Origin: Bacteroides sp. Marseille-P3684
GTDB lineage: Bacteria > Bacteroidota > Bacteroidia > Bacteroidales > Bacteroidaceae
Direction: 5' to 3'
Length of the DNA: 64,000 nucleotides
Assembly: GCF_900291465.1 (NCBI RefSeq)
Contig: NZ_LT985808.1
Coordinates: forward strand, 663,363 to 727,362
Of the stretch, positions 1 through 64,000 are shown one piece after another (positions within the stretch are counted from its first letter, which is position 1; the number at the start of each line of letters is the position of its first letter). The notes below the pieces were generated by a model, which saw only the letters and a program-made list of their open reading frames with translations, did no database searches and was not told the DNA's origin. The translations under genes were made by a program, and so were the position numbers.

Positions 1-663
1 ATGTGCGGCAAAGCGCTCCAGCTTGCCGGTCACGAGGTTCTTGGCAATGATGCCACGGGCACGGCCGTCGATGATGACGATGTCCTGCATCTCGTAGCGG
101 GTATAGAGTTTCACCGTGCCTGCATTCACCTGACGGCTCAATGCCGAGTAGGCACCGAGGAGAAGCTGCTGGCCGGTTTGTCCTTTGGCATAGAAGGTAC
201 GTGACACCTGTGCGCCACCAAAGGAGCGGTTGGCGAGTGTGCCTCCGTATTCGCGGGCGAAGGGGACACCTTGTGCCACGCATTGGTCGATAATGTTGTT
301 GGAAACCTCTGCCAGGCGGTACACGTTCGCTTCGCGGGCACGGTAGTCACCACCTTTCACCGTGTCGTAGAACAGACGGTAGATGGAGTCGCCGTCGTTC
401 TGGTAGTTCTTGGCAGCGTTGATACCGCCCTGAGCGGCGATGGAGTGTGCGCGGCGCGGAGAGTCCTGGATGCAGAAGTTGAACACCTTGAAGCCCATCT
501 CACCGAGTGAGGCTGCGGCGGATGCACCGGCAAGACCGGTACCGACAACGATGATGTCGAGGCGGCGCTTGTTGGCGGGATTGACCAGTTTCTGGTGAGC
601 TTTATAGTTGGTCCACTTTTCGGCGATCGGGCCTTCGGGTATTTTTGAATCTATAGTAGCCAT
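1..663 (-). CDS. frdA: Fumarate reductase / succinate dehydrogenase flavoprotein subunit (partial)
   Basis: This is the N-terminal 221 codons of the FAD subunit that interconverts fumarate and succinate at the inner membrane; the rest runs off the left edge. The start is the ATG complementary to 661-663. The dinucleotide fold [11 protein letters not shown] lies at about residues 40-50. The HSIAAQGG motif (His73) matches the histidine that carries covalent FAD in the type-B family. It lies 36 bases downstream of the cytochrome b gene, the usual C-A-B order, so the iron-sulphur subunit is expected just outside the window. In an anaerobic Bacteroidales it probably works mainly as a fumarate reductase. 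Family assignment is secure; the in vivo direction is inferred. Confidence 0.93.
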
Positions 664-699
664 AATATTCGTTCTATTTAAAAGGTTTGTAATAATGTA

Positions 700-1377
700 T
701 TAGCAGCAGAGTGATTTGAAGAAGTAAACCACAACCACTACGGCAAAACCGAGAACCACGAGGGTGGAGTACACGTTACCGATAGTCTTCCAACGCTCGA
801 ACCAGATCTTGTTGCTCCAGCCGAGTGTCTGGAGTGCGCTCCAGAAACCGTGCGTCAGGTGGAACCACAAAGCCAGCAACCATACCAGGTAGATGATGAC
901 GTACACCGGTGAAGCGAACGTGTAGGCAATGTATGCCGCACCGTCCGTCGGACCGAATTCGCCCAGGAAATGGTCGCCGATAATCTCGGCAAACTGCATT
1001 TTGTACCAGAAGTTCGCCAAGTGGAGGAGCAGACCGAGCACCACCACGAGACCCAGCACGAGCATGTTCTGCGATGCCCATTCTACAGTTTTGGGTTTTT
1101 GGGTCACGGCGTAACGTTCGTTACCACGCGCTTTTCTGTTCAACATCGTCAGCCAGAACGCATAGATGATGTGAATCACGAAGAGGGCAGCCAGTGCGAC
1201 CGACGCAGCCAGTGCGTACCAGTTAGCACCCAGGAATTCACATACCATGTTGTAAGCCTCCTCGGAGAAGAGTGCCACAAGGTTCATCGACATGTGAAAT
1301 GTTAGAAACAGGACAAGGGCGAGACCGGTAACGCTCATCACCACTTTCCTTCCAATAGATGAATTACTTAACCACAT
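700..1377 (-). CDS. frdC: Fumarate reductase / succinate dehydrogenase cytochrome b subunit
   Basis: This 225-residue membrane anchor passes electrons between menaquinone and the flavoprotein and iron-sulphur subunits. It begins MWLSNSSIGRKVVMSVTG, characteristic of the Bacteroidota/Bacillus type-B cytochrome b. About five hydrophobic segments are visible (near residues 10-32, 55-75, 100-120, 155-175 and 200-220), with histidines that can ligate haem in the helices. It is the first gene of the operon, and a good sigma-ABfr promoter sits about 60 bases upstream. The length is normal for the family. The sdhC name is equally defensible. Confidence 0.92.
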   Translation of the reverse strand: MWLSNSSIGRKVVMSVTGLALVLFLTFHMSMNLVALFSEEAYNMVCEFLGANWYALAASVALAALFVIHIIYAFWLTMLNRKARGNERYAVTQKPKTVEWASQNMLVLGLVVVLGLLLHLANFWYKMQFAEIIGDHFLGEFGPTDGAAYIAYTFASPVYVIIYLVWLLALWFHLTHGFWSALQTLGWSNKIWFERWKTIGNVYSTLVVLGFAVVVVVYFFKSLCC

Positions 1378-1438
1378 AAATAAATGAATTAAATTATTTA
1401 ATTGTTAGAATTGAGATTTGCTGGTTTCAATCATTCCG

Positions 1439-1470
1439 CAAAGTTAAGAGAAATAGATGGATAGCACAAA
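1439..1470 (-). promoter_or_regulatory. Bacteroides-type promoter of the fumarate reductase operon
   Basis: On the minus strand, TTTG (complement of 1467-1470) is followed after exactly 20 bases by TAACTTTG (complement of 1439-1446). This matches the TTTG-N19-21-TAnnTTTG consensus of Bacteroidota. The frdC start is about 60 bases further down. Confidence 0.8.
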
Positions 1471-1565
1471 GGATTAAGGAAATATTTCTATAATGTAGCG
1501 ACGGAATGTCAACAGGGATGTCCGGGCAGGGCGGAAGGGGGTAGTAGCAGTGTCGGAGAAACGCA

Positions 1566-1632
1566 AAGGCACGCCCCCACAGTGCGGGCACACGGAAGAG
1601 AACCGTGTGGGAATGCTGTGGCGGCGTGCCTT
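1566..1632 (-). terminator. Compound stem-loop terminator of the acyl-CoA carboxylase operon
   Basis: Three nested inverted repeats stack on one axis: AAGGCACGCC (1566-1575) with 1623-1632, CACAG (1578-1582) with 1616-1620, and CACACGG (1589-1595) with 1603-1609. It starts about 30 bases past the carboxyltransferase stop. The T-rich tail on the minus strand is weak, so it may act as a transcript-end stabiliser instead of a classic terminator. Confidence 0.6.
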
Positions 1633-1660
1633 GACAGGGGGTGACGGAAGTCCGTCTGCC

Positions 1661-3193
1661 TTAGAGCGGCATGTTGCCGTGTTTCTTGGGAGGATTGTGC
1701 AGGCTCTTGTTCTGCGCCATCTCCAGTGCCTGGATGAGTTTCGAGCGGGTCTGTCGCGGAAGGATAATCTCGTCGATGAGACCTTGTTCGGCAGCGCGGT
1801 AGGGGTTGGAGAAGTAGTCCTTGTACTCCTCGATAGCGGCGGCCTTCTCCTCGTCGCTTGCCTTGCGCTTGAGGATGTTCACGGCTCCCTCGGCTCCCAT
1901 CACGGCAATCTCGGCGGTAGGATAAGCCAGGTTGATGTCTCCGCCGATGGTCTTGCTCGACATGACAATGTAGGCACCGCCGTAGGACTTGCGGGTGATG
2001 AGCGTTACCTTCGGTACGGTGGCCTCGGCATAAGCGTAGACAATCTTTGCACCATGGCGGATGATGCCGTTGTGCTCCTGCTCACAGCCCGGGAGGAAGC
2101 CCGGGACGTCCTCGAACGTCACGAGGGGGATGTTGAAGCAGTCGCAGAAGCGGATGAAGCGGGCTGCCTTGTCGGAGGCGTCGATGTCAAGTACGCCGGC
2201 AAGGAATGCGGGCTGGTTGGCAACGATGCCCACGGTGCGGCCACCCAGGCGGGCAAAGCCCACGACGATGTTCTTGGCAAAGTGGGGCATCACCTCGAAG
2301 AAGTACTGGTCGTCGACCACCGGCTCGATGATGTCCTTGATGTCGTAGGGCATGTTCGGGTCTTCGGGTACGACCGTCTGCAGGCTTTCGTCCTCGCGGT
2401 GAGGGTCATCGGTGCACGGACGCAGGGGGGCCTCCTCCATGTTGTTCGACGGAAGGAAGCTGAGCAGCTCACGGATGCTCATGAGTGTCTCCTCCTCGGT
2501 GTTGCACAGGAAGTGGGTCACGCCGCTGCGGCTGCTGTGGGTGTCGGCACCGCCAAGCTCTTCCTTGTCCACCTCTTCGTGGGTCACCGCCTTCACCACG
2601 TCAGGACCGGTGATGAACATGTGGCTCTTCTCCTTCACCATGAAGATGAAGTCGGTCAGTGCGGGCGAGTAGCATGCGCCGCCGGCACAGGGACCAAGGA
2701 TGGCTGACAGCTGGGGGATGACACCCGAGGCGATGGTGTTCTGGTAGAAGATGGAGCCGAAGCCGGCGAGTGAGCTGATGCCCTCCTGGATACGGGCACC
2801 GCCCGAGTCGTTGAGCGCGATGATGGGAGCGCCGTTCTGCAGGGCGAGCTTCTGCACCTTGACGATTTTGGCGGCATTGGTGTGGCTCAGCGTGCCGCCG
2901 TAGACGGTGAAGTCGAAGGCGTAGACGAACACCAGGCGGCCGTCTATCTTGCCGTAGCCGCACACCACGCCGTCGCCTGCCAGATGGCTCTTGTCCATGC
3001 CCAGGTTGGTACACTGATGGATGACGAACTTGTCCAGCTCGTTGAACGTGCCCTTGTCGAGCAGCATGTCGATGCGCTCGCGTGCCGTCATGCGCCCGGA
3101 GGCGTGCTGTTTCTCGATGCGGTCGATGCCGCCGCCCATGGAAGCCTGCTTGTCAAGCTCCTCAAATGTATGGTAGATTTCTTCTCTTGTCAT
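1661..3193 (-). CDS. mmdA: Acyl-CoA carboxylase carboxyltransferase subunit (propionyl-CoA carboxylase beta / methylmalonyl-CoA decarboxylase alpha)
   Basis: This 510-residue protein has two crotonase-fold halves. It moves carboxyl between biotin and propionyl-CoA, giving (S)-methylmalonyl-CoA, or runs in reverse. The N-terminal half holds NDSGGARIQEG and the GPCAGGACYSPA oxyanion-hole motif. The C-terminal half holds VPGFLPGCEQEHNGIIRHGAK and SYGGAYIVMSSK. The length fits the roughly 515-residue family. It is the last gene of the biotin carboxylase / carrier / carboxyltransferase operon. Next to fumarate reductase this fits the succinate-propionate pathway. PccB and MmdA cannot be separated by sequence alone. 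Confidence 0.9.
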   Translation of the reverse strand: MTREEIYHTFEELDKQASMGGGIDRIEKQHASGRMTARERIDMLLDKGTFNELDKFVIHQCTNLGMDKSHLAGDGVVCGYGKIDGRLVFVYAFDFTVYGGTLSHTNAAKIVKVQKLALQNGAPIIALNDSGGARIQEGISSLAGFGSIFYQNTIASGVIPQLSAILGPCAGGACYSPALTDFIFMVKEKSHMFITGPDVVKAVTHEEVDKEELGGADTHSSRSGVTHFLCNTEEETLMSIRELLSFLPSNNMEEAPLRPCTDDPHREDESLQTVVPEDPNMPYDIKDIIEPVVDDQYFFEVMPHFAKNIVVGFARLGGRTVGIVANQPAFLAGVLDIDASDKAARFIRFCDCFNIPLVTFEDVPGFLPGCEQEHNGIIRHGAKIVYAYAEATVPKVTLITRKSYGGAYIVMSSKTIGGDINLAYPTAEIAVMGAEGAVNILKRKASDEEKAAAIEEYKDYFSNPYRAAEQGLIDEIILPRQTRSKLIQALEMAQNKSLHNPPKKHGNMPL

Positions 3194-3245
3194 GTTTTGG
3201 TCTGTTTGTTCGTTTGTGAGTGGTGGAACGTGCGTCGGTGGGGAG

Positions 3246-3749
3246 TCAGAGGCTCAGTGTCAGCAGCACCTGGTTGCTGTTCACCGAGTCGCCCTCGTTG
3301 ACGAGCACTTCGCGTACGGTGCAGTCGGAGTTCACCTTGTAGTTGCTCTGCATCTTCATGGCTTCGAGGACGATGACGATGTCGCCCGCGCTGAGCTTGT
3401 CGCCCGGCTTCACGGGAATCTTCACGACCTTGCCCGGCATGGGGGCAATGATTTTGTCGTCCTGCTTCTCTTCGCCGCCTTTGCGCATGCGCAGGTACTT
3501 CGCCTGTGTGTCCACGATGTCGACGTTGTAGGAGCGGTAGAACATGTTGACGGTGTAGTTCTTGCCGTTTTCGCTGCGGATGAGTTCAGCGTTGTAGGAG
3601 TTGCCGTTGTGCAGGATGGAGCAACTCCCGTTCTCTGCCATCACGATGTCCACATCGTAGGGTTCCCCGTCGATGAGGAACTGCACCTTGTTGCCGTCTT
3701 TGCTGACCAGCGTCACGTCAGCGACGCGGTCGCCTATATGTATTTCCAT
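3246..3749 (-). CDS. Biotin carboxyl carrier protein of acyl-CoA carboxylase
   Basis: This 167-residue protein carries the biotin that shuttles CO2 between its two neighbours. The biotinyl domain occupies about residues 100-167, with the EAMKM motif placing the modified lysine at position 132. The first 90 residues resemble the extended N-terminal part of stand-alone carriers such as glutaconyl- or methylmalonyl-CoA decarboxylase gamma. A charged linker with KGGEEKQDD separates the parts. It lies 53 bases downstream of the biotin carboxylase and 52 bases upstream of the carboxyltransferase, all in one transcription direction. Confidence 0.88.
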   Translation of the reverse strand: MEIHIGDRVADVTLVSKDGNKVQFLIDGEPYDVDIVMAENGSCSILHNGNSYNAELIRSENGKNYTVNMFYRSYNVDIVDTQAKYLRMRKGGEEKQDDKIIAPMPGKVVKIPVKPGDKLSAGDIVIVLEAMKMQSNYKVNSDCTVREVLVNEGDSVNSNQVLLTLSL

Positions 3750-3802
3750 ATCAGTCTGTGTCTTGGTTATGAATGAGGGGGAGGAGCCTCCCGTTTCCGT
3801 TG

Positions 3803-5317
3803 TCAGATGCGCAGTACGCCCTTTTGCAGTCCGAACTGCTTCCAGCGGCTGATGGGGCGATTGTCGCCCTCGGTGCCGGCGGGGGAATTCTCCTCAAGGT
3901 TCATCAGGTAGTCGATGTACGACGCCATCATGGCGACGTTCTCGATTTCCTCGTTGTGCCCGTTGGAGCGCTGGAGCATCTTGGCGTTCTTCTCGATGAA
4001 GAGGGTGTTGTATTCGCCCTTGACGAAGTCGGGGGTGAACATGATGCGCCGCAGGTAGCTGAGGTTGTTCTTCAGTCCGGTGATCTTGTACTCATAGAGC
4101 ACGCGGCGCATCCGCTCGATGGCAAACTGCCGGGTCGTCGCCCATACGATCAGCTTGCCAATCATCGGGTCATAATATATAGGTATCTCGTAGCCCTGGT
4201 AGACATAGCTGTCAATACGGACCCCGATGCCGTTCGGCTCCGTGAGCTGCTGGATGATGCCCGGTGAAGGCATGAAGTTGTTCTCGGTGTCCTCGGCGCA
4301 GATGCGGCACTCGATGGCGTGCCCGCGCTGGAAGAGATCTTCCTGGCGAAGGTGGAGCACCTCGTCGTTTGCCACACGCAGCTGTTCCTTCACCAGGTCC
4401 ACGCCGACGACTTCCTCGGTGATGGGGTGTTCCACCTGGAGGCGGGTGTTCATCTCCAGGAAGTAGAAGTGGCGGTGCTTATCGACGAGAAACTCGATGG
4501 TACCTGCTCCCGAGTAGTTGACGGCGCGTGCGGCGGCAACTGCCTTCTCGCCCATCTCGCGGCGCAGTTCGGGGGTGAGGAAGGGAGAGGGGCTCTCCTC
4601 GACAATCTTCTGGTTGCGGCGCTGCACGGAGCATTCGCGGTCGAAGAGGTGAATGACGTTGCCGTGGTTGTCGCCCAGTATTTGGAACTCGATGTGGTGA
4701 GGTTCCTCGACGAACTTCTCGATATAGACCGTGTCGTCGCCGAACGAGGACATCGACTCCGAGCGTGCCGTGTTGTACGCCTCCACGACCTCGTCTTCGC
4801 TGTGGATGAGCCGCATGCCCTTTCCACCGCCGCCCATTGATGCCTTCAGCATCACCGGGAACCCGATTTCCTTGCTCACACGCAAGGCTTCCTCGGCACT
4901 CTGCAGGGGCTTTTCCGTCCCCGGGACTACCGGCACTCCGGCAGCAATCATACGTTTACGGGCAGAGATTTTGTCGCCCATGGCTTCCATCGTCTCCGGA
5001 GCGGGTCCTACGAAGATGATGCCTTCCTGCCGGCAGCGGCGGGCGAACTCGGCATTCTCGGACAGGAAGCCGTACCCGGGATGGATGGCGTCCGCCTTGT
5101 GTTCCTTGGCGGCGCGGATGATGTTGTCGATGTTCAAATAGCTTTCCTGGGATGCCGCCGGACCGATGCAACATGCTTCGTCAGCATACATCACGTGGCG
5201 TGCTGCCCGGTCGGCTTCGGAGAATACGGCAACCGTCCGGATGCCCATTTCCCTGCACGAACGCATAATACGCACGGCAATCTCGCCTCGATTGGCGACT
5301 AAGACCTTTTGTATCAT
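3803..5317 (-). CDS. accC: Biotin carboxylase subunit of acyl-CoA carboxylase
   Basis: This 504-residue ATP-grasp enzyme carboxylates the biotin on the carrier encoded just downstream. Visible features are the N-terminal fold MIQKVLVANRGEIAVRI, the glycine-rich ATP loop MGGGGKGM near residue 165, HIEFQILGD, and the EMNTRLQVEHPITE catalytic segment. It is longer than E. coli AccC (449) through a C-terminal extension, as in dedicated propionyl-CoA carboxylases. It is first in the operon. A TATCTTTG box lies about 50 bases upstream, with no clear -33 element. Its role in propionyl-CoA rather than acetyl-CoA carboxylation is inferred from the neighbours. Confidence 0.9.
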   Translation of the reverse strand: MIQKVLVANRGEIAVRIMRSCREMGIRTVAVFSEADRAARHVMYADEACCIGPAASQESYLNIDNIIRAAKEHKADAIHPGYGFLSENAEFARRCRQEGIIFVGPAPETMEAMGDKISARKRMIAAGVPVVPGTEKPLQSAEEALRVSKEIGFPVMLKASMGGGGKGMRLIHSEDEVVEAYNTARSESMSSFGDDTVYIEKFVEEPHHIEFQILGDNHGNVIHLFDRECSVQRRNQKIVEESPSPFLTPELRREMGEKAVAAARAVNYSGAGTIEFLVDKHRHFYFLEMNTRLQVEHPITEEVVGVDLVKEQLRVANDEVLHLRQEDLFQRGHAIECRICAEDTENNFMPSPGIIQQLTEPNGIGVRIDSYVYQGYEIPIYYDPMIGKLIVWATTRQFAIERMRRVLYEYKITGLKNNLSYLRRIMFTPDFVKGEYNTLFIEKNAKMLQRSNGHNEEIENVAMMASYIDYLMNLEENSPAGTEGDNRPISRWKQFGLQKGVLRI

Positions 5318-5362
5318 ATCTTGTATTTTGTTGGATAATCAGAGCATTGCGCTTTCGGCGCG

Positions 5363-5370
5363 CAAAGATA
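5363..5370 (-). promoter_or_regulatory. -7 box (TATCTTTG) of the acyl-CoA carboxylase operon
   Basis: TATCTTTG on the minus strand matches TAnnTTTG about 45 bases before the biotin carboxylase start. No good TTTG was found at the expected -33 distance. Confidence 0.5.
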
Positions 5371-5428
5371 CGACAAAGCCGGTGAATCGATAGCGTTTGT
5401 TAGTTATATTTAAACATCGTAAAGAGTC

Positions 5429-6139
5429 TCAGACCATCATGTTCCGGCGGATGGAGAACTTCACGATGGCCATGGCATTGATGGTGCGCAGGGGAATGTC
5501 CTGGGGGGCATGGTGGGGGTTGTAGCTCACCAGACGGATGGACTCCGGCTGCTCCGATTGGTTGACATATTTTACGGTCAGGTACTCGTCGCCGTCGAGG
5601 TCAAAAGCCACGAGATACATCTCGCCGAAGATGATGTTGCTGAAGCTGTGTATCTCCTTGTAGCCCACTATGTCGCCAGACTTCAGCAAGGGGTACATGC
5701 TGTCGCCGCTGACGTAGACCGCCCCGTCGCACGACGGGATGTTGGGGATGACAATCTCCCCCAGCGCGAACTGGTGCTTGTTGGTGAAGAGCGTCTTCAG
5801 GTTGGCGGCAGCCGTCACGTCGTAGAGCGTCACGCTGCGGTCGTTCAGCGCCTCGGGCACACGCGGCGTGCGGAGCATCTGGACCTCGCCCTCGGCAAGG
5901 GGGTCGTGGCACGGGTTGTCGCGGTGTTCGGGGGTGCCGCGGCCCGTGAGCAGCCACGTCAGGTCCACGCCGTCGAGCTTGTTGATGAGCAGGGGGAAAT
6001 CGATGCTGTTGCGCGCCATCCAGTTCGACACCGTTGCCTTCGACACGCCGAGGAAGTCTGCCACCTGGCGGTCAGTCTTGAATGTTTTCAGTTCTTTAAT
6101 CCGACGGATGATTTCATTCACGTTGATTACATTGTCCAT
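5429..6139 (-). CDS. HTH / S24-family (CI/LexA-like) transcriptional regulator
   Basis: This 236-residue protein has a phage-repressor layout. A helix-turn-helix at about residues 22-43 (DRQVADFLGVSKATVSNW) is followed by a linker and an S24 peptidase-like domain from about residue 125. The GDSMYP motif puts the catalytic serine at 147, and VKYVN places the partner lysine at 190. This implies self-cleavage or a dimerisation fold derived from it. No other phage gene is nearby, so it looks like a chromosomal regulator of the type common in Bacteroidales. A TACCTTTG -7 box lies about 30 bases upstream. It is divergent from the FecR-like gene, so shared control is possible but not shown. Confidence 0.82.
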   Translation of the reverse strand: MDNVINVNEIIRRIKELKTFKTDRQVADFLGVSKATVSNWMARNSIDFPLLINKLDGVDLTWLLTGRGTPEHRDNPCHDPLAEGEVQMLRTPRVPEALNDRSVTLYDVTAAANLKTLFTNKHQFALGEIVIPNIPSCDGAVYVSGDSMYPLLKSGDIVGYKEIHSFSNIIFGEMYLVAFDLDGDEYLTVKYVNQSEQPESIRLVSYNPHHAPQDIPLRTINAMAIVKFSIRRNMMV

Positions 6140-6171
6140 AGCCTGCGTTTTAAATTAGTTATTGGATGTGC

Positions 6172-6179
6172 CAAAGGTA
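6172..6179 (-). promoter_or_regulatory. -7 box (TACCTTTG) of the S24 regulator
   Basis: TACCTTTG on the minus strand, about 33 bases before the ATG, fits TAnnTTTG. The -33 position has no convincing TTG. Confidence 0.45.
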
Positions 6180-6295
6180 GGTATTAAAATTGAAACCTTG
6201 TTCATCCGACGCGAAGAATCTTGCAAAAAATTTCAATTTTCCCTTACACCGGACGGTACCCACATTGTCTTTACTATGTAACGACCTTCGAAACG

Positions 6296-7255
6296 ATGCC
6301 AAACGAGAGACAAGAACGAATCAAGTTCCTGGCGCTGAAAAAGCTTGCCGGGGTGTTGTCCGACGCTGAAGCCGGGGAACTCCGTGCGCTCTGTGCGGAG
6401 GACGACCGTCTGCGCCGTCTCGCAGACGCCTTGCTGTCCGAACAGCTCCGGGCGTCCGCTGCCCGCGACCGCAACCGGGAAGCCTGTCACCGCTCGTGGC
6501 AGGAGCTGCAACGGACCGTCCGTCGGCAGACAAACACCGGCTGGAAACAGTACCGCCGGTGGGGCTACTATGCTGCCGCCGCCGCGTTCGTCGGTGTCGT
6601 GGCTGGATGGCTGGGCTTGCAGAAGCCGCTTATCGTCCCGGGCATGGAGCCGGGGATGCTGACCGAAGCCGTGCTCTACGTGGACGGGCTCGACGGTCCG
6701 CAAACGGTGCACGATGTCTATGACTTCCGCACCATCCGTCAGGAACTCCTGCGCCGCATGGGCGACCGCCTGGAGGCGATGACCACGGGACAGTACACCC
6801 GCGTGTGCGTCCCCGAAGGAAAATGTTACAAGGTCCGCCTCAACGACGGGACGTGGGTTTACCTCGAAGGGGGTGCCTACCTGTCCGTGCCGGGCAACTA
6901 CTCCGAGTCGAACCGCTGCATCAACCTGGTGGGAACCGCCCACGTGGCGGTGAGTGAGGGCGCCAAGCCCCTCTGCATCTACACCGGGAGCGGGGACGTC
7001 TACGCCTACGAAGGCTGTGTGGACATCCGCGGAGGAGGAGGTTCGGGAGCTGTCGAAGTGAGCGTGGACGGCGGCCGTGCCGAGGTCGTGTCGAGCCGGG
7101 AGCACCGGTTCCTCACCGAGCAAGGCAGGGCACTCGTCACCGGGGAAGGCGACGTCAGCCTGCACCCCGGGTCAGACCGGATGCACGTCGGCTTCTGGCA
7201 GAACAGGCAGCTCGACGAGATGAGTCTGGCGTACACCGACTGGAAGTTTTTCTAA
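6296..7255 (+). CDS. FecR-like anti-sigma factor domain protein (orphan)
   Basis: The protein is 319 residues from the ATG at 6296; an upstream in-frame TTG at 6221 lies in AT-rich leader and is less likely. It has an N-terminal cytoplasmic helical part, one membrane segment at about residues 85-105 (YYAAAAAFVGVVAGWLGL), and a periplasmic FecR domain including VPEGKCYKVRLNDGTWVYLEGGA. Such proteins relay TonB-receptor signals to an ECF sigma factor, but no sigma factor or receptor gene is adjacent. The C-terminal STN-interacting part ends in YTDWKFF, a shortened match to the family ending. It is followed by a strong terminator. The sigma partner is unknown. Confidence 0.78.
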   Translation: MPNERQERIKFLALKKLAGVLSDAEAGELRALCAEDDRLRRLADALLSEQLRASAARDRNREACHRSWQELQRTVRRQTNTGWKQYRRWGYYAAAAAFVGVVAGWLGLQKPLIVPGMEPGMLTEAVLYVDGLDGPQTVHDVYDFRTIRQELLRRMGDRLEAMTTGQYTRVCVPEGKCYKVRLNDGTWVYLEGGAYLSVPGNYSESNRCINLVGTAHVAVSEGAKPLCIYTGSGDVYAYEGCVDIRGGGGSGAVEVSVDGGRAEVVSSREHRFLTEQGRALVTGEGDVSLHPGSDRMHVGFWQNRQLDEMSLAYTDWKFF

Positions 7256-7300
7256 TAGGTAATGATAAATGATTGTTGAACCCCAATAACTCTACTGAAA

Positions 7301-7317
7301 GAATCCCCTAATCTTTC
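7301..7317. repeat. 17-bp sequence also present, inverted, at 61296-61312
   Basis: GAATCCCCTAATCTTTC is the exact reverse complement of 61296-61312. It can form a small hairpin (GAAAGA with TCTTTC) in the 3' region of the FecR gene. Both copies are intergenic. Confidence 0.6.
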
Positions 7318-7351
7318 TATAAAGATGGCAGGCGTGCCATTGAAGAGTTAG

Positions 7352-7396
7352 CGCGAGATGCCGGTTTTAGGTTCTTCCGGGCATCTCGCGTTTTTA
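7352..7396 (+). terminator. Intrinsic terminator of the FecR-like gene
   Basis: A perfect 11-bp stem CGCGAGATGCC (7352-7362) pairs with 7380-7390, has a 17-nt loop, and is followed by TTTTTATTAT. Confidence 0.9.
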
Positions 7397-7425
7397 TTAT
7401 GTTCCCGCTTCTCCCGTTCGGAGGA

Positions 7426-7984
7426 GGAATCACATTGACACCTTTTTCACGGTTTTAGCATCACATTTTCCCGTTTTGGCGTTTTCAGCTGACGCGTACT
7501 TTTACAATTTTCTCCCTTCCAGAAAATAGCACGTTAAATAGTTTAAGATACGTCCGTCTAAATGGACAGAAAATAATGTAATTTTACATAATTACACTCT
7601 TTCTAACGCATAAAAAGCGTCCGCCGCACCCATTTTTACCATCCGAAGCACCTGTGATTGGCTTCGTACGGACGCGTCCGCACCACCGTACCGACGTGTC
7701 CGCACCGTCGTAGTCGTTCGTCCGTACGAAAACAGTCCTCTGTTCTCATTTTTTAGAGCCCGAAGGGGCACGATTCCCGATGTGTGAAATTGCGTCCGTC
7801 CGTGTGAAAAGACCGACGGAAGGGAACGGACGAAACGAAAAAGGATACAGAAGGAAAGAGAACAGGCAAAAAGGCTGTCACGACGCAAAACGCAAATCGC
7901 CCGAAAAGGCGCTCCGTGCTCACCAACTCGTATTTTGGTGCAACGAAGCCCCTTCTCGGGCGATTCATTTGACGTTTTGACAAA
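7426..7984 (-). repeat. 559-bp interspersed element, copy 1
   Basis: This is one of five equal-length copies. The 5' end in the element's own direction is the complement of 7984 and has an intact TTTGTCAAAACG. The other end aligns base for base with the other copies but has lost most of its inverted repeat (GGAATCACATTG). It contains the conserved hairpin near the 5' end (about 7895-7965) and the CGTACGGACG-rich inverted region (about 7656-7735), of the subfamily shared with copies 2 and 4. It sits between the convergent FecR-like gene and RNase R. No gene is called inside it. Confidence 0.85.
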
Positions 7985-8001
7985 TTGACACAACCGCTTT
8001 T

Positions 8002-8166
8002 CAATTGACAATTGACAATGGACAATTGACAATTGAATCGGTGCCAACGAATAACGCCGGGCAATTGGACCGGGCGACCAGACCGGTCGCCCCTACATTC
8101 ACCGCCTTGGGGTCTCGTCGCCACGCCGCACGGCAATTGTCAATTGTCCATTGTCAATTGTCAATT
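8002..8166. repeat. Array / 33-bp palindrome / array cassette beside copy 1
   Basis: CAATTGACAATTGACAATGG-type tandem tracts at 8002-8035 and 8134-8166 flank one 33-bp GGACCGGGCGACC...CCCCTACATT unit at 8067-8099. Between unit and second array lies the recurrent TTCACCGCCTT / ACGCCGCA spacer. The cassette fills the gap between the 559-bp element and the RNase R stop codon. Confidence 0.85.
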
Positions 8167-8168
8167 AA

Positions 8169-10328
8169 TCAGGCTATCGTGAAGTCCAACTGTTTCTTCT
8201 CCAGGTTCGCGCGTGCCACTTTGATGCGCACCGGGTCGCCCAGGGAGAAACGTTTGTGGCGTTTCCGTCCGATGAGACAGTAGTTCTTCTCGTCGAAGTC
8301 GTAGTAGTCCTCCCCGAGGTCGCGCATGGGCACCATGCCCTCGCACTTGTTCTCGTTGATTTCCACATAGATGCCCCACTCCGTGATGCCGCTGATGGTC
8401 CCGTCGTACACTTCGCCGATGTGCTCGCTCATGAACTCCACCTGCTTGTACTTGATGCTCGCGCGTTCGGCAGAGGCAGCCACCTGCTCCATGTCCGAGC
8501 AGTGTTCGCACTTGTCCTCATACTTCTGCTGCTGCACGGAGCGTCCGCCGGCGAGGTAGCGCGTCAGCAGTCGGTGCACCATCAGGTCGGGATAGCGGCG
8601 GATGGGCGAGGTGAAGTGCGTGTAGTAGTCGAATGCCAGTCCGTAGTGGCCGATGTTGAACGTGCTGTAGCGCGCCTTCTGCATCGCCCGCAGCGAGACG
8701 GTCTCGATGAGGTTCTCCTCCTTCTTCCCCTGAATCTCGTCCAGCAGGTGGTTGAGCGAGCGCGACACGTCGGTCTTGGAGCCGGCAGTCTTCAGCTTGT
8801 AGCCGAACTTGACGATGAAGTTCTTCAGGTCCTCCAGCTTCTCCGGGTCCGGCAGGTCGTGGATGCGGTAGGGGAACACCTTCGGCTTGGCACCCCCGCG
8901 CACCTTGCCGATGCGCTCGGCAACCGTCCGGTTGGCAAGGAGCATGAACTCCTCGATGAGCTTGTGCGCGTCCTTCTGCACCTTGAAGTAGACGCTCAGC
9001 GGACGACCCGTCGCCTCGTCTATCTCGAAGCGCACCTCCATGCGGTCGAAGTTGATGGCGCCCGCTGCCATGCGCCGTTCACGCAGTATCTTGGCGAAGG
9101 TGTTGAGCTGCATCAGCTCGGCGGCATACTCGCCCTGACGTGCTTCCAGGATGTCCTGCACCTCCTCGTAGGTGAAGCGTCGGTTGCTCCGGATTACGGT
9201 GTGCGCGATGTGCGAGTCGCGGACGTTGCCCTTGTCGTCGATGCGGAAGATAACGGAGTACGCCAGCTTCTCCTCGTCGGGGCGCAGCGAGCAGATGAAG
9301 TTGCACAGCCGCTCGGGCAGCATCGGCACGGTGCGGTCCACGAGGTAGACTGACGTGGCGCGCTTGAACGCCTCCTTGTCGATGATGCTGCCTTCCTTCA
9401 CATAGTGGCTCACGTCGGCGATGTGCACGCCCACCTCCCACAGCCCGTCGCCGACACGGCGGATGGAGAGCGCGTCGTCAAAGTCCTTCGCGTCCTTGGG
9501 GTCGATGGTGAACGTCAGCACGTCCCTGAAGTCCTCGCGCTCCGCCAGGTCTTCCGCTGAAATCTCGGCAGGGATTTGCTCGGCGGCGCGTTCCACGTTC
9601 TCGGGGTAGGAGTAGGGCAGTCCGTACTCGGCGAGGATGGCGTGCATCTCGGTCGTATTGTCGCCCGCGCGCCCCAGCACGTCGATGACCTGCCCGATGG
9701 GGTTCTTCGCGTCGTCAGGCCACTCGGCGACCCGGACGACCACCTTGTCGCCGTCCTTCGCCCCCTTGAGCCGTTCCTTGGGGATGAAGATGTCGTTGGC
9801 GAGCGTCCGGCTCTCCGTCAGCAGGAAGGCGTAGTGGCGGTCGACCTTCAGCCGTCCGACGAAGGTGTCGTTGGCACGTTCGAGGATTTCGATGACCTCG
9901 CCCTCGCGCTCGCGGTTCTTGCGGCGGGCAAAGAGGGCGACGCGCACCTTGTCGTTGTTCATGGCGTGCGCCGAGTTGCGTTCCGCCACGAAGATGGGGG
10001 TGCTGCCGTCCTCGGGCAGGAGGGAGTTCTTCCCGTTGCTCTTGCGTTGGAACGTGCCCGTCACGATCTGGTCGGGGTTCTTGAGTTTGTAGCGCCCTTT
10101 CTCGGGTTCGCAGATGAAGTCGTCGGTGAGCATGTCCTGCAGGATGTCCAGGCACAGCATCTTGAGTGGGTGGGTGTTGAGCTTCAGTTCGGCATAGATG
10201 CGCTTGAGGCTGACGCTCTCGGGGGCGTTCAGCTGGATGAGGTCGGTGAGCTTTTCCACAAGCTGCTTCTTGGTCATCCGTTTGCCGCCCTTCTTTTCTT
10301 TCTTTACTTTCTTGTCTTTCTTTCCCAT
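8169..10328 (-). CDS. rnr: Ribonuclease R (RNB-family 3'-5' exoribonuclease)
   Basis: This 719-residue processive exonuclease degrades structured RNA and takes part in rRNA quality control. In order it has a lysine-rich start, a winged-helix-like N-terminus (about 18-85), cold-shock domains (about 88-225), the RNB catalytic domain (about 270-595) and a C-terminal S1 domain (about 640-717). The active-site cluster TIDPKDAKDFDDALS supplies Asp276, Asp282, Asp284 and Asp285. The length is typical. It is transcribed alone and converges on the FecR-like gene across copy 1 of the 559-bp element. It lacks the long C-terminal basic tail of the E. coli enzyme; the basic tract is at the N-terminus instead. 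Confidence 0.95.
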   Translation of the reverse strand: MGKKDKKVKKEKKGGKRMTKKQLVEKLTDLIQLNAPESVSLKRIYAELKLNTHPLKMLCLDILQDMLTDDFICEPEKGRYKLKNPDQIVTGTFQRKSNGKNSLLPEDGSTPIFVAERNSAHAMNNDKVRVALFARRKNREREGEVIEILERANDTFVGRLKVDRHYAFLLTESRTLANDIFIPKERLKGAKDGDKVVVRVAEWPDDAKNPIGQVIDVLGRAGDNTTEMHAILAEYGLPYSYPENVERAAEQIPAEISAEDLAEREDFRDVLTFTIDPKDAKDFDDALSIRRVGDGLWEVGVHIADVSHYVKEGSIIDKEAFKRATSVYLVDRTVPMLPERLCNFICSLRPDEEKLAYSVIFRIDDKGNVRDSHIAHTVIRSNRRFTYEEVQDILEARQGEYAAELMQLNTFAKILRERRMAAGAINFDRMEVRFEIDEATGRPLSVYFKVQKDAHKLIEEFMLLANRTVAERIGKVRGGAKPKVFPYRIHDLPDPEKLEDLKNFIVKFGYKLKTAGSKTDVSRSLNHLLDEIQGKKEENLIETVSLRAMQKARYSTFNIGHYGLAFDYYTHFTSPIRRYPDLMVHRLLTRYLAGGRSVQQQKYEDKCEHCSDMEQVAASAERASIKYKQVEFMSEHIGEVYDGTISGITEWGIYVEINENKCEGMVPMRDLGEDYYDFDEKNYCLIGRKRHKRFSLGDPVRIKVARANLEKKQLDFTIA

Positions 10329-10577
10329 AGCGGTAGAGGTTTATGGCATACGTTCCGCACGCCCGGTCCGTCGGTGTGTCTCCCGGTTGCCCGGTCCGTT
10401 GCGTTCCGGGCTTGCGGACGTCATGTTTGCAGTCTTCGGGTCCGTCGTCCGCATCCCCCGTTCCGGCGCGTCCGTCGGGAGGGACCACAGGCAGGTGCCG
10501 GGCGGACCCGATGTACAAAGTAAGTGATTTTCTGTGATAGTTCATGAGCAAAACGGGCTTATTTCAATAAGATGTCT

Positions 10578-10585
10578 TATCTTTG
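10578..10585 (+). promoter_or_regulatory. -7 box (TATCTTTG) of the SDR-PAP2 operon
   Basis: TATCTTTG lies 27 bases before the ATG of the SDR gene in the 284-bp divergent gap 10329-10612. The rest of that gap shows no other feature. Confidence 0.55.
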
Positions 10586-10612
10586 CAGCGAATTTGTAAC
10601 AAGAAGGCGAAA

Positions 10613-11620
10613 ATGAAGATACTCATCACCGGAGCCAGCGGCTTCATCGGAAGCTTCCTGGTCGAAGAGGCGCTCCGTCGCGGGATGGAGACCTGGGCAG
10701 GCGTGCGTGCGTCCAGCAGCCGCGCGTGGCTGCAGGATGCCCGTATCCGTTTCGCCGAGCTGGACTTGGGCGATGACCGCCGGCTGGAGGAGCAGCTGCG
10801 CCGCCACCGCGACACCGAGGGGGCATGGGACTATGTCATCCACTGTGCCGGGGCGACGAAGTGCCGCCGCAAGGAGGACTTCGACCGCATCAACTACGAC
10901 GCCACGTGCCGGCTCGTCCGTCTGCTCACGGAGCTGGGCATGGTGCCCCGGCAGTTCCTGTACATCAGTTCGCTGAGCGTCTACGGTCCCATCCATGAGA
11001 CCGACTACGCACCCATCTGCGAGCAGGACACCCCCCGCCCCGACACGGCTTATGGCAGGAGCAAGCTCCGTTCCGAGGAGTTCCTGCGCTCCACCCCCGA
11101 CAGTTTCCCCTACGTCATCTTCCGCCCCACGGGCGTGTACGGACCGCGCGAACGCGACTACTACCTCATGGCGCAGAGCATCAGCCGCCATCTGGACGTC
11201 GCAGTGGGCTTCCGCCGCCAGGACCTCACGTTCATCTACGTCAAGGACCTCGTGCAGGCTGTCTACCTGGCGATAGAGCGTGGCGTCACCCGCCGCGCCT
11301 ACTTCGTGAGCGACGGTCGGGTCTATTCGAGCCGTGCCTACTCCGACTACATCCGTGCCGAGCTGGGCAATCCCGCCGTCATCCGGCTCACCTTCCCCCT
11401 GGCGGTGCTCCGCGCCGTCTCGGTCGTGGCGGAGACGCTGGCAGGGCTGGCAGGGCGCAGCAGCACCCTCAACCGCGACAAGTATCACATTATGAAACAA
11501 CGAAACTGGCGTTGCGACATCACGCCCCTCGTCGAGGAACTGGGCTTCCGCCCTGCCTACGACTTGCAGCGGGGAGTGAGGGAGAGCATCGCCTGGTATA
11601 AACAACAAGGATGGCTTTAA
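10613..11620 (+). CDS. NAD-dependent epimerase/dehydratase (extended SDR)
   Basis: The protein is 335 residues starting at the ATG 27 bases past a TATCTTTG promoter box. The Rossmann motif TGASGFIG places glycines at 7, 10 and 13. The catalytic pair is Tyr147 and Lys151 (YGRSK), with Ser119/120 before it. The family acts on nucleotide sugars or, in some bacteria, on lipid intermediates such as oxidised ceramides. Its last 10 bases overlap the start of the PAP2-type gene, so the two are probably translationally coupled. A role in lipid rather than sugar metabolism is inferred from that partner only. Confidence 0.82.
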   Translation: MKILITGASGFIGSFLVEEALRRGMETWAGVRASSSRAWLQDARIRFAELDLGDDRRLEEQLRRHRDTEGAWDYVIHCAGATKCRRKEDFDRINYDATCRLVRLLTELGMVPRQFLYISSLSVYGPIHETDYAPICEQDTPRPDTAYGRSKLRSEEFLRSTPDSFPYVIFRPTGVYGPRERDYYLMAQSISRHLDVAVGFRRQDLTFIYVKDLVQAVYLAIERGVTRRAYFVSDGRVYSSRAYSDYIRAELGNPAVIRLTFPLAVLRAVSVVAETLAGLAGRSSTLNRDKYHIMKQRNWRCDITPLVEELGFRPAYDLQRGVRESIAWYKQQGWL

Positions 11621-12600
11621 ACTTACTCCAACGTACGGAAACACGCCGTGGGCTGTTTCCCATCGAGGTGGTCAGCCTCGCCTACGGGGCACTGACCACC
11701 GTGCTCATATTGTTCCTTCACGAACGCATGGACCACCCGTTGACGATGGTCCTCGAACGCATCGGCATTGCCGTGATCACGGTGTTGCTCCTGCTCATCT
11801 ACCAGCGCTACTCGTGCAAGCTCACGAGCTTCCTGCGCACGCTCTTCCAGCTCGGGCTGCTCGCCTACTGGTATCCGGACACCTACGAGTTCAACCGTCT
11901 CTTCCCCAACCTCGACCACCTCTTCGCCCACAGCGAGCAGGTGCTCTTCGGGTGCCAGCCCGCCATCGAGTTCAGCCGGCTGTTGCCGTCGGTGGGATGG
12001 AGCGAGGCGTTCAACCTGGGCTACTTCTCCTACTACCCGATGATAGCAGCCGTGGTGCTGTTCTACTTCATCGCGCGTTACCGTGAGTTCGACCGCACGG
12101 CGTTCGTCGTGCTGACGTCGTTCTTCATCTATTACCTTATATATATATTCGTCCCCGTCGCCGGACCACAGTACTACTTCCCCGCCATCGGGCTGGACGA
12201 AGTGGCGTTGGGACACTTTCGCGCCGTGGGCGACTACTTCAACCACCACTCCGAGCTGCTGTCTGCCCCGGGCGATGCCCAAGGCTTCTTCTACGGACTG
12301 GTGGAGATGTCCCAACAGGCGGGCGAACGCCCGACGGCGGCTTTCCCGAGCTCGCACGTGGGTATGTCCACCATCCTGATGCTCCTCGCGCTGCGTACCC
12401 GCAACCGTGTGCTTCCGCTGGTACTCCTGCCGTTCTACGTCCTGCTGTGCTGTGCGACGGTCTACATCCAGGCGCACTACCTCATCGATGCCCTCTGCGG
12501 CTTCGTCTCCGCCTTCGTGGTCTACGCCCTCGCTGTGAGTGCCTACCGTTTTTTCCTGCTCCGCGGAGCGTCGCTCCGTGAGGTGAAGGTGGAGAGCTGA
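11611..12600 (+). CDS. PAP2-superfamily membrane phosphatase / phosphotransferase
   Basis: This 329-residue protein has about seven membrane segments and the lipid-phosphatase signature. PTAAFPSSHVG carries His249, and YIQAHYLIDALCG carries His289 and Asp293. The overall form, with long loops before the PSSH motif and the VPVAGPQYYF stretch, resembles Aur1/inositol-phosphoceramide synthase-like members more than small undecaprenyl-PP phosphatases. The ATG lies inside the end of the SDR gene. Candidate substrates are sphingolipid or phospholipid head groups. This is an inference; the PAP2 family call itself is firm. Confidence 0.82.
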   Translation: MALNLLQRTETRRGLFPIEVVSLAYGALTTVLILFLHERMDHPLTMVLERIGIAVITVLLLLIYQRYSCKLTSFLRTLFQLGLLAYWYPDTYEFNRLFPNLDHLFAHSEQVLFGCQPAIEFSRLLPSVGWSEAFNLGYFSYYPMIAAVVLFYFIARYREFDRTAFVVLTSFFIYYLIYIFVPVAGPQYYFPAIGLDEVALGHFRAVGDYFNHHSELLSAPGDAQGFFYGLVEMSQQAGERPTAAFPSSHVGMSTILMLLALRTRNRVLPLVLLPFYVLLCCATVYIQAHYLIDALCGFVSAFVVYALAVSAYRFFLLRGASLREVKVES

Positions 12601-12636
12601 CGAGCCACGCACACATCCACTTAACTACATACTACT

Positions 12637-14010
12637 ATGAGAAAGTACCTTTGCTTACTGCTGCTCCCCCTGCTGCTCGGTGCCTGCGCTTCGAGCCGGG
12701 AGGAAGCCCCCATGCCCTACTCCCAGCGCATGGTCGAGTCGCACGGACTGGGCGACTTCTACTGCAACCGCCATCACCAGGCGAAGCTGGACACCACCGG
12801 ATGGGACTACGTGTCCGGACTCGTTGCCAACGCCGTCCTGAAGGCATGGCAGCTCTATCCCGAGAAGACTGCCTACTATGACGCCGTCAAGGCATTCGCC
12901 GACCACAACACCAATGCCGACGGGTCGATGATACTCAGCAAGAAGGGCACCTCCGCCCTGCGCCCGAGCAACATCGACGACCTCCCCGCGGGCAACATCT
13001 ACTTCACCCTCTACCGCGAGGAGATGCGCAAGGGCAACACCCAGGATGCCGAACGTTACCGACGCGCCGCCACCCTCATCCGCAACACCCTCAAGTACAA
13101 CCATTCGCGTATTGCCGAAGGACTGCCCGGCGCCGGCGGATTCTTCCACAAGGCGACTTACCCGAACCAGATGTGGCTCGACGGACTGTTCATGGGCTCG
13201 CCCATCTACGCCCAGTGGCAGTACACCTTCGGTGCCGACAGTGTGGACAACAATAACGAGAGCTGGAGCGACATCGCCCTTCAGTTCAAGACCATCCACC
13301 GCTACACCTATAACCCCGAGAAGCAACTGAACTACCACGCCTGGTCCGCCACGCCCGACGCGCCGGACTCCTTCTGGGCGAACAAGGAGGAACCCTTCAA
13401 GGGATGCAGCCCCGAGTTCTGGGCACGCGGCATGGGCTGGTACTTTGCCGCGCTGGTCGACGTGCTGGAGTTCATGCCTCGCGAGCACCCCGACCGTGCC
13501 GCCGTCGACTCCATCCTGCAACAGGTGGCTGCCGGCGTCGCCCGCTGGCAGGACCCGCAGAGCGGCGTGTGGTATCAGCTCATGCAGTATGACGCCACGA
13601 AGACTGCCGACGGCAAGGGCGACACCGTGGATGGCGAGACCTACAACGTGGGCACCGCCCCCAACTACCTCGAAGCGTCCGCCTCGGGCATCTTCACCTA
13701 CGCCTTCCTCAAAGGAATCCGACTGGGCCTGCTCGACGCTGCTACCTACCGTCCCGTGGCAGAGAAAGCCTATGCCGGTCTGCTCAAGACCTTCATCCGG
13801 GAGAGCGACGGGCGGACGGACATCGTGCGTACCTGCGCTTCCGCCGGACTCGGTCCGCAGAAGAACCCCTCCCGCACCGGTACGGTGAACTACTACCTCT
13901 GCGGTAAGGACGTGACCATCGTGGAGAACGAAGGCAAGGCTATCGGCACGTTCATCCTGGCGTCCGTCGAATACGAACAGAGCAAGCAACAGGACACGAC
14001 AGACAAGTGA
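12637..14010 (+). CDS. Glycoside hydrolase family 105 lipoprotein (unsaturated glucuronyl / rhamnogalacturonyl hydrolase)
   Basis: This 457-residue protein has a lipoprotein signal (LLLGAC, Cys17), so it is exported and membrane-anchored. The (alpha/alpha)6 barrel motifs of GH105 are visible: YPNQMWLDGLFMG, FWARGMGWYFAALVDVLE and YLEASASGIFTYAFLKGI. The family removes the unsaturated uronic acid left at the non-reducing end by pectin or other polysaccharide lyases. No lyase, SusC/D pair or regulator is adjacent, so it stands outside a classical PUL. It starts 36 bases after the PAP2 gene, possibly in the same transcript. The 79-nt structured element begins 3 bases after its stop. Confidence 0.88.
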   Translation: MRKYLCLLLLPLLLGACASSREEAPMPYSQRMVESHGLGDFYCNRHHQAKLDTTGWDYVSGLVANAVLKAWQLYPEKTAYYDAVKAFADHNTNADGSMILSKKGTSALRPSNIDDLPAGNIYFTLYREEMRKGNTQDAERYRRAATLIRNTLKYNHSRIAEGLPGAGGFFHKATYPNQMWLDGLFMGSPIYAQWQYTFGADSVDNNNESWSDIALQFKTIHRYTYNPEKQLNYHAWSATPDAPDSFWANKEEPFKGCSPEFWARGMGWYFAALVDVLEFMPREHPDRAAVDSILQQVAAGVARWQDPQSGVWYQLMQYDATKTADGKGDTVDGETYNVGTAPNYLEASASGIFTYAFLKGIRLGLLDAATYRPVAEKAYAGLLKTFIRESDGRTDIVRTCASAGLGPQKNPSRTGTVNYYLCGKDVTIVENEGKAIGTFILASVEYEQSKQQDTTDK

Positions 14011-14012
14011 CC

Positions 14013-14091
14013 ACTTCCCCCTTCGGGGATACATGCACGGACACGCCTCCAGGGACTATCTTCCTTGGGGGCGTGTCTGCTTATGTATGCC
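14013..14091 (+). repeat. 79-nt structured intergenic repeat, copy A
   Basis: It aligns without gaps to 18070-18148. A small CCCC/GGGG hairpin (CCCCCTTCGGGG) is followed by a long stem GGACACGCCTCCAGGG with its partner ending in GGCGTGTC, and an outer ATACAT / ATGTAT pairing. No T-run follows, so it is not a simple terminator. The short reading frame that crosses it (14033-14224) is not a credible gene. Confidence 0.75.
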
Positions 14092-14247
14092 GACTGTCCG
14101 CCGGACGGACATGTCCGTGGAAAGGCTGTTGACCGTCCGTCCGGTCACACGAATGCAACAGGACTGTTACGGTAGCTTAAAAGTCGTGAAAGACGGATGT
14201 AACACGAACGGTGTTTCTTTGTAGCGTCAAAACATAAACGCAAGCAA

Positions 14248-17049
14248 ATGAGAACTTTCGCAAAGGCAACGAGCCTGTTGCTCCTTTCAACCGTACTGTG
14301 CAACCCGGCGTCGGCGGACAACAAGAGTGCAGACCCCGCCGTCGGTGTCATCCGTGGACGAGTGGTTGACGCGGACAAGCGTACCCTCCCCGGAGCCTCC
14401 ATCTACATCGAAAACCTCAAGGCCGGAGTGGTGAGCGACGCCAACGGCTTCTATACACTGACGAACCTGCAACCCGGTACCTACAAAGTCAAGGTGAGCT
14501 ACGTGGGCTATGAACCCATCTACCTCACACTCGCCGTGCCCGAAGGGAAAACGGTCGAACGCGACATCACACTCAACGAAGGCCTCGAACTGCAGGAGGT
14601 CGTCATCGGTGGTGTCTTCCGCGGACAGAGCCGTGCCCTCAACCAGCAGAAGAACAAGATGGGCGTGGTCAACGTCGTCTCCTCGGACCAGGTGGGCAAG
14701 TTCCCCGATTCCAACATCGGAGACGCCCTCAAGCGCATCAGTGGCATCAATGTCCAATATGACCAGGGAGAGGCCCGCTTCGGACAGGTCAGGGGCACGT
14801 CGCCCGACCTCACCTCGGTGACCATCAACGGCAACCGCCTCCCTTCGGCGGAAGGCGACGTGCGCAACGTGCAGCTTGACCTGATCCCCTCGGACATGAT
14901 ACAGACCATCGAGGTCAACAAGGTGGTCACCGCAGACATGGACGCCGATGCCATCGGCGGCTCCATCAACCTCATCACGAAGAACTCCCCCTACGAACGT
15001 ACCTTCAATGCCACACTCGGCAGCGGCTACAACTGGGTCAGCCAGGACCCGCAGCTGAACTTCGGACTGACCTACGGCGACCGCTTCTTCAACGACCGCC
15101 TGGGCGTCATGGCTGCCGTCTCCTACCAGAACGCACCCATCGGTTCGGACGATGTGGAGTTCGAGTATGACCTCGATGACAACGGGGAGAAGTTCCTGAC
15201 CAGTGCCGAAACGAGACAGTACTACGTCACCCGTCAGCGCCAGAGTTACTCCCTCTCGCTCGACTATGATATCAACCCCAACCACAAACTCTTCTTCAAG
15301 GGTATCTACAACCGGCGTCACGACTGGGAAAACCGCTACGCCGTCGCCTACAAGGACCTGGAGAAGGCTGCCGACAACGAGGCGGAAGTGGAGATTGAGA
15401 CCAAGGCAGGCGGACATGACAGGCACCACGCCCGTGTGGAGCTCCAGCAGACCATGGACTTCTCGCTCGGCGGAGAGCACCTTTTCGGCAACCTGATGGT
15501 GGACTGGGGAGCTTCCTATGCACGGGCGAGCGAGGACCGTCCCGAGGAACGCTACTTCAAGCTCAAGCAGGAGGGACTCGGTCTGCACGTCGCCGACCCG
15601 TTCACCCGCTTCCCCTACGTCACCGACAACATCAGCCTGCACGAGGGCACATGGGAGGTCGACGAGCTGACGAACTCCAACCAGGACATTCACGAAACGG
15701 ACGCCAAGTTCCACCTGGACTTCGAGCTGCCCTTCCGGAAGGGAGAGTTCGGCAACAAGCTCAAGTTCGGAGCCAAGTACGCCCACAAGTCCAAGACGAA
15801 GGACATCGTGCAGTATGAGTATCAGGACGACTACACCAACAAGTACGGCAACGACTACATGAACCACCTCTCCAGCCAGATACGCGATGACTACATGCCC
15901 GGCAACGGACAATACAAGCCCACCGACTTCGTCCGCAAGGACTACATCGCCGACCTCGACTTTGCCTCCCTCGAAGGGGAACGCGTCTGGGAAGAGTCGT
16001 CGGGCAACTTCGACGCCGCCGAGAACGTGACCTCCGCCTACCTCCGCTTCGACCAGCAGCTCGGACGGCACCACCAGCTCATGCTTGGCGTCCGTATGGA
16101 AGCAACCCGGCTGGAGTACGAAGGCTGGAACTGGACCAAGCCCGGCGACGCAGAGGAAGAAGCCGGCATGGAGGAAGGCATCGTCAGCACCGGCAAGCAG
16201 AAGAACAACTACGTCAATGTCCTCCCGAGCATCCTCTACAAGTGGGACGTGAACGACGACTTCAAGGTGCGCGCCTCCTTCACCAACACCCTGGCACGTC
16301 CGAACTACGTGGACCTCGTCCCCAACGTGGCGCTGGACCTCGACGACGAGAAGGTCACCATCGGCAATCCCGACCTGACGCCCGCCCTCTCCTATAACTT
16401 CGACCTCAGCGCGGACTACTACTTCAAGAGCATCGGACTGGTCTCGGCTGGCGTGTTCTATAAGCGCATAAACGACTTCATCGTCGAACAGCGCACCAGC
16501 GGCGACTACGCAGGCTACCCCGGCGTGGACTTCAAGGAAATCAAGACCTCCATCAACGGCGGCGACGCCGACCTGCTGGGTGTGGAGGTAGGCTTCCAAC
16601 GGGACTTCGGCTTCATCGCCCCCGCCCTGAAGTGCCTGGGTTTCTATGGCAACTACACCTACACCTGGTCGCGAGTGAACCACTTCAACTTCGCCGGACG
16701 CGAGAACGAGAAGGACCTGCGCATGCCCGGTTCGCCCGAACACATCGCCAACGCCTCGCTCTACTTCGAGAAGGACGGATGGAACGTCCGCCTGTCCTAC
16801 AACCACGCCTCCGAGTTCATCGACGAGATGGGCGAGCACGCCATGCTCGACCGATACTATGACGCCGTCGACTACATGGACCTGAACGCCTCCTACACCT
16901 TCGGCAAGAAAATCAAGTGTACCGTCTACGGCGAGGCGAACAACCTGCTCAACCAACCCCTGCGCTACTACCAGGGCACGAAGGAGCACACCATGCAGGC
17001 TGAGTACTATGGCGTGAAAGTGAACGCAGGCATCAAGGTCGCCTTCTGA
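14248..17049 (+). CDS. TonB-dependent outer-membrane receptor with carboxypeptidase-regulatory-like N-terminus
   Basis: This 933-residue protein takes up a large or scarce nutrient across the outer membrane using TonB. It has a signal peptide (residues 1-24), a carboxypeptidase-D regulatory-like domain at about 30-110 (VVDADKRTLPGASIYIENL), a plug domain at about 115-240 (SDQVGKFPDSNIGDALKRISG) and a beta-barrel to the C-terminal VKVNAGIKVAF. No SusD partner follows. Instead a secreted phosphoesterase starts 46 bases later, suggesting uptake linked to a phosphorylated substrate. The plug is like the TonB-Xanth-Caul class rather than SusC. The ligand is unknown. Confidence 0.9.
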   Translation: MRTFAKATSLLLLSTVLCNPASADNKSADPAVGVIRGRVVDADKRTLPGASIYIENLKAGVVSDANGFYTLTNLQPGTYKVKVSYVGYEPIYLTLAVPEGKTVERDITLNEGLELQEVVIGGVFRGQSRALNQQKNKMGVVNVVSSDQVGKFPDSNIGDALKRISGINVQYDQGEARFGQVRGTSPDLTSVTINGNRLPSAEGDVRNVQLDLIPSDMIQTIEVNKVVTADMDADAIGGSINLITKNSPYERTFNATLGSGYNWVSQDPQLNFGLTYGDRFFNDRLGVMAAVSYQNAPIGSDDVEFEYDLDDNGEKFLTSAETRQYYVTRQRQSYSLSLDYDINPNHKLFFKGIYNRRHDWENRYAVAYKDLEKAADNEAEVEIETKAGGHDRHHARVELQQTMDFSLGGEHLFGNLMVDWGASYARASEDRPEERYFKLKQEGLGLHVADPFTRFPYVTDNISLHEGTWEVDELTNSNQDIHETDAKFHLDFELPFRKGEFGNKLKFGAKYAHKSKTKDIVQYEYQDDYTNKYGNDYMNHLSSQIRDDYMPGNGQYKPTDFVRKDYIADLDFASLEGERVWEESSGNFDAAENVTSAYLRFDQQLGRHHQLMLGVRMEATRLEYEGWNWTKPGDAEEEAGMEEGIVSTGKQKNNYVNVLPSILYKWDVNDDFKVRASFTNTLARPNYVDLVPNVALDLDDEKVTIGNPDLTPALSYNFDLSADYYFKSIGLVSAGVFYKRINDFIVEQRTSGDYAGYPGVDFKEIKTSINGGDADLLGVEVGFQRDFGFIAPALKCLGFYGNYTYTWSRVNHFNFAGRENEKDLRMPGSPEHIANASLYFEKDGWNVRLSYNHASEFIDEMGEHAMLDRYYDAVDYMDLNASYTFGKKIKCTVYGEANNLLNQPLRYYQGTKEHTMQAEYYGVKVNAGIKVAF

Positions 17050-17094
17050 GGCCATCAACTGACAAAGCTTTATTAACAATCAAACAAAACCCTT

Positions 17095-18042
17095 ATGAAC
17101 ACACTGAAAAGACTTACCTTCCTCTGCCTCCTGCTCTGCACGGCTGCCCTTGCTGCCGTGGCACAGGACGCCGCGAGCTGGGCGAAACTGGAGAAAAGCG
17201 TCAACTTCTACATCGCCAATGACCTCGGACGCAACGGCTACTACGACCAGAAGCCCATCGCCGAACTGATGGGCCGTATGGCCGAGACCGTCGGCATCGA
17301 GTGCGTGGTGGCTGCCGGCGACGTGCACCACTTCGAGGGCGTCCGCAGCACATCCGACCCGCTGTGGATGACCAACTATGAGCTCATCTACAGCCATCCC
17401 GAGCTGATGCTCCCCTGGCACCCCATCCTCGGCAACCACGAGTACCGCGGCAACACGCAGGCGGTGCTCGACTATGCCGGCGTCAGCGCACGCTGGGAGA
17501 TGCCCGCCCGCTACTACACCTTCACCGTGGAGGACAACGATGTCACCGTGCGCGTGGTCATGCTCGACACGACTCCGCTCATCGACAAGTACCGCGAGGA
17601 CACCGCCGGTTACCCTGACGCCTGCCGCCAGGAGGTGGAGCCGCAACTGAGCTGGCTCGACCGCGTACTCACCGACGCCCGCGAGGACTGGGTCATCGTC
17701 GTGGGGCACCACCCCATCTTTGCACAGACGGAGAAGAGCGAGAAGGAACGTCTCGACATGCAACGCCGTGTGGACACCGTCCTGCGCCGGCATGACAACG
17801 TCGCCATGTACGTCTGCGGACACCTCCACACCTTCCAGCACATCCGCCGTCAGGGGACGGACATCGACTACGTGGTCAACTCGTCCGCTTCGCTGAGCCG
17901 CGAGGTCAGCCCCACCGAGGGGACACAGTTCTGCAGCGGTGCGACCGGGTTCTCCCTCGTCGCCGCCGACAAGGACCGCCTCTGCCTCTACATGCTCGAC
18001 AAGGACGGCAAGGTGCTCCACACCGTCAGCAAGACACGCTGA
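17095..18042 (+). CDS. Secreted calcineurin-like metallophosphoesterase
   Basis: This 315-residue protein has a signal peptide (about residues 1-23, cut near AVAQD). Metal-ligand motifs of the family are in order: a degenerate first motif near NDLGRNGYYD, AAGDVHHFEG, GNHEYRG, VVGHHPIFA and CGHLHTFQHI. It resembles tartrate-resistant/purple acid phosphatases and probably removes phosphate from a monoester in the periplasm. It is co-oriented with the TonB receptor at 46 bases and likely shares its transcript. The usual first DxH motif is not obvious here; NDLG is its likely equivalent. Confidence 0.85.
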   Translation: MNTLKRLTFLCLLLCTAALAAVAQDAASWAKLEKSVNFYIANDLGRNGYYDQKPIAELMGRMAETVGIECVVAAGDVHHFEGVRSTSDPLWMTNYELIYSHPELMLPWHPILGNHEYRGNTQAVLDYAGVSARWEMPARYYTFTVEDNDVTVRVVMLDTTPLIDKYREDTAGYPDACRQEVEPQLSWLDRVLTDAREDWVIVVGHHPIFAQTEKSEKERLDMQRRVDTVLRRHDNVAMYVCGHLHTFQHIRRQGTDIDYVVNSSASLSREVSPTEGTQFCSGATGFSLVAADKDRLCLYMLDKDGKVLHTVSKTR

Positions 18043-18069
18043 CCGGCAATGGCTGATTGACACTTGACA

Positions 18070-18148
18070 ACTTCCCCCTTCGGGGATACACACATGGACA
18101 CGCCTTCAGGGACCATCACCCCTGGAGGCGTGTCTGCCTGTGCATGCC
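18070..18148 (+). repeat. 79-nt structured intergenic repeat, copy B
   Basis: This is the second member of the pair with 14013-14091, on the same strand, 28 bases after the phosphoesterase stop. The stem GCCTTCAGGG pairs with CCCTGGAGGC through one T-G wobble. The outer stem uses C-G where copy A has T-A. The two copies enclose the receptor-phosphoesterase unit as direct repeats. Confidence 0.75.
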
Positions 18149-18179
18149 GTTTTCGCGCCGGAAGGGCATTGTCGATAGT

Positions 18180-18199
18180 CAATTGTCACTTGTCAATTG
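18180..18199. repeat. Short CAATTG-type tract
   Basis: A degenerate two-unit CAATTGTCA tract between the 79-nt element and the Lrp promoter. It has no 33-bp unit attached. Confidence 0.6.
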
Positions 18200-18268
18200 A
18201 AAAGTGCACTTTTTTGGTCTTCGTGCCGACACTTTTTCAAGAAAATCCGAAAAATAGAGAGCAAAAAG

Positions 18269-18298
18269 TTTGTCGATGTGAAATAATCGCTATATTTG
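18269..18298 (+). promoter_or_regulatory. Probable promoter of the Lrp-DUF4491 unit
   Basis: TTTG at 18269-18272 and TATATTTG at 18291-18298 are separated by 18 bases, one shorter than the usual 19-21. The ATG is 39 bases further on. Confidence 0.6.
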
Positions 18299-18337
18299 CC
18301 TATCAAAGTGTTATTGAACAACCAAACCCCCAACGTG

Positions 18338-18799
18338 ATGGAAAGAATAGATAATTTAGACCGACGCATCCTGGAGATCATTTCCCAGAATGCGCGTATT
18401 CCCTTCAAGGATGTGGCTGCTGAGTGCGGCGTCTCACGCGCTGCCATTCATCAGCGTGTGCAACGACTGATCGACCTGGGCGTCATCATCGGGTCGGGCT
18501 ATCATGTCAATCCGAAGAGCTTGGGCTACAGTACCTGCACTTATGTCGGAGTAAAGCTCGAGAAAGGCTCCATGTACCGGGCTGCAGTGGCGCAGCTGGA
18601 GAACATCAAGGAGATTGTCGAGTGCCACTTCACCACCGGTCCCTACACCATGCTTATCAAGCTCTATGCCCGCGACAACGAACACCTCATGGAGCTGCTC
18701 AACAGCCGCATCCAGGAGATTCCCGGCGTGACTGCCACCGAGACGCTCATCTCGCTGGAGCAAAGCATCAAGAAGGAAATACCCATAACTGACAAGTGA
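18338..18799 (+). CDS. Lrp/AsnC-family transcriptional regulator
   Basis: This 153-residue protein starts at MERIDNLDRRILE. The N-terminal helix-turn-helix lies at about residues 20-45 (FKDVAAECGVSRAAIHQRVQRL), and the C-terminal RAM ligand-binding domain at about 65-145 (TGPYTMLIKLYARDNEHLMELL). These proteins sense amino acids or similar small molecules and act as octamers. The upstream in-frame codons from 18296 overlap the promoter, so the later ATG is preferred. A DUF4491 gene follows after 4 bases. The regulated genes are not evident; the TonB receptor unit upstream is a candidate only by position. Confidence 0.9.
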   Translation: MERIDNLDRRILEIISQNARIPFKDVAAECGVSRAAIHQRVQRLIDLGVIIGSGYHVNPKSLGYSTCTYVGVKLEKGSMYRAAVAQLENIKEIVECHFTTGPYTMLIKLYARDNEHLMELLNSRIQEIPGVTATETLISLEQSIKKEIPITDK

Positions 18800-18803
18800 C
18801 CGG

Positions 18804-19115
18804 ATGGGAGCCTTCGACAACCTCCACCTTACCGGGCTGGTCATAGGCATCTGCACCTTCCTCATCATCGGCCTGTTCCACCCCGTCGTCGTCAAGTGCG
18901 AGTACTACTTCGGGACACGCTGCTGGTGGGTCTTCCTCCTGCTGGGACTCGGCGGTACGGCCGCCTCTCTGTGGGTGGCGAACGTGCTGCTGTCGACCCT
19001 CCTCGGAGTCTTCGCCTTCTCCTCGTTCTGGACCATCAAGGAAATCTTTGAGCAGGAGGAACGTGTGAAGAAAGGATGGTTCCCCAAGAACCCCAAACGG
19101 ACCTACAAGTTCTGA
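18804..19115 (+). CDS. DUF4491 family small membrane protein
   Basis: This 103-residue protein has three predicted membrane segments (about residues 8-28, 40-60 and 60-80). The charged C-terminus EQEERVKKGWFPKNPKR is typical of the Bacteroidota DUF4491 family. Its function is unknown. It starts 4 bases after the Lrp stop and is almost certainly co-transcribed and coupled with it. Confidence 0.85.
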   Translation: MGAFDNLHLTGLVIGICTFLIIGLFHPVVVKCEYYFGTRCWWVFLLLGLGGTAASLWVANVLLSTLLGVFAFSSFWTIKEIFEQEERVKKGWFPKNPKRTYKF

Positions 19116-19168
19116 CGTCCGTCCCGCAAGCCCCACACGGCAACCGGCGGACAGCAACGCAGACAGAC

Positions 19169-20920
19169 ATGCAGACATACGACATACAGCGGGCGTACGA
19201 CAGCATCCACGCGTCGTACCCCGGATACCGGAAATTGCCCGTCATTGGAGTCACAGCGAACTTCAGTGACGGGAATTGTTCTTTAGCCGACGGCTATTGC
19301 ACCTCCATCCTCCGTGCCGGAGGACTTCCCCTCATCATCCCTCCGTACGACGACACGGACGCACTGCTCTCCACCCTCGAACACCTCGACGGACTCCTGC
19401 TCACCGGCGGGGGCGACATCAACCCGCTCTACCTGGGCGAGGAACCCGTCAACGAACTCCACTCCATCAATCACCGCCGCGACCGTCAGGAACTCCTGCT
19501 CACCCGCCTCGCCGCCGACCGTCAGATACCCATCCTCGGCATCTGCCGCGGCCTCCAGGTCCTGACCGCCGCCCTCGGGGGCACCCTCTACCAGGACATC
19601 CACACCCAGGCAGGGACCGTCTGCCTCAAGCACGACCAGCAGCTCGACCGCAGCTACGCCTCACACACCCTGCACATCGAGCCGGACACGCTGCTCGCCC
19701 GCCTCTTCGGCACCGACCGCCTGCCCGTCAACTCGTTCCACCACCAGGCGGTCCGTGAGCCCGCACCCGGCTTCCGGGTCAGCGGAAGGGCAGCCGACGG
19801 CATCATCGAGGCGGTCGAGTCGGCGGAACACAAGTCGATGCTCGGCGTGCAGTGGCACCCGGAGTGCATGATTCTCGCCGGAGACGAGAGCATGCTGCCC
19901 CTCTTCCGCTGGCTCACGGCAGAAGCCGCTTCGTTCGCCGACGCCAAGGCAGTGCACCGGCGCATCGTCTCGCTCGACAGCCACTGCGACACGCCGATGT
20001 TCTTCCACAAGGACATCCGCTTCGACACGCGCGACCCGCACGTGCTCGTCGACCTGCACAAGATGACCGAGGGACATCTCGACGCCACCATCATGGTCGC
20101 CTACCTCAAGCAGCTCGAACGCGACGACGAGTCCCTGCTCGCCGCCACTGCCAAGGCGGACCGCATCCTGACCCAAATCGAGGCGATGGTCCATGCCAAC
20201 GCATCGTGGGTCGACATTGCCCGCACGCCCGCCGACGTCCGTCGGTTGAAGCAGATGGGGCGGAAAGCCATCATGCTGGGCATCGAGAACGGCTATGCCC
20301 TGGGTCGCGACCTGGCGAACGTGGAGCACTTCCGTCGCCGCGGGGTGGTCTACCTGACGCTCTGCCACAACGGCGACAACGACGTCTGCGACTCCGCCCG
20401 CGGCAATGGGGAGCACGGCGGACTGAGTGCCTTCGGCAGGGAGGTCGTCCGCGAGATGAACCGCACGGGCATGCTGGTGGACCTCTCGCACGCGTCGGAG
20501 AAGAGCTTCTACGACGCCCTGTCGCTCAGCCGCACCCCCATCGTCTGCTCCCACTCGTCGTGTCGTGCCCTGTGCGACCATCCGCGCAACCTGACGGACG
20601 ACCAGCTGCGTGCCCTCGCCCACAGCGGCGGCGTGGCACAGGTCTGCCTCTACGGGGGCTTTCTGCGGACGGACGGGACGGCGTCGCTGCCTGATGTCAT
20701 CGAACACATCAACCACATGGTGAGCCTCATGGGCATCGACCACGTGGGCATCGGCACGGACTTCGACGGGGACGGCGGCATCCCCGGCTGTGCGTCGGCG
20801 TCGGAGGTCATCAACCTGACGCGCCGCCTGCGTGCGGAACGTTACTCGGAGGAGGACATCCAGAAACTCTGGGGCGGCAACTTCCTCCGCGTCATGGATG
20901 AGGCACAACGGGGCAATTGA
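19169..20920 (+). CDS. Class I glutamine amidotransferase (peptidase C26) fused to M19 membrane dipeptidase
   Basis: The protein is 583 residues from the ATG at 19169. Residues 22-250 form a PuuD-like gamma-glutamyl hydrolase with nucleophile Cys126 (ILGICRGLQ) and His230/Glu232 (GVQWHPE). Residues 265-580 form an M19 dipeptidase with the metal ligands His272 and Asp274 (DSHCD), Glu373 (GIENGYAL), His400, His441 and His462. Together they could cleave gamma-glutamyl bonds and then dipeptides such as Cys-Gly. No signal peptide is seen, so it is probably cytoplasmic. The stop codon is provided by a CAATTGA repeat unit (RGN-stop). Fused rather than separate enzymes is the notable point. Confidence 0.85.
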   Translation: MQTYDIQRAYDSIHASYPGYRKLPVIGVTANFSDGNCSLADGYCTSILRAGGLPLIIPPYDDTDALLSTLEHLDGLLLTGGGDINPLYLGEEPVNELHSINHRRDRQELLLTRLAADRQIPILGICRGLQVLTAALGGTLYQDIHTQAGTVCLKHDQQLDRSYASHTLHIEPDTLLARLFGTDRLPVNSFHHQAVREPAPGFRVSGRAADGIIEAVESAEHKSMLGVQWHPECMILAGDESMLPLFRWLTAEAASFADAKAVHRRIVSLDSHCDTPMFFHKDIRFDTRDPHVLVDLHKMTEGHLDATIMVAYLKQLERDDESLLAATAKADRILTQIEAMVHANASWVDIARTPADVRRLKQMGRKAIMLGIENGYALGRDLANVEHFRRRGVVYLTLCHNGDNDVCDSARGNGEHGGLSAFGREVVREMNRTGMLVDLSHASEKSFYDALSLSRTPIVCSHSSCRALCDHPRNLTDDQLRALAHSGGVAQVCLYGGFLRTDGTASLPDVIEHINHMVSLMGIDHVGIGTDFDGDGGIPGCASASEVINLTRRLRAERYSEEDIQKLWGGNFLRVMDEAQRGN

Positions 20921-21036
20921 TAATGGATAACGTTTCAATTGACAATTGATAATTGACAATTGACAATTGCCCTGCGGCGTGGATAGCGAGGCTACAAGGC
21001 GGTGAATGTCCATTGTCCATTGTCCATTGACAATTG
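20914..21036. repeat. Two CAATTG-type arrays leading into copy 2
   Basis: The array at 20914-20969 overlaps the end of the GATase-dipeptidase gene and supplies its TGA. A CCCTGCGGCGTG...AAGGCGGTGAATG spacer follows. The tract at 21011-21036 (three TCCATTG units, then CAATTG) replaces the usual 33-bp unit on this side. Confidence 0.8.
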
Positions 21037-21053
21037 AAAAGCGGTCGTGTCAA

Positions 21054-21612
21054 TTTGTCAAAATGTCAAATGAATCGCCCGAGAAGGAGCTTCCTTGCAC
21101 CAAAATACGAGTTGGTGACCACGGAGCGCCTTCTCGGGCGATTTGCGTTTTGCACTGTGACAGCCTTTTTGCCTGTATCCTTTCCTTCTGTATCATTTTT
21201 CGTTCCGTCCGTTTCCTTCCGTCGGTCTTTTCACACGGAAGGACGCAATTTCACACATCGGGAATCGTGCCCCTTCGGTCTCTAAAAAATGGGGACAGAT
21301 GGCTGTTTTCGTACGGACGAACGACCACGACGGTGCGGACACGTCGGTACGGTGGTGCGGACGCGTCCGTACGAAGCCAATCACAGGTGCTTTTGACCGT
21401 GTTGATGGGTGCGACGGATGGTTTTTCTGTGTTAGAAAGGGTGTAATTGTGTGAATAACGATTTATTTTGATGTGTTCTGACGGACGTATCTTAAAATAT
21501 TTAACGCGCAATTTTCTAATTGGGACAAATTTGCGGATTTGTGCGTTACCTGAAAACGGCAAATTGGGAAATTGTGATGTTAAAATGGGGAAAACGATGT
21601 CATTGTGACAAA
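21054..21612 (+). repeat. 559-bp interspersed element, copy 2
   Basis: Ends are TTTGTCAAAATG (21054-21065) and CATTGTGACAAA (21601-21612), matching at 11 of 12 positions when inverted. It has the 15-bp first hairpin and the second-region variant ending GGACGCGTCCGTACGAA, shared with copies 1 and 4. It sits between the convergent GATase-dipeptidase and VTT-domain genes. Open frames inside lack codon-position bias and are not called. Confidence 0.9.
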
Positions 21613-21623
21613 CGGATGTTGTT

Positions 21624-21723
21624 GGACCGGGCGACCCGACCGGTCGCCCCTACATTCGCCGCCTTGTGGTCATATCCATACGCCGCAAGGTAATTGTCAA
21701 TTGTCCATTGTCAATTGTCAATT
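21624..21723. repeat. 33-bp palindrome and CAATTG array after copy 2
   Basis: The unit at 21624-21656 reads ...GACCCGACCGG... (C where most copies have A). The array at 21691-21723 overlaps the last codons of the VTT-domain gene and encodes its IDN-stop end. Confidence 0.85.
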
Positions 21724-22178
21724 AGAATATTGATGCCCTGTGCCGCCAGCACGAGCGCAACGTAGCGCAACAATTTTCCCAGTGTCATGGAGAACACCGT
21801 GATGGGCAGGTTCGCCCGCATCAGTCCGAGGACAATGGCGATGCCGTCCCCCACCACGGGGAGGAACGAGAAGAACGCCATCCATGCTCCCCGTCCGCGG
21901 ATGAAACGCTCGGCGCGTGCCAGCTTCTCAGGCTTCACACCCAGCCAACGCTCCAGACGTGCCATGTTGCCCAAGTGACCCAGCCAGTAACACGTCATCG
22001 AACCGGCGGTATTGCCCAGCGTGGCGGCAGCGACCGTGCCCACGGGGTCCAGCCCCATCTCGACGAACGCGACGAGGAGGGCTTCGGAACTGAACGGGAG
22101 GATGCTCCCGGCAAGGAAGGCGGCGAGGAACATCCCCACGTACCCGTAGTCTAGAAGGAACTGTAAAGCTGTGTCCAT
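21711..22178 (-). CDS. VTT/DedA-like (YqaA-type) small membrane protein
   Basis: This 155-residue protein has about four membrane segments and the VTT (SNARE-associated/DedA) motifs GSILPFSSEALLV, LGNTAGSMTCYWLG and FLPVVGDGIAIVLGLM. Members of the superfamily include undecaprenyl-phosphate and phosphatidylethanolamine flippases; YqaA-type members are less studied. The gene overlaps the preceding membrane-protein gene by 28 bases. The final residues (IDN-stop) are encoded by a CAATTG repeat, so the repeat has defined its C-terminus. Confidence 0.85.
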   Translation of the reverse strand: MDTALQFLLDYGYVGMFLAAFLAGSILPFSSEALLVAFVEMGLDPVGTVAAATLGNTAGSMTCYWLGHLGNMARLERWLGVKPEKLARAERFIRGRGAWMAFFSFLPVVGDGIAIVLGLMRANLPITVFSMTLGKLLRYVALVLAAQGINILIDN

Positions 22179-23143
22179 ATGTCAAGGAGGTAAAGTGCGG
22201 CGATGAGCGCCAGCGTGACAAGTAGCCCGATGCCGCTGCGGCGGTCGCGGGTCACGGCGAAGTAGTGCCCGGCGAGCAGCGAGGCGCAAGCCGTCAGCGG
22301 AGCTGCGAGCGAGGGATAAAGGACGGGCTGGAAGGCGAGGAGCACCCACAGGAGGGCTTCCGTCGAGAGGATGTAGTAGATGCACGTCCGGGTGCGTATC
22401 TTGTCGTGGAAGCTGTTGCGGGCGTAGTGGATGATGCTCCACAGCGTCAGGAGGAGGGTCAGCGCGAGCGTGGCTATCGCCGGGGGCGTCAGCGTGCTGT
22501 AGTCCGTGGGGCTGAAACGGACGACGGCTGCCAGCTGGCGGAGCAGGAGGTCCCACTCGCCGATGGTGTAGGCATAGCCGCCCAGGAACCAGTAGGGGAG
22601 GAGTGCACCGATGAGTGCCGCGCAGAGCGTCCGCGGAGAGAGGTGGTGGAACCCCGTCTGCATGAGCAGCAGCACGGGCATGAGCAGCAACAGCGGGGGG
22701 ACGGCGAGGGTCGCCAGTCCGTAGAAGAAGAAGCCGCGGAAGACATCGCCCACGGGCTCCACGCCCTGATAGGTGCGGAAGAGGAAGTAGAACGTCGCTG
22801 CCAGGCAGCATGCCGACACGCTCCCGCCCTGCAACGTGTGGGGCTGGGCGACGGTGGCAAGGAGCAGGAAGAGCGTCAGGTAAAAGGTCGAGTGGACGCG
22901 GATGACGGCGTGGTGGACGGTCACTGCCCCGAGCAGCAGCAGGGCGAGCAGCAGCAGGATGTAGCCCGCGAGCCGTCCGCCGAAGGGTGTCAGCAGACCC
23001 GGCACACTGTCCCACAGCCCGCCCGTTGTCGCGGCGGCAGTGTCGGCTGACGGAAGCCACCAGAGCGCCGAGGCAATGAGAAAGGCAACGAGGAGCGGAA
23101 GACTCCCCGTTGCCAGCCGTTCTTGCAGATAGGTCAGTCGCAT
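22151..23143 (-). CDS. Multi-pass membrane protein of unknown function
   Basis: This 330-residue protein starts at MRLTYLQERLATG, 8 bases after purD; longer in-frame extension codons run into purD and are rejected. It has roughly nine to ten hydrophobic segments across its length, rich in Leu and Ala, with short loops and few charged residues. No catalytic motif is recognised. Bacteroidales genomes often carry an uncharacterised membrane protein at this place beside purD. It overlaps the VTT-domain gene by 28 bases, so the two are probably coupled. Confidence 0.7.
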   Translation of the reverse strand: MRLTYLQERLATGSLPLLVAFLIASALWWLPSADTAAATTGGLWDSVPGLLTPFGGRLAGYILLLLALLLLGAVTVHHAVIRVHSTFYLTLFLLLATVAQPHTLQGGSVSACCLAATFYFLFRTYQGVEPVGDVFRGFFFYGLATLAVPPLLLLMPVLLLMQTGFHHLSPRTLCAALIGALLPYWFLGGYAYTIGEWDLLLRQLAAVVRFSPTDYSTLTPPAIATLALTLLLTLWSIIHYARNSFHDKIRTRTCIYYILSTEALLWVLLAFQPVLYPSLAAPLTACASLLAGHYFAVTRDRRSGIGLLVTLALIAALYLLDIWTQLYSSF

Positions 23144-23150
23144 GAGAGGC

Positions 23151-24419
23151 TTAGAGGTCGAACCCGATGTCCGAGCGGAAGTAGCGTTTCTCGAATGCGA
23201 TTTGTTGTGCGCCGCGGAAGGAGCGGGCGAGCGCCTCTGCCTTGTCCGCGCCGTAGGAGCTGACGGCGATGACGCGTCCACCGGCGGTGACGACCTGTCC
23301 GTCCTTGAGTGCCGTCCCGGCGTGGAAGACGATACTGTCTGTCACACTGTCGATGCCCGTGATGGGATAGCCCTTGGTGTAGGCTTCGGGGTATCCGCCG
23401 GAGACGAGCATGACGCAGACGGCGGTGCGGGGGTCGATGGTGAGTGTCCGATGGTCGAGGTCGCCCTGTGCCACGCCTTCGAAGAGGTCGACCAGGTCGC
23501 TCTGGATGCGCAGCATGACGCTCTCGGTCTCCGGGTCGCCCATGCGGACGTTGTACTCGATGACCATGGGTTCACCCTGTACGTTGATAAGGCCGAAGAA
23601 GATGAAGCCCTTGTAGTCGATGCCTTCGGCGGCAAGTCCCTCGACGGTGGGGCGTATGATGCGGTCCTCGACCTTCTGCATCCATGCCTTGTCGGCAAAG
23701 GGGACGGGCGAGACGGAGCCCATGCCTCCGGTGTTGAGGCCGCGGTCTCCCTCGCCGATGCGCTTGTAGTCCTTCGCTTCGGGGAGTATCTTGTAGTGGC
23801 GTCCGTCGGTCAGGACGAAGACGGAGCACTCGATGCCGCTGAGGAATTCCTCTATGACGACCTTCGACGAGGCATCGCCGAACATGCCGCCGAGCATCTC
23901 GCGCAACTCGCGACGGGCTTCGTCGAGGGTGGGCAGGATGAGCACGCCCTTGCCGGCGCAGAGACCGTCGGCCTTCAGTACGTACGGTGCGGGAAGGGTC
24001 TCAAGGAAGGCGAGCCCTTCGTCGAGGCGGTCTGCGGTGAAGCTGCGGTATCGGGCGGTGGGGATGTGGTGACGCTCCATGAACTCCTTGGCGAACTCCT
24101 TGCTGCCTTCGAGCACGGCACCGGCACGGGAGGGTCCGATGACGGGTACGCCGGCGAGGCGGGGGTCAGCCTTGAAATAGTCATAGATGCCCTTGACGAG
24201 CGGGTCTTCCGGTCCGACGACGACCATGTGTACGCCGTTGTCGATGACAAAGCGGCCGATGGCGTCGAAGTCATTCGCCTGGATGGCGACGTTCTCGCCC
24301 ACGTTGCGTGTCCCTGCATTGCCGGGAGCGATGTAGAGTTTTTCCACTTTCGGGCTCTGGGATATCTTCCACGCCAGCGCATGTTCGCGCCCGCCCGAAC
24401 CAAGTAACAGTAGTTTCAT
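23151..24419 (-). CDS. purD: Phosphoribosylamine-glycine ligase
   Basis: This 422-residue ATP-grasp enzyme makes glycinamide ribonucleotide, the second step of purine synthesis. It begins [19 protein letters not shown] and shows the PurD signatures [33 protein letters not shown] and [16 protein letters not shown]. The length is typical. It is 139 bases downstream of the dipeptidyl peptidase and 8 bases upstream of the unknown membrane protein. purE is 19 kb away, so purine genes are scattered. Confidence 0.96.
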
Positions 24420-24558
24420 AATCGTGATGGGGTATTGTGTTTCCGGTCCTCCGCCTCGTCGCTGCGGGGCTGTCAGCCGGACGTCCGCCGACGGGGCGTT
24501 GCGTTGTGCATCCCTGCCGGCGGACGGCTCGCGGACGGTGCGGAGTCCCGGAGAGGGG

Positions 24559-26811
24559 TTATTTCAAGTGCTCTTCGAAGTATCGGGTGATGTGTTCGTG
24601 CAGGTGGACACGGTCGCGGCCGACCATGTTGTGTCCCTGACCGGGGTAGATGAAGAGGTCGGGGTGCGTGCCCTGGTCGATGCAGGCACGGATGAACGAG
24701 AGGGTGTGCTGTGGCACGCACGTGGGGTCGTTTCCGCCGATGATGAGTTCCAGCCGCCCTTTCAGGTTGCCGGCGCGGAGCTTGAGGTTGGCGTTCTTAT
24801 AGCCGTCAGGATTCGCCTCGGGGGTGTCCATGTAGCGTTCGCCGTACATGACCTCGTAGTACTGCCAGTCGATGACGGGTCCTCCTGCCACTGCCACCTT
24901 GAACACGTCGGGGTGGGTGAGCATGAGGTTTGTGGTCATGAATCCGCCGAAGCTCCATCCGTGCACGCCGAGGCGGGATGCGTCGACGTAGGGGAGGCTC
25001 TTGAGCAGTTCGACGCCCTTCATCTGGTCTTTCATCTCCTCGGTGCCGAGCTGACGGAAGGTACAGTTCTCAAACGCCAGTCCGCGGTTGGAGCTGCCCC
25101 GGTTGTCCAAAGTAAGCATGACGTAGCCTTGTTGCGCCATGTAGATGTCCCAGCCTCGTGCGGCGTATCGGAAATTGTTCTGAAGCATCTGTGCGTGCGG
25201 TCCTCCGTAGACGTAGATGATGGCGGGATACTTCTTCGACGGGTCGAAGCCGGTGGGTTTGATGAGCCGGTAGTAGAGGTCCGTCACGCCGTCAGCCGCC
25301 TTGATGGTGCCTGTCTCGATGGTGGGGACGTCGTATCCCTTCCAGGGGTCTTCGGCGCGGAAGAGGTTCTTCGTGGTCCGTCCGTCGGCGGTGGCGACGA
25401 GGTCGATGTTGCGCGGCACGGTCGGGGTGGAGTAGTTGTCGATGAGGTAGTTGCCGTCGGCAGAGAGCTGCACGTGATGGACTCCTTCGCTATTGCCCAC
25501 GGGACGGCGTTTGCCGTTCTTCAGGCTGACGGCATAGATGTTGGTCTGCATGGGCGACACTTCGGTAGTGGCGATGTAGACCTCCTTCTTCTTCTCGTTG
25601 AAGCCGACGATGCTCTGCACGAGCCAGTCGCCCTGGGTGAGCGGGGTGACGCGCAGGCTCTCGCGGCAGGTGCCTCCGTTGTCGGTGTTCTTGATGGTCG
25701 GCTCACAGGGGGCGGAGGTGTCGAACAGGTAGAGGTGGTTGTACCCGTCGCGCTGGCTCTGGTAGATGAACTTCGTGTCGTCCCATGGGAGGAAGGTCAG
25801 CGGGAACTGCGGCTCCACGTACTTGGGGTGTATCTCCTCGTAGAGGACGGCTTCGCGCTTGCCCGTCGTGGCGTCATAGCGGACGAGCTGGGCGTAGTTC
25901 TGGTCCCGGTTGAGCTCGATGAGAAAGAGCTTCTGTTCGTCCGGCGACCAGCTGACGTTGGTGAAGTAGCGGTCGGTGGGGTCTCCGGCATCGAGGTAGA
26001 CATTCTTCCCCGTCGCCAGGTCGTAGACGCCGACGGTGACTTTGTGGCTGGTCATCCCTGCCATGGGGTACTTGTCAGGCTCGAGCGTGGCGATGCGGGT
26101 GTCGATGTTGACCTGTGGGTAATCGGTCACCATGCTCTGGTCCATCCTGTAGTAGGCGAGACGGCTTCCCCGGGGGCTCCAGAAGGTCCCTTTCGTAATG
26201 CCGAACTCGTTGCGGTGCACCGCCTGACCGTAAACGATGTCGTGCGGCTTGGGCGCATGCGCCGGGTCGGCGAACTCGGGGCTGAGGTCGATGGGCTTGT
26301 TCTCGCCCGTGCGGCGTATCAGAAGGCGGTCGCCCAACGTATAGGCGACGGCGCGTCCGTCGGGGGCGATGTCGGCGTTGGCGGCTGCGCGGTCAATGCC
26401 GATGAGATGGTCGACCTGGCGGATGGAGAAGTTGTAGTAGACGATGTGTTCCGGGAAGCGGAGCATCACGATGGGCTGCCGGGCGTCCGGGAAGCGCACG
26501 CCGTAGAGGCTGTGTACCCGAGGCAGCTTCGCCCCGGTATAGGACAGGATGCCCTCGTTGACATCGACGAGATTGAAGAGCAGACTTTCCCGTCCGCTCT
26601 GGGGGTTGACCGCCTTGACTTCTTCGGCATCGGGGACAATGCAGCGGTCGCCCCACCACTGGACGTCGTAGAGGTTCTTGGTGGAGCAGTTGTAAAAGTT
26701 GCTACCGCCGGGGATGAGGTCCTCCAGCGTGAAGCGCTTGAGTTCTTGTGCCATGGTGGTAACTGCCGACAGCAGGAGCAGCGCCGGCAGCAGGTTAATC
26801 TTGATTCTCAT
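24559..26811 (-). CDS. Dipeptidyl peptidase IV-type serine peptidase (S9 family)
   Basis: The protein is 750 residues from [22 protein letters not shown], a clear signal peptide; the open frame continues upstream only as a shadow of the methyltransferase gene. The N-terminal beta-propeller (about 60-490) carries the DPP4 N-terminal domain. The C-terminal alpha/beta hydrolase has GWSFGG with Ser620, Asp695 (GGNDPT) and His727 (GQGHN). It releases X-Pro or similar dipeptides from peptides in the periplasm or at the surface. The start overlaps the methyltransferase gene by 17 bases. The exact dipeptide preference cannot be read from sequence. Confidence 0.92.
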
Positions 26812-28243
26812 AACGGTTGGTTTTATTCTCTTGATCGAAAGGCTTTCGTGAGTCGCGTGTGTCGTAGGGGCGGCGTCCGCGGTTGTCGCCGTAGCGTCCG
26901 CGTGGTCCGCCGTCGGGGTGTTCGCGGCGGTTTTCGCCGTAGCGGGGCGGACGGTCGTTGCCCGGGCGGGGGCGTCGTCCTCCGTCGGGACGTTCGCGGC
27001 GGCTTTCGTCGGGACGTCGGGGGCTGCGCAGGTCGCGACGCGGACGGAACTCGCCCGGATGGTCGCCACGGGAAGCGCGGAAGTCGTCGGCGTTGGTCTC
27101 CATGTAGTCCTTAAAGCGTCCGCTGAAGAGCTGGTACTTGCGGAACTGGCAGGCGAGGGCGCCGTTGAAGAGTGGTATCTTTTCCGAAGCCTTCAGCCCT
27201 ATCTGGTCGAAGCACTCGTCCCTGTAGCTGAGTATCCATGCCTCATTGCCCGAGAAGGCGTGCTTGAGGCGTTCGCCGATGGTGCGGTAGAGTCCCAGCA
27301 GGTCGTCGGTCGTGATGCGCTCGCCGTAGGGCGGGTTGGTCACCATGATGGCCTTCTCCGTCGGCTGTTCGAACTCCTCGAAGGGTCTGACCTGGAGAAC
27401 GATGTCGCGGCTCAGTCCGGCAGCCTTGACGTTGCGTGTGGCTATTTCGTTCGCGTGGCGGTTGATGTCGTAGCCGTAAATCTTGTGGGAGAACTCGCGT
27501 TCCTGCGAATCGTCGTTATAGACCTTGTCGAAGAGCTCCCGGTCGAAGTCGCCCCACTTCTCGAACGCGTACTCCTTGCGGAAGACGCCCGGGGCGATGT
27601 TCCGCGCGATGAGCGCCGCCTCGATGGGGATGGTTCCCGACCCGCACATCGGGTCGATGAGGTCGCACTCTCCGTGCCAGCCGGTGAGGAGAATCATGCC
27701 TGCCGCCAGGACCTCGTTGAGCGGTGCCTCGACCGCCTCCTGACGGTAGCCGCGCCGGTGGAGCGACTCGCCCGAGCTGTCGAGCGAGAGGGTACAGTGG
27801 TCCTGTGCGATGTGGATGTTGAGGGAGAGGTCGGGGTTATTGATGCGCACCGACGGACGCTTGCCCGTCTTCTCGCGGAAGTAATCGACGATGGCATCCT
27901 TGACGCGGTACGCCACGAACTTCGAGTGCCGGAACTCGTCGGAGAAGACCACAGCGTCGACGGCAAAGCTCCCTTCCGGCGTGAGGTAGTCCTCCCAGGC
28001 AATCTCCTTGACCGCATTGTACACCTCGTCGGCGTTGCCCGCCGTGAAGTGCTTGATGGGCTTGAGGATGCGGATGGCGGTACGCAGGGCAAAGTTCGCC
28101 CGGTACATCATCTCCTTGTCGCCGGTGAACGACACCATTCGTCTTCCTACTTCGATATTGTTGGCTCCCAGTTGAGTCAACTCTTTGGCCAAGACCTCCT
28201 CCAGTCCTTGGAAGGTCTTTGCAATCAGCTCTGTTTCTTGCAT
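26795..28243 (-). CDS. rlmL: THUMP-domain 23S rRNA guanine-N2-methyltransferase (RlmL N-terminal type) with RGG-like tail
   Basis: This 482-residue protein has a ferredoxin-like/THUMP region (about 1-160) followed by a Rossmann methyltransferase (about 165-385). It has the DPMCGSGTIPIEAALIA SAM motif and the N2-guanine NPPYGER motif. The gene encodes only the RlmL half of the E. coli RlmKL fusion. From about residue 390 the chain becomes a low-complexity tail of about 90 residues rich in Arg, Gly, Asp and Pro, including repeated RREHPDGG and RRERPDGG. This tail is probably disordered and RNA-binding. The stop lies 17 bases inside the DPP gene. Confidence 0.87.
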   Translation of the reverse strand: MQETELIAKTFQGLEEVLAKELTQLGANNIEVGRRMVSFTGDKEMMYRANFALRTAIRILKPIKHFTAGNADEVYNAVKEIAWEDYLTPEGSFAVDAVVFSDEFRHSKFVAYRVKDAIVDYFREKTGKRPSVRINNPDLSLNIHIAQDHCTLSLDSSGESLHRRGYRQEAVEAPLNEVLAAGMILLTGWHGECDLIDPMCGSGTIPIEAALIARNIAPGVFRKEYAFEKWGDFDRELFDKVYNDDSQEREFSHKIYGYDINRHANEIATRNVKAAGLSRDIVLQVRPFEEFEQPTEKAIMVTNPPYGERITTDDLLGLYRTIGERLKHAFSGNEAWILSYRDECFDQIGLKASEKIPLFNGALACQFRKYQLFSGRFKDYMETNADDFRASRGDHPGEFRPRRDLRSPRRPDESRRERPDGGRRPRPGNDRPPRYGENRREHPDGGPRGRYGDNRGRRPYDTRDSRKPFDQENKTNRYENQD

Positions 28244-28498
28244 AGGTATTCTAGAAGTTATTAGTCAGTCCCGTAATGCCGAAGGGCGGGCAACCCGCTG
28301 CCGCACACGCGGAAGGATGCAGGCACATCCGTCGCCCCGGCTGCATGTCAAGGCCTCGGTTCCAGGGTGCAAAGTAACGGAATTTCCGCCGCTTAGTCAA
28401 GAGTTTTCCCGCTTTTTGTGGCGTCGGTGGAAGCGGGCAGGTCCCACTTTTCTCCTTGTTTCCTTGTCGGTTTGTCACCTGAATCGGCTTTTTCTCCT

Positions 28499-28506
28499 TA
28501 CCTTTG
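28499..28506 (+). promoter_or_regulatory. -7 box (TACCTTTG) of the lytic transglycosylase gene
   Basis: TACCTTTG lies 20 bases before the ATG. A TTTG occurs 24 bases upstream, slightly too far. The 283-bp gap 28244-28526 otherwise shows only GC-rich leader of the divergent methyltransferase. Confidence 0.5.
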
Positions 28507-28526
28507 TGGCACAAACACTCCCTGAC

Positions 28527-29507
28527 ATGATAAAACCGCACTTATTCAGCCGAACGCTTTACGCCCTGCTGCTCCTCGTTGCCGGAGCCGCGCTGCCTGC
28601 ACTCTATGCCTGCCTCTCCACCGGAGAGCGCGACGTGCCGCAGTCCCAACTCCCCTTTGCCACCGTGTCGCCCGACGTCCCGGACGCCGTCGTCTTCGCC
28701 GGGGACACGCTGAGGCTCGACCGCGCCGACCTGCGCGAACGCATGGACCGCGAACAGTGTGCCTTCACCTACATGCACGCCTCCACCCTGCTGGCCCTCA
28801 AACGTGCCAACCGCTACTTCCCCGTCATCGAACCCATCCTCCGTCAGGAGGGAGTGCCCGACGACCTCAAGTACCTGGCTGTCATCGAGAGCTCCCTCGA
28901 CGAGCGGGCGTACTCGCCGGCACATGCCGCCGGGCTGTGGCAGTTTATCGAAGCCACCGGACGGCAGTACGGGCTGGAGGTCAACGACCACATCGACGAA
29001 CGCTACCACGTGGAGAAGGCGACCCGTGCCGCCTGCCGCTACCTCAAGGATGCCTATGCACGCTATGGCGACTGGCTCACCGTAGCCGCCAGCTACAACG
29101 CCGGGCAGGGGCGCATCTCCCGCGAGCTGGAGCGTCAGGAGGCGGACCGCGCGACCGACCTGTGGCTCAACAAGGAGACCACGCGCTACATGTTCCGCCT
29201 GCTCGCCGCGAAGGAGCTCTTCGCCAACCCCCGCCGCTTCGGGTTCTGCCTGCGGCGCAGCCAGCTCTATCCCCCGGTGAAGTACACTTACGTGGAGGTG
29301 GACACCCCCATCGCCTCGCTCACCGACTTCGCCCGCGAACACGGACTGCTCGTCCGTCAGCTCAAGGAGGCGAACCCCTGGATACAGGGCTACACGCTCC
29401 AGAACCGTTCCCGGAGGCGCTACCGCATCGCCATCCCCGACAGCGCGTCGCTCCATTACCGTCCGCAGGACACCCGTCCGCATGACCCGGCGTGGGTCAT
29501 CGACTGA
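28527..29507 (+). CDS. Membrane-bound lytic murein transglycosylase (MltD-like)
   Basis: The protein is 326 residues from the ATG at 28527. After a hydrophobic export signal (about 10-29), the SLT domain spans about residues 95-235. It has the catalytic glutamate at 121 (AVIESSLDERAYSPAHAAGLWQF) and the downstream SYNAG motif. A single LysM-like segment follows at about 265-315. It cleaves glycan strands with formation of 1,6-anhydro-muramic ends and acts in the periplasm. The length is short for MltD because only one LysM-like unit is present. A thioredoxin-like lipoprotein starts 47 bases later. Confidence 0.88.
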   Translation: MIKPHLFSRTLYALLLLVAGAALPALYACLSTGERDVPQSQLPFATVSPDVPDAVVFAGDTLRLDRADLRERMDREQCAFTYMHASTLLALKRANRYFPVIEPILRQEGVPDDLKYLAVIESSLDERAYSPAHAAGLWQFIEATGRQYGLEVNDHIDERYHVEKATRAACRYLKDAYARYGDWLTVAASYNAGQGRISRELERQEADRATDLWLNKETTRYMFRLLAAKELFANPRRFGFCLRRSQLYPPVKYTYVEVDTPIASLTDFAREHGLLVRQLKEANPWIQGYTLQNRSRRRYRIAIPDSASLHYRPQDTRPHDPAWVID

Positions 29508-29554
29508 CGTCCGCCCGACGACCGACAGACCATCCACAAACCACATACACATTT

Positions 29555-30487
29555 ATGAGAACCATCACCTTATGTATCCTTGCCCTTGCCCTCGCTGCCT
29601 GCGGGGGCGGCACCAGCGGACGGAAGGCTGCGGAGACTGCTCCCGCCAAGCCGACAACGTTCGTCTTCCCTGAGATTCCCGACCTGATGACCGAACCGGA
29701 CCAACGTCTGGCATACCTCGTGCGCCACTTTTGGGACGAGTTCGACTTTGCCGACTCCACCTCCCTCACCAATCCTGACGTGGGCGAGCAGGGCTTTGCG
29801 AACTTCATCGCTCTCCTGCCGCAGGCACTCCCCGGTGACGTCGGGGCTGCGCTCGACTCGCTCGTGAAGCGTGCCGCGCCCCATCCTGCCGCCCTCACCT
29901 TCCTGCTCACCAACGCCGAGAAGTACCTCTACGACCCCAACTCCCCCTACGTGAACGAGGAGCTGTACGCCACCCTCGTCCGTCCGCTGCTCGCCCTCCC
30001 GTCCGTGGGCTATGCCGACAAGAGCCGCCTGACCTTCCGTCTGGACCTCATCGCCAAGAACCGTCCGGGCACCCCGGCGACGGACTTCCCCTTCCTGCTC
30101 TATCCGCGCGAAGAGCCTTCGTCGCTGCATGCCACCCCTGCCCGGGAGCTGCTGCTGGTGTTCTATGACCCCGAGTGCGAGCACTGTCAGGCGACGCTCC
30201 AGGCGCTCGTCGCGTCCGAGGAACTGGCTGCCCGCATCAAGGGCGGACTGCGCGTGCTGGCGGTCTACACCGAGGGCAACCAGGAGGTGTGGCGCGAGAC
30301 TGCTCCCCTGCTGCCCCACACTTGGACCGTGGCGACGGACACGGCGTGCGCCGTGAAGGACATGCCGCTCTATGACCTCAAGGCGATGCCGTCGCTCTAC
30401 CTCCTCGACGCCGACAAGAAGGTCGTGCTCAAGGATACGAGCCTGCCTGCCCTGCTGCAACGGTGGAAGGAGGAACAGGACAATTGA
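29555..30487 (+). CDS. Thioredoxin-like (TlpA-type) lipoprotein with DUF5106-like N-terminus
   Basis: The protein is 310 residues from MRTITLCILALALAAC, a lipoprotein signal with Cys16. Residues 35-175 form a helical N-terminal region like the DUF5106 family found ahead of thioredoxin folds in Bacteroidota. Residues 180-305 form the thioredoxin fold with the redox pair Cys208-Glu-His-Cys211 and cis-Pro in AMPSLYLLD. It probably reduces or isomerises disulphides in the periplasm. The last codons and stop (QDN-stop) come from a CAATTG repeat. It likely shares a transcript with the upstream transglycosylase. Confidence 0.83.
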   Translation: MRTITLCILALALAACGGGTSGRKAAETAPAKPTTFVFPEIPDLMTEPDQRLAYLVRHFWDEFDFADSTSLTNPDVGEQGFANFIALLPQALPGDVGAALDSLVKRAAPHPAALTFLLTNAEKYLYDPNSPYVNEELYATLVRPLLALPSVGYADKSRLTFRLDLIAKNRPGTPATDFPFLLYPREEPSSLHATPARELLLVFYDPECEHCQATLQALVASEELAARIKGGLRVLAVYTEGNQEVWRETAPLLPHTWTVATDTACAVKDMPLYDLKAMPSLYLLDADKKVVLKDTSLPALLQRWKEEQDN

Positions 30488-30731
30488 CAATTGACAACGT
30501 TTCAATTGACAATTGACAATGGACAATTGACAATTTCCGTGCGGCGTGAGGACGAGACCATAAGGCGGTGAATGTAGGGGCGACCGGTCTGGTCGCCCGG
30601 TCCAATTGCCCGGCGTTATTCGTTGGCACCGATTCAATTGTCAATTGTCCATTGTCCATTGTCAATTGCCCTGCGGCATGTGTGCGCATCCGTTCATTGG
30701 ACCGGGCGACCAGACCGGTCGCCCCTACATT
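30481..30731. repeat. Double array / double palindrome cassette before copy 3
   Basis: Array 30481-30534, 33-bp unit 30571-30603 (forward), array 30635-30668 and unit 30699-30731 (reverse) alternate over 250 bp. This is the largest cassette in the window. From 30699 to the start of copy 3 the sequence nearly matches the flank of copy 5, differing by one substitution and a two-base indel. Confidence 0.87.
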
Positions 30732-30772
30732 TTGAGAAATGTTTTGTTGATGCGGTCCGACGTTTTTATCAA

Positions 30773-31331
30773 TTTGTCAAAACGTCAAATGAATCGCCCG
30801 AGAAGGGGCTTCCTTGCACCAAAATACGAGTTGGTGACCGCGGAGCGCCTTCTCGGGCGATTTGCGTTTTGCATCGTGACAGCCTTTTTTCCTGTTCTCT
30901 TTCCTTCTGTTTAGCTCTTCTCTTCCTTTGTTCCCTTCCGTCGGTCTTTTCACACGGACGGACGCAATATCACACATCCGGAATTGCGCTCCTTCGGGCT
31001 CTAAAAAATGGGGACAGGGGACTGTTTTCGTACGGACGAACGACCACGACGGTGCGGACACGTCGGTACGACGGTAGTCGTTCGTCCGTACGAAGCCAAT
31101 CACAGGTGCTTCGGGTGGTGAAAATGGGTGCGGCGGACGCTTTTTCTACGTTAGAAAGCGTGTAATTGTGTAAAGTTACGTTATTTTCAGTCTGTTTAGA
31201 TGGACGTATCTTAAAATATTTAACGCGCTATTTTCTGGGAGGGATAAAATTGCGAAAGTACGCGTCAGCTGAAAACGCCGAATCGGGAAAATGTGATGTT
31301 AAAATCCGGTAAATGGTGCCGTTTTGACAAA
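30773..31331 (+). repeat. 559-bp interspersed element, copy 3
   Basis: This has the best-preserved ends: TTTGTCAAAACG (30773-30784) and its exact inverse (31320-31331). First hairpin: 15-bp perfect stem 30792-30806 / 30848-30862, enclosing CACCAA/TTGGTG. Second hairpin: 18-bp perfect stem 31027-31044 / 31077-31094, the subfamily shared with copy 5. It lies between the convergent thioredoxin-like and DUF3108 genes, 27 bases from the latter's stop. Confidence 0.92.
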
Positions 31332-31357
31332 ATGAACGGACGGCAATGTCCCATGCC

Positions 31358-32161
31358 TCATTTGACCCGTGAGGTGATGGGGTGGCGGTTGCCGTGTACG
31401 CCCGTGAGGAAAGCCTTGGCGCTGCCGAAGTTCAGGTACATGTCCAGGCGCACGGGGAGGTGGTTCGCGTCGTCGGTGATGAAGAACGTGATGACCTCCT
31501 TCTCCTTACCATCCTTGTACTCCACCAGGGAGAATTTCAGACAGTGGTAGTCGTGCTTGTCGTTCGCATCCACCACCTCCCGTCCGCGGAAGATGAGTGT
31601 CTGCTCCTCGATGGCAGAACCTGTCGCCATGGGGAAGCGTATCTTCTGCCCCACGCGGTAGTTCGTCGGGTCGAACGAACGGGCACGTGCCAGGATGCTC
31701 AGCATGTCGTAGACGCAGTAGTCCGTCACGTCGTTGGCGAACTTGGGGTCACGGCCCCGGCGGTGGCGCGACTGGCGGATGTGGCTCTTGCCGTCCTTAT
31801 AGGTGAACGTGACCGAGTCGACGGTGTAGTGCTTCCCTTCCTCCGCACCCTTGCGGAAGAAGTAGGGGACGAGCTTCTGGGACATGACATTCTCCAGCGT
31901 GTCGCGCATGACGAAGAAGAAGTCCGCACGCTTGTTGCCCTTCGTCTGGAGGTACGTGCGGTAGGCAGGCTCGCCGTGCCAGGTCGTGTTGTGGATTGCC
32001 ATTTCGGCAGTCCCCGCCTTCACCCAGACGAACTTCCAGTTGAAGTAGAGGTCGTAGGTCACGCGCTCTCCAGCCTTGAAGGCTTTGTTCTCCGCCTCGT
32101 ACTGTGCCCGGACGGACCAGGCAGCCAGCATGCAGAGGCACAGCAAAATGATTCGTTTCAT
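31358..32161 (-). CDS. DUF3108 domain-containing secreted protein
   Basis: This 267-residue protein has a signal peptide (MKRIILLCLCMLAAWSVRAQ). The rest matches the DUF3108 family: an N-terminal FKAGERVTYDLYFNWKFVWVKAG stretch and a beta-rich body with repeated DSVTFTYKDGK-like strands. The family is common in Bacteroidota and proteobacterial envelopes; its function is unknown. It follows the Ig-like lipoprotein by 3 bases in the GH3-led operon. Confidence 0.85.
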   Translation of the reverse strand: MKRIILLCLCMLAAWSVRAQYEAENKAFKAGERVTYDLYFNWKFVWVKAGTAEMAIHNTTWHGEPAYRTYLQTKGNKRADFFFVMRDTLENVMSQKLVPYFFRKGAEEGKHYTVDSVTFTYKDGKSHIRQSRHRRGRDPKFANDVTDYCVYDMLSILARARSFDPTNYRVGQKIRFPMATGSAIEEQTLIFRGREVVDANDKHDYHCLKFSLVEYKDGKEKEVITFFITDDANHLPVRLDMYLNFGSAKAFLTGVHGNRHPITSRVK

Positions 32162-32164
32162 AGC

Positions 32165-34132
32165 CTATTTCCTTTTATTGCGTTCACGTTCAGCATTGCG
32201 TCCCCGCACGCTCTTCTTCTCGTCGGGCTTCTGCTTGGTGATTTCCAGCGGTTTCTGTCGGTCGACGGGGACGGCGTTGAGGTTCCAGTCCTGCTCCACG
32301 TCCCACTGTGCCTTCAGCTCCAGCGGCTGCGGGTAGTAGAAGACCTCCTCCGCCTGGCGGTGTTCCTCGTAGAGTCCGGTATCCCAGACACCGTTGCCGT
32401 TGCGGTCGTAGAAGAGGCGGACGTAGTACTTCCCGGGGTTGACGAAGTAGAACTCCGCGCGCCCGTCGGCGATGTGTGCCTGGCGGACGGGCTTGTCCTG
32501 GGCGTCGAGCAGCTGCACGATGGCGGTGGTGTCGGCGCCGGGCAGGTTCAGGAAGAGGGAGGCGTACTCCTCCAGCGGACGGACCTTGATGTTCTGTTCG
32601 ATTTTGTCGGACGAGAGCCCGTACAGTCCGGTGAATGCCAGCGAGTCTACCTTCAGCTTGAACTCCGCTCCGGGGTGCCACTCGGCGAGCAGCTCATACT
32701 CGCGCAGCTTGCCTTTCTTCTGACGGAAGACGAAGGGCACCTCCACGTCTACCGAATCGACCACCTCGTGCAGGTGGAAGGCGGACGTGTCGATGGCGGC
32801 GAGGGGCTCGTCGAATGCGAAACTGATGTTCTGGTACAGCTCCAGGGGCGAGGGCGCGCCGGCGGTGACCTTGAGGTACTCGACGGGTGGGACGGTATCG
32901 ATGGGGATGCTGTCGTTCTTCTTGCGTCGCTTGAGCTTCTTCTCCAGCTCCTTCTTCCACTCGGCGAGCTTGTCAGCCTTCTCCTTGGCTATCTTCTCCC
33001 GGGTGGTCTTCGGTGCCAGCTCCAGGGTGTCGGTCTGGGTGACGAGCCGGTTGAGGGTGTCCGACGCGAGGTAGGTGACGCGCATGCGGAGGGTGTCGAT
33101 GTTGTAGACGAGGGAGTCCTTGAGCCAGTAGTCGATGGTGTCGTTCTTCGCACTCTTCTCGATGATGAAGGCGTCGTGTGCGTCGAAGTTCATGCCTTCG
33201 AGGGTCGGCAGGGTGTCTGCCGGCGCAGCGAAGAAGAGGGAGAACTTCCAGGGGACGAGGCGTTCGTTCTTGGTCATGTACTGGGTAACCGCCTGTTCGG
33301 TGAAGGCGCGGAGCACGATGTTGTCGGGCATGAAGTGGGTGTACTGCACCTCCTTGATGGTGTCGATGGCGATGCTGTCGGCGCTGAGCCAGAGGGTGTC
33401 CTTGCGTGTGCGGAAGTCAAAGGACGGGCAGATGGAGTCGTCCGAGAACGCAATCATCTCGCTTTTCTGAGAGAAGGTGAAGTTCTGGTCCACGTCCTGG
33501 AGGGCGTAGGCATGGTAGGTTCCCGGCGCGATGCCCCGGATGGTGAAGCGGCCGCGGCTGTCCGTGCGGGCGACGCGGTCGAAGGGGCGGGTTACGAAGG
33601 CAGAGTCCGCCAGGTCGGCATGCAGCCCGACGAGGATGCCCTTGATGGGTTCGAGGTTCGAGGCGTCAAGGACAGTCCCCGAGACCTCCAGCGTGTCGAT
33701 GCGCTCCCCGGTGGAGAAGGTGAATGCGAAGTTGCCCAGCGGGTTGCCCTCGTTGTTGTCGACGATGGCGTCGGAGAAGTCAATGGTGTAGGTGGTGTTC
33801 GGGTGGAGGGAGTCCAGCAGGGCTACCTCGACCTTCTTTCCGCTGGTCTTGATTTCCGGAGCCTCAATCTGGGGCGGGGAGACGACGACTTTCTCGTTGG
33901 CGTTCTCCAGCTTGATGAACTCGTCGAAGGTCAGGGTGATCTTCTTCTGCTTGTTGTTCGTCGCCATCAGTTCGGGCGAGCACTTCAGCAGCACGGGCGG
34001 GTCTTCGTCATAGGGTCCCCCGTCGGGGGTACCGGGGCTGGCACAGGCGTACGCCAGGAGGGCAAGCAGGATGCCCAGGGGCCCCGCGAGCGTCTTCAAC
34101 AGGTGGGTATGTTTCTTGCGGTTCATTGTCAT
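32165..34132 (-). CDS. Large Ig-like-domain lipoprotein
   Basis: This 655-residue protein has a lipoprotein signal near residues 15-31 (LLALLAYAC). An Ig-like (Big_5) domain follows at about 45-145 (PPVLLKCSPELMATNNKQKKITLTFDE), then a carboxypeptidase-regulatory-like fold at about 150-215 (VSGTVLDASNLEPIKGILVGL). A charged coiled-coil patch lies near residue 395 (AEWKKELEKKLKRRKK), with a basic end. It is probably a surface or periplasmic structural protein. The ATG immediately follows the TAA of the GH3 gene, so translation is likely coupled. A second ATG two codons in is an alternative start. Confidence 0.82.
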   Translation of the reverse strand: MTMNRKKHTHLLKTLAGPLGILLALLAYACASPGTPDGGPYDEDPPVLLKCSPELMATNNKQKKITLTFDEFIKLENANEKVVVSPPQIEAPEIKTSGKKVEVALLDSLHPNTTYTIDFSDAIVDNNEGNPLGNFAFTFSTGERIDTLEVSGTVLDASNLEPIKGILVGLHADLADSAFVTRPFDRVARTDSRGRFTIRGIAPGTYHAYALQDVDQNFTFSQKSEMIAFSDDSICPSFDFRTRKDTLWLSADSIAIDTIKEVQYTHFMPDNIVLRAFTEQAVTQYMTKNERLVPWKFSLFFAAPADTLPTLEGMNFDAHDAFIIEKSAKNDTIDYWLKDSLVYNIDTLRMRVTYLASDTLNRLVTQTDTLELAPKTTREKIAKEKADKLAEWKKELEKKLKRRKKNDSIPIDTVPPVEYLKVTAGAPSPLELYQNISFAFDEPLAAIDTSAFHLHEVVDSVDVEVPFVFRQKKGKLREYELLAEWHPGAEFKLKVDSLAFTGLYGLSSDKIEQNIKVRPLEEYASLFLNLPGADTTAIVQLLDAQDKPVRQAHIADGRAEFYFVNPGKYYVRLFYDRNGNGVWDTGLYEEHRQAEEVFYYPQPLELKAQWDVEQDWNLNAVPVDRQKPLEITKQKPDEKKSVRGRNAERERNKRK

Positions 34133-35641
34133 TTATCGGTTCAGGCGCAGCAGTTCGTCGATGTACTCACGCGTATTGCTCAGCCGGGGCACCTTGTGCT
34201 GTCCGCCGAGCTTTCCCTTCTCCTTGAGCCAGTCGTGGAAGAGGTTCTTCCGCGCTACGACCACTTCGAGGGGCTGGAGCGTGATGTCCTTGTATCGCTT
34301 TGCCTCATAGTCTGAGTTGATTTGTTGCAGCGCACGGTCGAGGATGCGTGCGAAGCGTTCGGTCGAGTCGGGCAGGACGGCAAACTCGATGAGCCACTGG
34401 TGGCGGCACTTGGCGTCGGAGTCCATGAACACGGGGGCGGCGGTGTAGTCGGCAATCTGTGCGCCCGTCCCGGCGCATGCCACCTCCAGCCCCTTCTCGG
34501 CATTGTCGACGATGAGCTCCTCGCCGAAGGCGTTGATGAAGTGCTTCGTCCGTCCGGTAATCACGAAGCGGTAGGGGTCCTTGCGGGTGAAGCGGACGGT
34601 GTCGCCGATGAGGTACCGCCACAGGCCGCAGCTGGTACTGATGAGCATGGCGTAGTTCTTGCCCGTCTCCACCCCTTCGAGGGGGACGACGGTGGGGTCC
34701 GCCTTGCCGAACTCGTCCATCGGGATGAATTCGTAGAAGACGTCGTAGTCCACCATGAGCGTCATCGAGGCATCCGTCGGGTCGGTCTGCACGCCGAAGA
34801 AGCCCTCGCTGGCGTTGTACGTCTCCACATAGTGCATGCGGTCGCTGCGGATGAGCTGGCGGTACTGCTCGCGGTAGGGCGCGAACGCCACTCCGCCGTG
34901 GAAGAACACTTCGAGGTTCGGCCACACCTGTTCGAGGGAGTCCTTGCCCGTCAGCTCCAGCACGCGACGGAGCACGGAGAGCATCCACGAGGGGACGCCG
35001 GAGAGGTTGGTGACGTTTTTCCCAATGGTGCTGCGGGCGATGCGGTCGCGCTTCACCTCGAAGTCGCTGAGCAGGGCGATTTCCTTCTTCGGGACGCGGA
35101 TGAGGTTCACCAGCGGGTTCACGTTCTGGATGAGGATGGCGGAGAGGTCGCCCACCAGGCTGTCCTTGAGGTTGTAGTTCGGGGCGTGGCTGCCGCCGAG
35201 TATCAGCCCCTTGCCTGAGAAAAAGCGGCTGTCGGGGTTGTTGCGCAGGTAGGACGCCACGCAGTCGGTTCCGCCGGCGTAGTGTATCCTTTTCAGACCG
35301 TCGGGACTGACGGGGATGAACTTGCTCTTGTCGTTGGTCGTGCCCGACGACTTGGCGTACCAGCGCACCTGCCCCTTCCAGAGGACGTCGCTCTCGCCGT
35401 GTCGCATGCGCTCGATATAGGGTTTCACATCATCGTAGGTCTGCACGGGCACCAGCCGGCGGTAGTCCTCGTAGGAGCGTATGCCTGCATACTGGTGTGC
35501 CTTGCCCCACTCGGTACCTGCCGCTTCGGACAGGAGGCGGCGCAGCACGGCATCCTGCAACGCGACGGCGCGGGTGGCGTAGGCGTCGAGTGCCTTCTGG
35601 CGGGGGGCAAACAGTTTTCCAATGAGTCTGGTCGTATTCAT
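34133..35641 (-). CDS. GH3 auxin-responsive-promoter-like acyl-acid-amido synthetase family protein
   Basis: This 502-residue protein belongs to the ANL adenylate-forming superfamily as the bacterial GH3 type. Visible motifs are SSGTTNDKSKFIP (phosphate-binding loop, about residues 98-110), YNASEGFFGVQ (about 285-295) and LISTSCGLWRYLIGDTV (about 333-349). Plant members join amino acids to acyl acids; the bacterial substrate is unknown. It heads a tight operon with the Ig-like lipoprotein and DUF3108, an arrangement also known from other Bacteroidales. A TACTTTTG box (complement of 35800-35807) may be its -7 element. Confidence 0.87.
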   Translation of the reverse strand: MNTTRLIGKLFAPRQKALDAYATRAVALQDAVLRRLLSEAAGTEWGKAHQYAGIRSYEDYRRLVPVQTYDDVKPYIERMRHGESDVLWKGQVRWYAKSSGTTNDKSKFIPVSPDGLKRIHYAGGTDCVASYLRNNPDSRFFSGKGLILGGSHAPNYNLKDSLVGDLSAILIQNVNPLVNLIRVPKKEIALLSDFEVKRDRIARSTIGKNVTNLSGVPSWMLSVLRRVLELTGKDSLEQVWPNLEVFFHGGVAFAPYREQYRQLIRSDRMHYVETYNASEGFFGVQTDPTDASMTLMVDYDVFYEFIPMDEFGKADPTVVPLEGVETGKNYAMLISTSCGLWRYLIGDTVRFTRKDPYRFVITGRTKHFINAFGEELIVDNAEKGLEVACAGTGAQIADYTAAPVFMDSDAKCRHQWLIEFAVLPDSTERFARILDRALQQINSDYEAKRYKDITLQPLEVVVARKNLFHDWLKEKGKLGGQHKVPRLSNTREYIDELLRLNR

Positions 35642-35870
35642 TCGTCTTGAAATATTGCTTACTTGGGTTCCGTGAACTCAACTTACAGTCCCGTGCCGCG
35701 CGGCGGGTCCCTGCGGGCTGTCCGGCGGACGGATGCTGCCCGGTCTGTCAGTGCCCGGGCAGGCGGCTGTTCATACTCTTTCTCGTTCTTTTTGACGGAC
35801 AAAAGTAGTATAAAGATTTGAAAAGCTCTATCTTTACCGTGAAGTTTTAACGAATAGACACACGCTAGTT

Positions 35871-36887
35871 ATGAGAATCGGAATTCTGACATCCGGGGGC
35901 GATTGTCCGGGCATCAACGCCACGCTCCGCGGCGTAAGCAAAATAGCTATCAATCATTATGGTATGGAGGTCGTAGGCATCCACAGCGGCTTCCAGGGGC
36001 TGCTCGACAACGATGTGGAGCCGTTCGGGACGGACAACCTGTCGGGACTGCTCGGCATGGGCGGCACCGTGCTGGGGACGTCGCGTGTCAAGCTTTTTCC
36101 CCGCCGGGGGAGCGACAGCCAGACGGAGAACGCCCGCCGCATGATGCAGACCATCGAGCAGCAGGGCATCGAGTGCCTGGTGTGCATCGGGGGAAACGGC
36201 ACGCAGAACACGGCGGCGCGCATCGCTGCCATGGGTGTGAACGTGGTGACCATCCCGCAGACCATCGACAACGACATCTGGGGGACGGACTCGTCGCTGG
36301 GCTTTGACTCGGCGGTCGAGGTAGCGACCGAAGCGATCGACCGCCTTCACTCCACCGCCAGCTCGCACAAGCGGGTGATGGTCATCGAGGTCATGGGCCA
36401 CGAGGCGGGTTGGCTGGCACTGCACAGCGGCATGGCTGGCGGGGGCGACATCATCCTCCTTCCGGAGCTTCCCTACAAGATGCGCAATCTGGGCAATGTC
36501 ATCATCGACCGCCTCAAGCGGGGGAAGCCCTACAGCATTGTGGTCGTGGCGGAAGGCATCCACACCGACGCCGACAGCCGCAAGCGGGCAGGTGAATACA
36601 TCGCGCAGGAGATAGAGTATGAGACGGGCTTCGAGACGCGCGAGACGGTGCTGGGCTATCTGCAGCGCGGTGGCACCCCGACGTCGTTCGACCGCAACCT
36701 TGCCACCCTCATGGGCGGTCATGCCGTGGAGCTGATTGCCGACCGCCGCTTCGGCCGCATGGTGACGTTGCAGGGCGACACCATCTCTTCGATTCCGCTG
36801 ACCGACGTGGCGGGCAAGGTGAAGCTGGTCACCCCCGATGCCGACCTCATCGTCCAAGGCAAACGGATGGGAGTCTGCTTCGGGTGA
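35871..36887 (+). CDS. pfkA: 6-phosphofructokinase family enzyme with atypical active-site residues
   Basis: This 338-residue protein has the A-group PFK fold: MRIGILTSGGDCPGIN (ATP/PPi loop), PQTIDND and GYLQRGGTPTSFDR. Two diagnostic positions differ from E. coli PfkA. The Mg-binding GGDG motif reads GGNG, so Asp103 is replaced by Asn109. The residue before TIDND (Gly124 in E. coli, Lys in PPi enzymes) is Gln. The phosphoryl donor therefore cannot be assigned, and activity may be altered. It is transcribed alone, with TATCTTTA about 35 bases upstream, and is followed by repeat cassettes. Confidence 0.86.
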   Translation: MRIGILTSGGDCPGINATLRGVSKIAINHYGMEVVGIHSGFQGLLDNDVEPFGTDNLSGLLGMGGTVLGTSRVKLFPRRGSDSQTENARRMMQTIEQQGIECLVCIGGNGTQNTAARIAAMGVNVVTIPQTIDNDIWGTDSSLGFDSAVEVATEAIDRLHSTASSHKRVMVIEVMGHEAGWLALHSGMAGGGDIILLPELPYKMRNLGNVIIDRLKRGKPYSIVVVAEGIHTDADSRKRAGEYIAQEIEYETGFETRETVLGYLQRGGTPTSFDRNLATLMGGHAVELIADRRFGRMVTLQGDTISSIPLTDVAGKVKLVTPDADLIVQGKRMGVCFG

Positions 36888-36891
36888 TGGT

Positions 36892-36992
36892 TAATTGACA
36901 ATTGACAATGGACAATTGACAATTGCCCTGCGGCGTGGAAACGGTTTCACAAGGCGGTGAATGTAGGGGCGACCGGTCTGGTCGCCCGGTCC
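36892..36992. repeat. CAATTG array and 33-bp palindrome before copy 4
   Basis: The array 36892-36925 begins 4 bases after the phosphofructokinase stop. The CCCTGCGGCGTG...AAGGCGGTGAATG spacer and the unit 36960-36992 follow, then 10 bases to the edge of copy 4. Confidence 0.85.
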
Positions 36993-37002
36993 AACAGGTC
37001 CG

Positions 37003-37561
37003 TTTGTCAAAGTGATACCGTTTTCCCAGTTTTAACATCATAATTTCCCGATTTGCCGTTTTCAGGTAACGCACAAATCCGCAAATTTGTCCCAATTAGA
37101 AAATTGCGCGTTAAATATTTTAAGATACGTCCGTCAGAATGCATTAAAATAAACTGTTATTCACACAATTACACTCTTTATAACATAGAAGAACCATCCG
37201 CCGAACCCATTTTCACCATCCGAAGCACCTGTGATTGGCTTCGTACGGACGCGTCCGCACCACCGTACCGACGTGTCCGCACCGTCGTAGTCGTTCGTCC
37301 GTACGAAAACAGCCATCTGTCCCCATTTTTTAGAGCCCAAAGGGGCATGATTTTCGATGTGTGAAATTGCGTCCGTCCGTGTGAAAAGACCGACGGAAGG
37401 GAACGGATGGGAGGGGAAAGGAGACAGAAGGAAAGGAAACCGACGGAAAGGCTGTCACGGTGCAAAACGCAAATCGCCCGAGAAGGCGCTCCCTGCTCAC
37501 CAACTCGTATTTTGGTGCAAGGAAGCCCCTTCTCGGGCGATTCATTTGACGTTTTGACAAA
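37003..37561 (-). repeat. 559-bp interspersed element, copy 4
   Basis: The plus-strand left end is TTTGTCAAAGTG and the right end is CGTTTTGACAAA (37550-37561). The first-hairpin arms are intact (around 37460-37545), and the second region belongs to the copy 1/2 subfamily. It lies between the convergent phosphofructokinase gene and a broken minus-strand gene. One internal frame stops a few codons earlier than in the other copies. Confidence 0.9.
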
Positions 37562-37602
37562 TTGATACGACCGCCAAATCCCATCAACAAAACATTTCAA
37601 GG

Positions 37603-37670
37603 AATGTAGGGGCGACCGGTCGGGTCGACCGGTCCAACATATTCAATTGTCAATTATCAATTGTCAATTG
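37603..37670. repeat. Divergent 33-bp palindrome and CAATTG array after copy 4
   Basis: The unit 37603-37635 carries CGGGTCGACC where others have CTGGTCGCCC, breaking its palindrome. The array 37644-37670 follows and ends next to the broken gene. Confidence 0.8.
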
Positions 37671-37684
37671 AATCGTTGTCGCAT

Positions 37685-37862
37685 TTATTCCGGCGTGCAG
37701 TAGACGTACGTGCCGTCCTGTTCCTCCATGGTGCCGGTCGGGTTGGCGTTCGCCTTCATCCAGCCTTCGGTCTGTGTCAACCCACGAGGGGACAGTAGAA
37801 CCGGCGAGAAGCAATGCAAGAAGAATCTTGTGCCTTATGCGTTGGCATTTGATGTTAAACAA
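37685..37862 (-). pseudogene. Broken small exported protein gene
   Basis: On the minus strand a signal-peptide-like N-terminus (KILLALLLAGSTVPSW) is read in one frame. The following plausible C-terminus (TQTEGWMKANANPTGTMEEQ, then ending YVYCTPE-stop at 37685) is in another. The two pieces join near 37790 only if one base is gained or lost. A normal ATG is also missing; the first frame opens with TTG. It looks like a small Bacteroidota exported protein damaged by a frameshift, perhaps after repeat insertion nearby. A sequencing error or chance similarity is possible. Confidence 0.4.
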
Positions 37863-38035
37863 AAGTTTATAATAGTGTCAGCTTCCGCAGACCCGCGCTG
37901 CCGTGGGCAAGGGGCTTCATCTCGCCAGCGGGAGACCGGGCGTATGCGGAACTTCAATTATTGTCATGCCCCGTGAGGAATGAAGGACGGGGGTCACAAA
38001 AAGTCGGTATATGTGGGTGGCGTCCGTGCTGCTGC

Positions 38036-38917
38036 CTACTGGAAGATGCTCTTCAGGTAGGTGGCGTTGGTGCCGTAGTTCTTTTTCACGTTGTGTACGT
38101 CCGCGGTGTCGCGCGAGCGTTCGATGACGAGCCATCCGCTCCAGCCCATGCGGTCGAGGGTCTGCTTGACCTTCCGCAGGTCGAGCCGCGTGTTCCGGTC
38201 GAGCGTCACGCCGTCGGTGTCAGTGCAGTGGATGAGTTCGCAGAGGTTGTCCTTGCCGAGGATTTCCAGCTCCGTGCATACGTCACGTCCCGCCTCAAGC
38301 GCGTTCTGGAACTTGAAGTAGATTTTGATGCCGGGCGAGTTGATGTCCTTGAGCAGCGCCAGGTCCCCGGTGGCGTCGAGCGAGGTCTCTATGCCGATGA
38401 TGCGTCCCTCACGTGCCGCCAGGTCGCCGATGACCTTCAGCCGTTTCACCAGCTCGGGGCGCAGCTCGGGGTTCTTCGTCAGGTTGCAGACGCCCAGCGG
38501 AAGGAAGGCGGTGCGTACGTCCATTGCCTTCATGGTGTGGAGGCAGTCCGTCACGAGGTCCACATAGTTGTCCCGCTCCACGATGGACTGTCCGTAGAAG
38601 CCCGACATGGCGATGGAGGAGATTTCCACCCCGTTTTCCCGGGCGGTCTCCCTGAAAAGTTTCTGGAAGTGCGGATAGCGCAGCTTGTTGTCGAAGGTGT
38701 CCCGTTTGCCCAGTCCGCCCATGTCCACCTCGACACCGTCGCATCCCAGTTCGCGTGCCAGGGCGAACTCGCCAATCTTCTGACGTTTGAGAATCATCCA
38801 GTCGCAGACGGACACTTTGTAACGCTTCTTCGCTTCGGGCTGTGCTGCGGACAGTCCGGAGGGCATGACGAGCAGAGTCATTAAGGCAATGACTGCCAGT
38901 CCAATCAGTTTTCTCAT
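38036..38917 (-). CDS. Exported xylose-isomerase-like TIM-barrel protein
   Basis: This 293-residue protein has a signal peptide (MRKLIGLAVIALMTLLVMPSGLSA). The body is an AP-endonuclease-2 / sugar isomerase-like TIM barrel: GCDGVEVDMGG, ISSIAMSGFYGQS, GRIIGIETSLDATG, and a terminal WLVIERSRD. Members act as sugar or inositol epimerases or isomerases; export to the periplasm is usual for this Bacteroidota subset. No sugar-utilisation gene is adjacent. It has its own good promoter and is transcribed alone. Confidence 0.8.
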   Translation of the reverse strand: MRKLIGLAVIALMTLLVMPSGLSAAQPEAKKRYKVSVCDWMILKRQKIGEFALARELGCDGVEVDMGGLGKRDTFDNKLRYPHFQKLFRETARENGVEISSIAMSGFYGQSIVERDNYVDLVTDCLHTMKAMDVRTAFLPLGVCNLTKNPELRPELVKRLKVIGDLAAREGRIIGIETSLDATGDLALLKDINSPGIKIYFKFQNALEAGRDVCTELEILGKDNLCELIHCTDTDGVTLDRNTRLDLRKVKQTLDRMGWSGWLVIERSRDTADVHNVKKNYGTNATYLKSIFQ

Positions 38918-38945
38918 AGTATGTGTGTTAAGCTTATATCGGGAG

Positions 38946-38975
38946 CAAAGTTAAATGATTTTTTGAATGTTACAA
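38946..38975 (-). promoter_or_regulatory. Promoter of the TIM-barrel gene
   Basis: TTG (complement of 38973-38975), 19 bases, then TAACTTTG (complement of 38946-38953). The ATG is 29 bases further down. Confidence 0.75.
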
Positions 38976-39134
38976 CGCTTTGTCCGTCGAAATATGCGCG
39001 TCCCGATGTGCTTGTCGTCCGTTGCCAGCCGACGGCCCTGCCTGTCCCCTCCGGTGGGATGTCCTTCGCGTCGGTGTGCCGGACGCGCTGCCTTCTTGGA
39101 CGGTGGATTCGTTCCGTATGTCCGCAAGATGTGT

Positions 39135-39142
39135 TACTTTTG
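39135..39142 (+). promoter_or_regulatory. -7 box (TACTTTTG) of the SpmA/B-like gene
   Basis: TACTTTTG fits TAnnTTTG 38 bases before the ATG. No convincing -33 element was found. The 262-bp gap 38918-39179 contains nothing else besides the divergent promoter. Confidence 0.5.
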
Positions 39143-39179
39143 CACATCCTCCCGTGCGGGAGCATTGATACGACAGCTT

Positions 39180-40409
39180 ATGGTACTGAACTACATTTGG
39201 ATAGCCTTTTTCCTGATCGCCTTCGTCATGGCGGTCGCCAAGCTCCTTTTCTGGGGAGACACCACGGTGTTTCCCGCGATGGTCAGCTCCACCTTTGACT
39301 CGGCGAAGACCGCCTTTGAGATTTCGTTGGGGCTGACGGGTGTGCTCTCCCTTTGGCTGGGCATCATGCGCATCGGCGAGCGGGGCGGTGTCGTCAGTCT
39401 GCTGGCACGCTGGCTGAGTCCGCTCTTCTGCCGGCTCTTCCCCGACATCCCCAAGGGGCATCCTGTCACGGGGACCATCTTCATGAACATTGCTGCGAAC
39501 ATGCTGGGACTGGACAATGCTGCCACCCCGATGGGTCTGAAGGCGATGGAGCAGCTTCAGGAGCTGAATCCGCGGAAGGACACGGCGACGAACCCTATGA
39601 TCATGTTCCTCGTGCTCAACACGTCGGGGCTGACCGTCATCCCCATCAGCATCATGGTCTACCGGGCACAGATGGGGGCTGCACAGCCGACGGATATCTT
39701 CGTCCCCCTGCTCATTGCCACCTTCTTCTCCACGCTGGCGGGCATCCTCTGCGTCAGCTTCTGCCAGCGCATCAACCTGCTCAACCGGACGTTGCTCATC
39801 GCCCTGGGCGGTGCGTCGGTCGTTGTGTCGCTCCTCATCTGGGGCTTCGGCAGTCTGTCGCAGGTGCAGATTGACGCCGTGTCGACGTCGGCGGCAAACA
39901 TCCTGCTGTTCCTTATCATTATAGGCTTTATCCTCTCAGGCGTACGTCGGCGCATCAACGTCTACGACACGTTCATCGAAGGGGCGAAGGAGGGCTTCAG
40001 TACGGCAGTCCGCATCATCCCCTACCTGGTCGCCATCCTGGTGGGCATCGGGGTGTTCCGTGCATCGGGAGCGATGGACATGCTGGTGGACGGCATCGCG
40101 TGGGTCGTGTCTGCATGCGGTGGTGACACCGACTTCGTGGGTGCGTTGCCCACGGCGTTGATGAAGCCGTTGAGCGGCAGCGGGGCACGCGGACTGATGG
40201 TCGATGCCATGGCAACCTACGGAGCCGACTCGTTCGTGGGCCGTCTGGCGTGCATCTTCCAGGGGTCGACGGACACGACGTTCTACATCCTGGCAGTCTA
40301 CTTCGGCAGTGTGGGCATCCGTCATACGCGCCACGCCGTCGGCTGCGGACTGCTGGCTGACCTCGCCGGTGTGATTGCTGCCATCTGCATGGCGTACCTG
40401 TTCTTCTGA
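39180..40409 (+). CDS. Nucleoside-recognition (Gate) membrane protein, fused SpmA/SpmB-like
   Basis: The protein is 409 residues from the ATG at 39180; codons upstream to 38967 cross the promoter and are rejected. Two Gate domains are joined: residues 1-215 resemble spore maturation protein A (IFMNIAANMLGLDNAATPMGLKAMEQLQ), and 220-409 resemble SpmB (GALPTALMKPLSGSGARGLMVDAM). About ten membrane segments are present. In non-sporulating Bacteroidota the fused protein is thought to be a transporter of unknown substrate. ybeY starts 33 bases downstream. Confidence 0.85.
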   Translation: MVLNYIWIAFFLIAFVMAVAKLLFWGDTTVFPAMVSSTFDSAKTAFEISLGLTGVLSLWLGIMRIGERGGVVSLLARWLSPLFCRLFPDIPKGHPVTGTIFMNIAANMLGLDNAATPMGLKAMEQLQELNPRKDTATNPMIMFLVLNTSGLTVIPISIMVYRAQMGAAQPTDIFVPLLIATFFSTLAGILCVSFCQRINLLNRTLLIALGGASVVVSLLIWGFGSLSQVQIDAVSTSAANILLFLIIIGFILSGVRRRINVYDTFIEGAKEGFSTAVRIIPYLVAILVGIGVFRASGAMDMLVDGIAWVVSACGGDTDFVGALPTALMKPLSGSGARGLMVDAMATYGADSFVGRLACIFQGSTDTTFYILAVYFGSVGIRHTRHAVGCGLLADLAGVIAAICMAYLFF

Positions 40410-40442
40410 TAGTCCATTGCCTAACGTATAAACTCAAACGAT

Positions 40443-40853
40443 ATGATCAGTTACAACACCGACGGCGTGAAGATGCCGTCCATCAAGCGGCGCGAGAACA
40501 GCGCCTGGGTGAAAGCCGTGGCTGCGACCTACGGCAAGCAGGTGGGCGAGATAGCCTACATCTTCTGCAACGACGAGAAGATACTGGAGGTGAACCGCGA
40601 GTACCTGCAACACGACTACTACACCGACATCATCACCTTCGACTACACCGAGGGGGACGTCATCAGCGGCGACCTCTTTATCAGCCTTGACACCGTGCGT
40701 TCCAATGCGGAGCAGGTCGGCACGACCTACGAGGACGAACTGAACCGGGTCATCATCCACGGCATCCTGCACCTCTGCGGCATCAACGACAAGGGCCCGG
40801 GCGAACGTGCCATCATGGAGGCTGCCGAGAACAAGGCGTTGGCGATGAGGTGA
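40443..40853 (+). CDS. ybeY: Endoribonuclease / rRNA maturation factor YbeY
   Basis: This 136-residue protein takes part in 16S rRNA 3'-end maturation and ribosome quality control. The zinc motif HGILHLCGIND keeps the first two histidines. At the third ligand position it has Asp rather than His (E. coli has HGMLHLQGYDH). The DDEKILEVNREYLQHDYYTDIITFDY segment is the usual YbeY signature. The length suits the short Bacteroidota form. It is likely co-transcribed with the SpmA/B-like gene and is followed about 60 bases later by a strong terminator. Confidence 0.9.
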   Translation: MISYNTDGVKMPSIKRRENSAWVKAVAATYGKQVGEIAYIFCNDEKILEVNREYLQHDYYTDIITFDYTEGDVISGDLFISLDTVRSNAEQVGTTYEDELNRVIIHGILHLCGINDKGPGERAIMEAAENKALAMR

Positions 40854-40915
40854 CCTTCACACACAGTCACGGTCTTCTTCCCGAGGGCATTCCGTCAGGC
40901 GGACGAGGAGACAGC

Positions 40916-40951
40916 GGGTGTATCGCGATGAGCGATACACCCTTTTCATTT
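40916..40951 (+). terminator. Intrinsic terminator after ybeY
   Basis: A perfect 11-bp stem GGGTGTATCGC (40916-40926) / 40932-40942 with a 5-nt loop is followed by TTTTCATTTTT. A short reading frame (40850-41113) that runs through it is not a gene. Confidence 0.92.
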
Positions 40952-41065
40952 TTGAAAAGAGGGGGTGTGCTTGTTGGCATAATCCTCCGTCCTTTGCGTC
41001 TGACTGCTCAAGCGCATGCCTTCAGTCGCCCAGGCACGGGGCTTTGGCTGCACACCCACGAGGGG

Positions 41066-41166
41066 TTGACAGACCAAAGTATCATACTTAGCCTACCAAA
41101 GTATTATACTTAGACCACCTAAGTATTATACTTAGGCTGCCAAAGTATAATACTTTGGTCTGTCAA
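41066..41166. repeat. Four-unit palindrome array on a 22-bp period, closed by 17-bp inverted repeats
   Basis: The outer arms TTGACAGACCAAAGTAT (41066-41082) and 41150-41166 are perfect inverses. Inside are four copies of (A/T)AAGTATnATACTT(A/T)G starting at 41076, 41098, 41120 and 41142, exactly 22 bp apart. The linkers are CCTACC, ACCACC and GCTGCC. The local base composition is AT-rich within GC-rich surroundings. It lies in the 511-bp gap between ybeY and ispG, between their two terminators; both genes point towards it. Confidence 0.92.
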
Positions 41167-41302
41167 GTCCCTATGCGTATCAGATTAAGCACGGGTGTTC
41201 AGTGAGTCAAGCACTTGGGTTGAGCGAGGGGAGCCTTTGTCTCCCGTCCGTCGGACGACGGTGCTTGCCGGGAGAAAGTCCGGGCGATGGAAGGAATCGG
41301 GC

Positions 41303-41342
41303 ATAAAAAAAAGAAGGTGCGCTCGTTGACACACCTTCTTCT
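41303..41342. terminator. Bidirectional terminator of ispG
   Basis: AAGAAGGTG (41311-41319) pairs with 41332-41340. A run of A precedes it on the plus strand, giving a T-run on the minus strand after ispG. Confidence 0.85.
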
Positions 41343-41364
41343 TCAGTTATCTTTCGAGAGAGAC

Positions 41365-43215
41365 TTATTCGCCCCGGTCCCGTCGTATCAGTTCCAGCAG
41401 CTTGTCCACTGCCTCCTCGGCAGGGATGTTCTTCTCGACGCACTCCTTGCGTCGGTAGAGGCTCACCCGTCCGCGTCCGGCACCGACGTAGCCGTAGTCG
41501 GCGTCCGCCATTTCGCCCGGACCGTTGACGATGCAGCCCATAACGCCAATCTTCAGTCCTTTCAGGTGGGCGGTGGCAGCCTTGATGCGTGCCAGCGTGT
41601 CCTGCAGGTCGAAGAGGGTGCGTCCGCAGCTCGGACAGGCGATGTATTCGGTCTTGCTCGTCCGCACGCGGGCGGCCTGGAGGATGCCGAAGGCGGTAGC
41701 GTCGACCACGGTCGAAGGCAGCGTCCCCTGGTTGTAGAGGAAGATGCCGTCGCACAGTCCGTCAAAGAGCAGGGCACCCAGGTCGGCTGCCGCCTTAATC
41801 TGAAGGTCCTCCGCGTCGCGCTCATCGTAGTGCTCGAACATCACCACCGGGTTCTCCAGTCCGGCGCACGTGAGCTGGTGGACCAGTCCGCGCAGCTCGC
41901 CCAGCCGGTTGGGGTGGTTGCTCTGTGCGATGACCACGACCTCGGGGTGGTGGCGCAGGAGCGCGAGCATCTCGTCGTCGCAAGCCATGTAGGTCAGGAA
42001 GAGGAACTTCATCGGCGCGGGGCACTGCATGAGCTTCAGGAAGAGCGGCTCGTCGCCTTCGCCCGACGGCATGAAGGCAGGGTAGGTGCCCACCTCGCCG
42101 CTCCAGCAGTCGGCATCGAGGATGTAGCCGCACGCCTCGCGCTTCTCCGGCAGGGCACGGGCGGCGTAGATGTAGTCGGGTTGGAACTGCGGGTTGACCT
42201 CGGTGCGCTCGACGATGCCCTCGGCAATGACCACGGGGACGTTCTCGCCCCCGATGTTGCCCACTGCCCGTGTGCGGCGGCGTACCGGCGAGAGGTAGTC
42301 GAACGAGGCAGGTGCCTGTCCGGGGATGTAGGGGTGTCCCTGACGGGCGAGCACATGGTCGACGAGTTTGCGTGCTACGGGTATTTCCGCCTCCGGCTCT
42401 TCGCTGAGGGACACGCGGATGGTGTCGCCCAGTCCGTCGGCAAGCAGGGCGCCGATGCCCAGTGCCGACTTGATGCGTCCGTCCTCTCCGTCACCCGCCT
42501 CGGTCACGCCGAGATGGAGGGGAAAGTCCATCCCTTCCCGTTCCATGACAGCAGCCATGAGCCGGACGGTCTTCACCATGACGACGGTATTGCTCGCCTT
42601 GATGGAGACCACCACGTCACGGAAGTTCTCCTCCACGCAGATGCGCAGGAACTCCATGCACGACTCCACCATCCCCTCGGGCGTGTCGCCGTAGCGCGAC
42701 ATGATGCGGTCGGAGAGCGAGCCGTGGTTCACACCGATGCGCAGGGCGGTATGGTTTGCCTTGCAGATGTCGAGCAGGGGGACGAAGCGGGCGCGTATCT
42801 TCTCCAGTTCGCGTGCATACTCCTCGTCGGTATATTCCAGGTGCTTGAAGGTGCGTGCGGCATCGACGTAGTTGCCCGGGTTGATGCGCACCTTCTCGGC
42901 ATAGAGTGCAGCCACTTCCGCCACCTTGGGGTTGAAGTGGACGTCTGCCACGAGGGGCGTCAGGTAGCCTTGCGAGCGCAGGGCGGCGTTGATGTTGCGT
43001 AGGTTCTCAGCCTCTGCCACTCCCTGGGTGGTGAGCCGTACGTACTCTCCTCCGGCGTCGATGATTCGCTTTGCCTGTGCGACGGACGCTTCGGTGTCGC
43101 GCGTCGGCGTGTTGGTCATCGACTGGATGCGTATGGGGTTGGCAGCCCCCATCGGTGTGGCGCCGACCTGCACCTCGTGCGTCGCCCGGCGTTCGTAGTT
43201 GAATAGGTCTGTCAT
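41365..43215 (-). CDS. ispG: (E)-4-hydroxy-3-methylbut-2-enyl-diphosphate synthase, long form
   Basis: This 616-residue [4Fe-4S] enzyme catalyses the penultimate step of the non-mevalonate isoprenoid pathway. The N-terminal TIM barrel (IRIQSMTNTPTRDTEASVAQ, RINPGNYVD, GVNHGSLSDRI) and the C-terminal cluster domain (EYIACPSCGRTLFDLQ ... GCIVNGPGEMADADYGYVG) are separated by the roughly 250-residue insertion seen in plants, Chlamydia and Bacteroidota. It is last in the rpoN-PAP2-purE-ispG operon, 8 bases after purE. Confidence 0.95.
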   Translation of the reverse strand: MTDLFNYERRATHEVQVGATPMGAANPIRIQSMTNTPTRDTEASVAQAKRIIDAGGEYVRLTTQGVAEAENLRNINAALRSQGYLTPLVADVHFNPKVAEVAALYAEKVRINPGNYVDAARTFKHLEYTDEEYARELEKIRARFVPLLDICKANHTALRIGVNHGSLSDRIMSRYGDTPEGMVESCMEFLRICVEENFRDVVVSIKASNTVVMVKTVRLMAAVMEREGMDFPLHLGVTEAGDGEDGRIKSALGIGALLADGLGDTIRVSLSEEPEAEIPVARKLVDHVLARQGHPYIPGQAPASFDYLSPVRRRTRAVGNIGGENVPVVIAEGIVERTEVNPQFQPDYIYAARALPEKREACGYILDADCWSGEVGTYPAFMPSGEGDEPLFLKLMQCPAPMKFLFLTYMACDDEMLALLRHHPEVVVIAQSNHPNRLGELRGLVHQLTCAGLENPVVMFEHYDERDAEDLQIKAAADLGALLFDGLCDGIFLYNQGTLPSTVVDATAFGILQAARVRTSKTEYIACPSCGRTLFDLQDTLARIKAATAHLKGLKIGVMGCIVNGPGEMADADYGYVGAGRGRVSLYRRKECVEKNIPAEEAVDKLLELIRRDRGE

Positions 43216-43223
43216 GACGGGGC

Positions 43224-43733
43224 TCAGTTGGTCTTGTAAGCGTACTTCACCGCCTTGAGGTCCTCGTTCGCCTTGACAATCTTCTGCTTCAGTCCCTCCT
43301 TGTAGGCGGCGAAGCGGGCGGCGAGCTCCTCATCGCTCAGGGCTAGCATCTGTACGGCAAGGATGGCGGCATTCATGGCGCCGTTGATGGCGACCGTAGC
43401 CACAGGGATTCCGGCAGGCATCTGGATGATGGAGTAGAGGGCGTCCACGCCGTCGAGCATGGAGCCTTTCACGGGTACGCCGATGACGGGCAGGGTGGTG
43501 TTGGCAGCAATCACGCCCGGAAGGGCAGCAGCCATACCGGCGGCGGCAATGATGACCTTCAGTCCGCGGTCGCGTGCGCCCTTGGCGAATGCCTCGACAG
43601 CCTCGGGGGTGCGATGTGCGGAGAGCGCATTGATTTCAAAGGGGATTTGCATTTCGTCAAGCAGCTGAGCTGCCTTCTCCATGACTGGGAGGTCGGACGT
43701 ACTTCCCATGATAATGCTTACAACAGGTTTCAT
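43224..43733 (-). CDS. purE: 5-(carboxyamino)imidazole ribonucleotide mutase
   Basis: The protein is 169 residues starting at [18 protein letters not shown]; the open frame upstream is a shadow. It moves the carboxyl from N5-CAIR to form CAIR in purine synthesis. Class I PurE motifs are present: GSTSDLP (substrate loop), LSAHRTPE and [14 protein letters not shown]. It works with a PurK encoded elsewhere. It sits 89 bases downstream of the PAP2-like gene. Confidence 0.95.
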
Positions 43734-43822
43734 AGTCTTTGGTTTTATAGTGAATTGATGTTTTTGCATGCGGTTGGCGGAACGGACGGACCCGGTCAGG
43801 GACGGCACATCGCCCGTCCGCG

Positions 43823-44440
43823 TCAGATGAACAGGATGCCGGCAATCCCGCAGACCAGGCCCACGAGGAAGCCGACGATGACCTCGCTGAGGCTGTGCTG
43901 CCGCAGGATGATGCGCGACGTGCCCAGCAGGCCTGCCACGATGATGGCAAGACAGAACCATCCCACCCCGTCGTAGTAGAACAGCAGGCTGAACGACACC
44001 ATCCCGCCGATGAACTGCCCGATGGCTGCCATGTGGACGCTGATTTTCCACCAGATGTTCACCAGCGCGCAGATGACTATGGCGAGCAGCGATGACACCA
44101 GGATGCCCGACATGAAGCGCGGGATGCCCATGCGGTACATCAGCAGCAGGCAGGTGACGTAGGAGGCGATGGTCATGGCATAGGGGACGATGCGCTTCTC
44201 ACGATGTCCCAGGTGGCGCAGGCTCCACCCGTTCACCTTCTGGTAGAAATAGATGGCGAGCATCGGGAGTACCACCGTGAACAGATAGACCACGCCCACG
44301 ATGATGACCTGGTAGCGCATGGGCAATAGCCCCAGGTAGGTAAACAGGAACAGCGCGATGAAGCCGACCGTGGGGACGTAGAACGGTCTGAATATGATGG
44401 ACAGCAGATGGGCTGCCGTGCGTAAATACTTCTCTTCCAT
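43823..44440 (-). CDS. PAP2-like membrane protein of the rpoN operon
   Basis: This 205-residue protein has six predicted membrane segments. Phosphatase-like residues are seen in [15 protein letters not shown] and in [22 protein letters not shown] (Arg-His-Glu arrangement), consistent with a divergent PAP2 superfamily member. The canonical PSGH motif is replaced by ISVH. The gene is found between rpoN and purE in many Bacteroidales. The substrate is unknown, possibly an isoprenoid or lipid phosphate. It follows rpoN by 13 bases. Confidence 0.78.
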
Positions 44441-44453
44441 ACAGCAAAGCGGT

Positions 44454-45923
44454 CTATTTTCGTAGTCGCGCCACCGGGATGCCCAGTTGCTCGCGGTACT
44501 TGGCTACCGTCCGCCGGGCGATGGCGAATCCTTTGTCTTTCAGTATGCGCGCCAGCTCGTCGTCGGTGAGCGGGTGCGACTTGTCTTCCTTCTCGACACA
44601 CTCCTTCAGCACGCGGCGTATCTCACGGACGGATAGCTCCTCGCCTTCGTCAGTCGTATAGCCGTCGCTGAAGAAGAACTTCAGGGGATAGATGCCATAG
44701 TTCGTCTGCACGTACTTGCTGTTGCTCACGCGCGAGATGGTGGAGATGTCGAGTCCGGTGAGTGCGGCCACGTCCTTGAGTATCATCGGGCGGAGCAGCG
44801 ACTCGTCGCCCTCGCGGAAGAAGGGCATCTGGAGGTCGATGATGGCGCGCATCGTGCTGAGCATCGTCTGCTGGCGCTGCTTGACGGCGTTGATAAAGCC
44901 TTGGGCAGCGTCCATCTTCTGCTTGAGGAACATCATCGTCTCTCGTGACTCCTTGCTCTGGTTGGCGCGGTTGCGGGTGTGCTCGTCCAGCATGTCGGCG
45001 AACTCTCGGCTGACGTGCAGCTCGGGCACGGAGTGGTCATTGAGCGCGAGGGTCACCGTCCCGTCGTCCAGGGTCTCGACCAGGAAGTCGGGCACAATCT
45101 GCTGGTTGGGGCGGCCTACGGTCTCGCCCAGCGAACTGCCCGGGCGCGGGTTGAGCCGCACGAGGTCGTTCTTGGCGTCCTCAAACTGCGCGTCGGTGAG
45201 TCCGAGGCGCTGCTTGATTTTGTCCCAATGCTTGTGGGTGAACTCGTCGTAGCACTTGCCGATGATGTCCTGCTCCAGCGTCTTCAGCGGGGAGTCGTCC
45301 TTGCGCCGTATCTGGATGAGCAGGCATTCCTGGAGGCTTCGTGCGCCCACGCCGGGCGGGTCGAAGTCCTGGATGACGTGCAGGGCATCCTCCAGTTCGG
45401 CAGGGGTGGTCTCCAGGCCGTAGTTGAACAGCAGCTCGTCACTGATGGAGTTGAAGTCCTTGCGCAACAGGCCGTCGTCGTCGAGCGAGCCGATGAGGTA
45501 TTCTGCCAGTTGCCGCTGACGGTCGGTCAGTTCACGTTCGCCCAGCTGTTGCTTCAGGAGCTCGTAGAACGAGACCGCTTCGGAGAAGGGGATCTCCTCG
45601 GCCTGTGCAGCCGGTGTCTTCGGTTCGTGCAGCTTGTAGTCGGGGATGTCGTCTTCCGTCCGGTAGTCACCCAGTTCCATGTCTTCGGGGGTGATGGCAG
45701 CAGCCTCGTCGTCGGCGGGTCCGGCGGTGTAGTCGTCGCCGTCCTCCTGTGCGGTTGCGGGGGCCTCGCCTTCCTCCAGGGCAGGATTGTCGAGCAGTTC
45801 CGCCTTGACCCTCTCTTCCAGCTCGACGGTAGGCAGTTCGAGCAACTTCACTGCCAGCACCTGCTGGGGGGAGAGCGTCTGTATCTGTTGTTGTTTCTGT
45901 ATCTGATAATTCCCTTGTCGCAT
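44454..45923 (-). CDS. rpoN: RNA polymerase sigma-54 factor
   Basis: This 489-residue protein begins with the glutamine-rich activator-interacting Region I (QKQQQIQTLSPQQVLAVKLLELP). An acidic Region II (about 48-100) and the core-binding domain (about 110-300) follow. The C-terminal DNA-binding part includes an HTH and the RpoN box ARRTVAKYRE (about residue 472). It requires AAA+ activators, none of which is in the window. It heads a four-gene operon. The -7 box TAACTTTG (complement of 45943-45950) is 19 bases upstream, so it is itself read by the primary sigma factor. Confidence 0.96.
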   Translation of the reverse strand: MRQGNYQIQKQQQIQTLSPQQVLAVKLLELPTVELEERVKAELLDNPALEEGEAPATAQEDGDDYTAGPADDEAAAITPEDMELGDYRTEDDIPDYKLHEPKTPAAQAEEIPFSEAVSFYELLKQQLGERELTDRQRQLAEYLIGSLDDDGLLRKDFNSISDELLFNYGLETTPAELEDALHVIQDFDPPGVGARSLQECLLIQIRRKDDSPLKTLEQDIIGKCYDEFTHKHWDKIKQRLGLTDAQFEDAKNDLVRLNPRPGSSLGETVGRPNQQIVPDFLVETLDDGTVTLALNDHSVPELHVSREFADMLDEHTRNRANQSKESRETMMFLKQKMDAAQGFINAVKQRQQTMLSTMRAIIDLQMPFFREGDESLLRPMILKDVAALTGLDISTISRVSNSKYVQTNYGIYPLKFFFSDGYTTDEGEELSVREIRRVLKECVEKEDKSHPLTDDELARILKDKGFAIARRTVAKYREQLGIPVARLRK

Positions 45924-45942
45924 GAATAGTGGTTTAGCGAGG

Positions 45943-45950
45943 CAAAGTTA
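45943..45950 (-). promoter_or_regulatory. -7 box (TAACTTTG) of the rpoN operon
   Basis: TAACTTTG on the minus strand, 19 bases before the rpoN ATG, implies a very short leader. No clear -33 element was seen. Confidence 0.5.
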
Positions 45951-45978
45951 GCGAATTTTTGTGTGCACGTATGTACTT

Positions 45979-47019
45979 TCAGGCAATAATCCCTCCGCCC
46001 AGCACGCGGTCGCCCCGGTAGAATGCGGCGGCCTGTCCGGGGGCAATGGCGGTGAGGGGTTCGTGGAGGCGGACGTGCAGGCGTCCGTCGGGGAGGAGGG
46101 TGACGGTGGCGCGGTTGAGCTGCTTGCGGTAGCGTATCCGGACGTCGACGTCGGAGCGGCCGAGCACGTCGTCGGGGCGGACCACGCGCCAGTCGGTGAG
46201 CACCATCTCCCGGCGTTCGAGCGAGGAGAGGGGTGAGAGCGTGACGCGGTTGGTCGTCGGGTCGATGTCCTTCACGAAGACGGGACGGTTGAGCCAGAGT
46301 CCCAGTCCGCGCCGCTGCCCGATGGTGTAGAACGGGTAGCCCTCGTGCCTGCCCAAGGGCGTGCCGTCCTCATCGTAGAACCAGCCCGGGCGGATGCGTC
46401 CGTCGGCAACCCGTGCACGGAGGTACGGACGGTAGTCTCCGGGGCAGAAACACACGCCCAGGCTGTCGCGCTTGACGGCTGCCTTGCGCAACCCGCGTTC
46501 TGCCGCGAGACGGCGTACCTCCGCCTTCGTCCGTCCGCCCATGGGGAGCACCATCCGGCGGATGACCTCCTGAGGCAGACCCCAGAGGAAGAAGGACTGG
46601 TCCTTGTCGGGGTCGGCTCCGCGGACGATGTAGTGCCGTCCGCCGTCGTTCACGGTGCGGACGTAGTGTCCCGTTGCCACGTGGGGGATGCCCTCGCGGT
46701 CGGCGACCCGGCAGAGGAGGGGCCACTTCAGCAGGTTGTTGCACAGGGTGCAGGGCACGGGTGTGCGTCCCGCCAGGTACTCGCGGACGAAGTAGTCCTC
46801 GACCGTCTGCCTGAACACCTCGCGGGCGTCGTAGGTCAGGTGACGGATGCCCAGCTGTGCCGCCACCTCGCGGGCATCGTCCAGGTAGGCGGTGTCGCCT
46901 TCGTCCTCGTGGAAGCGGAAGGTGATGCCCGTCACCTCGTAGCCCTGCTCCTGCAAAAGAAGGGCGGCAACCGAACTGTCAGTGCCGCCGCTCATTCCCA
47001 GCAATACGCCCTTGCCCAT
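45979..47019 (-). CDS. mnmA: tRNA-specific 2-thiouridylase
   Basis: This 346-residue protein thiolates U34 of Lys, Glu and Gln tRNAs. The N-terminal PP-loop GMSGGTDSS (residues 8-16) activates the base with ATP. The conserved thiol pair is probably Cys93 (PCTLCN) and Cys190 (LGVCFCPG). The C-terminal part is the beta-barrel domain. The adjacent SufE-like gene, 3 bases upstream, could deliver sulphur to it. Bacteroidales often have two MnmA paralogs, so this may be one of two. Confidence 0.93.
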
Positions 47020-47022
47020 CCG

Positions 47023-47451
47023 TCAGCTGTTCATTGCCTTGAAGGCGAGGGCGTACATGCGCATCTGCTTGACCATTGCCAGCAGTCCGTTGCTGCGCGT
47101 GGGCGAGAGGTGCTCCTTCAACCCGATGCGGTCGATGAAGTACAGGTCGGCGTTGAGGATTTCGTCCGGTGTATGGTCGGACACCACACGGATGAGCAGG
47201 GCGACGATGCCCTTGACGATGAGCGCGTCGCTCTCCGCCTGGAAGTGCACCTTCCCGTCGATGAGGTCGGCTTGCAGCCACACACGGCTCTGGCAGCCCT
47301 CGATCAGGTTGGAATCCGTCTTGTAGGCTTCGTCCAGGGGAGCCTGTTCATTGCCCAGGTCGATGAGCAGTTGGTATCTGTCCATCCAGTCGTCGAAGTC
47401 ACTGAACTCGGCGATGACTTCGTCTTGTAGTTCGTTTATTGTCATAGTCAT
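47023..47451 (-). CDS. sufE: SufE-family cysteine desulphurase activator
   Basis: This 142-residue protein has the SufE fold signature NLIEGCQSRVWLQADL, with the sulphur-accepting cysteine at residue 53. It takes persulphide sulphur from a SufS-type desulphurase and passes it on to an Fe-S scaffold or another acceptor. It lies 3 bases upstream of mnmA, suggesting coupling of sulphur supply to tRNA thiolation. A second ATG two codons in is an alternative start. The 169-bp gap upstream to the M28 peptidase (47452-47620) shows nothing else. Confidence 0.92.
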   Translation of the reverse strand: MTMTINELQDEVIAEFSDFDDWMDRYQLLIDLGNEQAPLDEAYKTDSNLIEGCQSRVWLQADLIDGKVHFQAESDALIVKGIVALLIRVVSDHTPDEILNADLYFIDRIGLKEHLSPTRSNGLLAMVKQMRMYALAFKAMNS

Positions 47452-47620
47452 AAGAAAGTGGTTTCAGTTGGAAAGGAACAGCAGGCAAGGAGCCACGGCC
47501 GTCCCGTGGCGGTCAGCGGACACCTGTATATATAAGGTAAGGGCGTCCGTTCGTCCCGGGTGTGCCGGCACGCCGCCGGAGCAACGTCCGGTTGTCCATG
47601 CTCCCTTGTCCCTTGCAAGG

Positions 47621-48628
47621 TTATTTCTCGTTGTACACCACGTGGAGGACGGTCTGTCCCACTGCCTGCAAGGTGGCGCGGTCGATGACGTCCATGTTGT
47701 CGTCGAGCGTATGCCAGAAGTTGCCGAAGCTCGACAGCTCGTCGGTCAGTGAGCAGTTGATGATGTCGATGCACGGGATGCGTGCGATCTCATTCACCGG
47801 ACCGTGGTCGTCGTTCACGTAGCCGCCGTCCTCGTCGATGAAGTAGTTCCCGAAGCCCAGCTTGGCGGCAGCCTTCCACACCTTCTTCACCACGGACGGA
47901 GCATGCTGCATGGAGTAGCCCTCACGCAGGAAGGTCGCCCCCTTGCCGCCCACCATGTCGAGGAGGATGCCGAAGCGTGCATTGTAGCCCTGCACGTGGG
48001 GAGCCCGTGCCCAGTATTGCGAGCCCAGGCACCAGGTGTGGCTGTCGTCGCCCATGGATGAGGCGAACTGCGGGGTGCCGGAGTCCTCCATGTCGAAGAA
48101 GATGATGTCGACACCGATGGCGGGAGCCTGCTGTTGCAGCTGGCGCGCCACTTCGAGCAGCACGCCCACTCCGCTGGCGCCGTCGTTCGCGCCCAGGATG
48201 GGCTTGTGGTGGTTTGCCTCGTCGGGGTCGTTGTCTGCCCACGGACGGGTGTCCCAGTGTGCGCAGAGCAGTACGCGCCGCTTGGCATCGGGGTTGAACG
48301 CGCCGATGATGTTGCGTGCCTTGAGCGTCTTGCCGTCATAGCCCGTCAGGTCGGCACGCTGGTTGTAGACCTTCGCGCCGAAGGACTCCAGCCGTGCGGC
48401 CAGGTAGTCACCGCAGAGGTCGTGCGCCCGGCTGTTCGGTGTGCGCGGACCGAAGTCCACCTGTTGCTTGACGTAGAGGTAGGCACTGTCGGCATTGAAG
48501 GCAGGCACCTGCACCGCCTTCTCCGTCGTCTCTCCTTCGGCAGCCGATGTTTTCTTGCTGTTGGCACACGAGAGGCATCCCAATGCCACCGTGGCGCAGA
48601 CGAGCATCATGTAGTTGCGTATCTTCAT
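47621..48628 (-). CDS. M28-family zinc peptidase / glutaminyl-peptide cyclotransferase-like lipoprotein
   Basis: This 335-residue protein has a lipoprotein-type signal (ALGCLSCANS, lipidation at about Cys21). Zinc-ligand motifs of the M28 fold are in order: LLCAHWDTRPWAD, ILGANDGASGVGVLLEVA, FFDMEDSG and a late DDHGPV. It matches the bacterial glutaminyl cyclase / aminopeptidase group, which cyclises N-terminal glutamine of exported proteins or trims peptides. In Bacteroidota, Gln often follows the signal cleavage site, making cyclase activity plausible. A TATCTTTG box (complement of 48663-48670) lies about 35 bases upstream. Confidence 0.88.
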   Translation of the reverse strand: MKIRNYMMLVCATVALGCLSCANSKKTSAAEGETTEKAVQVPAFNADSAYLYVKQQVDFGPRTPNSRAHDLCGDYLAARLESFGAKVYNQRADLTGYDGKTLKARNIIGAFNPDAKRRVLLCAHWDTRPWADNDPDEANHHKPILGANDGASGVGVLLEVARQLQQQAPAIGVDIIFFDMEDSGTPQFASSMGDDSHTWCLGSQYWARAPHVQGYNARFGILLDMVGGKGATFLREGYSMQHAPSVVKKVWKAAAKLGFGNYFIDEDGGYVNDDHGPVNEIARIPCIDIINCSLTDELSSFGNFWHTLDDNMDVIDRATLQAVGQTVLHVVYNEK

Positions 48629-48662
48629 AACGATGTGTTTGATTAGCCGTTTGGATTTCCTG

Positions 48663-48670
48663 CAAAGATA
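48663..48670 (-). promoter_or_regulatory. -7 box (TATCTTTG) of the M28 peptidase gene
   Basis: TATCTTTG on the minus strand lies about 35 bases before the ATG. The -33 region lacks a clear TTG. Confidence 0.5.
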
Positions 48671-48749
48671 AGGCGTTTCTCCGTGCCTGCCTGTCGAACC
48701 GTCCGTTTTTTATAAGGATGAAAGATTATTTTACGGAGCTTACGCTCCT

Positions 48750-48783
48750 TAATTGATAATTGACAATTGACAATTGACAATTG
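48750..48783. repeat. Solo CAATTG-type array
   Basis: Five tandem AATTGACA-type units followed by the CCTTTCGGCGTG spacer and GGCGGCGAACGTG, a degenerate start of the 33-bp unit that is itself absent. It lies in the 294-bp gap 48629-48922. Two short reading frames here are not genes. Confidence 0.75.
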
Positions 48784-48839
48784 CCTTTCGGCGTGTGCCT
48801 CCACCCGTGAGGCGGCGAACGTGCATCGCCATCAAGAAG

Positions 48840-48880
48840 AAAGGAGGTCCTTGCCCGTTGCGGGGCAGGAGACCTCCTTT
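48840..48880 (-). terminator. Terminator of the FKBP operon
   Basis: AAAGGAGGTC (48840-48849) pairs perfectly with 48871-48880, with an inner TGCCC/GGGCA stem. It starts about 40 bases past the FKBP lipoprotein stop. Confidence 0.85.
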
Positions 48881-48922
48881 CAAAATGCATGTTGGAATTA
48901 CCGAAGGCAACGCCTGCGGATT

Positions 48923-49804
48923 TTATTTCTTATCGTCCTTTACGATTTCGAGCAGTTCAACCTCGAAGACGAGCGTAGAGAACGGCTTGATTTTGCCTGT
49001 TTCACGTGAGCCGTAAGCCAGTTCCTGCGGAACGAAAATCTGCCACTTCGAGCCGACGGGCATCATCATCAGAGCCTCAGTCCAGCCCTTGATGACCTGG
49101 CTGACGCCGAAGGTAGCCGGTGTATTGCGTTTGTAGGAGCTGTCGAACTCGGTGCCGTCGATGAGCGTACCCTTGTAGTTCACCTTCACGCGGGCATCGG
49201 CAGCAGGCACTTCGCCCTTGCCTTCCACGAGCACCTTGTACTGCAGGCCGCTCGGAGTGGTCTTGACACCTTCCTTCGTCTTGTTCTCGGCGAGGAACTT
49301 CTCGTTGGCAGCCTTGTATTCGGCGTATGTCTTGGCGAGGTAGTCCGACTTGATGCGCTCCATGTTGTTCTGCAGGTAGTTCATCGCGCTGTCCATGTCC
49401 ATCATCATGCCCTTGTTGTCCTCCATGGCGGCAGCGATGAAGGCAGCGAGGAAGTTGTCATCGTTCACCACGCGGACAGAGTCGTTGCCGCTCAACTCGT
49501 AGTTGAAACGGTCAATCATCCCCTTCACCTGCTGTCCGATCTGGATGCCGGCGTAGTAAGCCTTCTGCTTCTCATCCTCGGAAGCCTTCACACCCGTCTT
49601 CAGACCGCGGATGAAGTCCTTCATCTGAGTGGAGTCGATGCCCATCTGCTGCTCCAGGTAGGGGCGCAGACCGCGGGTGTTTGCCACACCGGCTGCATAC
49701 GACAGGGTGTCGACGCCGGACTTGAACGTGGCTGTGGGAGCGTTGCCGGCGCATGAAGCGAAGAGGCCTGCGGCGGCAATCAATGCAATACCTAACTTTT
49801 TCAT
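48923..49804 (-). CDS. FKBP-type peptidyl-prolyl isomerase lipoprotein
   Basis: The protein is 293 residues from MKKLGIALIAAAGLFASCAG, a lipoprotein signal with lipidation at about Cys18. Residues 30-185 are an FkpA-like helical dimerisation domain. Residues 195-290 form the FKBP domain with VKVNYKGTLIDGTEFDSS, FGVSQVIKGWTEAL and LAYGSRE. It folds exported proteins at the membrane. The longer open frame upstream overlaps the second FKBP gene and is rejected. It is 47 bases downstream of that paralog; the pair probably came from duplication. Confidence 0.93.
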   Translation of the reverse strand: MKKLGIALIAAAGLFASCAGNAPTATFKSGVDTLSYAAGVANTRGLRPYLEQQMGIDSTQMKDFIRGLKTGVKASEDEKQKAYYAGIQIGQQVKGMIDRFNYELSGNDSVRVVNDDNFLAAFIAAAMEDNKGMMMDMDSAMNYLQNNMERIKSDYLAKTYAEYKAANEKFLAENKTKEGVKTTPSGLQYKVLVEGKGEVPAADARVKVNYKGTLIDGTEFDSSYKRNTPATFGVSQVIKGWTEALMMMPVGSKWQIFVPQELAYGSRETGKIKPFSTLVFEVELLEIVKDDKK

Positions 49805-49851
49805 TTGTTTATCTGTTTGTTTTGATTTGTAGTTCTTTGTCTGTGCGCGCA

Positions 49852-50436
49852 TCAGAGCACCTCGATGAGCTCGACCTCGAAGATGAGCACGCTGTGGGGC
49901 GGAATCATCGCGCCTGCCCCTGCTGCGCCGTAACCCAGTTCGGAGGGGATGTAGAGCTTCCACTTCGCCCCTTCGCTCATCAGCTGGAGGGCTTCCACCC
50001 ATCCCTTGATGACCTGGTTCACGCCGAAGACGGCAGGTTCGCCGCGCTGGATGGAGCTGTCGAAGAGGGTGCCGTCTATGAGCGTTCCCTCGTAGTGGCA
50101 GCGCACCTGGTCGGTGGCTTTCGGACGTTTGCCGTTGCCCTCGCGGATGACCTCGTATTGCAGTCCGCTGGGGAGCACCTTCACGTTCGGGTTGTTCTTG
50201 TTGGCTTCGAGGAACGCCTTGCCCTTCTCGATGTTTTCGGCGTTCATCCGTTCTTCGAGCTTCTCGAAATATTCGTTGACTATCTGGCGGGCTTCGGTGT
50301 GCGAGATGGCAGGCTCGGCACCCGTGAGAACGTCCTTGACTGCCTGTGCGAAGTCCTCGACGTTCAGGTCCGCCGTTCCCATGCCTTTCAGGTTCTGGCC
50401 AATGCCCAACCCGATGGAGTAACTGAATTTATCCAT
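49852..50436 (-). CDS. FKBP-type peptidyl-prolyl isomerase
   Basis: This 194-residue protein has a short FkpA-type N-terminal helical part (about 1-85) and an FKBP domain (about 90-193: VRCHYEGTLIDGTLFDSS, FGVNQVIKGWVEAL, LGYGAAGAG). No signal peptide is visible (MDKFSYSIGLGIG), so this paralog is probably cytoplasmic, unlike its lipoprotein neighbour. A TACCTTTG -7 box (complement of 50489-50496) lies about 53 bases upstream. Confidence 0.93.
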   Translation of the reverse strand: MDKFSYSIGLGIGQNLKGMGTADLNVEDFAQAVKDVLTGAEPAISHTEARQIVNEYFEKLEERMNAENIEKGKAFLEANKNNPNVKVLPSGLQYEVIREGNGKRPKATDQVRCHYEGTLIDGTLFDSSIQRGEPAVFGVNQVIKGWVEALQLMSEGAKWKLYIPSELGYGAAGAGAMIPPHSVLIFEVELIEVL

Positions 50437-50488
50437 GTCTGTTTCCTTACTTAGTTGTTTTGAGACTGTGATTCTTGTTGAAACGGTG

Positions 50489-50496
50489 CAAAGGTA
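50489..50496 (-). promoter_or_regulatory. -7 box (TACCTTTG) of the FKBP operon
   Basis: TACCTTTG on the minus strand in the divergent gap to the sirtuin gene. No matching -33 element was identified. Confidence 0.5.
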
Positions 50497-50540
50497 GCTG
50501 AATATTTGCAGTTAACGAGTGGGTCACAATGATTTTTTCA

Positions 50541-50548
50541 TAATTTTG
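50541..50548 (+). promoter_or_regulatory. -7 box (TAATTTTG) of the sirtuin gene
   Basis: TAATTTTG lies 31 bases before the ATG and is followed by an AAGGAGGAA-like ribosome site. A -33 TTG is not evident. Confidence 0.45.
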
Positions 50549-50579
50549 CCTTTAATCACCAAACAAGGAGGAATCATTC

Positions 50580-51287
50580 ATGAAAAAGCAAAAGATTGTG
50601 CTGCTGACGGGCGCGGGCATGAGTGCCGAAAGCGGCATCAAGACGTTCCGCGACTCCGACGGGTTGTGGGAGAACTACCCGGTGCAGCAGGTCGCCAGCA
50701 TCGAAGGCTACGAGGCGGACCCCGGTCTGGTGCTGGACTTCTACAACGCGCGTCGCGCGGAGCTGCTGCGCACCGAGCCGAACCACGGTCACCGGATGGT
50801 GGCGGCGTTGGAGCAACACTTTGACGTCACGGTCGTGACACAGAACGTGGACAACCTGCATGAGCGTGCCGGCAGTTCGCACGTCATCCACCTGCACGGC
50901 GAGCTGATGAAGGCGACCTCCAGCCGCAACCCGAACGACCCGTCGTGCATCTGCGACATCGACCCCGCCAGGCCCGTCATCCGCCTGGGAGACAAGGCTG
51001 CCGACGGCTCGCAGCTGCGTCCGTTCATCGTGTGGTTCGGCGAGGCAGTGCCCCGTTTTGAGGATGCCATCGCGGAAGCCGAGACTGCCGACATCTTCGT
51101 CATCATCGGTACGTCGATGCAGGTCTATCCCGCCGCCGGACTCGTCCGTTACATCCGTCCCGGCGTGCCCGTCTACGTCATCGACCCGAAGGCGGTTGCG
51201 GTCCACAGCGCATCGCCCGTGCACACCATTACCAAGGGCGCATCCGACGGAATGGACGAACTTTTCAAAATGTTGTTAAAAGAATGA
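50580..51287 (+). CDS. cobB: Sir2-family NAD-dependent protein deacylase
   Basis: This 235-residue protein has the NAD-binding [14 protein letters not shown] (about 11-24), [12 protein letters not shown], and the catalytic histidine in HLHGELMK. The class III signature Tyr55-x-x-Arg58 (YNARR) suggests preference for succinyl or malonyl lysine. The zinc-ribbon region keeps only one Cys-x-Cys (SCICDI) in place of four cysteines, so zinc may be absent. The start is preceded by a good Shine-Dalgarno (AAGGAGG). It is transcribed alone, towards rubredoxin. Confidence 0.9.
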
Positions 51288-51363
51288 CGACCATTCGGAA
51301 GTATTTACTTCCTTTGTCGTGTCCAAAATTAAAACGATTACAAACCATTTAGCTAACGAACTT

Positions 51364-51528
51364 ATGAAGAAGTACATTTGCACTGTATGTGACTGGGTTT
51401 ACGACCCCGAGGTAGGTGATCCCGAAAGCGGCATTGCTCCGGGCACTGCGTTTGAAGATATTCCCGAAGACTGGGTATGCCCCGTCTGCGGCGTTGGAAA
51501 GGAAGACTTCCAGGTTGTAGAGGATTAA
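51364..51528 (+). CDS. Rubredoxin
   Basis: This 54-residue iron protein starts at [11 protein letters not shown]. The four iron-ligating cysteines are Cys6, Cys9, Cys39 and Cys42, in the normal CxxC...CPxCG pattern. It transfers electrons, probably for oxygen or peroxide detoxification in this anaerobe; no rubrerythrin is adjacent. An in-frame extension to 51319 covers the likely promoter and is rejected. A clear terminator follows. Confidence 0.97.
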
Positions 51529-51558
51529 AGTTAAGATTTCTACCCATCCAAGGGCGTG

Positions 51559-51606
51559 CGGGCTCGTGCGACATCTCCCGACCGGAGAGTTGCACGGGCC
51601 CGTTTT
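51559..51606 (+). terminator. Terminator of the rubredoxin gene
   Basis: CGGGCTCGTGC (51559-51569) pairs with GCACGGGCCCG (51592-51602) with one wobble. An inner TCTCC/GGAGA stem is present, and TTTTC follows. Confidence 0.85.
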
Positions 51607-51660
51607 CATTTGGCAGGTTGCCTTGCCGTGTGACATGAAGGCCGAAAACACAAGGCGGTG

Positions 51661-51693
51661 AATGTAGGGGCGACCGGTCTGGTCGCCCGGTCC
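51661..51693. repeat. 33-bp palindromic unit before copy 5
   Basis: A typical AATGTAGGGGCGACC...GGTCC unit preceded by AAGGCGGTG. There is no CAATTG array on this side. A variable 33-bp stretch separates it from copy 5. Confidence 0.85.
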
Positions 51694-51726
51694 AACAAAC
51701 GAACACGCCACATCCAACAAGACCCA

Positions 51727-52285
51727 TTTGTCAAAACGACATCGTTTCCCCGTTTTTAACATCACAATCTCCCGATTTGTCGTTTTCAGCTAACGCACAT
51801 TTTTGCAATTTCGTCCCAATTAGAAAAACGCGCGTTAAATATTTTAAGATACGTCCGCCAAAACGCATTAGAATAAACCTATATTCACACAATTATACCG
51901 TTTCTAACGCAAAAAAGGCATCCGCCGAACCTGTTTTCACGGTTAAAAGCACCTGTGACTGGCTTCGTACGGACGAACGACTACCGTCGTACCGACGTGT
52001 CCGCACCGTCGTGGTCGTTCGTCCGTACGAAAACACCCACCTGTCCCCATTTTTTAGAGACCGAAGGGACACGATTCCGGATGTGTGAAATTGCGTCCGT
52101 CCGTGTGAAAAGACCGACGGATGGAAACGCGAAAAGAGAAAAAGACCGCAGAAAGAAAAGAAACCGACGGAAACCCCGACAACATGAAAAACACAAACCG
52201 CCCGAAAAGGCGTTCCCTGCTCACCAATCCGTATTTTGGCGCAACGAAGCCCCTTATCGGACGGTTCATTTGACATTTTGACAAA
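51727..52285 (-). repeat. 559-bp interspersed element, copy 5
   Basis: The plus-strand ends are TTTGTCAAAACG (51727-51738) and CATTTTGACAAA (52274-52285). The second hairpin has the 18-bp perfect arms of copy 3 (51964-51981 / 52014-52031). The first hairpin carries C-G where all other copies have T-A, a compensatory change, plus mispairs. It is the only copy not between convergent genes: rubredoxin ends to its left, and a PepSY-like gene starts to its right on the same strand. Confidence 0.92.
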
Positions 52286-52328
52286 TTGATAAAAACGTCG
52301 GACCGAATCAACAAAACATTTCTCAAAA

Positions 52329-52425
52329 TGTAGGGGCGACCGGTCTGGTCGCCCGGTCCAATAAACCGACATATCCCATCCAAACACCCGCCGCGCCCGG
52401 TCCAAACACCCCCAATTGTCAATTA
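52329..52425. repeat. 33-bp unit and short CAATTG tract beside copy 5
   Basis: The unit is 52329-52361, and a 13-bp CAATTGTCAATTA tract lies at 52413-52425. Between them CGGTCCAAACACC is repeated in part. The PepSY-like promoter region begins directly after. Confidence 0.8.
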
Positions 52426-52526
52426 CTTCATTTTTTTCGTCCGATTCAGATTCTTTTCAGATTTACACCCGAATTTTGCAGTGTAAGAACGAAACAACAA
52501 GTGAAACCCGACAAAAACGTAGGACT

Positions 52527-52976
52527 ATGAAAAAGATTCTGATGAGCCTCCTGTGCCTGATTGCCGTCTGTACGGCACGAGCGACGAACGACGACGACCG
52601 CCCCATCCGCATTGACCAGTTGCCGGAGAAGGCACAAAGCTTCATCCGCGAGCACTTCAAGGGGGTGAAGGTGGCACTGGCAAAGATGGAAAGCGACTTC
52701 TTCGACCGCAGCTACGACGTGATATTTACCAACGGGAACAAGGTCGAGTTCGACCGCCACGGACAATGGGAAGAAATCGAGTGTAAGTACACGGAGGTAC
52801 CCTCGTCCGCCGTCCCCGAGTTCATCCGACGCTACGTGGCGGAGAACCATGCCGACCAGAAGATATGGAAGCTGGAGTATAAGGACAACCGACGCTTCTA
52901 CGAGGTCAAGCTCTCCAACCGCTGGGAACTGACGTTCGACCTGAAAGGCAACCTCGTCGATCTCGACAGGGACTAG
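52527..52976 (+). CDS. PepSY-like (PF11396-type) periplasmic protein, paralog 1
   Basis: The protein is 149 residues from MKKILMSLLCLIAVCTARA, a signal peptide. The mature part holds two PepSY-like repeats: IDQLPEKAQSFIREHFKGVKV, and later VPSSAVPEFIRRYVAENH. Each ends in a beta-hairpin (VEFDRHGQWEEIECKY, YEVKLSNRWELTFDLKGNLVDLDRD). The family resembles beta-lactamase-inhibitor folds; its function is unknown. It is the same length as its neighbour at 53254, clearly a tandem duplicate. Codons upstream of the ATG at 52527 (to 52416) are not supported. Confidence 0.85.
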   Translation: MKKILMSLLCLIAVCTARATNDDDRPIRIDQLPEKAQSFIREHFKGVKVALAKMESDFFDRSYDVIFTNGNKVEFDRHGQWEEIECKYTEVPSSAVPEFIRRYVAENHADQKIWKLEYKDNRRFYEVKLSNRWELTFDLKGNLVDLDRD

Positions 52977-52978
52977 TG

Positions 52979-53079
52979 CAATTGACAATTGATAATGGAC
53001 AATTGACAATTTCCCTTCGGCGTGTGGATATGCCCATCAGGCGGTGAATGTAGGGGCGACCGGTCTGGTCGCCCGGTCC
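52979..53079. repeat. CAATTG array and 33-bp unit between the PepSY-like genes
   Basis: The array 52979-53010 begins 2 bases after the stop of paralog 1. The TTCGGCGTGTGGATATGCCC spacer, identical to the one after paralog 2, and the unit 53047-53079 follow. Confidence 0.85.
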
Positions 53080-53165
53080 AATCGGACGGTGTTTCCGCCC
53101 CAATCGAACGGTGTTTCCGGTTCAATCGGATGATATTCCGCCTCAATCCGGCGATGTCTCCGGTC
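53079..53165. repeat. Degenerate 22-bp tandem repeat, four units
   Basis: Units begin CAATCGGACGG, CAATCGAACGG, CAATCGGATGA and CAATCCGGCGA at 53079, 53101, 53123 and 53144, each with a central TTCCG or CTCCG. Lengths are 22, 22, 21 and 22. The first starts inside the last bases of the 33-bp unit. It lies upstream of PepSY-like paralog 2. Confidence 0.75.
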
Positions 53166-53253
53166 CGCTCCAGGCGCTGTCATTCCTTGTCGATTGACAA
53201 CCGTCTCATCCGTAACTAAAAACATAAATGTCTAACTCTAAATATTCTATCGT

Positions 53254-53703
53254 ATGAAAAAAGTATTATTTGCCCTCGTTTGCATGTTTACCCTGGTATC
53301 TGCCCAAGTGAAAGCCGACAACGAACGTTCGATGCCGGTGACCCAGTTCCCGCAAAGTGCGCAACAGTTCATCAAGCAACATTTCGCTGACAAGAAGGTG
53401 GTAATCTCGAAGGTGGAGACCGACTTCCTTGAGAAAGTATACGTGGTTGTCTTCGCCAACGGCGACAACGTGGAGTTCTACCGCAACGGTGAGTGGAAGG
53501 AGATAGAGTGCAAGTACAGCCAGGTGCCCGCCGCTGCCGTGCCCTCGTTCATCACCAAATACGTGTCCGAGAATCACCCCGACACCAAAATCATCAGCGT
53601 CGAAAAGGACAAGGATGACAAGGAGTATGAGGTCAAGCTCTCCAACCGCTGGGAAATGAAGTTCGACTTCAAGGGCAACCTCGTCGACCTCGACAGGGAC
53701 TAG
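53254..53703 (+). CDS. PepSY-like (PF11396-type) periplasmic protein, paralog 2
   Basis: This 149-residue protein has signal peptide MKKVLFALVCMFTLVSAQVKA. The same two-repeat layout is seen as in paralog 1: VTQFPQSAQQFIKQHFADKKV and VPAAAVPSFITKYVSENHP, with strands VEFYRNGEWKEIECKY and an identical last segment FKGNLVDLDRD. The core is well conserved and loop charges differ. The two genes are separated by 277 bp of repeats, which appear to have inserted after the duplication or to have been carried with it. Confidence 0.87.
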   Translation: MKKVLFALVCMFTLVSAQVKADNERSMPVTQFPQSAQQFIKQHFADKKVVISKVETDFLEKVYVVVFANGDNVEFYRNGEWKEIECKYSQVPAAAVPSFITKYVSENHPDTKIISVEKDKDDKEYEVKLSNRWEMKFDFKGNLVDLDRD

Positions 53704-53705
53704 GA

Positions 53706-53738
53706 TAATTGACAATGGACAATGGACAATTGACAATT
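53706..53738. repeat. CAATTG-type array after PepSY-like paralog 2
   Basis: A four-unit tract starting 3 bases after the stop, followed by the same TTCGGCGTGTGGATATGCCC spacer as after paralog 1. Confidence 0.75.
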
Positions 53739-53773
53739 TACCTTCGGCGTGTGGATATGCCCCGCCGACGGAG

Positions 53774-53808
53774 ACAAGAGGGACGACCGGAGCGGTCGCC
53801 CCTCTTGT
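53774..53808 (+). other. Strong hairpin after PepSY-like paralog 2
   Basis: ACAAGAGGGACGACCG (53774-53789) pairs with 53793-53808 with one A-C mismatch and a 3-nt loop. It occupies the place of the 33-bp unit, shares its GGTCGCCCC core, and may be a derivative. No T-run follows. Confidence 0.65.
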
Positions 53809-53895
53809 GCTTTCGTGCGTCATGCACAGGCGAGTGCTCGTCTCTGATTCGCAGACGGTTGTCCATCCTCGGTTGAGATAATTCTTCCTGGTCCA

Positions 53896-53926
53896 TTGCC
53901 AATTGTCAATTGAAAAGCTATCTTTG
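53896..53926 (+). promoter_or_regulatory. Promoter of the AraC-type gene, -33 inside a CAATTG tract
   Basis: TTG at 53896-53898, 20 bases, then TATCTTTG at 53919-53926. The repeat tract 53894-53912 overlaps the -33 element and the spacer. Confidence 0.75.
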
Positions 53927-53954
53927 CCGTAGAATCCTCAGATAAGACTTGTTT

Positions 53955-55076
53955 ATGATGCGAACGTTGACCATTCTTTGCTTGTCCGCCTGTTGTGTCC
54001 GGCTGGAAGCTGCCACGGGGAGTACGTATGACCTGCGGAACGGCCTCCTGGCTGCGGTCTGTGCGGCGGTCGTGCTCCTGCTGCTCGTCGGCTATCTGCT
54101 CCATGTGCTGCGCCGTAACCAACGGATGTGCTCCGAGGTCCGGAGAGAGCATGCGGAGCTGAAGATGCACTATGCGGAGAAGAGCCAGGCGTACGACGAG
54201 CTGGACGCCACGCACCGGAAGCTGGAGGAGGCGTGCAACGAACTGACGCTGAAGCTGGAGAAGGAACAGATGCTGCTCGATGAGGCGGGGCGTCGGTATG
54301 ACACCCTCCGTGAGGGATACGCGGACCTGCAGGAGCGCTGTGCCCGTCTGCTGACACTCGAGAGGGAACATGCCGACCTGAAGGAGGCGCATGCGCACCA
54401 GTTGGAAGAAGGGCGGGAGAAGGACGGGGAGATAGCCCGTCTGGAGGCGGAGCTGGCGGAGTGCCGCCGCACCGTCGAACGGCTGAAACAGCAGGAGGAG
54501 AACATGCGCACGGAGCTGCTGCACGCCCACCAGTTGCTGCACCGCCACGAGGAGGAGCAGCAGCGACGCGACAACCCGGAGGGAGCAGCGGCGGCGGAGC
54601 CGTCCGCTGAACGACTGGCGGGAGGGGCGCGCCGACCGACGGGGACGGATGTGCTGCCGTGGAACAGCAACGACGAGTTCCTGGCACAAATCGTCCGCTT
54701 CATGCGCGAGAACATGGACAATGCCGGGCTGAGCATCGAGCTGTTTGCCAAGCGGATGAACATCAGCCGCTCCATGCTCTACCGCAAGATAAAGTCCGTC
54801 ACCGGACTGACGCCCGTGGAGTTCATGCACCGTGTGCGCATTGCCTACGCCATCGAGTTGTTGCGCGGCGACTACAACTTCTCCCAGATAGCTTACATGA
54901 CGGGCTTTAACGACCCGAAGTACTTCACCAAGTGTTTCAAGCGCTACACGGGCATGACGCCCAGTGACTGGAAGGAGAAACGGACGCCCAAGGGCGACAA
55001 GACGAACAAGGAAATCCTGTCACACAACAACAGCTACCAGTTTGCCAACTACTTCCGCGAGGACCTCTCCTCCTGA
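53955..55076 (+). CDS. Membrane-anchored coiled-coil AraC-family regulator
   Basis: The protein is 373 residues from MMRTLTILCL (ATG at 53955 or 53958). It has a signal-like segment (1-20), a membrane helix at about 30-50 (LLAAVCAAVVLLLLVGYLL), and a long heptad coiled coil at about 60-205. The C-terminal AraC DNA-binding domain is at about 237-340 (LSIELFAKRMNISRSMLYRKIKSVTG and IAYMTGFNDPKYFTKCFKRYTGM). It resembles the output end of a hybrid two-component system but lacks the sensor, kinase and receiver. A membrane-tethered regulator driven by coiled-coil contacts is inferred. It ends 1 base from the convergent CDF gene. Confidence 0.83.
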   Translation: MMRTLTILCLSACCVRLEAATGSTYDLRNGLLAAVCAAVVLLLLVGYLLHVLRRNQRMCSEVRREHAELKMHYAEKSQAYDELDATHRKLEEACNELTLKLEKEQMLLDEAGRRYDTLREGYADLQERCARLLTLEREHADLKEAHAHQLEEGREKDGEIARLEAELAECRRTVERLKQQEENMRTELLHAHQLLHRHEEEQQRRDNPEGAAAAEPSAERLAGGARRPTGTDVLPWNSNDEFLAQIVRFMRENMDNAGLSIELFAKRMNISRSMLYRKIKSVTGLTPVEFMHRVRIAYAIELLRGDYNFSQIAYMTGFNDPKYFTKCFKRYTGMTPSDWKEKRTPKGDKTNKEILSHNNSYQFANYFREDLSS

Positions 55077-55077
55077 C

Positions 55078-55992
55078 TTACCCTTTCGCCGGCTCGACGT
55101 GGATGTTGATGAACGTCCCTTCGCCCAGGAGCTCGCGCAGGCGCTGCTCCATGGCGCGTGTGGTCTCGTGTGACTGGTGGAGGGTGAGGTTGCCGTCCAT
55201 GCGGACGTGCACATCGATGGCGCAGTTGTTGCCCACGCGGCGGGTGCGCAGGTTGTGCGGTTCCGTCACGCCGGGGAAGCTGAGGAGAATCTCCTCGATT
55301 TCCCGTTCGGTCTGCTCGGGCAGCGACTGCTCCATGAGCTCGTTGGCACACGGGACGACCATTTCCCACGCTACCTTCACGATGAAGATGCTCACCACCA
55401 CGGCTGCCACGGGGTCGAGCACACGCCAGTTGTCGCCCAGCAGGATGGCTCCGCCGATGCCCACTGCCGTGCCGACCGACGAGAGGGCGTCGCTGCGGTG
55501 GTGCCAGGCGTTGGCGATGACCGCCTGTGACTGTTCGCGCCGTCCCACGATGACGGTGTAGCGGTAGAGTATTTCCTTGGTGACGATGGAGAGGAGGGCT
55601 GCCACGAGGGCAAGGGTGCCGGGCGCTTCGAGCGTTTCCCCACGGACGAACGCCCAGATGGAGCGTGCGCCGTTCCAGAAGATGCCCAGTCCGACGAAGA
55701 AGAGGATGATGCCGATGAGTGCCGTGGCAAGGGTCTCGTATTTCCCGTGCCCGTAGTCGTGGTCCTTGTCCTGCGGCTTGTTGGAGATGCGTACGAAGAG
55801 GAGTACGATGACGTCCGTGACGAAGTCCGACAGCGAATGGACGGCATCGGCGAGCATGGCGGCACTGCGCCCGAGGATGCCCGCGGCAAACTTGAAGAGG
55901 AGGAGGACGAGGTTGACCACGCTGCCGACGATGGTCACGCGGTAGATGCGCCGTTCGCGTTCCGCCCGTCCCGATGTGTTCCGGTTTTCCAT
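55078..55992 (-). CDS. Cation diffusion facilitator (CDF) metal efflux protein
   Basis: The protein is 304 residues from MENRNTSGRAERERR; upstream codons lie in repeat arrays and are rejected. Six membrane segments occur in the first 210 residues. Metal-site motifs are LADAVHSLSDFVTD (helix 2) and HHRSDALSS (helix 5), with DHDYGHGKYE in the loop. The cytoplasmic C-terminal domain (about 215-304) includes HVRMDGNLTLHQSHE. It exports Zn, Fe, Mn or Co in exchange for protons; the ion is not decidable here. The promoter is next to a CAATTG array. Confidence 0.92.
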   Translation of the reverse strand: MENRNTSGRAERERRIYRVTIVGSVVNLVLLLFKFAAGILGRSAAMLADAVHSLSDFVTDVIVLLFVRISNKPQDKDHDYGHGKYETLATALIGIILFFVGLGIFWNGARSIWAFVRGETLEAPGTLALVAALLSIVTKEILYRYTVIVGRREQSQAVIANAWHHRSDALSSVGTAVGIGGAILLGDNWRVLDPVAAVVVSIFIVKVAWEMVVPCANELMEQSLPEQTEREIEEILLSFPGVTEPHNLRTRRVGNNCAIDVHVRMDGNLTLHQSHETTRAMEQRLRELLGEGTFINIHVEPAKG

Positions 55993-56023
55993 AACACGTA
56001 GAGCTTGGTTCGTTAATACGGTG

Positions 56024-56053
56024 CAAAGATACAAGGCAATTGACAATTGACAA
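56024..56053 (-). promoter_or_regulatory. Promoter of the CDF gene, -33 inside a CAATTG array
   Basis: TTG (complement of 56051-56053), 19 bases, then TATCTTTG (complement of 56024-56031). The -33 element is part of the array 56037-56070. Confidence 0.75.
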
Positions 56054-56070
56054 TGGACAATTGATAATTG
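56037..56070. repeat. CAATTG-type array, CDF side
   Basis: A four-unit tract whose units overlap the CDF promoter's -33 box and spacer. A CCCTTCGGCATG spacer follows, but no 33-bp unit. Confidence 0.8.
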
Positions 56071-56102
56071 CCCTTCGGCATGGGAGCTGTCCAACAAGGC
56101 AA

Positions 56103-56136
56103 TAATTGTCCATTGTCAATTGTCAATTGTCAATTG
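56103..56136. repeat. CAATTG-type array, MscS side
   Basis: A four-unit tract in the opposite orientation, ending 6 bases before the MscS -7 box. With 56037-56070 it forms an inverted pair across the divergent promoter region. Confidence 0.8.
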
Positions 56137-56149
56137 AGGCGTATCTTTG
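56120..56149 (+). promoter_or_regulatory. Promoter of the MscS gene, -33 inside a CAATTG array
   Basis: TTG at 56120-56122, 19 bases, then TATCTTTG at 56142-56149; the ATG is 18 bases further on. Confidence 0.75.
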
Positions 56150-56167
56150 CAGAAAATTAGTTGCCTT

Positions 56168-57370
56168 ATGAATGAAGATATGTTTCGCACCTTCGACCAG
56201 TGGTTGCGCTCTGAAGGCTACCTCATGGGCGAAGACTCCACTTCCACCCTCCACCGCGTGCTCTGGCTCGTGGCAGTACTCCTGTTCGGTTACCTCGTCG
56301 GCCTGATTTGCCGTCGGGTGGTCATCCCTCTCGTCGCGAAGGTCGTGTCGAAGACCAAGGCTACGTGGGACGACTACCTCTTCAATCCCCGCGTGTTGCG
56401 CAGCATCTCCCACCTCGTGCCTGCGATGGTGGTCTATGTCGTGATTCCCTACGTGTTCATCGGCACGGGGCTGTGGCTCGACATCCTGCTGCGCATCTCC
56501 CAGATATGGCTCATCATCGTGGGCATCCGGTTCTTCACCGCTCTCATCTCGTCGGTCTATGAGCTCTCGACACAGCACGAGGACCTGCGCGACCGCCCGC
56601 TGAAGGGTGTCTACCAGATGCTGAAGATTATCGTCATCTGTGTCGGCGTCATCGGTGTGGTGAGTGTCCTGGTGAACCGTTCGCCCCTGGCGCTGTTCAC
56701 TGCCCTGGGTGCCGCCGCCACCGTGCTGATGTTGATATTCAAGGACACCATCATCGGACTGGTTGCCGGGGTGCAGCTCTCTGCCAACGACATGCTTCGT
56801 CCGGGCGACTGGATCAAAATCCCCAAGCAGGGCATCGACGGCATGGTGACGGAGGTCAACCTGACGACGGTGAAGGTGCTCAACTGGGACAACTCCGTGA
56901 CGACGGTCCCGCCCTACACGCTCGTGAGCGACTCCTTCGAGAACTGGCGTGTGATGCAGGAGAGCGGCGGGCGCCGGGTAAAGCGCTCGGTGAACATCGA
57001 CATGCAGAGCATCCGTTTCTGCACGCCCGAGGAGCTGTCCGCCTATGCCGATGAGGAGTGGTTCGCCCCGCTGAAGGATGAGAAGGAGGTGGTCAACCTG
57101 CGCGTGTTCCGTGCCTATTTCACCGACTGCCTGCGTCGTAACCCGCGCATCAATGCGGAGCTGACGCTGATGATACGCCAGCTCCAGCCCGGCCCGCAGG
57201 GTCTCCCGTTGGAACTTTACTTCTTCTCGGCCGACCGTTCATGGATTCCCTACGAGATGCTGCAGGCTGAGGTGCTCGAGGTGTGCCTTGCCGTGCTCCC
57301 GCGTTTCGGTCTCCACGTCTTCCAGTCGCCGACGGGACTGGACCTGGAGCGGACACGCATCAATCAGTAG
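56168..57370 (+). CDS. MscS-family mechanosensitive channel (YbdG-like)
   Basis: The protein is 400 residues from MNEDMFRTFDQWL. Five membrane segments are visible (about 30-50, 75-100, 105-125, 150-175 and 178-195). The MscS pore helix and beta domain follow (ALFTALGAAATVLMLIFKD...GLVAGVQLSANDMLRPGDWIKIP), then VTTVPPYTLVSDSFENW and the cytoplasmic alpha/beta domain. Length and layout match the YbdG/MscM-type subgroup. It releases osmolytes on osmotic down-shock. It is divergent from the CDF gene. Confidence 0.92.
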   Translation: MNEDMFRTFDQWLRSEGYLMGEDSTSTLHRVLWLVAVLLFGYLVGLICRRVVIPLVAKVVSKTKATWDDYLFNPRVLRSISHLVPAMVVYVVIPYVFIGTGLWLDILLRISQIWLIIVGIRFFTALISSVYELSTQHEDLRDRPLKGVYQMLKIIVICVGVIGVVSVLVNRSPLALFTALGAAATVLMLIFKDTIIGLVAGVQLSANDMLRPGDWIKIPKQGIDGMVTEVNLTTVKVLNWDNSVTTVPPYTLVSDSFENWRVMQESGGRRVKRSVNIDMQSIRFCTPEELSAYADEEWFAPLKDEKEVVNLRVFRAYFTDCLRRNPRINAELTLMIRQLQPGPQGLPLELYFFSADRSWIPYEMLQAEVLEVCLAVLPRFGLHVFQSPTGLDLERTRINQ

Positions 57371-57384
57371 CGGACACGCCTGGT

Positions 57385-59046
57385 TCAGTAGGTGAAGCTG
57401 CTTCCACCCAGGAACTCCCTGAGGAGCGAGGTCGGCGGAAGGTCGCGGTCCGGCACGGGGATGAAGTACTCGAGGAAGCGGCGCAGGCGGTAAGCCTCCG
57501 AGTAGGCCGGCGACGACTCGGGGACGCGGTACAGCACAGGCTCCACGTGGCTCTTGAGCACCGACAGCTCGAAGAGCAATGCGGAGTTGAACATGGCGTC
57601 GGCGTTCTCCTGGTACGGGAAAATCCATTTCGCCTCACCTGCCCGCACGCTCGGCCAGCGCAGGATGGTCTCCTCGGCGGAGTAGCCCCGGTAGTTGTAG
57701 TCGCGGATGATGCGTCGCAGCAGACGGTTGTCCGTCGTGGGGATGTAGTTGTGGTTGTCGAGCGAGATGGTCGTCAGGGCGGACACGTACACGCGGTACT
57801 TGTTCGCTTCCGGAATGTGGGGCGTCAGCTCGGGGTTCAGCGCGTGGATGCCTTCGAGGATGAGGATGGCGTTCTCCTCCAGGTGCAGGAAGTCGCCCCG
57901 GTACTCGCGCGCCCCGGTGGTGAAGTTGAAGCGCGGCAGCTCCACCTGTTCGCCGGCGATGAGCGAGCGGATGTGCTGGTTGAACAGGTCGAGGTCCAGC
58001 GCGTAGAGCGACTCGTAGTCATAGTTCCCGTCGGCGTCCAGCGGCGTGTGCTGGCGGTCGACGAAGTAGTCGTCGAGCGAGATGGGGTGGGGGCGCTTGC
58101 CGTTCGCCATGAGCTGGACGGAGAGCCGCTTGCTGAAGGTCGTCTTGCCCGACGACGAGGGACCGGAGATGAGCACCACCTTCACGTCGGGGCGTGCGCA
58201 GATGTCGTCCGCGATGCGGGCGATGCACTTCTCCTGCAGTGCCTCGGCAACGTTGATGAGGTCCGTGGCGTGTCCTTCGGCAATCGCCTCGTTGAAGTCG
58301 CCCACCGTGCTCACGCCCATGATTTCCTGCCAGCGGCGGTTCTCGTTGAAGACGTCGAACATCTTCTCCTGCTTGACCATCTCGCCCAGTACGGAGGGGT
58401 TCATGCGGTCGGGGAAGCGGAGGAGCAGCCCGTCGTAGTACTTCACCAGGTCGAACAGGTGCAGGTGTCCCGTCGAGGGGAGGAGGCTGCCGTAGTAGTA
58501 GTCCACGAATCCGTCGAGCGTATAATAATAGGTATAGAGCCGCCCCGTCGTGCGCAGGAGCTTCACCTTGTCCGTCATGCCCTTCTGCTCGAAGAGGCGG
58601 ATTGCCTCCTCGGAATGTTGCTCGATGCGGTGGAAGGGCAGGTCGGCGGCAATGATTTCCGCCATGCGCTGCTTGATGCGGGTGACGTCGGCGAGCTCCG
58701 GTTCACGCCCGATGCGCAGGCTGCAGTAGTAGCCCCGCGAGACGGGGTGCTCCAGCAGGATTTGTCCGTCGGGGAATACGTCCGCGACCGCCTTGCAGAG
58801 CACGAAGCAGAGCGAGCGGACGTAGGTGCGCAGTCCCGACTCGCTGGAGATGTCGAGGAACTCCACGTCCTTGTTGTGGTAGACACGGAAGTTCAGACCC
58901 TCCACGTGGTTGTTCACCTTGGCACTCACCACGCCGTAGGGCATGTCGAGTCCGAAGCCTTTGTAGATTTGCAAAAGTGAGCTCCCGATAGGAAAGCTCT
59001 GAGTTTTTTCATTATTTTTGCAGCAGATTTGTATTACTTGTTTCAT
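57385..59046 (-). CDS. TGS-domain uridine kinase-like protein (threonyl-tRNA synthetase-like N-terminus fused to P-loop kinase)
   Basis: This 553-residue protein has a TGS domain at about 1-65 and a threonyl/alanyl-tRNA synthetase second additional domain-like region at about 70-250 (ILLEHPVSRGYYCSLRI; DLPFHRIEQHSEEAIRLF). A uridine/cytidine kinase domain follows at about 285-500, with P-loop GPSSSGKTT (about 295-303), SLDDYFVDR and EGIHALNPELT. The family occurs in Bacteroidota, Clostridia and Thermotogota, and may phosphorylate a nucleoside or a tRNA-related substrate. The physiological substrate is not known from sequence. It converges with the MscS gene with a 14-base gap. Confidence 0.88.
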   Translation of the reverse strand: MKQVIQICCKNNEKTQSFPIGSSLLQIYKGFGLDMPYGVVSAKVNNHVEGLNFRVYHNKDVEFLDISSESGLRTYVRSLCFVLCKAVADVFPDGQILLEHPVSRGYYCSLRIGREPELADVTRIKQRMAEIIAADLPFHRIEQHSEEAIRLFEQKGMTDKVKLLRTTGRLYTYYYTLDGFVDYYYGSLLPSTGHLHLFDLVKYYDGLLLRFPDRMNPSVLGEMVKQEKMFDVFNENRRWQEIMGVSTVGDFNEAIAEGHATDLINVAEALQEKCIARIADDICARPDVKVVLISGPSSSGKTTFSKRLSVQLMANGKRPHPISLDDYFVDRQHTPLDADGNYDYESLYALDLDLFNQHIRSLIAGEQVELPRFNFTTGAREYRGDFLHLEENAILILEGIHALNPELTPHIPEANKYRVYVSALTTISLDNHNYIPTTDNRLLRRIIRDYNYRGYSAEETILRWPSVRAGEAKWIFPYQENADAMFNSALLFELSVLKSHVEPVLYRVPESSPAYSEAYRLRRFLEYFIPVPDRDLPPTSLLREFLGGSSFTY

Positions 59047-59168
59047 TCCTGTTACAATTATGCGGTTCGTTTGGCGGCTGTCTCCCGTCGGTGGAGAAGC
59101 CTGTGGCTAAAGATAGGCATAATCGGGATGAGGCGTGGTAGGAGACTCTATTAATAAAGATAAACCGC

Positions 59169-60875
59169 ATGTCTATTTTCGTATTTTTAAAGCTTCTCGG
59201 CTCTTTGGCACTGCTCATGTATGGCATGAAGACCATGAGCGAGGGACTTCAGAAGCTCACGGGCGGACACCTCCGCCACATCCTTGGCGCCATGACGACG
59301 AACCGGTTCACGGGGTTGCTCACGGGCGCGTTCGTTACCGGCGCCGTCCAGTCGTCCACCGCGACGACGGTCATGACGGTCAGCTTCGTCAACGCCGGCC
59401 TGCTGACACTGGCACAAGCCATCTCCGTCATCATGGGTGCGAATATCGGCACGACGCTCACTGCGTGGATTATGTCGATATTCGGTTTCCAGATGAACAT
59501 GAGCAACTTCGTTTTCCCCCTGTTTGCTGTAGCTCTCCCCTTGATTTTCTCCCGCAAGAGCGGGCGCAAGTCATTCGGAGAGTTTATTTTTGGCTTCTCG
59601 TTCATGTTCCTCGGTCTGACGACCCTTCGGGAGAACGCGCTGACCATGGACCTGGAGCACAACGAGGCGGTCATCAGCTTCATCGCCTCGTGCCGGGGCT
59701 GGGGCTTCCTCTCGACGCTGCTCTTCCTGGTGGTCGGCAGCGTGCTGACGATGTGCGTCCAGTCGTCGGCAGCGGTCATGGCAATCACGCTGATTCTCTG
59801 TTCCGGCGGCGTGCTCGACCTGTACATGGGCATCGCGCTGGTCATGGGCGAGAACATCGGCACGACGGTCACCTCCAACATCGCGGCGCTGACGGGCAAT
59901 GCGCAGGCACGGCGTGCGGCGTTCGCCCACTTCATCTTCAACACCTTCGGAGTCATCTGGGTGCTGTGTGTGTTCCATCCCTTCGTCGACATGGTGCGGG
60001 GGCTGGTCCGCTGGATGGCGCCCGACGCGTCGCCCCACATCGCAATCACCTATGCGCTCTCGGCGTTCCACACCTGCTTCAACATCTGCAACGTGCTCAT
60101 CCTGATTTGGTTCATCAAGCCGATGGAACGGATTATCTGCCGTGTCATCAAGGCGAAGGACGACGATGAGGAGTTCCGCCTGCGCTACATCGAGGGCGGG
60201 CTGCTGTCGACGGCAGAGCTCTCCATCCTCCAGGCACGCAAGGAAATCAACCTCTACGCCAAGCGCACCCACCGCATGTTCGGCTTTGTGCGCGACCTGC
60301 TCCACACGACCGACGACGACGCCTTCACCCGTCTGTTCGCCCGCATCGAGAAGTACGAGAATATCAGCGACCGCATGGAGGTGGAGATAGCCAACTACCT
60401 GAACCTCGTCTCCGAGGGACGCCTCAGCTCCGAGAGCAAGGAGCAGATACGCGAGATGCTGCGCGAGGTGTCCGAAATCGAGAGTATCGGCGACAGCTGC
60501 TACAACCTGGCGCGTACGCTGAACCACAAGCACAGCGGCAAGACCGACTTCACGGAGAAGCAGTACGAACACATCGAACTGATGTTCCAGTTCGTCAACG
60601 AGGCAATGATGCAGATGATGGCGCTGCTCAACGACACCACCCACGAGGTAGACCCGAACGTGTCGTTCAACATTGAACAGGAAATCAACAACTACCGCGA
60701 CCAGCTCAAGACACAGAACGTGATGGACATCAACAACCGGGAGTACGGTTACCAGATGGGTGTTCACTACATGGACCTCATTGCCGAGTGCGAGAAGCTG
60801 GGCGACTATGTCATCAACGTCGTGGAGGCATACACCGAGAAGAAAGCCACCGCCGCCCTGTCGGCTGTGGGCTGA
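59169..60875 (+). CDS. Na/Pi cotransporter family protein with PhoU-like tail
   Basis: This 568-residue protein has two Na-Pi cotransporter repeats with the signature glutamine-serine motifs AVQSSTATTVMTV (about residue 56) and CVQSSAAVMAITL (about 197), within about eight membrane segments. From about residue 340 the chain is a PhoU-like helical bundle (LHTTDDDAFTRLFARIEKYENISDRMEVEI), likely regulatory. It takes up phosphate with sodium, or exchanges it. It is transcribed alone and ends with a long terminator hairpin. Confidence 0.92.
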   Translation: MSIFVFLKLLGSLALLMYGMKTMSEGLQKLTGGHLRHILGAMTTNRFTGLLTGAFVTGAVQSSTATTVMTVSFVNAGLLTLAQAISVIMGANIGTTLTAWIMSIFGFQMNMSNFVFPLFAVALPLIFSRKSGRKSFGEFIFGFSFMFLGLTTLRENALTMDLEHNEAVISFIASCRGWGFLSTLLFLVVGSVLTMCVQSSAAVMAITLILCSGGVLDLYMGIALVMGENIGTTVTSNIAALTGNAQARRAAFAHFIFNTFGVIWVLCVFHPFVDMVRGLVRWMAPDASPHIAITYALSAFHTCFNICNVLILIWFIKPMERIICRVIKAKDDDEEFRLRYIEGGLLSTAELSILQARKEINLYAKRTHRMFGFVRDLLHTTDDDAFTRLFARIEKYENISDRMEVEIANYLNLVSEGRLSSESKEQIREMLREVSEIESIGDSCYNLARTLNHKHSGKTDFTEKQYEHIELMFQFVNEAMMQMMALLNDTTHEVDPNVSFNIEQEINNYRDQLKTQNVMDINNREYGYQMGVHYMDLIAECEKLGDYVINVVEAYTEKKATAALSAVG

Positions 60876-60897
60876 CGCGCTGCCTCCGGACCCGTTG

Positions 60898-60957
60898 CCG
60901 TGCGCTTACAGATGTTCGTGTTTTTGGCACTTATTCTGTAGGCGCACGGTCGTTTTT
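60898..60957 (+). terminator. Terminator of the Na/Pi cotransporter gene
   Basis: CCGTGCGC (60898-60905) pairs with 60942-60949 and TACAGA (60907-60912) with 60935-60940, joined by a wobble pair. TCGTTTTT follows. Confidence 0.88.
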
Positions 60958-61289
60958 ACGTGCCGTGGTTTGAATTTGAAACCTCCGTTTCACCCCGATG
61001 AAGAATCTGTTACGGCAAGATGTTCTAACCATTATTGCGTTAAATAAACTAAACGCCTGTTTGTGAGTTCGTGACACGGTGTCGGAAGGATGCTGCATTT
61101 CCGTATCTTCTGTCCGTGAGAATGGACGAAACTGTCAGTATTTGTCTGCCAGAAGGACCGTATTGTCGGCAAATGTGTTCTGTCTGCATGGATATGCAAG
61201 TGTGAATAAATCCAAACGACCGTTACACCATCCTCGTATATCAGAATATTTCTTCCTATATTCGCACACCTCCCTACAGGGAGTCAGAA

Positions 61290-61366
61290 AATATTGAAAG
61301 ATTAGGGGATTCAATATTCATTCGCTTACAGATTAAAAGCAGCTCTGCCGTTCTTAGGGGGAACGG
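61290..61366 (+). promoter_or_regulatory. Leader of gldA with two TTAGGGG-loop hairpins
   Basis: AATATTGAA (61290-61298) pairs with 61310-61318 around loop AGATTAGGGGA. CCGTTC (61348-61353) pairs with 61361-61366 around loop TTAGGGG. The first contains the 17-mer shared with 7301-7317. They lie 43-120 bases before the gldA ATG. The remaining gap 60958-61289 shows no gene or clear motif; the reading frames there are short and unconvincing. Confidence 0.5.
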
Positions 61367-61408
61367 TGGGGTCGGCTCCATACTAACCTAAAGACATTAT
61401 TCTGCTTT

Positions 61409-62386
61409 ATGGAAGAACCTATCGTACGGGTAGACCACCTGTCGCATCGCTACAGCGTGCAATGGGCTATCCGGGACATTAACCTTCAGATCAGCAAGAA
61501 AGGGGTGTTTGGTCTGTTGGGCTCCAACGGAGCGGGGAAGTCCACCACGATGAACATCATCTGCGGTGTGCTCAACCAGACCGAGGGAGATGTCCACATC
61601 AACGGCATCAGCCTCCGCGAAGACCCGGTGCAGGCGAAACGCTACATCGGCTTCCTGCCACAACGCCCTCCTTTGTACACCGACGCCACGGTGGACGAGT
61701 ATCTCATGTATTGTGCCCGCTTGCGCCTCATGGACCCGAAGGAGGTCCGCTCCGCAGTGGACCGCGCGAAGGAGAAGTGCGGCATCATGCACTTCAGTCG
61801 CCGCCTGATAGGCAACCTCTCCGGCGGCTACCAGCAGCGGGTGGGCATCGCGCAGGCCATCGTCCATAACCCGCCCTTCGTCGTGCTCGACGAACCCACC
61901 AACGGACTGGACCCGAACCAGATTGTCGAAATCCGCCACCTTATTAAAGAGATTGCTGCCGAGCGTGCCGTGATGCTCTCGACCCACATCCTGCCCGAGG
62001 TGCAGGCCACGTGCGACGAAATCATGATGATCGAGCACGGACGGGTGGTCTTTACCGGCTCGCTGCGCGACTTCAACAACTACATGGCGCCGAGCACCTT
62101 CGTGCTCGTGCTGGAACAGGCGCCACCGGTGGAGGAGCTTGCCGCCATCCCCGGCATCCTCAAGGTGGAACACCTCACTCCCACACGCTTCCGCCTCCAC
62201 TTCGACGGTGAAGACCACGGCATGACCCGCCGTGTCGCCGCCCTCGCCGTGGAGAAAGGCTGGCGTCCCAGCGAAATCATGCTCGAACGCGACTCGCTCG
62301 ACACCGTGTTCGCACAGCTCTCGGGCAAGGGCGTCGCCTCCCTGCACACCGGTGCACACACGGACGCCGCCGCCTCCCGTTCCTGA
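61409..62386 (+). CDS. gldA: ABC transporter ATP-binding protein, GldA-like
   Basis: This 325-residue protein has Walker A GSNGAGKST (38-46), signature LSGGYQQ (137-143), Walker B VVLDEP (158-163) and switch histidine in STHILPE. The C-terminal about 90 residues form an extra domain found in GldA/NosF-type ATPases. In gliding Bacteroidota GldA works with GldF and GldG; in non-gliding Bacteroidales the same set has an undefined export or envelope role. The permease gene follows after 51 bases. The C-terminus (HTGAHTDAAASRS) is unusually polar. Confidence 0.87.
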   Translation: MEEPIVRVDHLSHRYSVQWAIRDINLQISKKGVFGLLGSNGAGKSTTMNIICGVLNQTEGDVHINGISLREDPVQAKRYIGFLPQRPPLYTDATVDEYLMYCARLRLMDPKEVRSAVDRAKEKCGIMHFSRRLIGNLSGGYQQRVGIAQAIVHNPPFVVLDEPTNGLDPNQIVEIRHLIKEIAAERAVMLSTHILPEVQATCDEIMMIEHGRVVFTGSLRDFNNYMAPSTFVLVLEQAPPVEELAAIPGILKVEHLTPTRFRLHFDGEDHGMTRRVAALAVEKGWRPSEIMLERDSLDTVFAQLSGKGVASLHTGAHTDAAASRS

Positions 62387-62437
62387 ACGGCGGGACTCCC
62401 GACGCACCTCAACCAACGAACCTAGCAAAGAACCGTT

Positions 62438-64000
62438 ATGAAAACAACCATCCGCATAGCATTGGCAGAACTGCGCTCGCTCTTCTGCTCACCGATCGCA
62501 TGGCTCATCCTGGTCATCTTCGCCTTCCAGTCGGGGCTGGCCTTCAGCGATGCCATCGGACGCCAAATCCAGTCGCAAGCCATGGGCTACGGCCTGTGGG
62601 GAGCCACCTCCGGCATGTTCACCGGCTGGATGGGCATCTTCCCGGGGTTGCTCGGCAACCTCTACCTCTACATCCCCCTGCTCACGATGGGGCTCATGAG
62701 CCGCGAGTACAGCAGCGGCTCCATCAAGCTGCTCTATTCCTCGCCCGTGACGAACCCGCAAATCATTCTGGGCAAGTACCTCTCGGTGCTCGTCTACAAC
62801 CTGGCGCTCATCTTCCCGCTGCTGGTCATGGCCGTGTTCACGGGACTGACGGTGAAGGACGCCGACCTGCCGCTGGTCTTCTCGGGCATCCTGGGCATCT
62901 ATCTGCTCATCTGTGCCTACGGAGCCATCGGACTGTTCATGTCGAGCATCACCTCCTATCAGGTGGTCGCCGCCATGGGTACGCTCGCCGTGCTCGCCGC
63001 CCTCAACTACGTCGGCGAGGTAGGGCAGGACTATGCCTTCGTCCGCGACATCACCTACTGGCTCTCCATCTCCGGACGCGCCTACCAGTTCATCGACGGA
63101 CTCATCTGTACGGAGGACTTGCTCTACTTCCTCATTGTCATCGTGCTGTTCATCAGCCTCTCCATCCTGAAGCTCCGTGCCGGACGCAGCAAGGTGTCCC
63201 GCGTCCGTTCGTGGGGAACCTATACGGCTGTGGTGGCTGCCGCCTTCCTCGTCGGCTATCTCTCGACGCTGCCCTCGCTGAAGTTCTACTATGACTGCAC
63301 CGCCACCAAGTCGAACACACTCACCCGCACCAGCCAGGACATCGTGAAGAAGCTCGACGGCGGACTGACCATCACGACCTACGTCAACCTCCTGGAGCCG
63401 AACTACGGCAGCGGGCTTCCCAGCCAGCTCAAGTTCGACGTGGAGCGATTTGAGCAGTACATGCGCTTCAAGCCCGAGATCAAGATGCGCTACGTCTATT
63501 TCTGGGACAAGGCAGACAACGAGTCGCTCGACGACCGCTTCGTGGGGCTGGACGACCGTCAGAAGGCGGAAAAGATGAGCAAGATCCTCGACCTCGACTT
63601 CGACATGTTCCTCACTCCTGAAGAGATACGCAAGGTCATCGACCTGCGACCCGAGGGCAACCGCTTCGTCCGCGTCATCGAACGTGAGAACGGACAGCGC
63701 AGCTTCCTCCGTCTCTACGACGACAACCAGAAGCACCCCTCCGAGACCGAAATCTCCGCTGCACTCAAACGCTTTGTTGTCAAGTCGCCCAAGGTCGCTT
63801 TCCTCACGGGCCACGGGATGCGCGACATCCACAAGACCGGCGACCGCGACTACAACCGCTTTGCCGAGAGCATCTATTTCCGATACTCGCTCATCAACCA
63901 GGGCTTCGACGTGCTGACCGTTGACCTCTCCCGGGAAGATATCCCTGCGGACGTCGACATCGTGGTCATTGCCGACATGCGCACCCCCTTTGATGAGGCA
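62438..64000 (+). CDS. gldG: Fused ABC-2 permease / GldG-type protein (GldFG), partial
   Basis: 521 codons are visible from MKTTIRIALAELRSLF; the gene runs off the window. Residues 1-245 are an ABC-2 permease with six membrane segments (GldF-like: SPIAWLILVIFAFQSGLAF, SREYSSGSIKLLYSSPVTN). A further membrane helix at about 255-275 leads into the GldG-like extracytoplasmic region from about 280 (SNTLTRTSQDIVKKLDGGLTITTYV). GldF and GldG are separate genes in Flavobacterium; here they form one reading frame with no stop between. It is the partner of the ATPase upstream. Confidence 0.87.
   Translation, partial: MKTTIRIALAELRSLFCSPIAWLILVIFAFQSGLAFSDAIGRQIQSQAMGYGLWGATSGMFTGWMGIFPGLLGNLYLYIPLLTMGLMSREYSSGSIKLLYSSPVTNPQIILGKYLSVLVYNLALIFPLLVMAVFTGLTVKDADLPLVFSGILGIYLLICAYGAIGLFMSSITSYQVVAAMGTLAVLAALNYVGEVGQDYAFVRDITYWLSISGRAYQFIDGLICTEDLLYFLIVIVLFISLSILKLRAGRSKVSRVRSWGTYTAVVAAAFLVGYLSTLPSLKFYYDCTATKSNTLTRTSQDIVKKLDGGLTITTYVNLLEPNYGSGLPSQLKFDVERFEQYMRFKPEIKMRYVYFWDKADNESLDDRFVGLDDRQKAEKMSKILDLDFDMFLTPEEIRKVIDLRPEGNRFVRVIERENGQRSFLRLYDDNQKHPSETEISAALKRFVVKSPKVAFLTGHGMRDIHKTGDRDYNRFAESIYFRYSLINQGFDVLTVDLSREDIPADVDIVVIADMRTPFDEA

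Follow-up and report, generated by a model that had tools for sequence, protein, structure and literature searches.

The marking and organisation of the chromosome in Bacteroidota remain, to our knowledge, poorly known. Among the described systems that come closest to the locus reported here, the sites bound by Noc and SlmA are short palindromes, MITEs have inverted ends, carry no gene, measure about 600 bp or less and lie between genes in many copies, and curved DNA is marked by clusters of A-tracts at 11-bp steps. In addition, the excerpts available of two papers describe REPs as sequences of 20–40 bp (PMC3733652) and, for Noc, about 70 palindromic sites with a terminus free of them (PMC4331003). 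No description of the present family was found in the open-licence literature, which was only partly covered and hence gives no proof of absence.

The window, i.e., the whole stretch of 64,000 nucleotides from Bacteroides sp. Marseille-P3684 that was analysed, holds five interspersed elements for which a sequence-only reading had proposed an identical length of 559 bp. Indeed, the five intervals align end to end over 559 bp each without internal gaps, with the proposed coordinates and strands (Table 1), and copies 1, 3, 4 and 5 are 84–91% identical to the copy at 21054 (E-values of 8e-168 or smaller). Outside the ends, only other short repeats, common to some copies, were found; the similarity does not continue uniformly past the ends, as it would in a segmental duplication, and the 559-bp length is therefore no artefact of boundary choice. 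Their non-coding nature, sharp edges and TTTGTCAAAAYG-type inverted ends were borne out for the five copies, with the restriction that the inverted ends hold for most copies of this subfamily (type A) and that copy 1 (7426–7984) lacks the final TTTGACAAA-type bases, its match stopping at base 555.

Table 1. Positions of the five copies and of their parts within the window
Feature	Positions	Strand	Basis
Copy 1, type A; 3′ end without the last TTTGACAAA-type bases	7426..7984	-	alignment
Copy 1, left (5′) module	7879..7984	-	alignment A5 of 107 copies
Copy 1, array of three 22-bp units, CGTACGGACG/CGTCCGTACG-type palindrome	7663..7728	-	
Copy 1, right-module anchor (GCGTCAGCTGAAA type)	7482..7502	-	
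Copy 2, type A	21054..21612	+	alignment
Copy 2, left module	21054..21159	+	alignment A5 of 107 copies
Copy 2, array, 3 x 22 bp	21310..21375	+	
Copy 2, right-module anchor	21536..21556	+	
Copy 3, type A; intergenic site, empty in sister genome	30773..31331	+	alignment, synteny
Copy 3, left module	30773..30878	+	alignment A5 of 107 copies
Copy 3, array, 3 x 22 bp	31029..31094	+	
Copy 3, right-module anchor	31255..31275	+	
Copy 4, type A	37003..37561	-	alignment
Copy 4, left module	37456..37561	-	alignment A5 of 107 copies
Copy 4, array, 3 x 22 bp	37240..37305	-	
Copy 4, right-module anchor	37059..37079	-	
Copy 5, type A	51727..52285	-	alignment
Copy 5, left module	52180..52285	-	alignment A5 of 107 copies
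Copy 5, array, 3 x 22 bp	51964..52029	-	
Copy 5, right-module anchor	51783..51803	-	

The high genome-wide number predicted from these five copies was found, since the chromosome holds 23 type-A copies and about 112 copies of the 106-bp left module; across the family of about 110 copies, the element measures about 560–600 bp. In a full copy, 3–5 palindromic units form an array between the left module and a right module, and the step from unit to unit is 22 bp in 231 of 235 cases. The proposed constraint on length also agrees with the alignments: despite pairwise identities of 71–91% (median 80%, n = 23), 17 of the 23 type-A copies, reference included, show no gap against the reference, and among the other six the 3′ end takes an alternative form in three, a single base differs close to the 3′ end in a fourth, and the last two have lost 1 bp and gained a 22-bp unit, respectively. 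Copies with type-B arrays (AAACA-N4-TGTTT; 78 copies) have a median identity of 54% (71% to the nearest neighbour), and by part the medians are 32% for one spacer, 74% for the array and 70% for the left module, the spacers keeping their length and not their sequence. The register of these arrays deviates from the modal slots by no more than about 2 bp in 73 of the 78 copies and is shifted by about 10 bp in five, and tail anchors, scored at 100 of 112 places, form clusters at 471, 482, 492, 503 and 515. Note that many register classes are shifts by 22-bp array slots and one class is off by 8–9 bp, so the argument from helical turns rests on few independent events.

Along the chromosome, none of 112 gaps is shorter than 5 kb; when every copy was jittered by up to 60 kb, 2000 trials gave 16.5 such gaps on average and never fewer than 6. 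Within 0.63–1.03 Mb, where 20 of the 27 A-type arrays lie, 25 copies leave 24 gaps with a CV of 0.61 (0.27 without two gaps above 30 kb) against a random CV of 0.94, and the regularity of the full set was matched by 1.1% of random sets. The terminus zone of 1.90–2.72 Mb, chosen after the gap had been seen, holds 4 of the 112 copies against 24.7 expected (p = 3e-8). The position of the terminus comes from the skew, whose sign changes at about 2.25–2.34 Mb; two rRNA operons, one of them deduced from its tRNA pair, lie on the strands expected from it, as do 9 of 10 tRNA genes of the right arm, but only 1 of the 4 seen in the left arm. However, predicted genes are slightly anti-codirectional (46%), a gene-strand bias that does not support the skew-inferred origin and terminus, and the location of dnaA and ParB at 2.93–2.95 Mb counts against them. 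The copies avoid genes: overlap of more than 120 bp with a predicted gene was seen at none of the 108 unflagged places, the four flagged places being three solo left modules and a copy interrupted by an IS. Placement is intergenic.

The exact inner distances, combined with the even layout outside the zone where replication appears to end, suggest protein-docking sites rather than junk, and the 22-bp palindrome arrays in fixed register, together with even spacing and terminus depletion, point to sites in double-stranded DNA. Our preferred reading, with a probability of roughly 45%, is that the element is of mobile origin and is kept as rigid double-stranded docking sites for a putative protein, like Noc or SlmA sites. 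A non-autonomous mobile element would have spread after this lineage split from its sisters, dimers of the putative DNA-binding protein would align along one helix face so that each copy serves as a docking platform, and the array-bound dimers might form a nucleoprotein complex with proteins on the end modules; such complexes could act as landmarks for chromosome organisation or for the coupling of division and replication, much as Noc or SlmA sites do. More tentatively, the approximately 110 multi-palindrome platforms may form a chromosome-wide landmark system of one-lineage mobile origin, at least 5 kb apart and read by a putative dimeric loop-anchoring or division-restraining protein. Within this proposal, the platforms would stand in fixed helical register, follow one another at almost regular intervals of about 14 kb in a single zone on the origin side and be all but missing at the terminus, and their array specificities (A/B) would vary by region at constant 22-bp geometry, the copies behaving like a recombining population. 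Further observations count against docking. HTH_ParB matches comprise one strong and one weak in this genome and one strong in each of 15 same-genus genomes, this one included (G003 has a second, at 7e-12), so nothing is special here; and type-A copies fold well as RNA.

The main rival of the docking reading is a selfish transposon with target immunity, and minimum spacing alone also fits target immunity. The family would then be a purely selfish, MITE-like, non-autonomous DNA transposon whose transposase is encoded elsewhere and whose modules are cis-sites for transposition, with even spacing due to target immunity, as in random parking where each copy bars others from about 7–10 kb, and intergenic placement due to selection, an account that we consider possible but somewhat less likely than docking. 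The inverted ends favour it, as do the solo left modules and a copy (C1:3564037) that by eye has both end modules and no array, and the gaps of the dense zone, about 7–22 kb with two larger ones excepted, would probably fit a parking process. It is also favoured by the copy-3 site (30773..31331), which is empty in a sister genome, a lineage difference at one site. However, no consistent target duplication was seen in 18 of the 23 type-A copies when many boundary offsets were tried (five with altered ends were excluded). Likewise, the suggested MITE-like passenger holds for inverted ends, dispersal and absence of genes, but not for target duplication, and no gene was seen inside any copy read. 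Recent MITE bursts should leave homogeneous copies, whereas few pairs here exceed 90% identity and both types are diverged as given above. In addition, the old type-B copies mostly retain modules and register, although indels would be expected to accumulate in dead copies, and the sharp terminus depletion is not expected of a selfish element. Candidates for an autonomous copy at 1840518 and 2926981 had no nearby right module and were rejected as a solo module and a degenerate copy.

Across 14 same-genus genomes, a true left module turned up only once; the family is therefore not essential to the genus, which also counts against docking. The exact 35-base type-A pattern had 0 matches in genome_contigs, and no family match occurred in plasmids, phages or E. 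coli. A match in G141 was judged by eye to be a terminator-like hairpin and not a family member, and a link to viruses was rejected, the one stretch of 18 bases matched exactly in viral contigs (L301) being read as unrelated sequence and the array pattern giving 0 matches; a protein scan of the viral contigs for a flanking gene found nothing.

The family is non-coding, as the copies show no codon periodicity, no Pfam match at E <= 1 and a best PHROGs value of 0.11, to another frame. In many copies the left module reads as an open frame of 35 residues: 86 of the 107 copies are ungapped, and 77 of these have no stop in it. The frame also has a higher share of synonymous changes (0.29 vs 0.18 and 0.22); coding was rejected because third positions are not more variable and the same searches gave it nothing else, and this frame may be a decayed ancestral one. 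The earlier option of a long structured RNA was weakened, and a reading of the elements as a large set of genes for structured non-coding RNA appears unlikely, even though type A folds well: folding energy is lower on the sense strand in 23/23 type-A copies and in 12/18 other 640-base stretches, the mean z is −5.6 on the sense strand vs −4.3 (sense lower in 21/23), and in the left-module hairpin many one-sided changes keep G-U pairs. Against this, Rfam gave no match for the element (window at gathering score; eight loci at E <= 0.1, rRNA being the sole match), two-sided changes occur in only 6 of 102 predicted pairs, the top 120 column pairs among 78 copies include 14 mostly standard pairs without stacking into covarying helices, the left stem is lost, by eye, in many copies, and an RNA would not usually keep unconserved spacers at a fixed length. 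Finally, that the copies are sites of recombination with one another, with chromosome rearrangement as role or main effect, is very improbable. In its favour, variants are nearly unlinked beyond 40–80 bp, and synteny, judged by reading match lists, breaks at a copy in 2/3 (G003) and 3/4 (G008) cases of the first 20-kb stretch. Against it, one of the three copies of that stretch sits in unbroken G003 synteny, the second stretch gives 1/2 (G003) and 2/5 (G008), some breaks may be contig ends, and the shuffling of variants among copies can stem from ordinary gene conversion or recurrent change at the same sites.

Returning to docking, the freely drifting spacers with kept distances, the bead-like spacing and the near-absence at the terminus would offer a direct handle on chromosome organisation in Bacteroidota, and the array could be used as bait for its putative binding protein; even a selfish element would show with unusual clarity how copies are spaced along a chromosome.

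Compared with known systems, the family resembles MITEs in its inverted ends, absence of genes, size, intergenic position and many copies, and differs from them in that no target duplication was seen and that old, diverged copies retain their inner architecture and length. As in curved DNA, type-B arrays carry AAA and TTT at 11-bp steps, whereas type-A arrays are GC-rich and without A-tracts, yet keep the same 22-bp steps. As far as the available parts of the sources go, REP, BIME and REPIN sequences are likewise mosaic intergenic palindromes with more than 100 copies per genome (PMC2817692, PMC3116915), but instead of REP units of 20–40 bp the present family has long units of 560–600 bp in fixed register. 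The family also resembles the sites of Noc (Bacillus subtilis) and SlmA (Escherichia coli), described in the excerpt of PMC4331003 as palindromes scattered in their tens round most of the chromosome but missing from the terminus, and the same dispersal and terminus depletion are found here; in contrast to those sites, 3–5 palindromes at 22-bp steps are set inside a 560–600-bp unit with conserved ends, and the units lie at least 5 kb apart.

These elements are best explained as protein-docking DNA, because old copies keep their distances and not their spacer sequence, nearly all are intact, and they are evenly set away from the terminus. The five intervals of the window (C1:663363–727362 in the host) are 559 bp each, as the sequence-only reading had stated, and align without gaps, with likeness ending at the copy boundaries (other short repeats apart); the high genome-wide number that it predicted was borne out by 23 copies of this 559-bp subfamily (type A) in the 3.708-Mb host genome. 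These 23 copies display 71–91% mutual identity (median 80%), and 17 of them, reference included, are gapless when compared to the reference copy; three have in common an alternative 3′ end, and one copy each shows a 1-bp deletion, an extra 22-bp unit and, close to its 3′ end, a gap of one base.

R1, a model built from the leftmost 106 bp of 38 copies, identified 147 matches at E <= 0.1 in the host, leaving 112 distinct places once opposite-strand matches at one place were removed, two of which (910164 and 3564037) had an E-value weaker than 0.001. Type B accounts for 78 places (AAACA-N4-TGTTT arrays, at least three strong units each), types A and A2 for 27 places with two or more CGTCCGTACG-type half-sites each, plus one further A2 (1261256) assigned by alignment, and six places are truncated, degenerate or interrupted. 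Among the matches listed, a second model (R2), built from 107 copies with five truncated or degenerate ones omitted, recovered the R1 places in a by-eye comparison, scored the five omitted copies at E 2e-7 or better, and added one fragment (460647).

Particular loci and positions (C1, main host contig; L-numbers, individual loci)
Feature	Locus	Position	Remark
IS-interrupted copy	L038	C1:965201	apparent insertion sequence after left module, interior partly masked
Deletion derivative	L147	C1:3564037	both end modules kept, array absent
Solo left modules	L116, L143, L144		three loci
Array-only locus	L179	C1:128404	
Array-only locus	L180	C1:148720	
Array-only locus	L181	C1:335294	
Copies at synteny breakpoints	window	21054–21612; 37003–37561	versus both sister genomes, G003 and G008
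Copy at synteny breakpoint	L030	18561–19119	versus both G003 and G008
Repeat-bearing flanks	window	30560–30770; 21625–21690	examples
6S-like RNA (Bacteroidales-1)	L130	1507–1681	just precedes copy at C1:2954834

The fixed length inside the elements is firm. A left module of ~106 bp carrying TGTCAAA repeats is followed, 5′ to 3′, by an unconserved spacer, a short conserved block, the array, conserved blocks, and a right module that contains GCGTTAGCTGAAA and finishes in a TGACA-type end. The 22-bp unit spacing holds in 231 of 235 steps and is common to types A and B, whose palindromes differ. Type-B copies share 43–97% identity (median 54% over element columns, 51% with flank counted), with medians by part of 0.32 (spacer, 110–195), 0.74 (array) and 0.70 (left module). 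Their array starts at 291–295 or 313–316, i.e., one 22-bp slot apart, in 73 of 78 copies, and at 302–304 in the remaining five. The tail anchor, scored at 100 of the 112 places, lies at 471 (2), 480–485 (36), 490–494 (55), 502–504 (6) or 515 (1), and at 481–483 in 25 of 27 scored type-A copies. Since several tail classes reflect a change of array slot and one class is offset by 8–9 bp, a helical-turn step in the register is only suggestive. Type-A array half-sites (e.g., window 31029–31094) show two main states, and the unit-3 variant looks like a copy of unit 1 in reverse complement, being close to it in sequence.

Linkage in type A (23 copies, 158 biallelic sites) decays from an r2 of 0.35 at 1–2 bp to 0.05 past 80 bp, with all four combinations at 9456 of 12403 site pairs, and among the 78 type-B copies it drops from 0.23 to 0.025. 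In two simulated recombination-free families used as control, linkage past 10 bp stayed at 0.17–0.20 (median identity 91%, with 0.36, 0.21 and 0.14 at 1–9 bp from few pairs) and 0.41–0.47 (median identity 75%). Local block exchange (through gene conversion or through templated change) offers the simpler, though unproved, account of this decay; repeated change contributes as well, since three or more states occur at 52 of the 271 type-A sites having two or more common states.

Regarding spacing, no gap below 5 kb separates two copies, versus a mean of 16.5 and a lowest count of 6 in 2000 trials of a null in which every copy was jittered by up to 60 kb, intergenic or not. Between 0.63 and 1.03 Mb, 25 copies define 24 gaps with a CV of 0.61 (random, 0.94), or 0.27 once two gaps above 30 kb are dropped, the ordinary gaps averaging ~14 kb. 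The whole-chromosome CV of 1.11 is not below random because of a terminus-side hole together with this dense zone. From 1.90 to 2.72 Mb, a zone picked after the gap was noticed, 4 copies were found versus 24.7 expected (p 3e-8), and the largest single gap is 299 kb (p 0.01 if placement were uniform). The skew changes sign, from negative to positive, in the interval ~0.55–0.63 Mb, then reverts at ~2.25–2.34 Mb. Its direction agrees with two rRNA operons, at 3.62 Mb (−) and 1.68 Mb (+, inferred from a tRNA-Ile/Ala pair read as operon spacer), with 9 of 10 right-arm tRNA genes seen and with only 1 of 4 seen on the left arm. However, the codirectional share of predicted genes is 46%, and dnaA is located at 2.947 Mb.

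Genes were called by a simple hexamer script rather than a standard gene finder, and 4 of 112 places (580-bp length assumed) have more than 120 bp in common with a predicted gene: the IS-interrupted copy and the three solo left modules. Flanking genes, scored at 69 of 112 places (at the other 43 no flank was predicted within the stretch taken), are convergent at 24, divergent at 16 and tandem at 29; among background gaps of at least 50 bp the corresponding counts are 22, 14 and 87. Element orientation is random, 54 of 112 running with the fork.

The sequence-only reading had considered a transposition unit, and we infer descent from a mobile element. An empty orthologous site was found for the 30773 copy, where ~130 bp separate the matching genes in G003 versus ~940 bp in the host, the additional length including further repeats as well as the element; the stretch's two remaining copies fall on synteny breaks. 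DNA searches of 60 relatives, plasmids, phages and E. coli gave no match. R1 gave two weak matches in 150 other family genomes: that in G141 was rejected as a terminator-like hairpin by eye, and that in G003 is a genuine left module, scored at E 4e-12 by R2, beside which neither array nor tail was found. R2 matched only 2 of 14 same-genus genomes, G003 and, weakly, G010 (E 0.013). Array-only loci with a different palindrome in 22-bp steps occur in G003 (2), G008 (3) and also the host. A few arrays of AAACAC-N4-GTGTTT-like units in 22-bp steps were seen at L153 (G003) and L156 (G008), and an apparently non-palindromic 22-bp array at L154 (G005). In the three tabulated array-only loci of the host, about a dozen palindromic 22-bp units, belonging to several kinds (AAACACAAGTGTTT, AAGTATAATACTT), were recognised by eye, and R2 found no left module there. 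A REP-like palindrome, GGACCGGGCGACC...GGTCGCCCCTACATT, and ATTGTCAATTGTCC repeats flank many copies, and short stretches like these have matches at several sites of both G003 and G008 too.

A long structured RNA, the other option raised from the sequence, was weakened: two-sided change affects only 6 of 102 consensus pairs, mutual information among type-B copies is mostly subfamily structure with no stacked helices found, and Rfam searches of the window (gathering score) and of 8 loci (E <= 0.1) gave the elements no match. The sense strand folds with the lower energy in all 23 type-A copies, and likewise in 12 of 18 other stretches, a folding bias that counts against the docking-DNA reading. 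We leave membership among Noc or SlmA sites unclaimed; as protein-docking DNA the elements may work like these, their closest working analogy.
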